Shown: piece by piece, positions 1 through 23,047 of the stretch
Position numbering within the stretch: the first letter of the stretch is position 1
Layout: every line of letters begins with the position of its first letter
Source of the DNA: a virus
Length of the DNA: 23,047 nt
Direction: 5' to 3' (one strand)
Virus record (IMG/VR): IMGVR_UViG_3300000115_000209
Coordinates: 1-23,047 of that record
The notes under the pieces: generated by a model
The model's input: the letters and a program-made list of their open reading frames with translations, nothing else
What the model was told of the DNA's origin: nothing
Database searches by the model: none
Program-made: the position numbers and the translations under genes

Positions 1-72
1 GTTGAATTGAAGAAAGCTGATGTTGAAGCGATTATAAAGCAGTATAAAAAATTTAAAAGTAAAATGGATTAA
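1..72 (+). CDS. 3' end of an unidentified gene (partial)
   Basis: Frame 1 is open from the window edge and ends at TAA 70-72, giving the last 23 residues of a protein. The tail is Lys-rich and probably helical (VELKKADVEAIIKQYKKF and a few more). It is too short to assign. In T4 the region upstream of the scaffold gene holds the portal (gp20), gp67, gp68 and the protease (gp21), so an upstream head gene is plausible, but that is inference from position only. The next gene starts 17 bases later, so they are probably co-transcribed. Confidence 0.5.
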   Translation, partial: VELKKADVEAIIKQYKKFKSKMD

Positions 73-89
73 TAAATAAGAGGTTAAAT

Positions 90-1133
90 ATGGCTAAAGG
101 TTTAGATTGTGGAACAAGTTATTATATAGCAGCCACAGAAAATAGTATAAAGAAACAAAGAAATGCATTCTTAACCGTAGATGGTGATATTGCCACGGTA
201 AAAAGAATGTTAAAAAGGCAACGAATACCTTATGTAGAAAAATCAGGTAAAGTTCACATCGTTGGCCAACATGCATTTAATTATGCACAAATTTTTTCAC
301 AAGCAGAATTAAAAAGACCTATGAAAAGTGGTCTTTTAAATCCTCAAGAAAAAGACGCATTACCAGTTTTATCTTCAATCATTAATGAATTGTTAGGTAA
401 ACCTAAAGGGAAGGACGAAGTTTGCGTGTACTGCGTCCCTTCAAAACCTATTGATGCTGACAGGGAAGTATCTTATCACGAAGATGTGTTAAGTACAATC
501 ATTGAGGGTGTTGGGTATAAAGCTAAAAAAATTGAAGAAGCAGTTGCTATAGGATATGAAGGGTTAGTAGATAATAATTTAACAGGTATTGCAATATCAA
601 TGGGTGCCGGAATGTGTAATATAGCAGTAATGTATAGTGGAATGACTGCATTATCATTCTCTGTTTCGAGAGGTGGAGATTGGGTTGACCAAAACACAGC
701 AGCAGATACAGGAATGCCAGTAGCAAAAGTAACTGCAACAAAAGAAACTTCAACGACATTAGATTTATCAAAATCACAAATGAATAATATTTATGATGAA
801 GATTCGGCAGAAGCTAATGTATTGATTGCTCTTCGTTCATATTATGGTGCTCTTGTTAATTACTTATTAACAAATCTAAAACATCAATTTGAAAATGCCG
901 AAAAAGTTCCTCAATTTCAAGAACCTGTACCAATTGTTATAGGTGGAGGGACATCATTAGTAAAAGGATTTATGGAAGTATTTATGGAACAATTCAATCA
1001 AGATGAGTTTCCGATACCTGTTTCTGAAGTAACTTTAATTGAGGATGCTCATACAGCCGTATCTCGTGGTTGTTTAAGTGAAGCACAACTTGTCGAGGAG
1101 GACGAAAATGAAAATAACGAAGAGTCAGCTTAA
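90..1133 (+). CDS. Actin/Hsp70-fold ATPase (MreB/FtsA/ParM-like)
   Basis: This 347-residue protein has the five nucleotide-binding motifs of the actin superfamily in order: phosphate-1 GLDCGTSYY (4-12), connect-1 EEAVAIGYEGL (149-159), phosphate-2 GIAISMGAGMCNI (166-178), connect-2 GGDWVDQ (195-201) and the adenosine motif PIVIGGGTSLVKG (281-293). Phosphate-1 and connect-2 look closest to FtsA/MreB. The usual acidic residue of phosphate-2 (the D of VVDIGGGT) is Ser170 here, so hydrolysis may be slow or altered. Actin-like filaments in phages and plasmids move or position DNA, but a role in this phage is not shown. The C-terminus is acidic and overlaps the next gene by 26 bases, implying translational coupling. 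It could also be an Hsp70-type chaperone relative used in head assembly. The fold is fairly certain; the function is not. Confidence 0.82.
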   Translation: MAKGLDCGTSYYIAATENSIKKQRNAFLTVDGDIATVKRMLKRQRIPYVEKSGKVHIVGQHAFNYAQIFSQAELKRPMKSGLLNPQEKDALPVLSSIINELLGKPKGKDEVCVYCVPSKPIDADREVSYHEDVLSTIIEGVGYKAKKIEEAVAIGYEGLVDNNLTGIAISMGAGMCNIAVMYSGMTALSFSVSRGGDWVDQNTAADTGMPVAKVTATKETSTTLDLSKSQMNNIYDEDSAEANVLIALRSYYGALVNYLLTNLKHQFENAEKVPQFQEPVPIVIGGGTSLVKGFMEVFMEQFNQDEFPIPVSEVTLIEDAHTAVSRGCLSEAQLVEEDENENNEESA

Positions 1134-2124
1134 AGAATTAATTATGAAAGAGATTCAAGAATCATCTTTCATGGATAAAGTTGACAAGGAAAAATCAAGT
1201 TTAAAAGCAAAATTCGATACAGAATTTAAAAAAAGTAAACCAGACGCATCTCCAGAAGAAGTAGAAGAATATGCAGCAATTGCTGCTAGAGCAGTACCGA
1301 TGGTTGCAAGAGCTTTAGCTACCGACAAGGCAATAGATAAAGTTACTGGTGAAGACGATGAAGTAGAAGAAGGTAAAGCATCAGCAATCAAAAAAGGTGC
1401 AAAAAAAGTATGGGATAAAGTAGGTCCGCATGTTAAGGATATTGCAAAACAAGCAGCTGCTGGAGCAATCGAAAAAGGTAGTCAGGCTGCAAAAGACAAA
1501 ATTAGTAAAAAATTAGGTAGTAATCAAAAAGATGAAATAGAAGAATTAAAATTTGGTTCTAAAGCACAATATAGTAAGTATAAGAAACAACACAATATAA
1601 AACCTGGTACTACAATTGATATTGCTGGTAAGAAATCTAAAGAAAAAGCACCATTGAAAACAAGTAAAGCGAGAGAGAAGGAAGCTGACAAATTTGCAGC
1701 TGATATGAATGCTAAAATGGATGCAGCTGAAAAAATGGCCGAAAAGGAAAAGAATAAAAATATATCTAAAAAGGATAAAAAAACTTTAGGTAAATTATCT
1801 AAAATGATGAAGACAGCTAATGAAGCATCTTTAAATAGAAAAGTAACGGTAAAAGAAGTCAAAAGATGGTTTAAATCTCTTGAAGAAAATCGTTATAAGA
1901 AAACTTATAATTCAGATGCCCGTAGAGTTTCTTGGATGGTGAATAATAATCTATCAGAAGATTATGATACAATGCCTATTTCAATGAAAAAGAAATGGCC
2001 ACAAGCTGCATATAAAAGAGAAAGATGGTTAGCAAAAGAATTTATTAAACATTTAGGTACTAATCAAGTTAATGAGATAAAATTAAGAGAATCAATCCGT
2101 AACATAATTAAGAGGTTAATATGA
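1108..2124 (+). CDS. Lys/Ala-rich phage protein, probably head-associated
   Basis: I start it at ATG 1108, which has a GAGGAGGA ribosome site (1095-1102) and begins MKITKSQLKELIMKEI. The in-frame ATG at 1078 lacks such a site. The product is 338 residues and very basic through the middle (Lys-rich helices, about 90-250), with a better-ordered Trp-containing domain near 255-330. The N-terminal K-x-S-Q-L-K-x-L-I module is a sequence type I associate with structural proteins of marine T4-like phages, and a similar amphipathic stretch (EIKLRESIRNIIKRLI) closes the protein. Its place between the ATPase and the scaffold, plus its charge, suggests an internal head or DNA-binding protein comparable in role to T4 gp67/gp68 or internal proteins. 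A DNA-binding partner for the upstream actin-like ATPase is an alternative. Neither is proven. It overlaps the next gene at ATGA. Confidence 0.75.
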   Translation: MKITKSQLKELIMKEIQESSFMDKVDKEKSSLKAKFDTEFKKSKPDASPEEVEEYAAIAARAVPMVARALATDKAIDKVTGEDDEVEEGKASAIKKGAKKVWDKVGPHVKDIAKQAAAGAIEKGSQAAKDKISKKLGSNQKDEIEELKFGSKAQYSKYKKQHNIKPGTTIDIAGKKSKEKAPLKTSKAREKEADKFAADMNAKMDAAEKMAEKEKNKNISKKDKKTLGKLSKMMKTANEASLNRKVTVKEVKRWFKSLEENRYKKTYNSDARRVSWMVNNNLSEDYDTMPISMKKKWPQAAYKRERWLAKEFIKHLGTNQVNEIKLRESIRNIIKRLI

Positions 2125-2372
2125 AAAGAAAAAAGAACTTTAGGAAGAAACGACCTAAAGATACAGCAGTAGGGTTATCAGTAACGGTTTATAACAATAA
2201 TGTAGAGGGAGCACTTAAATCATTAAAGAAAAAAATTAAAAGAGCAGATTTAATGATGGATTTACGAGAAAGAGAATATTATACAAAACCTTCAGAAACT
2301 AAAAGACATAAAAGAAATTTAGCTAAACTAAGAAATAAATATAATAATCAAAAAATTGAAAAAAACTTTTAG
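2121..2372 (+). CDS. rpsU: Ribosomal protein bS21 homologue
   Basis: This 83-residue, highly basic protein matches the bS21 pattern along its length: a beta-like start (LSVTVYNN), then ALKSLKKKIKRADLMMDLRE (31-50), REYYTKPSETKRHKR (51-65) and a basic C-terminal helix. The core corresponds to bacterial bS21 features (N-x-x-x-ALRRFKR, a REFYEKP-like stretch, a K/R-rich tail). bS21 sits on the 30S platform near the anti-Shine-Dalgarno end of 16S rRNA and helps initiation. Phage-encoded bS21 is known in marine phages and is thought to exchange into host ribosomes during infection. The ATG overlaps the preceding stop (ATGA) behind AAGAGG, so it is translationally coupled. An N-terminal Lys/Arg-rich extension of about 15 residues precedes the conserved part. 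Confidence 0.85.
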   Translation: MKRKKNFRKKRPKDTAVGLSVTVYNNNVEGALKSLKKKIKRADLMMDLREREYYTKPSETKRHKRNLAKLRNKYNNQKIEKNF

Positions 2373-2377
2373 TATTT

Positions 2378-2405
2378 TATAAATAACTATATATTTATAT
2401 ACATA
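2378..2405 (+). promoter_or_regulatory. Promoter-like box upstream of the head operon
   Basis: ATATATTTATATACAT (2389-2404) matches the box repeated before other transcription units in the window. Immediately 5' lies an exact T4-type late-promoter core, TATAAATA, at 2378-2385. Either could drive the scaffold and capsid genes, leaving a leader of roughly 100 nt before ATG 2512. The assignment rests on recurrence and position. Confidence 0.6.
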
Positions 2406-2415
2406 AAACTACAAT

Positions 2416-2480
2416 ACACCGTCTTATCTATACGGTGTCTAAATATAACTTAACACATATTAAGTTTCCTAATAAACTTA
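2416..2480 (+). promoter_or_regulatory. Structured leader with competing hairpins before the scaffold/capsid genes
   Basis: Hairpin 1 pairs ACACCGT (2416-2422) with ACGGTGT (2432-2438) around a 9-nt loop and has no U-tract, so it is not a standard terminator. Next, TTAAGTTT (2460-2467) can pair with upstream AACTTAA (2447-2453, 6-nt loop) or with downstream AAACTTA (2474-2480, 6-nt loop), but not both. The SD sequence GGAG (2501-2504) and ATG 2512 follow. The mutually exclusive pairing resembles a switch or a stability element, though the stems are AU-rich and weak. Confidence 0.4.
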
Positions 2481-2511
2481 TTCCAAAATACAAATATAAT
2501 GGAGAAAATCA

Positions 2512-3600
2512 ATGAGTGATTTACTAAAAGAAGCAATTGCAGATGCAAAAGCAGTTCGTGAAACGGCTTTACAGAATGCTAAAGCAGCTCTTGAAGAAGC
2601 TTTTACTCCTCAATTGAAATCTATGCTAACAGCTAAATTGAAAGAAGACGATGACGATGTCGATATTGATATTGATGCTGGTAGTGATGATGAAGATGAG
2701 GATGAAGGTGACGACGGTGAAGCTGAAGAAGGCATGATGGGAACTGCAGCAGGAGCTGGCTTAGGTGCTTTAGTAGGTGGCGCGCCCGGTGCGATGATGG
2801 GTGGCGTAGCAGGTGATGCTATGACTGATGGTGAAGAGGAAACCGAAGAAGGTGAAATGGAACCAGAAGAAACTTACGAAGACGAAGAAGCTGAAGAAGA
2901 TATGCATGAAGAAGATAACCTTGATTTAGAGGCTGTCATCAGAGAACTTGAGCAAGAAATTGCAGAAGGTGAGCATGATGAAGACGAAGAAGGTGATGCT
3001 GAAGAAGGTATGCATGAATCTGAAGACCCTGTTGAAGAAGAATATGAAATCGATGAGAACACATTATCAGAAGATGAAGATGAAGATGACGATGATGATG
3101 ATGAACTTGACGAAGAAGTTGACACAACATCAGGTATCGGCTCTGGTACAGGAAGAGGAAGTACAGATAAATCTTCTGGTATCGGTTCAGGTGGTCAAGA
3201 AAAAGCTAAGAAAATGGAATCTGTTCAGGCTGAGTTAGATGAATATAAAGAAGCTGTTACTTACTTAAAAGACAAACTGCACGAAGTGAACATTTTGAAT
3301 GCAAAATTGCTTTACACAAATAAACTTTTCAAGGAGTTTAGTTTGGACAACAATCAAAAGTTAAAAGTTGTAGAAACATTTGATAGAGCTCAAACAACTC
3401 GTGAAATTAAATTAGTGTATTCTACAATTGCTGAGCAATTGAATGAGAATACAGGTATAACTAAAAGAAAATCAATAAAAGAATCAGCTAGTACGGCTGT
3501 TAGTTCAACTAAACCTTCTAAAGAAAGTACAAAAGTAATTTCTGAAGAGAGTGAAGTAGCTGACAGATTCAAAAAATTAGCTGGTATAATTAAAGGCTAG
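2512..3600 (+). CDS. 22: Prohead core scaffold protein, gp22-like
   Basis: This 362-residue, strongly acidic protein lies directly before the major capsid gene, as T4 gene 22 does. The N-terminus is helical (1-45). Residues 46-205 are mostly Asp/Glu tracts. The C-terminal part is a helix and coiled coil (about 230-305, with the stretch NILNAKLLYTNKLFKEF) followed by a helical tail, the region I recognise as gp22-like. It would form the temporary core around which the capsid shell assembles and then be degraded. Several L/I-x-E tripeptides, the T4 gp21 protease signature, occur (for example LKE, IRE, IAE, LSE, LDE). Unusually, a Gly/Ala zipper (74-102, including GAGLGALVGGAPGAMMGG) interrupts the acidic region. 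Start ATG 2512 has GGAG 7 nt upstream. The gene ends 10 bases before the capsid gene, and its stop codon overlaps the capsid SD. Confidence 0.85.
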   Translation: MSDLLKEAIADAKAVRETALQNAKAALEEAFTPQLKSMLTAKLKEDDDDVDIDIDAGSDDEDEDEGDDGEAEEGMMGTAAGAGLGALVGGAPGAMMGGVAGDAMTDGEEETEEGEMEPEETYEDEEAEEDMHEEDNLDLEAVIRELEQEIAEGEHDEDEEGDAEEGMHESEDPVEEEYEIDENTLSEDEDEDDDDDDELDEEVDTTSGIGSGTGRGSTDKSSGIGSGGQEKAKKMESVQAELDEYKEAVTYLKDKLHEVNILNAKLLYTNKLFKEFSLDNNQKLKVVETFDRAQTTREIKLVYSTIAEQLNENTGITKRKSIKESASTAVSSTKPSKESTKVISEESEVADRFKKLAGIIKG

Positions 3601-3610
3601 GAGAAATAAA

Positions 3611-5296
3611 ATGTCAAATTACATTAATGAAGCTTTATTAGATTCTTCTAACTCAAATCTTAAGGCAAAACAAGAAGAGGCAAACCAACTCGTTGGAAAA
3701 TGGGAAAAAACAGGTCTTCTTGAGGGTCTTAACGAAGAGTTTAAGAAAAATAGTATGGCTATGTTGTTAGAAAATCAGGCTAAACAACTCATCAATGAGT
3801 TCTCTAATACGAGTCCAAATGCGGGCTCTTTAGGAGGTTCATATAAAGGTGATGAAGAATGGTCTGGTGTTGCACTACCGTTAGTTCGTAGAATTTTCGG
3901 TGAAATAGCAGCACAAGAGTTTGTTTCTGTTCAACCTATGAATCTACCATCTGGTCTGGTCTTCTATCTTGACTTCCAACACGGAAAATCAAGAGGTGGA
4001 TTCACAGCAGGTGATTCAATTCATGGTAAAACAGGACCTTTCTCTCCATCAGGTTCATCAGCTCCATTTGGAGAAGGTGGATTTTATGGTGTAGGAAAAT
4101 ATGGATACACGGTAAGTACAGGTTCAGACGCTACTTTAGATATAGCATCTGATGGTATTGCTACACATAAAAACATTAACTTCGATTCAGAACTTACATC
4201 TTCTGTAAACGCAGGCAAACTTAGAGTTGCAACTTCTGTGGTAACAGATACAACTATCGATGGTGGTGCTATCAGAGCGGCTATATGGTCATCTGGTTCA
4301 AAAGTACTTAACACGGTAGGTGATGGAACAGCAGCTGAAAGAGGTGGTGTTTATCAAGTATATCCTCAATACACAACTATAACAGGTAATGATGGTGATG
4401 CATCAAGAACAATAACTTGGATTTATTCAGGTTCGGCAGCAGTACTTGACGAGACTATTGAATTAGACTTCGTTAAATTAAACACAGAGGCTTCAAGAGG
4501 TGATTTTGAAGACAAAGGTGGTGATGCTACTACTGATTCATTAACAATACCTGAAGTAGACTTGAAACTAAAAAGTCGTCCAATTGTTGCTAAAACTCGT
4601 AAGTTGAAAGCAGTATGGACACCTGAGTTAGCTCAAGACTTGAATGCTTATCATTCAATCGACGCTGAAGCTGAATTAACATCTATGTTAAGTGAGTACA
4701 TTTCAATGGAAATTGATTTAGAAATCTTAGATATGTTAATCAACGATGCTGTAACGGTTGATTACTGGTCAGCTAAAGTTGGTAAGCACTATAACTCAAG
4801 TACAAGTGCTTTTGAGACGGTCACAGACGGTCTTGCATATACAAGATTCGAATGGTATCAAACTCTTGTTGAGAAAATCCAGAAGGTTTCTAATGAAATC
4901 CACAGATTAACTCTTAGAGGTGGTGCTAATTTCGTTGTTGTTTCACCAAAAATAGCAACAATCTTAGAATCAATACCAGGATATGCAGCTAATACAGATG
5001 GTAATAAAGCTCAGTTTGCGATGGGTGTTTCAGCAGTAGGTTCAGTAGCCGGTAGGTTTACCGTTTATAAGAATCCTTATATGACTGAAAACACAATCCT
5101 AATCGGGTTTAGAGGAAGTAGTTTCCTTGAAACAGGTGCAGTTTATGCTCCGTATGTACCACTTATTATGACTCCAATGGTATATGACCCAAGTGACTTC
5201 ACTCCAAGAAAAGGTGTGATGACACGATATGCTAAGAAAATGATTAGACCTGAATTTTATGGAAAAATTCATTGTTCTGATTTAAACCTAGTGTAG
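3611..5296 (+). CDS. 23: Major capsid protein, gp23-like
   Basis: This 561-residue protein (T4 gp23 is 521) forms the hexameric shell lattice of the head. Recognisable gp23 features are the region with VRRIFGEIAAQEFVSVQPMN (about 93-112), followed by SGLVFYLDFQHG, and the C-terminal stretches FRGSSFLETGAVYAPYVPLI and the MIRPEFYGKIHCSDL end. The N-terminal arm carries an INE sequence ending at Glu63, close to the T4 gp23 maturation cut (after Glu65), so cleavage by a gp21-type protease after 3799 is predicted. The mature form would be about 498 residues. No protease gene lies in the window; it is presumably upstream. SD AGGAG (3599-3603) overlaps the scaffold stop codon. A Gly/Ser/Thr-rich beta segment (about 150-310) probably forms the insertion domain. 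A strong terminator follows. Confidence 0.96.
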   Translation: MSNYINEALLDSSNSNLKAKQEEANQLVGKWEKTGLLEGLNEEFKKNSMAMLLENQAKQLINEFSNTSPNAGSLGGSYKGDEEWSGVALPLVRRIFGEIAAQEFVSVQPMNLPSGLVFYLDFQHGKSRGGFTAGDSIHGKTGPFSPSGSSAPFGEGGFYGVGKYGYTVSTGSDATLDIASDGIATHKNINFDSELTSSVNAGKLRVATSVVTDTTIDGGAIRAAIWSSGSKVLNTVGDGTAAERGGVYQVYPQYTTITGNDGDASRTITWIYSGSAAVLDETIELDFVKLNTEASRGDFEDKGGDATTDSLTIPEVDLKLKSRPIVAKTRKLKAVWTPELAQDLNAYHSIDAEAELTSMLSEYISMEIDLEILDMLINDAVTVDYWSAKVGKHYNSSTSAFETVTDGLAYTRFEWYQTLVEKIQKVSNEIHRLTLRGGANFVVVSPKIATILESIPGYAANTDGNKAQFAMGVSAVGSVAGRFTVYKNPYMTENTILIGFRGSSFLETGAVYAPYVPLIMTPMVYDPSDFTPRKGVMTRYAKKMIRPEFYGKIHCSDLNLV

Positions 5297-5326
5297 ACTA
5301 ATTAAACTAATTTAATTGGTTAAATG

Positions 5327-5358
5327 AAAAAAGGGACTATTTATTAGTCCCTTTTTTT
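5327..5358 (+). terminator. Intrinsic terminator after the capsid gene
   Basis: AAGGGACTA (5331-5339) pairs perfectly with TAGTCCCTT (5345-5353) around a TTTAT loop. It is followed by a T-run to 5358 and preceded by an A-run. It stands 30 bases after the capsid stop and just before the next promoter-like box. Confidence 0.93.
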
Positions 5359-5365
5359 GTATATG

Positions 5366-5385
5366 TTGATATTTATATATGATAA
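5366..5385 (+). promoter_or_regulatory. Promoter-like box before the neck operon
   Basis: GATATTTATATATGATAAG (5369-5387) matches the shared box and lies between the capsid terminator and ATG 5404. A transcript starting 8-10 nt downstream would have a very short leader containing GGAG (5393-5396). Confidence 0.65.
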
Positions 5386-5403
5386 GTAACCTGGAGTTAA
5401 AAG

Positions 5404-6582
5404 ATGCCAAAATCAGAATTTGTATATACAGACCCAACAATACAAACATCAGCCAAAGGTGATACACCATTTGGACTATATGATGCAGATGGGACTTTTG
5501 TATCTGAGTCAATAGAAGTATGTAGATATGTAGCTAAAAAATTAGGACATCCAGTTATGCAATTGGAAATACCTAGTTCATCTATGTATGCTTGCTTTGA
5601 AGAAGCGACATCAGATTATTCAACACACATTAATAATTATAATATCAGAAATTGGATGTGGAATCATTATTCTAATTCAGATAAAATTTCAGGTTCAATG
5701 AGTACTGGTTCTATTAGCCCAACTAAACCAGTAGGGGGAAGTTCATTTTACTTATCTGATACTTATGGAACATTTGCAAATGTAGGTGGAGATACCACTT
5801 TACATACAGGTTCAATAGATTTAACGGATAAACAACTTTATGATTTACCTACAGAAGCATCATTTTCTGCAGCAGACCATTCTAATAAAACTTTGGAAAT
5901 ACAAAAAGTATTTAATGATGGCCCGTCTGCTATAACAAGATTTTATGACCCATTTGCAGGTTCATTTGAACAAAGAAATATGTTAGATTCATTTGGAATG
6001 GGAGGTTCGGCTCCAGCAGTTTCATATGTTATGAGACCAATATCACACGATATAACAAGAGCTCAAGCAATTGAAACAAATGACAAGATTAGAAAATCAC
6101 AATATTCATTCGAATTAGTGAATAATCAATTAAGACTTTTTCCAAGACCTAGTAAAAATGATAAAGGTACAAAAGTTTGGTTTAATTACTATGTAAGAGA
6201 AGAGAGAGTAAATTTATCATCTACATATACACAAGACAAAACTACAGACCCAAGTAATGTACCGTACAAATTTATAACTTATGAAGAAATAAACGCGTCT
6301 GGTAGACAATGGATAAGACGATATACATTAGCTCTCACAAAAGAATTATTAGGTATAATTAGGTCAAAATACTCAAGTATGCCTATCCCAAATGGAGAAG
6401 TTACTTTAGATGGAGAAAGTTTGAAGGCAGAAGGTAGAGAAGAAAAAGCAATACTAATAGAAGAATTACAAACATTCTTAGAGTCAGTATCATTAACAGA
6501 GAAAGCTAGAGCAGAAGCTGAAGAAGCGAATGCACAACAAGAAGTATTAGCTAAAGCACCATTAAAAATATACATAGGATAA
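5404..6582 (+). CDS. Neck/head-tail connector protein
   Basis: This 392-residue protein starts at ATG 5404 behind GGAG. The N-terminal region (about 23-85) has LYDADGTFVSESIEVCRYVA and then a CFEEATSDYSTHINNYNIRN helix. The C-terminal region (about 300-375) has RRYTLALTKELLGIIRSKYS followed by PIPNGEVTLDGESL and an acidic helix. I associate this N- and C-terminal pattern with connector proteins of T4-like marine phages that bind beneath the portal. In T4 order, the place after the capsid and before gp15 is held by gp13 and gp14, so a gp13-type neck role is the best guess. The middle (about 95-230) is Ser/Thr/Gly-rich and looks like an insertion. It is followed after 4 bases by the next gene. 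Confidence 0.6.
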   Translation: MPKSEFVYTDPTIQTSAKGDTPFGLYDADGTFVSESIEVCRYVAKKLGHPVMQLEIPSSSMYACFEEATSDYSTHINNYNIRNWMWNHYSNSDKISGSMSTGSISPTKPVGGSSFYLSDTYGTFANVGGDTTLHTGSIDLTDKQLYDLPTEASFSAADHSNKTLEIQKVFNDGPSAITRFYDPFAGSFEQRNMLDSFGMGGSAPAVSYVMRPISHDITRAQAIETNDKIRKSQYSFELVNNQLRLFPRPSKNDKGTKVWFNYYVREERVNLSSTYTQDKTTDPSNVPYKFITYEEINASGRQWIRRYTLALTKELLGIIRSKYSSMPIPNGEVTLDGESLKAEGREEKAILIEELQTFLESVSLTEKARAEAEEANAQQEVLAKAPLKIYIG

Positions 6583-6586
6583 TATT

Positions 6587-7060
6587 ATGTCAAGAACATC
6601 ACCATTTTTCTTACCACAAAAAGAATTTGATTTAATTAATTCAATGAATGAAGAATTGATTGACGAGATTGTTGGACAATCCGTTGATGTGTATAAGCTT
6701 AGTATAGATAATACAGAAGAAAATTTATATGGGGAATCAACAACAAAATATTATGATGTTGGTTTTAGAGTTAATTGTTTAATTATGTATAATGAACCTG
6801 AAGTAACACAAGATGAATTTGGTGTTGATATGGCTGGTGAAATAGAAATGTATTTTCAAAGACAAAATTTATCAAGTGGTTCATTAAACTTCTATCCAGA
6901 AATTGGAGATATTATAGATTGGAATGATGGGTATTGGGAAATCAATGGAACAACAGAACCTCAATTAATTGCTGGTCATCCGGCATACAAACATCAAATT
7001 AAAGCAACTGCTCATAAAGCTAAATTATCATCATTGCAAATTGAAGAGAGACCAAGATAA
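6587..7060 (+). CDS. Head closure/neck protein, gp14-like domain
   Basis: This 157-residue protein has a mostly beta C-terminal half containing YPEIGDIIDWNDGYWEINGT (about 103-122), which resembles the EGDLIYF...FEI region of T4 gp14 and the head-closure proteins that seal the portal channel. The N-terminal helical part includes IVGQSVDVYKLSIDN (about 28-42) followed by NLYGEST, a combination I recognise from marine phage head-completion proteins. At 157 residues it is shorter than T4 gp14 (about 256), so it would be the core domain only. It lies between the connector and the gp15-like gene, as expected for a neck subunit. Its stop overlaps the next start as TAATG. Confidence 0.6.
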   Translation: MSRTSPFFLPQKEFDLINSMNEELIDEIVGQSVDVYKLSIDNTEENLYGESTTKYYDVGFRVNCLIMYNEPEVTQDEFGVDMAGEIEMYFQRQNLSSGSLNFYPEIGDIIDWNDGYWEINGTTEPQLIAGHPAYKHQIKATAHKAKLSSLQIEERPR

Positions 7061-7464
7061 TGGCTATTCAACAGATAACAAAAAAAATAATTATAAAACA
7101 CGATACTGCAAATCCTAATTATAAAGCAGATAAAATCGTTGAAAAACCTAAACCTGTCATAAATGGTAATAGTGTAAAAAATAAAGAAGAAGGTGTATAT
7201 CAAGGTGTTACAGAACAAGTAACCTCTAATGTATATGGTGAAGAAATGAAAGATATGATGAGTTCTATGTTAGGTAAACTCGATAAGATTAAAGTTCAGA
7301 ATGGTAATATTAATGTATATGACGAATCTATAGAAGTTGATATAAAGAGAAATATTTTTTTAGCTAAACCTGATGAGGCAAAAGTTAAAATTGATAATGT
7401 AAAAAAAGGTAAAGTAAATAATAAAGTCAATAAATTAAGAGCATTGAGAAAAAATGGCAATTAA
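7060..7464 (+). CDS. Hypothetical protein in the neck operon
   Basis: This 134-residue basic protein was not recognised. It begins with a beta-like stretch (ITKKIIIKHD). The middle helix contains GEEMKDMMSSMLGKLDKI (about 60-77), then a short beta stretch (NGNINVYDESIEVDIKRNIF) and a Lys/Asn/Arg-rich tail. No signal peptide or membrane segment is seen. It is coupled to its neighbours at both ends: its ATG overlaps the previous stop (TAATG) and its last 11 bases overlap the next start. That coupling suggests a minor structural or assembly protein made in step with the neck proteins. Confidence 0.7.
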   Translation: MAIQQITKKIIIKHDTANPNYKADKIVEKPKPVINGNSVKNKEEGVYQGVTEQVTSNVYGEEMKDMMSSMLGKLDKIKVQNGNINVYDESIEVDIKRNIFLAKPDEAKVKIDNVKKGKVNNKVNKLRALRKNGN

Positions 7465-8320
7465 ACCTATAAATAATAAATCGTTAATTAGTAGTCAACT
7501 TGTTAATAGAGGTGTTCAAACATCTACTAAAGATATAAACAATCGTTCAGAATTACAAAGGTCAGGAGACACTAATCAAGCAATGTCTTTTACACCAGGT
7601 GGTAATCTATCTGAAAATTATGCAGTAACATTAAAAGATATAGATGGTTCAGTAATGAATTTTATAAAAAATATTATAAGACCCACAATTAAAGAAAATG
7701 GTGAAGTATTTAAAGTTCCTATTATGTATGGCAACGAAGAGAGATGGAAATCTGCTAGAAAAAGAGGAGTTATTAGAGATAAAAAAGGTGCTTTATTATT
7801 ACCATTAATAATGTTTAGAAGAACAGAAGTATCTAAAAATATGGATTTAGCTGTAGGGATGGAACACGATTTAAGACGCGAAGGTGAGGAGATGGTAGTA
7901 GGTAGACAATGGTCTAAAACGAACAAATATGATAGGTTTGCCGTACTACAAGGTCAAACGCCAGTCTATGAGTACTTAGTTACTACGGTACCTAATTATG
8001 TTAATTTGAATTATGAATTTGTATTATGGACAAACTTTATTGAACAAATGAATCCATTAGTTGAAACTTTCATAGAATTTAACAATCAATATTGGGGAGA
8101 CGGATTGGATACAAAATTTTATTCATTACTTGAGTCAATCTCAGACGCTTCAGAAATGAATCAAAATGGTGAAAGGTTTATTAAATCAACATTTAGTGTT
8201 ACTACGAAAGCATATTTACTACCAGAAGAATATAATTCTGTAGTATCTAACAAAATTTCTAATTTAAAAACAAGAAGGTCACCAGGTAAAGTAATTTTTT
8301 CAGAAAAATTAATTTCTTAA
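7454..8320 (+). CDS. 15: Tail completion/sheath stabiliser protein, gp15-like
   Basis: This 288-residue protein (T4 gp15 is 272) shows the gp15 layout: an N-terminal variable part, then FKVPIMYGNEERW (about 86-98, compare VPITYASKEHF in T4), LLLPLIMFRR (about 114-123), PNYVNLNYEFVLWTNFIEQM (about 178-197) followed by NPLVETFIEF, and a late beta region ending FIKSTFSVTTKAYLLPEE. gp15 forms a hexamer capping the finished tail and joins it to the neck. It occupies the expected place between neck genes and the sheath gene. The start ATG 7454 lies inside the previous gene and has only a weak GAGAA ribosome site, so it probably depends on coupling. The Lys/Arg-rich C-terminus is not part of the common core. 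Confidence 0.75.
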   Translation: MAIKPINNKSLISSQLVNRGVQTSTKDINNRSELQRSGDTNQAMSFTPGGNLSENYAVTLKDIDGSVMNFIKNIIRPTIKENGEVFKVPIMYGNEERWKSARKRGVIRDKKGALLLPLIMFRRTEVSKNMDLAVGMEHDLRREGEEMVVGRQWSKTNKYDRFAVLQGQTPVYEYLVTTVPNYVNLNYEFVLWTNFIEQMNPLVETFIEFNNQYWGDGLDTKFYSLLESISDASEMNQNGERFIKSTFSVTTKAYLLPEEYNSVVSNKISNLKTRRSPGKVIFSEKLIS

Positions 8321-8345
8321 AAAAAAGTGGTGGTTTTAAAGGTTT

Positions 8346-8367
8346 TATATATACTTATATATGAATA
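8346..8367 (+). promoter_or_regulatory. Promoter-like box before the 105-residue gene
   Basis: ATATACTTATATATGAATAG (8348-8367) differs from the shared box by one core base. It lies in the 82-base gap after the gp15-like gene and about 36 bases before ATG 8403, which has GGAGGG upstream. No clear terminator is seen in this gap. Confidence 0.6.
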
Positions 8368-8402
8368 GTTAAAAAAACAATCTTTAATGATGGAGGGTTA
8401 TA

Positions 8403-8720
8403 ATGCCAGAAGAAAAAAAACTAACAGAAGACGAAGTAACTAAGATGACAGAAATTCGTAAAAATTACTTCAACATTCAAACAGCTATGGGTCAAGTTCA
8501 ATTGACTAAAATAAATCTTAATGAACAACTTACACTTATGGACAAACAAGAAGGTGCTATAAGAGAAGAATATGCTAAAACACAAGCAGGTGAAAGAGAT
8601 TTAGTTAAGGGTTTACAAGATAAATATGGTGTAGGAACACTAAATATTGAAAATGGAACTTTTGTTCCGAGTTCAGATAATACAGAAGCTCCAACAGCAG
8701 CACCAGATACAAATAGTTAA
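8403..8720 (+). CDS. Small helical coiled-coil protein
   Basis: The 105 residues are dominated by one long charged helix (about 5-78) with heptad-like Ile/Leu spacing (for example FNIQTAMGQVQLTKINLNEQ), then a short beta motif (KYGVGTLNIENGTFVPS) and a flexible Thr/Ala/Pro tail. Proteins of this shape (long helix pair ending in a KYG-G-x-x-N-x-x-x-G-x-F motif) recur in T4-like marine phages without a known job. The prefoldin-like shape would suit a small chaperone, but that is speculation. It has its own promoter-like box upstream and another downstream before the sheath, so it may be expressed on its own. The SD is strong (GGAGGG). Confidence 0.75.
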   Translation: MPEEKKLTEDEVTKMTEIRKNYFNIQTAMGQVQLTKINLNEQLTLMDKQEGAIREEYAKTQAGERDLVKGLQDKYGVGTLNIENGTFVPSSDNTEAPTAAPDTNS

Positions 8721-8755
8721 AAAACTAAAATAAAACAATGTTTTGGACATTTGTT

Positions 8756-8775
8756 CATATATTTATATATGATGA
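8756..8775 (+). promoter_or_regulatory. Promoter-like box before the sheath gene
   Basis: CATATATTTATATATGATGA (8756-8775) is the best match to the shared consensus. It sits about 74 bases before ATG 8849, so the sheath mRNA would have a leader of about 65 nt, A/T-rich and ending in AACAGGAGA. Confidence 0.68.
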
Positions 8776-8848
8776 TATTTTTCGGTTATTCGAAGAAAAA
8801 AATTAAAAAATGTAAATTAATAATTAAATAAGTAACAGGAGAAAAAAA

Positions 8849-10693
8849 ATGGCAGAAAAAGTCGTATCTCCAGGTGTATTTACCAATGAAATAGATGCTT
8901 CCTTTTTACCCGCAGCTTTGGGTGATATTGGTGCAGTAGTGATAGGTCCAACATTTAAGGGACCAGCACTTATTCCAACGGTACTTAACTCCATGGCAGA
9001 ATTTGAACAAACATACGGAACCGTATTTAGAAGTGGTTCCGAAAATTATCAGTATTTAACATCTCATACTGCAGAAGCTTATCTTAAAAATGGAGGACCA
9101 TTAACGGTTGTTAGAACATCAGACGCTACACCAGCTATATCTTCCATATTTATACAAGATTCAGCAAATGTATTTCCAGATGCATATGCATCTGGTGAAG
9201 CAAATAAATGTATAACATTTGAGACAATCGGAGACGGATACATATACAACAACTTTGGTGGTATAGCAACAACTTATACAGACCACTCAGGTTCAAGTAA
9301 AATAGCAGGTAATGTATTAGTATCAGGTTCATCTGATAACTATCAAATAGAAATAACAGGAACTAATAACTCCAAAGGTACTTTTAATTTACAAGTTAGA
9401 AGTGGTGCTGACACGGTTAAAAGAAAAGCAGTATTAGAGTCTTTTAATAATGTTTCACTTGACCCTAACTCAACTAATTACATTGAGAAAATTATCGGTA
9501 ACCAAGATATGAGTTTACAAGGTTCAGGAACAGCAGAACCATACATTAAACCAGCCGGTGAATTTCCAAATAAATCTAAATTTATTAGAGTTAAAACAAT
9601 GCACAAACTAACACCAAACTACTTAACAGAAAATGGTACCGTTAGTGACACAACATTATCAGGTTCATTACCATCAGCACAATCAGCTTCTTTCGTAGGT
9701 GGTGCAAATGGTATATCTGGTGTTGACCACTTTGGTAATATCGTATCATCTTCAGTTCAAGGAGTTGAAGCTGCTTATGGTTTCTACGATAAGATTAGTG
9801 AAAATAATGTACAAGGTATCAATCCTAATTCAGGTCTTGGTCAAACAGCATATGAAGACGCTATCAACTTAATGGCTAACGCAGACGAGTATGATATTAA
9901 CTTAATGATGTTACCAGGTATCACGATTCAGGGAAGTAGTGCATTAGTTCAGAAAGCAATTGATGTGTGTGCAGATAGAGCAGATTGTTTCTTAATTGCA
10001 GACCCATTATTATATGGTGGAAGTGTAGCAACAGCAACAACACAAGCTGATTCAATAGATAGTAATTATGCAGCAGTTTATTGGCCTTGGGTTCAAGTTC
10101 AAGATGTTAGAAACAACAATGCATTCAGATGGGTACCACCTTCAGTAGTATTAGGTGGAGTTTATTCATTCAATGATAAAGTTGCTCATCCTTGGTTCGC
10201 ACCTGCAGGTCTGAATAGAGGTGGTCTTGATACCGTAGTTCAAGCTGAAAGAAAACTACTATTAAGTCAAAGAGACACATTGTATGATTCAAATGTTAAT
10301 CCAATTGCTACATTCCCTGGACAAGGTGTAACGGTATTTGGACAAAAAACACTACAGAAAAAATCATCAGCATTAGACAGAGTAAATGTACGAAGACTAT
10401 TAATCAAGGTTAAGAAGTTTATAGCTTCTTCTTCAAGATTCTTAGTGTTTGAACAAAACACTGCTCAGTTAAGAAAAAGATTCTTAAACATTGCGAATCC
10501 ATTCTTAGAGCAAGTTCAATCACAAAGTGGTTTAAATGCATTTAAAGTTGTAATGGATGAAACTAATAACACACCTGATACAATTGATAGAAATCAATTA
10601 ATCGGTCAAATATTCTTACAGCCTACAAGGACTGCCGAGTTTATTATATTAGACTTCACAATACAACCAACTGGTGCAACATTTCCTGAATAA
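8849..10693 (+). CDS. 18: Contractile tail sheath protein, gp18-like
   Basis: This 614-residue protein (T4 gp18 is 659) polymerises around the tube and contracts at infection. The start has the family's SPGVFTNEIDASFLP pattern (7-21). The middle (about 100-330) is a Ser/Gly/Thr-rich variable region corresponding to the surface domains of gp18. The conserved C-terminal core includes KVAHPWFAPAGLNRGGLDTV (about 450), NVRRLLIKVKKFI (about 512) and the end FLEQVQSQSGLNAFKVVMDE through LDFTIQPTGATF (about 553-612). The ribosome site is AACAGGAGA with an A-run before ATG 8849. A terminator follows directly, so together with the upstream box it is probably a monocistronic unit suited to high output. 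Confidence 0.96.
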   Translation: MAEKVVSPGVFTNEIDASFLPAALGDIGAVVIGPTFKGPALIPTVLNSMAEFEQTYGTVFRSGSENYQYLTSHTAEAYLKNGGPLTVVRTSDATPAISSIFIQDSANVFPDAYASGEANKCITFETIGDGYIYNNFGGIATTYTDHSGSSKIAGNVLVSGSSDNYQIEITGTNNSKGTFNLQVRSGADTVKRKAVLESFNNVSLDPNSTNYIEKIIGNQDMSLQGSGTAEPYIKPAGEFPNKSKFIRVKTMHKLTPNYLTENGTVSDTTLSGSLPSAQSASFVGGANGISGVDHFGNIVSSSVQGVEAAYGFYDKISENNVQGINPNSGLGQTAYEDAINLMANADEYDINLMMLPGITIQGSSALVQKAIDVCADRADCFLIADPLLYGGSVATATTQADSIDSNYAAVYWPWVQVQDVRNNNAFRWVPPSVVLGGVYSFNDKVAHPWFAPAGLNRGGLDTVVQAERKLLLSQRDTLYDSNVNPIATFPGQGVTVFGQKTLQKKSSALDRVNVRRLLIKVKKFIASSSRFLVFEQNTAQLRKRFLNIANPFLEQVQSQSGLNAFKVVMDETNNTPDTIDRNQLIGQIFLQPTRTAEFIILDFTIQPTGATFPE

Positions 10694-10716
10694 TAGACGG
10701 AAAATGTCATAAAAAA

Positions 10717-10750
10717 TAAAGAGGCAATAGAAATATTGCCTCTTTTTTTT
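10717..10750 (+). terminator. Intrinsic terminator after the sheath gene
   Basis: AAAGAGGCAATA (10718-10729) pairs with TATTGCCTCTTT (10734-10745) around a GAAA tetraloop, with the T-run continuing to 10750. The stem is perfect. It lies 24 bases after the sheath stop. Confidence 0.94.
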
Positions 10751-10754
10751 CATT

Positions 10755-10775
10755 TCTATATATTTATATGTGTAA
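10755..10775 (+). promoter_or_regulatory. Promoter-like box before the tail tube gene
   Basis: TCTATATATTTATATGTGTAA (10755-10775) matches the shared box with one change in the right arm. It follows the sheath terminator and precedes the tube gene by about 62 bases. Confidence 0.62.
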
Positions 10776-10836
10776 GAAGATTACTTATTTAATCATTTAT
10801 TAACATTTAAATGAGAGAAGCAACAGGAGAAAATAA

Positions 10837-11325
10837 ATGGCAACTTTAATTGAAGCTAATGAAATAATGTTTACGGCTTTTGAGCCTAAGTTAAAAAATA
10901 GATATACGATGAACCTTAATGGTATACCTGCTTATTTAGTAAAAACTATGGCAAGACCGTCTATTACATTTGAAGAAGTTGAGTTAAATCATATTAATGT
11001 TAAGAGATATGTACATGGAAAGGCTACTTGGGAACCTATTGAGGTTACTCTTTACGACCCCGTTGTTCCATCAGCAGCTCAAGGAGTTATGGAATGGATT
11101 AGATTACACCACGAATCTGTAACAGGTAGGGATGGATATTCAGACTTTTATAAAAAGGATGTTGATTTCCAAGTACTTGGACCAGTAGGTGATGTAGTTG
11201 AAGAATGGAAGTTAAAAGGATGCTTTATACAAGCAGCTAATTTTAATGATTTAGACTTCTCTTCAAGTGACCCTGTTGACATATCACTAACATTAAGATA
11301 TGATTACGCGATACTTCAGTTTTAG
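10837..11325 (+). CDS. 19: Tail tube protein, gp19-like
   Basis: This 162-residue protein (T4 gp19 is 163) stacks as hexamers to form the inner tube. Family features: the N-terminal EIMFTAFEPKLKNRYTMNL with IPAYLVKTMARP (about 25-38), KRYVHGKATWEPIEVTLYDP (about 52-71), and a C-terminal LKGCFIQAANFNDLDFSSSD (about 126-145) followed by the strand ISLTLRYDYAIL. It comes right after the sheath gene, the T4 order. The SD is AACAGGAGA, nearly identical to that of the sheath. A terminator follows about 20 bases after the stop, making this another probable monocistronic unit. Confidence 0.95.
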   Translation: MATLIEANEIMFTAFEPKLKNRYTMNLNGIPAYLVKTMARPSITFEEVELNHINVKRYVHGKATWEPIEVTLYDPVVPSAAQGVMEWIRLHHESVTGRDGYSDFYKKDVDFQVLGPVGDVVEEWKLKGCFIQAANFNDLDFSSSDPVDISLTLRYDYAILQF

Positions 11326-11345
11326 GCAAAACATATCGTAAATAT

Positions 11346-11385
11346 AAAAAACCCTTGATACCAGAAATATATTAAGGGTTTTTTT
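11346..11385 (+). terminator. Intrinsic terminator after the tube gene
   Basis: AACCCTTGATA (11350-11360) pairs with TATTAAGGGTT (11370-11380) with one G-T wobble and a 9-nt loop. It is flanked by an A-run on the left and a T-run to 11385 on the right, so it could also work weakly on the other strand. Confidence 0.9.
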
Positions 11386-11389
11386 ATTT

Positions 11390-11411
11390 TATATATATTT
11401 ATATATGAATA
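11390..11411 (+). promoter_or_regulatory. Promoter-like box before the lysozyme operon
   Basis: TATATATATTTATATATGAA (11390-11409) matches the shared consensus. It lies directly after the tube terminator and only about 17 bases before ATG 11426, leaving just enough room for a short leader with GAGG (11418-11421). Confidence 0.66.
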
Positions 11412-11425
11412 AGTTATGAGGTTTT

Positions 11426-11899
11426 ATGAAAAATTTTGATGAAATAATCGAACAGGTTTTAGAACACGAAGGTGGTTATGTAAATGACCCAAAAGATTTA
11501 GGTGGTGAAACCAAGTATGGTATCACTAAAAGGTTTTATCCAGAGTTAAACATTAAAGAGCTTACAATTGAAAAAGCTAAACAAATCTATAAAGATGATT
11601 ATTGGGATAAAAATCGTGTTGAATCACTTCCACAGAATTTATGGCATATATTTTTTGATATGTGTGTAAATATGGGAAGACGAACAGCAGTTAAAGTATT
11701 ACAGAGAGCTGCAGTAAATCGTGGGAGAGATATAGAAGTCGATGGTGGATTAGGACCTATGACAATAAAAGCACTGAATGGTGTAGAATTAGACAGAGTT
11801 AGAGCTTATCGAGTTAAGTTCTATGTAGATTTAATAACAGCTAAACCAGAACAAGAAAAGTTTTTCTTGGGTTGGTTCAGGCGAGCAACAGAAGTTTAA
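11426..11899 (+). CDS. Lysozyme of glycoside hydrolase family 108 (N-acetylmuramidase)
   Basis: This 157-residue protein has the family's catalytic segment HEGGYVNDPKDLGGETKYGI (14-33), with the presumed catalytic Glu15 in the EGGY motif. A helical region follows (KQIYKDDYWDKNRVESLP, about 52-69), then a C-terminal peptidoglycan-binding-like part with DVDGGLG-type features (IEVDGGLGPMTIKALNG, about 102-118). It would cut the glycan backbone of peptidoglycan. No signal peptide or membrane anchor is visible, so release would need a holin or tail delivery. No holin is recognised nearby. Its place between tube and baseplate genes, rather than in a lysis cassette, allows either a tail-associated role in entry or an endolysin role at lysis. 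It shares a promoter-like box with the downstream tail genes. Confidence 0.88.
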   Translation: MKNFDEIIEQVLEHEGGYVNDPKDLGGETKYGITKRFYPELNIKELTIEKAKQIYKDDYWDKNRVESLPQNLWHIFFDMCVNMGRRTAVKVLQRAAVNRGRDIEVDGGLGPMTIKALNGVELDRVRAYRVKFYVDLITAKPEQEKFFLGWFRRATEV

Positions 11900-11918
11900 A
11901 ATAAAACAGGAGACAAAA

Positions 11919-12101
11919 ATGTCAACAAACAATTTATATAATGAAATAAAAGAACTTTTTAGTGAATTTGAAGCAAATCACGCAACATTTCAAGAAAAAG
12001 GTAATAAAGCAGCTGGTGGTAGAGCTAGAAAAGCTATCGGTGAAATTAAAAAATTAGTTACTGGTTACAGACAAGCGTCAGTATCAGAATCAAAATCTTA
12101 A
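11919..12101 (+). CDS. Small histone H1-like (Hc1 family) protein
   Basis: This 60-residue basic protein is helical throughout, with the core EKGNKAAGGRARKAIGEIKK (26-45) preceded by an amphipathic acidic helix (LYNEIKELFSEFEANHATF). The K-G-N-K-A-A-x-x-R-x-R-K pattern is that of the bacterial Hc1/histone-H1-like family, DNA-associated proteins known from Chlamydia and Bacteroidota and found in some phages. The Lys/Ala/Pro tail of longer Hc1 proteins is missing; only the N-terminal helical half is present. It could bind DNA, or the fold may have been reused in tail assembly given its place between lysozyme and baseplate genes. SD ACAGGAG stands before ATG 11919, and it is co-transcribed with its neighbours (19 and 16 bases apart). 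Confidence 0.65.
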   Translation: MSTNNLYNEIKELFSEFEANHATFQEKGNKAAGGRARKAIGEIKKLVTGYRQASVSESKS

Positions 12102-12117
12102 TTAACAGGAGGTTATA

Positions 12118-12906
12118 ATGGCTGAAACCCAAACACAAACCAAACCCACAGAACCACAAGAACCAAAATTTCCAAGTGAAATAATTGATTTGCCAAGTGG
12201 TGGTAAAATATATGGGAAAGATTCACCTTTATATGAAGGTAAAATTGAAATCAAATATATGACTGCAAAAGAAGAAGATATTCTTACTTCTGCAAATCTT
12301 ATTAAAAAAGGTGCAGTACTTGAAAAATTAATGGATTCATTAATAATGACACAAGGTGTAGCTACTAAAGATTTAATTCTTGGTGATAAGAATGCAGTTA
12401 TGGTAGCAATTCGTGTATTGGCTTACGGTCCACAATACGAATGTGAAATTGAAAGTCCTACAAGTGGCAATAAAATAAAACACAAATTCAATCTAGCTGA
12501 TTGTCCTTATAAAGAGTTACCTAAAGATGTAAAGTATTTAAGTAATGCATTTGATTTCGTATTACCAATCTCAAAAACAAAAATAAAATTCAGACTCATC
12601 ACAGGAGTAGAAGATGAGAAAATTGAGAATGAATTAGAGGCTAAGAAAAAAATTGGTCATATGATTCAAACAGGTATTACGAGTAGGTTAAAACATATCA
12701 TAATAGATTGGGAAGGTGAGACTGATGTTAATGCAATAGGTTTAAATGTCGAGAATATGTTGGCAAGAGATTCTATAGCACTTAGAAATGAGATAACAAG
12801 AATATCACCAGATATTGAGATGAAACAGGAAGTTATGTTTGAGGAGGGCGATACGGTTGAAGTGGATATTCCACTCACCGTTACATTTTTTTGGCCTAAC
12901 TCCTAG
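12118..12906 (+). CDS. 26: Baseplate hub assembly protein, gp26-like (T4 baseplate family)
   Basis: The 262 residues show the layout of the T4 gp26/phage baseplate assembly family: a flexible Thr/Gln/Pro/Glu start, then FPSEIIDLPSGGKIYGKDSP (18-37), IKYMTAKEEDILTSANLI (44-61) with a helix carrying LEKLMDSLI, a beta region around YECEIESPTSGNKIKHKFNL (about 104-123), and a final EVDIPLTVTFFWP (about 248-260), the typical family ending. T4 gp26 is 208 residues. It would act in building the baseplate hub and possibly with the tape measure, which follows. The SD is AACAGGAGG. A T7 run (12886-12892) lies five codons before the stop (TAG 12904-12906), and the next gene segment continues in the +1 frame; see the separate entry and finding. 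Confidence 0.75.
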   Translation: MAETQTQTKPTEPQEPKFPSEIIDLPSGGKIYGKDSPLYEGKIEIKYMTAKEEDILTSANLIKKGAVLEKLMDSLIMTQGVATKDLILGDKNAVMVAIRVLAYGPQYECEIESPTSGNKIKHKFNLADCPYKELPKDVKYLSNAFDFVLPISKTKIKFRLITGVEDEKIENELEAKKKIGHMIQTGITSRLKHIIIDWEGETDVNAIGLNVENMLARDSIALRNEITRISPDIEMKQEVMFEEGDTVEVDIPLTVTFFWPNS

Positions 12907-13114
12907 CCACAAACCACAGATTCACTCAGAAATATTTGATATTTGTTACTATGGTAAAGGTGGGTTTACACATACTGAAGTTTATGAAATGCCAGTTTAC
13001 TTACGAAAATGGTATCTACAAAAGTTGAATGATACTTATAAAGAAGAAGCTAGAGCTCAAAAGAAAGCAAATAAACCTAGGAAAAGTGTACAACAAGCAG
13101 GTATTTCCAGATAG
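12839..13114 (+). CDS. gp51-like/tape-measure chaperone segment, out of frame with gp26-like gene
   Basis: The conserved-looking part runs from about 12915 to 13114: IHSEIFDICYYGKGGFTHTE and then VYEMPVYLRKWYLQKLND, with a basic tail. The Y-x-G-x-GGFTH...MP-x-x-LR pattern is the small protein that follows gp26 in T4-like phages (gp51 position). No ATG precedes this domain; the only in-frame ATG, at 12989, lies inside it. The frame is open from a TTG at 12839 that has AGGAAG (12827-12832) at a workable distance, but its first 18 residues only overlap the gp26-like coding frame and look meaningless. Alternatives are TTG initiation at 12839, or a +1 (or -2) shift at the T7 run 12886-12892 giving a gp26-gp51 fusion that continues GLTPSHKPQ from 12893. 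A short product beginning near the TAG is a third option. Confidence 0.6.
   Translation: MRRAIRLKWIFHSPLHFFGLTPSHKPQIHSEIFDICYYGKGGFTHTEVYEMPVYLRKWYLQKLNDTYKEEARAQKKANKPRKSVQQAGISR
12886..12892 (+). promoter_or_regulatory. Possible programmed frameshift site (T7 run)
   Basis: In the gp26-like frame the codons are ACA TTT TTT TGG, then CCT AAC TCC TAG. A tRNA-Phe on the second TTT can slip +1 onto TTT (12890-12892) and continue with GGC at 12893, entering the downstream frame. A -2 slip reaches the same frame. No strong 3' hairpin or adjacent SD-like stimulator is obvious. Confidence 0.4.
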
Positions 13115-13128
13115 TATTTTTTAATTTT

Positions 13129-13146
13129 TCTATATTTATAGTAGAA
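13129..13146 (+). promoter_or_regulatory. Promoter-like box before the tape measure gene
   Basis: TTCTATATTTATAGTAGAAG (13128-13147) is a weaker match to the shared box, with the right arm altered. It lies in the 94-base gap before ATG 13209; the rest of the gap is AT-rich with no other recognisable signal. Confidence 0.45.
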
Positions 13147-13208
13147 GATAATTGGTTATATAATATGTATCTTTTAATTGTTTTAACTATAATAGGGAAA
13201 TGTAAATA

Positions 13209-16200
13209 ATGCCAACATCAGGTGAAATAAAAAATCAGAATAAAGCATTAAATGAGCAGTTAGACATAATGTCTGCATTAGCAGGTGCCGCAAATCAATT
13301 TGAAGCATCTGGTAAAAATGCCGCTAAATATTTTGGTGCTATAGTAGACAAAACTAAAGAAGCAGCTAATGAAGCTGAAGAGACTGCAGATAATGTAGAT
13401 GATGCAGCAGGAGCAGCTAAGAGGTTTGGTGCTAATCTTCAAAAGGCAGTAAAAGCAGGATTACAAAAACTTACTGCAATGACAAACAAATTAAAAGGCG
13501 TCTTTGATGACATTTCAGGAACCGTAACCAATAGTATGGGTGAAATTGGTGGTATAGTTCAGAATATGTTATCTTTTAACATTATGGCAGGTTTCTCAGG
13601 CCTGTTTACAATGCTCTTAAATAAATTTCAAGCCACATTTAGAGAAGTACGGAAAGAAATAGGTTCTGTATTTACAGCAACTGGAAATGATTTAAATGCA
13701 ATATTTGAAGGTATGGAAAAACAAGTTCTTGAATCAGGACTTACCTTTAATGAATTAACTCAAGGTACAAGTGAATTAGCAAATAACTTTGGAATGGCTG
13801 CATCTGAGGCAGCTGCATTATCATTTGATATTGCAGACGGTGCAAAAGCTATTGGAGTTCAAGCAACTACAATGAGTAAAGTTGTAGGTAATTTTCAATT
13901 AATGGGAGATATGACAGCTAAACAATCTCACGAATTATCTGAACAAGTTGCTTTATTAGCTGCTCAAAATGATGTAATGCCACAAGCTGTAATGGAAGAT
14001 ATAGCATCATCAACTGAAGAAATGGCTAAGTTTTCTAAAGGTGGTATAAAAAACTTTGCACAAGCAGCAATACAAGCTAGAAAACTTGGAATGAGTGTTA
14101 AAGACATATCTAACACAATGAATGGTTTATTAAACTTTGAAGATTCATTGAATAAAGAATTACAAGCTTCTGTTATGTTAGGTAAAAACATAAATTTAAA
14201 TGAAGCAAGAAGATTAGCATTTGCAGGAGATACTGCAGGAGCAATGAATGCAGTTGTACAAGAATTAGGAGACATTGATGTTTCAGGTTTAGACCCATTG
14301 ACATTACAATCTGTTGCTGATGCAGCTGGAGTTTCAACTGAACAATTATTGAAAATGAGTAAGGGTGCAGATGAATTATCAGGTGCAGACATAGGTATGG
14401 ATGGTGTTTCTGAAATGGATACAACATTAATAAATGCCAGACAAACTATGACTGAGATGGAAAAATTCTTAGCCGATACAGAAGTTAAGTTGAGAAATTT
14501 AGCAAGTACATATGGACCTCAGTTTTTTGAATCTTTTGTTAAGTCTGCAAATATGTTAATTGATAATATTATACCAAATATGGCTAAACTGATGAGTGAT
14601 GCTATGGCTTTTGCTCAAAACTTTATGGAAGAATTTATGAAAGCTCCTGATAAAGTTGAGTTTTTAAAAGGAAAATTATCAGAGTTATGGGAGTATTTAA
14701 AATTAAAGGGTGGAGAAGCATTAGATTGGATAGAAAAACAATTTGGTATTTCAATAGATAATATGTTAGCTACTGCAAAATCAAAAATAACAGGATGGTG
14801 GGATAATCTATGGCCAAATTTAACACCATTTGATTTTGCTAGACTTGTATCAGCACCAGGTATATGGGCATTTACAAAACTAGGTAAATTTGCAACAGAC
14901 ACTATTTGGCCTAAAGTTGCAAAAGCATGGGGTGGTGTGAAAGACTTTGGTAAAAATATGTATACTGGTCTCAAAGAATCTAAAGTTGGAAAATGGTTTT
15001 CAAGTACTTTTAAATCAATTAAGAATAGTAAAGCAGTTAAATCTGTAACAGACATAGGGAAGACAATTACAAAGAGTGTCAAAGGTATTTCTTTAGCAAG
15101 TGTATCTAAAAAGTTTAAAGATGTAGGTGGTACAGCATTAAAGTATATGAATAAAATACCAGGTGTTGGAATGGTGAAAGGTGTTGCTAAAAAAATACCA
15201 ATTCTGGGTAATATAATAATGGGTGTAGAAGGTGCAATTGGAGCATTTAAAGAATATGATGCAGAAGCAGGTTTCTTTAAAAATGCATTAAATATGACTA
15301 AAGGTGCTGTAACAACGGTTGCAGATAGCTTTGTTTCATCAGTAGCAGATATAGGTGATTGGATACTTCCAGGTACACCATTACGAGATGGTTATGAAGA
15401 TTTAAAAACTGGATTCAAAGAAGCATTTTCTGACCCAAAAGGATTTTTAAAGAAAACAGGTAAAAAAATAAAAACATTTTGGAAAGATAGTAAAACAAAA
15501 GTCAGGGGTTGGTACAACGATAGTAAAAAATACTTTAAAGATGGTTGGGAAAATTTTAAAACAGGAGCTGCTGGAGCCTGGGATAAAACAAAATCAGGAT
15601 TTTCTGCAGTATTTGGTCAAGGAGGATATGTTGCAAACTTTGCAGGTGGAGTAGGTGAGTTTTTTGGTGGCGTTAAGGATTCAGTAGCAGAAAAATTCTC
15701 TGGATTATCTGATTCCGTTTCATCAAAATTTGGTGACATAAAAACATCAATCTCAGGTAAATTTGAAGGAGTAAAGGATGCAATTACAACAGCATGGGGT
15801 ACTACTACAACTTGGGTTGGTAAACAAGCAACTAACATTAAAGGATTCTTCACAGGTGAAGATGGTAAAGGACATATTGGAGAAAAAATAGCTTCAGGAT
15901 TTAACAATGTTAAAACTTTAGTAACAGATAAATGGGATGGAATGACAACTTATATTGGTGGTGTTAAAGATGATATTGTTGGATATTTTACAAAAAAAGG
16001 TGAAGATGGTAAAAGTATAGCAGATAAAGTAGCTGACGGATTCACAGGTGTTAAAGCAAAAGTAGAAAGTGCTTGGGATTTAACAACATCTTTCTTTGTG
16101 ACTGCAAAAGATGATATAGTTGGCACATTTAAGAATGTCAGTACATCAATTGGTGATAAATTTGATGATGGTAAGACTTGGATAACAGGTAAATTTGATA

Positions 16201-16823
16201 ATGCAATTGCTTATGCAAAAGATATACCTGGAAAAATTGCAAACAAATTTTCTAATATAGGGGGTTCAATTAAAGACAAGGCAGGAGACATTGGTGCAGG
16301 TATAGCAGATGCATTTAAAGGTGCAGGTGACTTTTTATCTGGTATGTTTGATTTCACAGGTGCTGATTTAACTGAGTTGGAAGCAAGTGCAAAAAAAATG
16401 GCTAAAGCTGTTAGAGATATACTTTTTTGGCCGTTCGACCAAGTCAAATCAATGTTCAACAAGTTTATAAGTGCAATAAGTGAATATACATTAATTAAGT
16501 CTTTTTCATTTGATGTTCCATTATATGGTACGGTTGGTTTTGATGCAGTACAATTACCAAACTTAGACAAATGGAAAATGACCTCACCAATCGCACAAGA
16601 CTTTATAATGAGAGATGGTCAACCTGCACAAAGATTTTCACCAACTGATAATATTGTTGGATTTAAAGGTTCTTTAGTAGATTTAGCACCAGTTGTACAA
16701 GTTGGAAAAGAACAAACACAACGAAATACTCAAGAGAATCAACAAATAATGCAACTTCTACAAAGACAAAATCAATTATTAGAAACTATTGTTAATGAAG
16801 GATTGGGAGTGAGAAGAGCATAA
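13209..16823 (+). CDS. Tail tape measure protein
   Basis: This 1204-residue protein is much longer than T4 gp29 (590). The order is: Ala-rich helical N-terminus with coiled coil (1-100), a hydrophobic segment (about 112-138, including MLSFNIMAGFSGLFTMLL), and a large helical domain (140-430). After a further helical stretch comes a Lys/Gly/aromatic region (about 490-1050) with Trp and Phe at intervals, including three tandem repeats of 46-47 residues (15765-16185). The C-terminal stretch (NQQIMQLLQRQNQLLETIVN) is a Gln-rich helix. It sets tail length during tube growth and enters the envelope at infection. The place after the gp26/gp51-like genes and before baseplate tube genes fits. At about 0.15 nm per residue the tail would be near 170-180 nm; that figure is inference. 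The SD is weak (GGGAAA). The stop overlaps the next start (TAATG). Confidence 0.9.
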   Translation: MPTSGEIKNQNKALNEQLDIMSALAGAANQFEASGKNAAKYFGAIVDKTKEAANEAEETADNVDDAAGAAKRFGANLQKAVKAGLQKLTAMTNKLKGVFDDISGTVTNSMGEIGGIVQNMLSFNIMAGFSGLFTMLLNKFQATFREVRKEIGSVFTATGNDLNAIFEGMEKQVLESGLTFNELTQGTSELANNFGMAASEAAALSFDIADGAKAIGVQATTMSKVVGNFQLMGDMTAKQSHELSEQVALLAAQNDVMPQAVMEDIASSTEEMAKFSKGGIKNFAQAAIQARKLGMSVKDISNTMNGLLNFEDSLNKELQASVMLGKNINLNEARRLAFAGDTAGAMNAVVQELGDIDVSGLDPLTLQSVADAAGVSTEQLLKMSKGADELSGADIGMDGVSEMDTTLINARQTMTEMEKFLADTEVKLRNLASTYGPQFFESFVKSANMLIDNIIPNMAKLMSDAMAFAQNFMEEFMKAPDKVEFLKGKLSELWEYLKLKGGEALDWIEKQFGISIDNMLATAKSKITGWWDNLWPNLTPFDFARLVSAPGIWAFTKLGKFATDTIWPKVAKAWGGVKDFGKNMYTGLKESKVGKWFSSTFKSIKNSKAVKSVTDIGKTITKSVKGISLASVSKKFKDVGGTALKYMNKIPGVGMVKGVAKKIPILGNIIMGVEGAIGAFKEYDAEAGFFKNALNMTKGAVTTVADSFVSSVADIGDWILPGTPLRDGYEDLKTGFKEAFSDPKGFLKKTGKKIKTFWKDSKTKVRGWYNDSKKYFKDGWENFKTGAAGAWDKTKSGFSAVFGQGGYVANFAGGVGEFFGGVKDSVAEKFSGLSDSVSSKFGDIKTSISGKFEGVKDAITTAWGTTTTWVGKQATNIKGFFTGEDGKGHIGEKIASGFNNVKTLVTDKWDGMTTYIGGVKDDIVGYFTKKGEDGKSIADKVADGFTGVKAKVESAWDLTTSFFVTAKDDIVGTFKNVSTSIGDKFDDGKTWITGKFDNAIAYAKDIPGKIANKFSNIGGSIKDKAGDIGAGIADAFKGAGDFLSGMFDFTGADLTELEASAKKMAKAVRDILFWPFDQVKSMFNKFISAISEYTLIKSFSFDVPLYGTVGFDAVQLPNLDKWKMTSPIAQDFIMRDGQPAQRFSPTDNIVGFKGSLVDLAPVVQVGKEQTQRNTQENQQIMQLLQRQNQLLETIVNEGLGVRRA
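15765..16185 (+). repeat. Three tandem 46-47-residue repeats in the tape measure
   Basis: Copies begin near 15765, 15903 and 16044. The pattern is V-K-x-x-V/I-x-x-x-W-D/G-x-x-T-T, then K-D-D-I-V-G-x-F, then G-E-D-G-K-x-I-x-x-K-V/I-A-x-G-F. The first copy has diverged in the K-D-D part, and the third degenerates after about 40 residues. Spacing of the aligned Val codons is 138 and 141 bases (15771, 15909, 16050). Confidence 0.75.
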
Positions 16824-19051
16824 TGGCACAAAATACAAATATAGGTGGGGGATTATCAAATCTAAAGACAATATTTCACGATGGTCCCAATGGTACTTTG
16901 GAAGGGCAACAAACACAAGGTCTTGATTTTATAGATAATTTATATGCAAATGGATTCTCTGTTTTACAAGAACAAGGTGCTATATCAAATTTTGAAGGCA
17001 TAGAAGGAACAACATATGTGAATCCAGGTATTCTTGGAACTTTAGGAATACAAGATACTATTGCTGATATTCATTCTACTGGATTTTTACCTGGTTTACA
17101 ACAAGGTGACGGTACATTGTTTAGTGGAATCACAGGCCTTACTTATGTCAATACTGGTAATGCTGGATTTGGTGGAGGTTTAGATGCTCACCCTATAGAT
17201 TATATTGACAATACAAATGCAAATGGTTTTACTGAAAACACACAACATTTAGGCCCTTCAGATTTTATTGGTATAGATTTATCAGGTACACCATCTACTT
17301 ATAATTATACAGGTGGACAGAATTTAGGAAAAGCACAATATGGTGGGGCTGGAACAGGTATAGATTATATAGAAAATATCTATGCTACTGGATTTACAAA
17401 AGTAAGACAACATAGAGACCCTTCAGAATTTACAATGGTTGGGGAAGAGGATGCATTTCAAGATTTAGTAGTTCAATCTGGTGGTTCATTATTTAACAGA
17501 ATGGACACTACAGGTAAAACATTCCCTTTTGGTAAAGAGAGTGCAAATAAATATTTAGCTAATCCAGGTACTACGAATAAACCTTCTACTATTGACCCTG
17601 ATAATGTTGCTTTGTTACAACAGGGTGGTATAAGAAGTATTGGTAACTCAAGTACATTACAAGGTTCAGAAGTTACTGCAATAACATTGGAAGATATGTG
17701 GAATGACCACATAGGTGACTTGATTGATTGGGAAGGGGCAAAAGGAAAGACAGATGGTAGATTGGACCCACGATGGCAGTCTCCATCTATTTCCAGTATC
17801 GGTGGAGGTGGGTTTTTACCATTAACATTTAGTAGAGGAAATGAACCATATGTTGTTTCACCAATAGGTGAGCGTAACAATATAATAACTGCTGCTATAG
17901 ATGATGCAGGAAGATTAGTAAAATATGGAATATCAGCTGATGGTATTAAATTTATGGCTGCTCAGAATGTAATAGGTCTTGCTTCTTATCACATTGGTAA
18001 AAAGAAAAAGAATGGTACTTCTCCAGATGGTACTGCTGATAGAATTGGTTCATTAGCAGCTTCTTTTGGACCAAGACAACAATATCAATATGTGTATAAT
18101 CCATTATCAGTATTTTCTTCCAGTATACCATATGTAAAAGTAAGGTTCAATCGTGCTTTATTATTTGATGAAAATACATATTTAGATAGAGAACCAGGTT
18201 TAATATTCGGTCAAGATTTAACACCTAATAAAAATCGAGAAATAGCAACCACTATACCTGATTTTGATAATCAAAAACTTGATGAGGGTGGTATGACACC
18301 AACCACTTTAGGTGGTAGTATACAAAAAAATGTAAATGTTTCAATAGATGGTACCTCAGTAAGTAGTCAAGGTAATACTGGTGACAGAATGACACTTGCT
18401 GCAATTGCTGATAAATCAACTATAAATGCTGAAAAGAAAATTTTTCCAGAAGGTGATTTAGAATCAATAGATAATGGTTATCCATTTTATTTTAAAGATT
18501 TAAGAAATGATAGATTATTAGTATTCAGAGGTTATATAGAAGATATGAATGAAAACATAACTCCAAATTGGAACTCTGAAGTTTATGTGGGAAGAAGTGA
18601 ACCAGTTTATACATATGCAAACACAACAAGAGATATGTCTTTTACACTTAAATTGCATGCAAATAATTATGAAGAGTATAAAGCAATATATAAAAAACTT
18701 GATTACTTAACTGGTATGTGTTATCCAGAATATTTTGTTGATGATTCATTAGGATATACACGACCTAAACCACCATTAGCAAGAATGAGATTAGCAGATT
18801 TATATGGTGCTTCTGCAGAAGGTAATCAATTTCCTCAATTGAGAGATGGTATATTAGGATTTTTTAGTTCTATAAATTATACTTTTGAGGCACCTTGGGA
18901 CCAATTCACTGCAGGTGAAAGAGCACCTAGATTCATTACTGCTGTAATTGCATGGACAGCACTACACGATGAAGCACCTAACAAGAGAACACAATATTAT
19001 GGTGTAGGTGGAAACTACAAAGCAGCAGAACTTGAAAGTGACGCTAATTAA
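16823..19051 (+). CDS. Baseplate tube-cap-like protein with N-terminal repeats
   Basis: This 742-residue protein has two parts. Residues 33-210 hold four imperfect repeats (L/I-D-F/Y-I-D/E-N-x-Y-A-x-G-F, then a short acidic-aromatic stretch ending Y-V-N), with the G-F pairs at 44, 87, 135 and 190. Residues about 520-725 look like the tube-fold proteins that join baseplate and tail tube, T4 gp48/gp54 in role: FRGYIEDMNENITPNWNSEV, then YVGRSEPVYTYANTTRDMSF, a helix with KKLDYLTGMCYPEYF, then PPLARMRLADLYG and a final strand ITAVIAWTALHD. It follows the tape measure and overlaps it by one base (TAATG), so it is coupled. The N-terminal repeats are not in T4 gp48/gp54 and could face the outside of the baseplate. 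The family call is from pattern memory and is moderate. Confidence 0.65.
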   Translation: MAQNTNIGGGLSNLKTIFHDGPNGTLEGQQTQGLDFIDNLYANGFSVLQEQGAISNFEGIEGTTYVNPGILGTLGIQDTIADIHSTGFLPGLQQGDGTLFSGITGLTYVNTGNAGFGGGLDAHPIDYIDNTNANGFTENTQHLGPSDFIGIDLSGTPSTYNYTGGQNLGKAQYGGAGTGIDYIENIYATGFTKVRQHRDPSEFTMVGEEDAFQDLVVQSGGSLFNRMDTTGKTFPFGKESANKYLANPGTTNKPSTIDPDNVALLQQGGIRSIGNSSTLQGSEVTAITLEDMWNDHIGDLIDWEGAKGKTDGRLDPRWQSPSISSIGGGGFLPLTFSRGNEPYVVSPIGERNNIITAAIDDAGRLVKYGISADGIKFMAAQNVIGLASYHIGKKKKNGTSPDGTADRIGSLAASFGPRQQYQYVYNPLSVFSSSIPYVKVRFNRALLFDENTYLDREPGLIFGQDLTPNKNREIATTIPDFDNQKLDEGGMTPTTLGGSIQKNVNVSIDGTSVSSQGNTGDRMTLAAIADKSTINAEKKIFPEGDLESIDNGYPFYFKDLRNDRLLVFRGYIEDMNENITPNWNSEVYVGRSEPVYTYANTTRDMSFTLKLHANNYEEYKAIYKKLDYLTGMCYPEYFVDDSLGYTRPKPPLARMRLADLYGASAEGNQFPQLRDGILGFFSSINYTFEAPWDQFTAGERAPRFITAVIAWTALHDEAPNKRTQYYGVGGNYKAAELESDAN
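16919..17452 (+). repeat. Four degenerate protein repeats at the N-terminus of the baseplate protein
   Basis: Units spaced by 43, 48 and 55 residues share I-D/E-N-x-Y/N-A-x-G-F followed by a Q-rich turn and, in the first two, G-x-T/L-T-Y-V-N. The codons differ widely, so these are old protein repeats rather than recent DNA duplications. Confidence 0.7.
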
Positions 19052-19062
19052 AGAGAATAACT

Positions 19063-19332
19063 ATGAGTAGATATAAAAATACAAAATTAATACAAAAAAA
19101 TGGAACATCATATTATAAAAAAACACTTTATAAAGAAATTCCTGAATCTGATAATGATATATATGTTATAACTCAAGATGGAGATAGATTAGATTTATTA
19201 GCATATCAATATTATGGTGACTCATCTTTGTGGTGGTACATTGCAAAAGCTAATAACCTTAACACAATGAATATTGAACGAAATATTCAACTAAGGGTAC
19301 CTGGTTCAACACGATATGCTGAAGGTAAGTAA
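19063..19332 (+). CDS. 53: LysM-like baseplate wedge protein, gp53-like
   Basis: This 89-residue protein has the LysM-type core YVITQDGDRLDLLAYQYYGD (33-52), followed by SSLWWYIAKANNL and LRVP near the end. Phage proteins of this kind (T4 gp53 and tail protein X-like) lock baseplate or tube-cap subunits together rather than bind peptidoglycan. T4 gp53 is longer (196), so this would be the LysM domain alone. It is followed by the hub-like gene with a one-base TAATG overlap and lies 11 bases after the tube-cap gene. AAAGAG precedes ATG 19063. Confidence 0.75.
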   Translation: MSRYKNTKLIQKNGTSYYKKTLYKEIPESDNDIYVITQDGDRLDLLAYQYYGDSSLWWYIAKANNLNTMNIERNIQLRVPGSTRYAEGK

Positions 19333-22300
19333 TGAGTAAAATTTCTAAAAGGGTTTTTGGTTCTGATTTAGCAGCTAATATCAAGAAAAAATTACAAAAC
19401 ACACAGACATTTGGTGCTGGAATATTTGATGCACAAGATGAATCGGCAACAGACATTGTTGATTTTTCATCTAACACTACTTTTGGTGGACAAGGGTATT
19501 TAAGTTCTAAATCACCTTTTGCCAGAATGTGGACAGCAATTTCTGTAGTTAAAAAGAATGGAGAAGCACAAGATGTTGCAGTTGATGCTGTACAACCTTT
19601 TAATTTTGATGAATTTAGATATTATTTTAAAGCAAGTCAAGATTCTGCTGATGAGCCACAAATTAAAAAACAACCAATAACAAGATTACCAGAAGACGGT
19701 CCTCGAATATACACATTAGGTACTAACTCTGATAATCTAACAGCAAGAGGTGTTCTTGAAGAACAAGCTCCTGCAGAAAATTTAGAAATATTAACACCAA
19801 CACAAAGACAGAGTTACACCGATGTTGATTTTCAAAATAGTAATCAAAAAAAATTAAGACCACCAGCTGGGATAACAAGAGTATCTTCTACTACACAAGG
19901 TTCACTAGGTCCGGTTGCTGGTGTTTTAAAAACTACTATTGATTTCACCGTATATGACTTTGAAGAATATGATTTAATTTATAGTAAATATTTTTTAAGA
20001 CCAGGAGCAATAATCTTTGTTGATTTTGGTTGGACAAGTCAAAAAGATTTTAGTTTATATGACCCAAAAGACTTAGTAAAGGATGAAAACAGACAAAATT
20101 ATAAATATGTTATCTATGGTGAATCAGATGACAATGGTATAAATGTTGTACCTGGACAAATACATAAATCAGATTGGGACATAAATTTTGTCCATGGTAA
20201 AGTTACAAATGCTAAAGCTGATTTAGATGCATCAACTGGAGCATACAAATGTTCTATTGATGTTTTATCAAAAAATTCTGTATTGTTTAATCCAAGTTTA
20301 ACAGAAGATGGTGTTACAGGGAATGCTAAAGAAAATTTATTAGCAGATTTAGATTATAGAGTTTTAAAATTAGCAGCTGATACATTGTTTCCAGATGGTT
20401 CAATAATACCAGATGAGAGTTTTACAACAGATGATAAAAAAACTTGGATGAGTATAGCAAGTTCTTTTGCAGCTGAAGTATTAGGTTCTCCAGATTATAA
20501 TATACCATCAGAGTTAAATACACAACTTGGTATTTATTGGAAAGGTACTTTTTCTGGAAAGAAGAAAAAACCAACAACAGGACCAGACGCTATTTATCTT
20601 TCTTGGGGATTTATTGAAGATGTTATTTTCAATACAGAATTTGGTGAATACTTTAAAAAGGATGAACAATTTATAGACAACTCTTCAGCAATAGATTTAG
20701 ATACATCAAATAGTTACACAAACTTTAGTGAAGAATTATATAAAAGACAAACATTTTTACAATCAGGTAATCGTATTTTACCTTTTTTATTTCCTGAGAA
20801 TTGGGATAAATCATATAGTGTTGGTAAAAAGAAAACACCAGGCAGAGACACTACAACAGATAAAGGAAATAATGAAATACCAATAAGAGAAATTTTTATA
20901 CAATTAAAAATAGTAAAACAAGCAATTAAAGAGGCTGATTCTTTATCAGAAGTGTTTACTTACATATTTAAAAAATTAGCTACTGCTACTGGTAATCAAT
21001 GGAAATGGGAAATAGATAATGTTTCTACTGATAATTCAAAATTAGGTGTAGTTGATAAAAATTACATTAATAAAAGAATAGAAAAGCCTGATGAGGGGAT
21101 AGAGAGTGATGCTATTGAAAACTTTTATGAAGAACTATTTGTTTTCAAACCTGGTAGTCCAAAAACACTTATAAAAAATATGTCTCTAGGTTTATCTTTA
21201 GGTGGGAGTGATGCAATCAGTAGTAAATTAGCCTTATCAGGTTTAGGTGCTGGGGCAGAAAATGTTTTCCCTGCTAGTGAACTGATAGATGAAGTAGTTG
21301 CTCAGATGAAATTAGAAGATTCAGAAGGACAAGACTTAGTTGAGATAGAATATTTACCTCGTGAAGGAAATTCAAAAATGGAATCATTTTTTGATTCAAA
21401 AACAGCTACGAAACCTGAAGTTGCTGACCCTGCATATCTTTCTTCAGAAAATATATATGGAGAAGGTACTATTACTAATGGGGTACCTATGAGTGAAGAA
21501 ATTGAAGAAATAATAAACAGGTCATCTGAAGTACAAGTAGCAAGTCAAGTAGATAAAGTAACTCCATCTACATATCCATCTGATGATTTTGAAGATTTTA
21601 GAGCTGAATCAGGATATAGATATTTAAAAAATACATATGATTATTTTACAGAAAAATATATTACTACAAGTGTTTTAAAAAGACCAACAATTTTACCAAT
21701 AACTCTTAGTTTATCTTTACATGGATTTGGTGGGTTTGCACCAGGAGATTTATTTAGAATAGGAATGATACCATCAAGATATTTTAAATATGTTTTTTTT
21801 CAAGTAATGACGGTGTCACAGAATGTAACTCCTGGTAATTACACTACAGATATAAAATGTGTTATGAGATTTAGAGATGATAAAAAAGAAAATGTTGTTA
21901 CTCCAGAAGCTACCTTAAAAACAAAAAAAGTTATTTCACCATTTGCTTTAAAAACTGAATTTAATTGTAAGGGTATAGATAAAGTGTTACCTTTATTAGG
22001 ATACATAGAACCAGTATACGATAACAAAACAAATGTAGAATATATATTTAAAGTGTTTACAAGAGCAGGTGGTACTACAGATAAAATTTATGATTGTATA
22101 GATAAAACATTTGCATATGAAAAGAGTGAAGATAAAACTATAGCAGATGACTTTTATTCAAACTTAAAAAATGCAACTCCTAGTTTTTGTAAAGTACAAA
22201 AAAAACAAAGTGATGATAAAGCAAAATTAGGGATATACAAAACTTACGATTTGGCAGCAGAAAAAGAATATTTTATTTACATAAAAAAACAAACTTGGTT

Positions 22301-22382
22301 TTTAAACGATTCCTTAACTACAGGAGATATAGAAGCCTTTACCTTATTAGAACCTAAACCGGATGCATCGCTAGATACATAA
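19332..22382 (+). CDS. Large baseplate hub-like structural protein
   Basis: This 1016-residue protein starts at the TAATG overlap with the LysM-like gene. A domain at about 176-237 begins LRPPAGITRVSSTTQGSLGP, continues with a beta stretch and YSKYFLRPGAIIFVDFGWTS. I know this RPP-G-I...LRPG...-D-F-G-W pattern from baseplate hub proteins of marine myophages. The late region (about 770-870) has TLSLSLHGFGGFAPGDLFRI and then RYFKYVFFQVMTVSQNVTPG with a beta hairpin, like the gp27/gpD-type hub domain that ends in a W/Y-TTxIxxxMRF strand. The middle is Lys/Asp/Ser-rich and unassigned. The last ~120 residues are Lys-rich and not recognised. A role at the hub tip, with the tube-cap and LysM-like proteins, is inferred from operon context. 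No lysozyme domain is visible in it. No U-tract terminator follows. Confidence 0.6.
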   Translation: MSKISKRVFGSDLAANIKKKLQNTQTFGAGIFDAQDESATDIVDFSSNTTFGGQGYLSSKSPFARMWTAISVVKKNGEAQDVAVDAVQPFNFDEFRYYFKASQDSADEPQIKKQPITRLPEDGPRIYTLGTNSDNLTARGVLEEQAPAENLEILTPTQRQSYTDVDFQNSNQKKLRPPAGITRVSSTTQGSLGPVAGVLKTTIDFTVYDFEEYDLIYSKYFLRPGAIIFVDFGWTSQKDFSLYDPKDLVKDENRQNYKYVIYGESDDNGINVVPGQIHKSDWDINFVHGKVTNAKADLDASTGAYKCSIDVLSKNSVLFNPSLTEDGVTGNAKENLLADLDYRVLKLAADTLFPDGSIIPDESFTTDDKKTWMSIASSFAAEVLGSPDYNIPSELNTQLGIYWKGTFSGKKKKPTTGPDAIYLSWGFIEDVIFNTEFGEYFKKDEQFIDNSSAIDLDTSNSYTNFSEELYKRQTFLQSGNRILPFLFPENWDKSYSVGKKKTPGRDTTTDKGNNEIPIREIFIQLKIVKQAIKEADSLSEVFTYIFKKLATATGNQWKWEIDNVSTDNSKLGVVDKNYINKRIEKPDEGIESDAIENFYEELFVFKPGSPKTLIKNMSLGLSLGGSDAISSKLALSGLGAGAENVFPASELIDEVVAQMKLEDSEGQDLVEIEYLPREGNSKMESFFDSKTATKPEVADPAYLSSENIYGEGTITNGVPMSEEIEEIINRSSEVQVASQVDKVTPSTYPSDDFEDFRAESGYRYLKNTYDYFTEKYITTSVLKRPTILPITLSLSLHGFGGFAPGDLFRIGMIPSRYFKYVFFQVMTVSQNVTPGNYTTDIKCVMRFRDDKKENVVTPEATLKTKKVISPFALKTEFNCKGIDKVLPLLGYIEPVYDNKTNVEYIFKVFTRAGGTTDKIYDCIDKTFAYEKSEDKTIADDFYSNLKNATPSFCKVQKKQSDDKAKLGIYKTYDLAAEKEYFIYIKKQTWFLNDSLTTGDIEAFTLLEPKPDASLDT

Positions 22383-22408
22383 AAAAAAGCTTGTTTTATT
22401 CATAAAAA

Positions 22409-22428
22409 TGTTATATATTAGTATACGA
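22409..22428 (+). promoter_or_regulatory. Promoter-like box overlapping the polymerase start
   Basis: TTATATATTAGTATACGATG (22411-22430) aligns with the shared box, with two changes in the middle. The ATG of the next gene falls where other copies carry the GATGA tail, so a transcript starting a few bases downstream would be leaderless or would miss this ATG. It is weaker evidence than the other copies. Confidence 0.4.
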
Positions 22429-23047
22429 TGATTACGGTTATACCTATATTTAAAGACCCTTACTTACACCCTTTACACGAAAACAATGGATTATCAGCTT
22501 TATGGTGTCAAGAAGATACCAATGTTGAATCATTCTTTATAATAGAACATCATCCTGATTCAGATAAAATGATGGAAGATTACAAATGGTTAGATGAAGA
22601 ATTGGTTATGACACCTGATAAAAAACTATTGAATCATTTCTATGAATTTAAATATGTAGTGGATATAAACTTTCTGCATTGGAATAAAACTGGTAAACCA
22701 TTTGACAATAATGTTCGTAACAATGCAATAGATTTCTTGGGTAACAAGTTCTACAATGTTAAAAAACTTAACGAAATAGTACCTTTAATCAAACATAAAG
22801 AGTATTGCAGTGAAGTGTATGAGAAGATGTCTATACCACATACAGGTGAGAATGAGGATTATATGAGAGATGTTATTAAAGCATTTACCTCAATTGAAAA
22901 GAATGGAATCAAAGTATCAGATGATGTATGTGACATATTTGATATGAGAGTTAAGAAACATATATCGAATGGTAAACTATATAGTAATTACAATCTATGG
23001 ACAACAACAGGTCGTCCAAGTAATTCATTTGGTTCAGTTAACTTTGC
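22428..23047 (+). CDS. Family A (Pol I-like) DNA polymerase, N-terminal part (cut by window end)
   Basis: The frame is open from ATG 22428 (the first ATG after an in-frame TAG at 22419) to the end, giving 206 residues. The last residues, YNLWTTTGRPSNSFGSVNFA (187-206), match the family A polymerase stretch around T-x-T-G-R-x-S-S...P-N-x-Q-N that precedes the palm. The first ~150 residues have an Asp/Glu-containing start (DPYLHPLHENN...) and VVDINFLHWN, which could be a reduced exonuclease-like domain, but no complete catalytic set is visible. T4 and its close kin use family B polymerase, so this is a notable difference. No SD precedes ATG 22428; ATGATG at 22569 is the next in-frame Met. The palm motifs that would confirm the call are beyond the window. 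Confidence 0.72.
   Translation, partial: MITVIPIFKDPYLHPLHENNGLSALWCQEDTNVESFFIIEHHPDSDKMMEDYKWLDEELVMTPDKKLLNHFYEFKYVVDINFLHWNKTGKPFDNNVRNNAIDFLGNKFYNVKKLNEIVPLIKHKEYCSEVYEKMSIPHTGENEDYMRDVIKAFTSIEKNGIKVSDDVCDIFDMRVKKHISNGKLYSNYNLWTTTGRPSNSFGSVNF

Follow-up and report, generated by a model that had tools for sequence, protein, structure and literature searches.

Selection against the palindromic word ACWGT in an uncultivated T4-like phage and its relatives, with host restriction as the probable cause

Introduction

The DNA examined here raises the question of why a phage should lack both ACAGT and ACTGT (together ACWGT) while ACGGT and ACCGT (together ACSGT) are common in it. The window, meaning the whole stretch analysed (23,047 nt, positions 1 to 23,047 of IMG/VR record IMGVR_UViG_3300000115_000209), represents a structural gene module from an uncultivated T4-like phage, which we take to be probably marine from the IMG sample numbers and MAG names. 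The features referred to below are as follows.

1..23047, no strand: whole window, in which ACAGT/ACTGT, GATC, ACGT, WCATGW, WCASTGW and WCTAGW are all absent
174..22438, no strand: span holding the 36 ACSGT words, whose start positions were located exactly
3611..5296, + strand: major capsid protein gene, T4-like, with Flavobacterium phage immuto as closest cultured relative (53% identity)
8849..10693, + strand: tail sheath protein gene, the query that fetched the relatives; the name is putative, given by like gene order in an annotated relative rather than by a family search

Pairs written n/m are observed and expected counts, except in the residue-matched comparison, where they are positions kept and positions compared.

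Results

Exact counting found ACAGT 0 times and ACTGT 0 times in the 23,047 bases, as the first-pass annotation had claimed. The expected number of ACWGT was 24.1 from the 4-mer and 3-mer counts of the window itself and 49.3 under an order-2 Markov model, and the deficit was the largest among all 5-mer pairs in the window (z -4.9, runner-up -3.0). In 200 order-3 simulations of the window the mean was 24.3 and the minimum 11, while 2000 synonymous codon shuffles, covering 19 genes and 21,399 coding bases, gave 30.7 ± 3.2 with a minimum of 19. The count of zero thus lies far below the 24-49 sites foreseen from composition and below the lowest value compatible with the encoded proteins among the shuffles. 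The annotation's guess of some tens of expected sites was therefore sound, and the order-3 Markov and codon-shuffle checks that it proposed both predict tens. Its other figures held for ACAG (about 100 given, 115 by exact count, never followed by T) and for ACGGT/ACCGT (about 35 given, 24 + 12 = 36 found); the about 110 given for CAGT and CTGT was too high (59 + 30 = 89), the absence of a preceding A being correct.

As a class ACWGT is its own reverse complement, and so it is a short palindrome of the kind read by orthodox Type II systems. In the pool of records having the same set of zero words as the window, ACWGT was zero in all 16 flanking contexts. ACSGT behaved in the opposite manner: the 36 words in the window compare with 18-30 expected, 35 were counted in genes, where the codon shuffle gave 18.2, and the central base was the third codon base in 24 of the 33 words inside genes that were used. 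Pooled over the window's group, which is defined by the shared zero set and not by a tree, ACSGT stood at 453/311, with 354/240 and 99/71 in the two flank classes; this pool and that used for the flanking contexts include overlapping or near-identical stretches. Avoidance of all four central bases, as a target of the ACNGT type would give, was thus not found, and only the W-centred form is shunned, in agreement with the first reading of the sequence.

The fate of the word was followed at positions where ACWGT-bearing relatives encode identical residues, only alignments with 55% identity or more, and within them only sites translated alike, being used. Of 76 distinct positions none had retained ACWGT, and at 39 of the 76 the central base had changed to C or G. 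GATC (0/96 kept) and ACGT (0/82) gave the same result. The control words were kept at 22-60% of positions: AGWCT at 30/136, TCWGA at 164/273, CAWTG at 135/317, GTWAC at 88/160, ACSGT at 23/78, AGCT at 146/415 and GTAC at 82/255. The word was therefore lost through silent change with the protein preserved. A separate run of the residue-matched comparison used a cut-off of 60% identity and counted pairs rather than positions.

The ten loci whose tail sheaths are most similar to that of the window contain no ACWGT at all. The tail sheaths of ten loci of the group (L002-L009, L027, L033) are 71-79% identical to that of the window, and that of L031 is 57% identical. Three longer records that share the zero set of the window, G001 (114 kb, 0/266), G015 (82.5 kb, 0/190) and G016 (67 kb, 0/143), amount to 264 kb with no ACWGT against about 599 expected; they and the window are distinct records, all of them fragments, and G015 and G016 do not contain the genes of the window. 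Among loci L002-L303, 44 of 302 were free of ACWGT with an expectation of at least 4, many of these being overlapping pieces of the same records, and loci with an expectation below 4 were not judged. The absence has exceptions: one site (1/18) occurs in L235, whose reductase is close to those of the zero loci L230, L233 and L236, and L160 and L178 lack the word only within the loci themselves, as their records G020 and G021 contain 9/84 and 7/77. ACWGT is present in G003 (167/336) and G004 (91/221).

GATC (0/64) and ACGT (0/27, both by order-2 Markov) are likewise missing from the window, an observation not mentioned in the earlier annotation. WCATGW is also absent (0/26), and CATG (16/73), CASTG (4/31) and CTAG (22/49) are low. 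In G003, GATATC (0/60), GAATTC (1/57) and CTNAG (72/357) are depleted. The purged words of the phage family thus include textbook Type II sites, namely GATC, ACGT, GATATC, GAATTC and CTNAG. Other words are flank-limited, that is, purged only where the base before is not G and the base after is not C: CTAG in G003 was 0/198 in the HCTAGD form and 60/64 in the remaining flanks, ACNGT in G030 was 0/182 in the HACNGTD form and 57/36 in the remaining flanks, and CTNAG in G004 was 2/184 and 53/78 by flank. WCATGW and WCASTGW are likewise words avoided only in certain flanks, as are HCTAGD and HACNGTD in other lineages.

The words come and go separately. ACWGT is missing with ACGT at normal frequency in G024 (0/65 and 74/78), in the G018 pool (0/53 and 97/102) and in L233/L236/L230 (0/78 and 80/91), and with WCATGW mostly present in G019 (0/78 and 40/62). 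Conversely, L175 has neither ACGT (0/22) nor GATC (0/60), yet has ACWGT at 29/46; in the AAA-ATPase tree it is the nearest sister of L131, which lies in G016. The ribonucleotide reductase tree, with 12 zero loci of 78, requires at least 4 changes of the ACWGT-free state, or 3 if the near-zero L235 is counted as avoiding. The AAA-ATPase tree requires at least 4 changes with 5 zero loci of 78, after L160 and L178 were corrected by their longer records; before this correction there were 6 changes with 7 zero loci, and 8 changes resulted when the cut-off was relaxed to 10% of expectation or less. These are quick trees made without a mixture model, in which loci with an expectation below 8 were not scored. 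The ACWGT-free state thus recurs in separate phage lineages. GATC was absent from all 19 loci scored as ACWGT-free across the two trees before the correction, so that the purged words are not fully independent.

Methylase profiles of three families were searched in 21 records, the window lying outside this set. PF00145, PF01555 and PF02086 had no match in G001, G002, G015, G016, G026 and G027, all fragments of the window's group, and PF00145 had none in any of the 21 records; D12 methylase matches occurred in G020, G021 and G028, and N6/N4 methylase matches in G003, G019 and G030. Regular expressions for DPPY, QueC, PTPS and FolE motifs matched only FolE in the group, in a search that covered ORFs of loci and not the whole of G015 and G016. 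Among 22 sources searched for tRNAs, the window's group yielded a single tRNA-Ala (L131), and tRNAs and a tmRNA were present in relatives.

As to the host, eight loci from a genome scan fell in bins with mixed labels, and the only contig of the scan to carry an ACWGT-free phage had been assigned to Flavobacteriales. In this MAG bin, NAT55, the phage contig has ACWGT at 0/43 and nine other stretches show no avoidance (239/264); since one of the nine itself resembles phage DNA, the bin is a mixture and tells little about the host. Strong ribosome-binding sites precede 74% of 82 genes in G001 against a background of 12%, with 68% in G003 and 66% in G004. Such sites would argue against a host in the Bacteroidota, but the Flavobacteriales binning points the other way.

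Discussion

The zero count, its independence of flanks, the restriction to W centres with ACSGT in excess, the silent replacement and the separate presence and absence by lineage establish selection against a palindromic W-centred word in the window. The first-pass annotation had named a restriction enzyme, a phage nuclease or a DNA-binding protein as the source of such selection; the selection stands, and among putative agents a Type II enzyme of the host fits best. The bacteria through which these phages have passed probably carry a putative Type II enzyme that cuts ACWGT and not ACSGT, a reading preferred partly because ACWGT is one among several purged words. The agent would be a restriction enzyme, it would reside in the host and it would belong to an orthodox Type II system. 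Cutting at ACWGT in the infected bacteria would select for silent loss of the word from the phage genome, the commonest silent change being that of the central base to C or G, which would yield the tolerated ACSGT. GATC, ACGT, WCATGW and WCASTGW, with WCTAGW in the window, have probably been purged for a reason of this kind. Against this reading, the flank-limited words are poorly accounted for by plain Type II specificities.

Restriction-site avoidance is itself already known. In the available part of the survey of Rusinov et al. 2018 (PMC6286503), nearly all elimination of sites is tied to those of orthodox Type II systems, and the complete loss of short palindromes from a dsDNA phage is the same phenomenon as here; what differs from the survey, as far as that part of it goes, is that a single lineage has been purged of several words at once and that host and enzyme are putative here. 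As to restriction systems for GATC and ACGT, both words are absent from the phage, as expected for hosts having such enzymes; these sites differ from ACWGT, and other lineages avoid both without avoiding ACWGT. In the accessible portions of the literature searched, no paper was found with ACWGT as a restriction motif, and the string occurred there as part of primers or of a transposon footprint. No mention of WCATGW was found in the literature searched.

Among the alternatives, a nuclease of the phage itself, cutting host or rival-phage DNA at ACWGT with no matching methylase, so that the site must be absent, is unlikely. Such a self-inflicted constraint would give the total absence seen in the ten nearest loci, and there are HNH, HNH_3-like and PD-(D/E)XK genes in G016 and a RuvC-like gene in G001; however, these candidates have homologues in G003, G004 or G005, all of which have ACWGT, and the proteins scanned, a part of those of the group, included no restriction-enzyme family. 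Moreover, a separate nuclease would be needed for each of GATC, ACGT, ACWGT and WCATGW.

It is very unlikely that the enzyme reads the wider ACNGT and that ACSGT survives otherwise, for example by protection of C- or G-centred sites. ACNGT is a known specificity of restriction and methylation (HpyCH4III; M.HpyUM032II, m4C), sharing the outer AC..GT with one central base, and in G030, a related record, W- and S-centred words alike are avoided in the same flanks (HACWGTD 0/128, HACSGTD 0/54). These systems accept any centre, whereas the phage shuns A and T only, and the comparison is one of sites. As ACSGT exceeds expectation in both flank classes, the window's group bears no trace of pressure on it, and ACNGT was rejected as the target there.

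A binding or processing signal, used by a regulator or in replication, packaging or recombination and harmful when scattered, is highly improbable as well. The palindromic symmetry and tight specificity would suit a dimeric DNA-binding protein, but at least one copy of a signal would be expected, and records of 114, 82.5 and 67 kb contain none, fragments though they are; several unrelated palindromes are also purged in the same way, in differing combinations. Mutation bias or base composition, to which an AT-rich genome with uneven word use might point, was rejected as practically excluded, since tens of sites are predicted by each of the order-2, order-3 and codon-shuffle nulls, ACSGT, which differs by a single base, is in excess, and ACWGT stands at 401/389 in the 167-kb relative G005, whose composition is similar (G+C 0.33 both in its first 20 kb and in the window), contrary to the equal absence at equal composition that the annotation had named as refuting its claim.

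Restriction by the host, taken further, leads to a more tentative proposal, which may well prove wrong in part: that hosts of this phage family carry a widespread candidate enzyme of undescribed ACWGT specificity, that even one site would be intolerable in genomes well above 100 kb in length, that several lineages were purged separately, and that the flank-limited words reflect enzymes reading the flanking base or a base modification of the phage shielding the neighbouring site. Purged words would reveal the restriction specificities of uncultivated hosts from phage sequence alone. Environmental methylomes could be examined for ACWGT and the flank-limited words as candidate specificities, and the set of words that a phage has purged, taken together, could assist in matching it to its host.

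Absence of ACWGT and other words in the window

The 23,047-base window is a complete virus record in itself, of presumably marine origin, and its longer genes lie on the + strand and are T4-like structural in appearance. Apart from the capsid gene, the gene names, including those of what we take to be further tail and baseplate genes, are putative and follow gene order. A tRNA search of the window found none.

3611-5296, + strand, major capsid protein gene (53% identity to the nearest cultured relative, a Flavobacterium phage)
8849-10693, + strand, presumed tail sheath gene (named by gene order)

Exact counting gave 0 ACAGT and 0 ACTGT (together ACWGT; W is A or T), compared with 24 expected from the window's own 4-mer counts and 49 under an order-2 Markov model. 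Order-3 simulations (n=200) gave an expectation of 24 with a minimum of 11, and synonymous codon shuffling with the protein and codon usage kept (n=2000) gave 30.7 with a minimum of 19; ACWGT shows the largest deficit of any 5-mer pair. ACGGT/ACCGT (ACSGT) occurred 36 times, more than expected, and of its 33 copies within genes, 24 have the centre at the third codon position. The first-pass annotation, which had reported from the sequence alone that ACWGT is absent and ACSGT common, was correct in substance, its side counts being approximate.

GATC (64 expected) and ACGT (27 expected) were also absent, and none of the 16 CATG had A or T on both flanks (WCATGW 0/26, observed/expected here and below). 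The same applied to CASTG and CTAG (WCASTGW 0/11, WCTAGW 0/19), and AGCT, GTAC and TGCA counts were normal. In the window and the loci L081-L086, CATG, CASTG and CTAG are missing only between A/T on both sides, whereas GATC, ACGT and ACWGT are missing in every flank. WCTAGW is near normal (87/109) in the longer record G015, which shares the window's zero set of GATC, ACGT and ACWGT.

Silent loss of sites

Genes from the window and from three longer records with its zero set (G001, G015 and G016) were aligned codon by codon with loci outside the list of ACWGT-free loci, and each position was counted once, at identical residues only. The word was retained at 0/76 positions for ACWGT, 0/96 for GATC and 0/82 for ACGT, compared with 22 to 60% (30/136 to 164/273) for seven control words. 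The ACWGT centre had become C or G at 39 of the 76 positions; within the window's own genes, 0/11 were retained and nine had changed in this way. Counting by pairs instead of positions gave 0/260 retained. Selection here acts on the DNA word and not on the protein.

Distribution among relatives

A tail-sheath search among viral contigs yielded 79 loci. GATC, ACGT and ACWGT were all absent from ten loci with 71-79% sheath identity (L002-L009, L027, L033) and from L031 (57%); among the other loci with an expectation of at least 4, only the short fragments L030 and L032 (expectation 6 and 9) were ACWGT-free. The 114-kb record containing L033, G001, had GATC 0/365, ACGT 0/107, ACWGT 0/266 and ACSGT 130/86, and G015 and G016, with the same zero set, had ACWGT 0/190 and 0/143. 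ACWGT was present in G005, a relative of similar base composition (401/389), and in 50-kb stretches of three cultured relatives (145/128, 77/65, 46/63). Locus L010 shows the reverse, ACSGT 0/9 and ACWGT 21/32, its sites being too few for judgement.

The combinations shift across lineages. ACWGT was zero with ACGT normal in G024, G025, the G018 pool and the L230/L233/L236 group, and zero with WCATGW mostly present in G019. L360, a contig placed in the bin of a Flavobacteriales MAG, lacked GATC, ACGT, ACWGT, CTAG and TCGA and had WCATGW 26/34. With the viral contig G019 (L334-L335) it shares a zero set unlike the window's, in which GATC, ACGT, ACWGT and TCGA are missing and CTAG is missing or almost so.

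In quick maximum-likelihood trees of 78 ribonucleotide reductase and 78 ATPase loci, the ACWGT-free state required at least four changes in the former (three when L235, which has a single site, is counted with the ACWGT-free loci) and at least four in the latter after two loci were corrected by longer records (six uncorrected). The numbers for the two trees were 5 and 11 for ACGT, 8 and 10 for GATC, and 8 and 9 for WCATGW. Sister loci disagree on ACWGT (L131 0/42, L175 29/46). All 19 loci scored ACWGT-free on the trees also lacked GATC, so the avoided-word traits are not wholly independent.

Flank-dependent avoidance

In related records, palindromes were missing only if the preceding base was not G and the following base not C. 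Outside and inside the relieving context (G before or C after), the counts were 0/198 vs 60/64 for CTAG and 0/116 vs 7/21 for ACGT in G003 (L091-L099), 2/184 vs 53/78 for CTNAG in G004 (L100-L105), and 0/182 vs 57/36 for ACWGT and ACSGT together in G030 (L342-L345). Inspection by eye of the surroundings of tolerated sites revealed no other invariant base, and in the window's group ACWGT, GATC and ACGT had no such flank relief. A modified base adjoining the site, or flank-reading enzymes, could possibly account for the rule; phage phi W-14 and HpyCH4III are a published case of a flanking base that matters via a modified base (PMC6449724). G003 also strongly avoids GATATC (0/60), GAATTC (1/57), GGWWCC (4/93), TTCGAA (0/32) and GATC (0/571).

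Host clues

Ribosome-binding sites are strong in G001 (74% vs 12% background), and strong sites argue against a Bacteroidota host. Related phage genes sit in bins that carry the labels Flavobacteriales (two), Rickettsiales, Euryarchaeota, Woesearchaeota (two), Pacearchaeota and archaeon, and labels so mixed make binning no guide to the host; nine other stretches of one Flavobacteriales bin, one of them phage-like, had ACWGT 239/264. Possible host clues are a phage-encoded tmRNA (L104:12444-12787, tag GNEYQYMAVA) adjoining a tRNA-Arg and, in L105, a tRNA-SeC call.

Agent of avoidance

Restriction-site avoidance is already known. In the literature examined, with REBASE outside the search, ACWGT was not found as a restriction or methylation motif, the occurrences being primers and a transposon footprint; given that scope, an enzyme with this specificity may already have been described.

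Three DNA methylase families had no match in six searched records of the group, all fragments. Avoidance and a D12 (Dam-like) methylase gene occur together in the GATC-free phages G020, G021 and G028 (L336-L341, L346-L348). In L087, from a record of the window's group, a GTP cyclohydrolase I gene (L087:10378-11013) has a gene for class II ribonucleotide reductase nearby; the ORFs examined showed neither a QueC nor a PTPS motif. G016 contains a long run, variable among relatives, of genes that by eye are sugar/glycosyltransferase-like (L324:8898 to L326:5033).

The main rival to a host enzyme is a nuclease encoded by the phage itself, and G016 does carry HNH, HNH_3-like and PD-(D/E)XK genes, but homologues of these were found in relatives having ACWGT, and the part of the group's proteins that was scanned gave no restriction-enzyme family. 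Several palindromes are at zero, by silent change and in varying combinations, the pattern that restriction by several Type II enzymes would leave, and a published survey associates the loss of sites with orthodox Type II systems (PMC6286503); on these grounds we infer that ACWGT is the target of a putative host Type II enzyme.

Follow-up and report, generated by a model that had tools for sequence, protein, structure and literature searches.

Volactin is a recently named cytoskeletal actin of archaea, whose binding factors have been described as unknown (PMC10869688). The Haloferax volcanii protein, VolA (HVO_2015; PF25216), acts in cell shape; it assembles and disassembles in vivo, its filaments are ParM-like, with tips that touch the membrane, and it is the one volactin for which dynamic filaments in vivo are known (PMC10869688). 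ParM and AlpC are cytomotive actins that work with an adaptor (ParR and AlpA, respectively). ParR grips the end of the ParM filament through a 17-residue C-terminal peptide (PMC9178275), and AlpC is a phage actin with a role in DNA segregation (PMC4446434). The PhuZ tubulin of nucleus-forming jumbo phages is also a phage-encoded cytoskeleton that positions phage structures, although it has a tubulin fold, belongs to other phages, and has no sequence relation to the protein described here.

We analyzed a stretch of viral DNA of 23,047 nucleotides (IMG/VR record IMGVR_UViG_3300000115_000209, positions 1 to 23,047; the window). A first-pass annotation had recognized an actin-fold ATPase gene at 90..1133, directly before and cotranscribed with head genes. 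By profile, motif, and predicted fold, its product is a phage member of the volactin family, a filament-type actin. It shares the phosphate-2 motif S-x-G-x-G-M-x-N with VolA and is about 36% identical to haloarchaeal volactins; a membrane protein is encoded upstream of the phage gene, as one is directly upstream in archaeal loci. The phage gene differs in lying on a phage genome in a head-gene operon, and its upstream partner is a small single-pass protein, whereas the archaeal counterpart is DUF7139. The first-pass annotation had read the gene correctly in part, but it had missed the volactin family, the membrane partner (which lies outside the window), and a related tail on a neck-region protein at 7060..7464.

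The actin gene and its neighborhood

The features of the window that bear on the actin gene are as follows.

1..72, plus strand: upstream gene, 3' end only, cut by the window edge
90..1133, plus strand: volactin-family actin-like protein, 347 aa (PF25216 match, AlphaFold/PDB actin fold, dN/dS)
1108..2124, plus strand: leader-type protein gene, overlapping the actin gene
2121..2372, plus strand: ribosomal protein S21 homologue (Pfam PF01165, 1.9e-13)
2392..2403, plus strand: late-promoter-like element TATTTATATACA, with 2 mismatches to TATTTATATATG
2512..3600, plus strand: prohead scaffold, gp22-like (position and acidic composition)
3611..5296, plus strand: major capsid protein gp23 (Pfam Gp23, 1.2e-76)
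5404..6582, plus strand: head-tail adaptor (phrog_211)
7060..7464, plus strand: neck-region protein, 134 aa, predicted to be mostly disordered (tail-HMM match, 1.2e-12)
7321..7461, plus strand: shared C-terminal tail, about residues 88-134, ending ...IEVDIKRNIFLAKPDEAKVKIDNVKKGKVNNKVNKLRALRKNGN
7454..8320, plus strand: tail sheath stabilizer/terminator, gp15-like (Pfam and PHROGs)

The 347-aa protein matched Volactin (PF25216) over the full profile (1-321 of 321) with protein residues 1-332, at 261.6 bits against a curated cut-off of 35 bits (E value of 1.6e-77). The family's phosphate-2 motif and an actin fold accompanied this match. The broad Pfam model MreB_Mbl was passed as well but stood far behind (31.5 bits; cut-off, 27). 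The best NCBIfam match, MamK NF040964 (38.4 bits; E value of 7e-10), stayed below its cut-off of 400, as did the MreB models, with 19-22 bits against cut-offs of 293-366. PHROGs held no family for the actin, the membrane protein, or the neck-region protein, and a sequence search of the PDB with the actin-like protein gave chance matches only (T4 gp5 and EutJ). The AlphaFold model (pLDDT, 90.9; pTM, 0.89) has an actin fold, bearing out the first reading. Its closest solved structure is the MamK filament 5ljv (Z of 27.2; rmsd of 3.0 over 297 residues), followed by the BeeR filament, Mbl, and MreB (Z of about 26 for MreB). MamK, from magnetotactic bacteria, is thus nearest in both solved fold and NCBIfam models, but the phage actin has no magnetosome genes beside it. 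Among viral models, Gp506 of Bacillus phage G was the second-best structural match; it shares 14% identity, however, and was not retrieved as a volactin by sequence. Comparison with homologues gave a dN/dS of 0.05-0.11, indicating strong purifying selection. The open reading frame, selection, relatives, and Pfam match agree that 90..1133 is a real gene.

The surrounding genes are those of a T4-like (gp23) phage, with a gp23-type capsid, portal, protease, sheath, and tube in T4 order. The order in the marine clade of such phages (see below) is portal, prohead protease, several small leader-bearing proteins, membrane protein, and actin, followed by a leader-type protein, S21 (in most loci), scaffold, and gp23. 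The location in the head cluster given by the first-pass annotation was thus correct: the genes from the leader-type protein to gp23 lie downstream in the window, and the portal and protease genes are found upstream in homologous contigs, outside the window. Among phages with known hosts, the closest by capsid are Flavobacterium phage immuto and Microcystis phage Mel-JY01 (about 51-53% identity); both have the same head-gene order without the actin. An S21 homologue is also present among the head genes of Mel-JY01. Leaders of the type MKITKSQLKELIMKEIQE are common to many genes between protease and scaffold (upstream in loci L001-L084 and at 1108..2124 in the window) and resemble the capsid-targeting sequences of T4 that the prohead protease cleaves. 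The N terminus of the 1108..2124 product, MKITKSQLKELIMKEIQESS, likewise appears to resemble the T4 capsid-targeting/protease-site leaders, and the proteins with MKITKSQLKELIMKEIQE leaders may form a large set of internal, injected proteins.

Elements like TATTTATATATG occur in intergenic gaps at 2392, 5370, 8352, 8760, 10761, and 11396, before structural genes; at several gaps the element directly follows terminator-like hairpins, and in the window it precedes the neck and sheath genes. In one related contig (L002), it heads the long actin-containing operon and also precedes the neck genes and the sheath gene. With two mismatches allowed, its counts were clearly above chance only in the window, and this candidate late promoter differs from that of T4, TATAAATA. 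Its placement would fit late expression of the actin operon, and cotranscription of actin and head genes is likely, as had been proposed.

The membrane partner and the tail shared with the neck-region protein

Of the marine loci that extend 800 bases or more beyond the actin on the upstream side, every one (66/66) encodes a motif-bearing membrane protein there. The protein is about 100 aa long, has a single hydrophobic segment in its N-terminal part, and ends in a basic tail. Its gene mostly overlaps the actin gene or lies within a few bases of it, and otherwise within about 2 kb. The left edge of the window falls just short of it; in L001 and L002, it is the next gene upstream of the homologue of the gene at 1..72. 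Over its last ~45 residues, the membrane protein is homologous to the neck-region protein's tail. An HMM of the membrane-protein tails matched the neck-region protein at 1.2e-12, and reverse searches agreed; cross-matches between separate tail HMMs were mostly 1e-5 to 1e-13 (weakest, 1.8e-3), and none of 3,400 shuffled tails matched. The consensus end of the common tail is ...KGKVKTQKDKLKxLRRG. AlphaFold predicts the neck-region protein, at low confidence (pLDDT, 54.7), to be mostly disordered, with a C-terminal helix at 122-131. The HMM found no further tail-bearing open reading frame in the loci, and the 114- and 130-kb contigs have exactly two copies each, one on the membrane protein and one on the neck-region protein.

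The tails and the actin also occur together. Among contigs selected by capsid and covering both sites, 53 had neither actin nor neck tail, 5 had both, and none was mixed; the tail was absent from 51 contigs of the Mel-JY01 side, and neither tail is present in relatives that have the same head genes but no actin. Since the marine carriers form one clade, this co-occurrence shows joint gain, not contact, and a single acquisition, with no physical interaction, may explain why actin, membrane protein, and neck tail go together.

In the marine clade, the actin has a membrane protein as its neighbor, and the tail of that neighbor is found again on a product of the head-tail cluster. This arrangement suggests that the phage makes its own cytoskeleton, which would assemble or position virus particles. 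In the model that we favor, phage volactin would probably be made late, in one operon with the prohead genes, and would polymerize into nucleotide-dependent filaments. Filament formation had been suggested in the first-pass annotation and is still the best guess, strengthened because the cellular family member makes dynamic filaments (PMC10869688). The small single-pass protein would likely tether the filament to the inner membrane, where T4 proheads are built around the portal (PMC9958956), and the disordered neck-region protein would tie the same filament to heads, tails, or the head-tail junction. Both adaptors would grip the filament through the same C-terminal helical tail, in the fashion of ParR and ParM, and the outcome would be a membrane-anchored filament that positions or organizes virion assembly. 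We put the probability of this whole model, a late, membrane-tethered volactin filament that links virion parts to the membrane with the common tail as the actin-binding peptide, at about one in two.

Several observations could also fit a filament that reshapes or anchors host structures (DNA, membrane, or cell shape), with the position among head genes reflecting late expression only. The role of Haloferax volactin in cell shape is in keeping with this, as is the membrane partner fixed beside the actin, and late operons also hold nonvirion genes, such as S21. However, one of just two tail-bearing proteins sits among the neck genes, and the genes flanking the actin are head genes; we regard host remodeling as unlikely, while giving it some weight. 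The common tail could instead bind portal, neck, or capsid rather than actin. The two tail-bearing proteins would then be a pair that binds the portal or neck at the same site, the membrane anchor first and the neck protein later, with the actin as an independent neighbor. An anchor and a neck protein with one peptide would fit the release of T4 proheads from the membrane with no need of an actin (PMC9958956). This explanation is doubtful given the absence of both tails from the actin-less relatives with the same head genes, the usual overlap of the membrane-protein and actin genes, and the presence of related tails beside volactins in organisms without these head genes.

Serine at the phosphate-2 position

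The first-pass annotation had placed and numbered Ser170 correctly. The adenosine loop GGGTS is at residues 285-289, and the codons of three further residues of the nucleotide site, Ser170 included, are as follows.

105..107, plus strand: codon of Asp6, the phosphate-1 acidic residue, invariant
537..539, plus strand: codon of Glu150, the connect-1 acidic residue at the place of the catalytic Gln/Glu
597..599, plus strand: codon of Ser170, at the place of the phosphate-2 Asp (Ser in 273/273 homologues)

The classical phosphate-2 motif of actins is D-x-G-x-G-T-x-[DE]; the stretch from Ser170, S-M-G-A-G-M-C-N, differs from it at three positions. Position 170 was Ser in every row of an alignment of 273 phage and cellular homologues (82 from marine phages, 81 and 31 from two large-phage groups, and 79 cellular). 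Asp6, Asn177, Asp197, Asp200, and Lys218 were likewise invariant, and Glu150 had a single exception (Lys). The peptide patterns used to scan for viral homologues skipped residue 170, and all of the sequences retrieved had Ser. One genome-scan pattern contained Ser, but 35 cellular sequences outside that pattern have it too, as do volactins found by the Pfam model only, which came from seven further Haloferax genomes and from other genomes. Every volactin examined carries S-x-G-x-G-[ML]-x-N. The invariance across homologues rules out a rare variant or a sequencing error, and no homologue with Asp at 170 appeared. Because Ser is invariant in phage and cellular homologues alike, these alignments identify Ser170 as a hallmark of the volactin family and not a lesion. 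The oddity noted by the first-pass annotation is therefore real, but it is the norm of a known family, and the proposal of an ATP-bound switch peculiar to this protein finds no support, since archaeal volactins have the same residue.

MamK has Asp161, which we take to be the phosphate-2 Asp, where volactins have Ser. Replacement of this conserved ATPase residue by Ala blocks filament dynamics (PMC5059902), which counts against our model and, with the Ser itself, would fit a nonpolymerizing ATP-bound switch or a degenerate actin. However, Ser is universal in a family whose Haloferax member is dynamic in vivo, and purifying selection on the phage gene is strong, so such a static protein is very unlikely. 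Volactins of the genus Haloferax carry Ser at phosphate-2 and that of H. volcanii is dynamic; Ser alone therefore implies neither a dead nor a static protein. How volactins achieve their dynamics without the Asp that MamK needs is a biochemical question posed by the universal Ser. Movement of phage genomes by a DNA segregation system like those of AlpC or ParM, for which the precedent of AlpC and the ParM-like volactin filaments would speak, is less probable again, as the neighbors are head and membrane genes, the adaptors would be the membrane and neck-region proteins, and no DNA-binding adaptor or repeat centromere was seen among them.

Volactins and tail-like peptides in other phages and cells

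The description of the gene as unusual for a T4-like phage holds against isolated phages, as the INPHARED phage records gave only two matches (uncultured phages of 485 and 595 kb), but not against uncultured marine relatives, among which the gene is common. IMG/VR held at least 125 close relatives of the actin on marine-type contigs, a second, large-phage group of at least 108 members on contigs of up to 533 kb, and a third, also of large phages, with 30 members on contigs of up to 529 kb. Cellular volactins occurred in haloarchaea, Methanosarcinaceae, Archaeoglobaceae, and Altiarchaeales among the archaea and also in Omnitrophota, Planctomycetota, Desulfobacterales, Acidobacteria, Chloroflexota, and Patescibacteria. 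In a quick, unrooted maximum-likelihood tree, the phage volactins fell into three clades, each with full support and a long branch, and cellular sequences lay between the clades, a topology compatible with separate acquisitions. The clades correspond to marine T4-like phages, a label that rests on capsid relatives and on contig sources as far as seen, and to two large-phage groups (hugeA and hugeB). Volactin was known before as an archaeal cytoskeletal actin; what is new is the three clades in phages. Our literature searches, whose coverage was incomplete, found no report of phage volactins, and a 2026 review of jumbo phages does not mention phage actin.

Thirteen Omnitrophota and Planctomycetota loci encode two tandem volactin paralogues, one of ~330-440 aa and a larger one of ~470-660 aa with an extension. 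In a Candidatus Pelagibacter MAG, one short contig encodes an actin with 92% identity; it probably is a piece of a phage genome that was misbinned.

An HMM built from marine phage tails only was run over the C termini of the gene families around other volactins (490 around cellular volactins and 217 in the hugeB group). The three best-scoring families at cellular loci all adjoin the actin. They are DUF7139, the membrane protein encoded directly upstream of volactin in haloarchaea (tail TVDDQTAKLKELRE); a gene of Omnitrophota that lies one or two positions after volactin (SSLEKLRKLRG); and, in Altiarchaeales, the gene that precedes volactin (AADKLRRLRK). DUF7139 genes lie directly upstream of archaeal volactins in 39 loci. 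The best match in hugeB was a gene two or three places upstream of volactin, with the tail DARNKLRQLRKG. Single E values of these cross-family matches were weak (about 0.005 to 0.2). When the columns of the model were shuffled (100 models), the score of DUF7139 was reached once, those of the other two main matches never, and the joint pattern never. Composition contributes to the similarity, because a reversed tail model still ranked DUF7139 first (7.6 bits versus 12.8 bits), and a family-level rank test with the full-tail model at the cellular loci was not significant (P = 0.24). The weak, partly compositional similarity across families counts against the model, as does the different small partner upstream in nearly all hugeA loci. 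This hugeA partner, of 67-105 aa and encoded just before volactin (L083-like loci), ends in W-[AE]-I-P-x-F...K-[IV]-x-F-G-K; its tail occurs in no second copy, nor does it match the marine tail convincingly.

A general volactin-binding helix is likely enough to test, judging from these tail sequences, but not established. In its widest form, the proposal is tentative, and we would give it somewhat less than even odds: the helix V-x-[DT]-[QA]-x3-L-[KR]-x-[LMI]-R-[KR] would bind volactin and would have been conserved in archaea, bacteria, and phages on adaptors that are otherwise unrelated (the archaeal DUF7139 membrane protein, the phage single-pass membrane protein, and the phage neck-region protein), and phage volactins would be genuine viral cytoskeletons coupling the assembly of virions to the membrane. 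If true, the peptide would name missing volactin partners in archaea. The marine clade, with its fixed membrane partner and common peptide, offers a small, testable system for volactin anchoring, and phage volactin may be another kind of viral cytoskeleton, in addition to PhuZ and AlpC.
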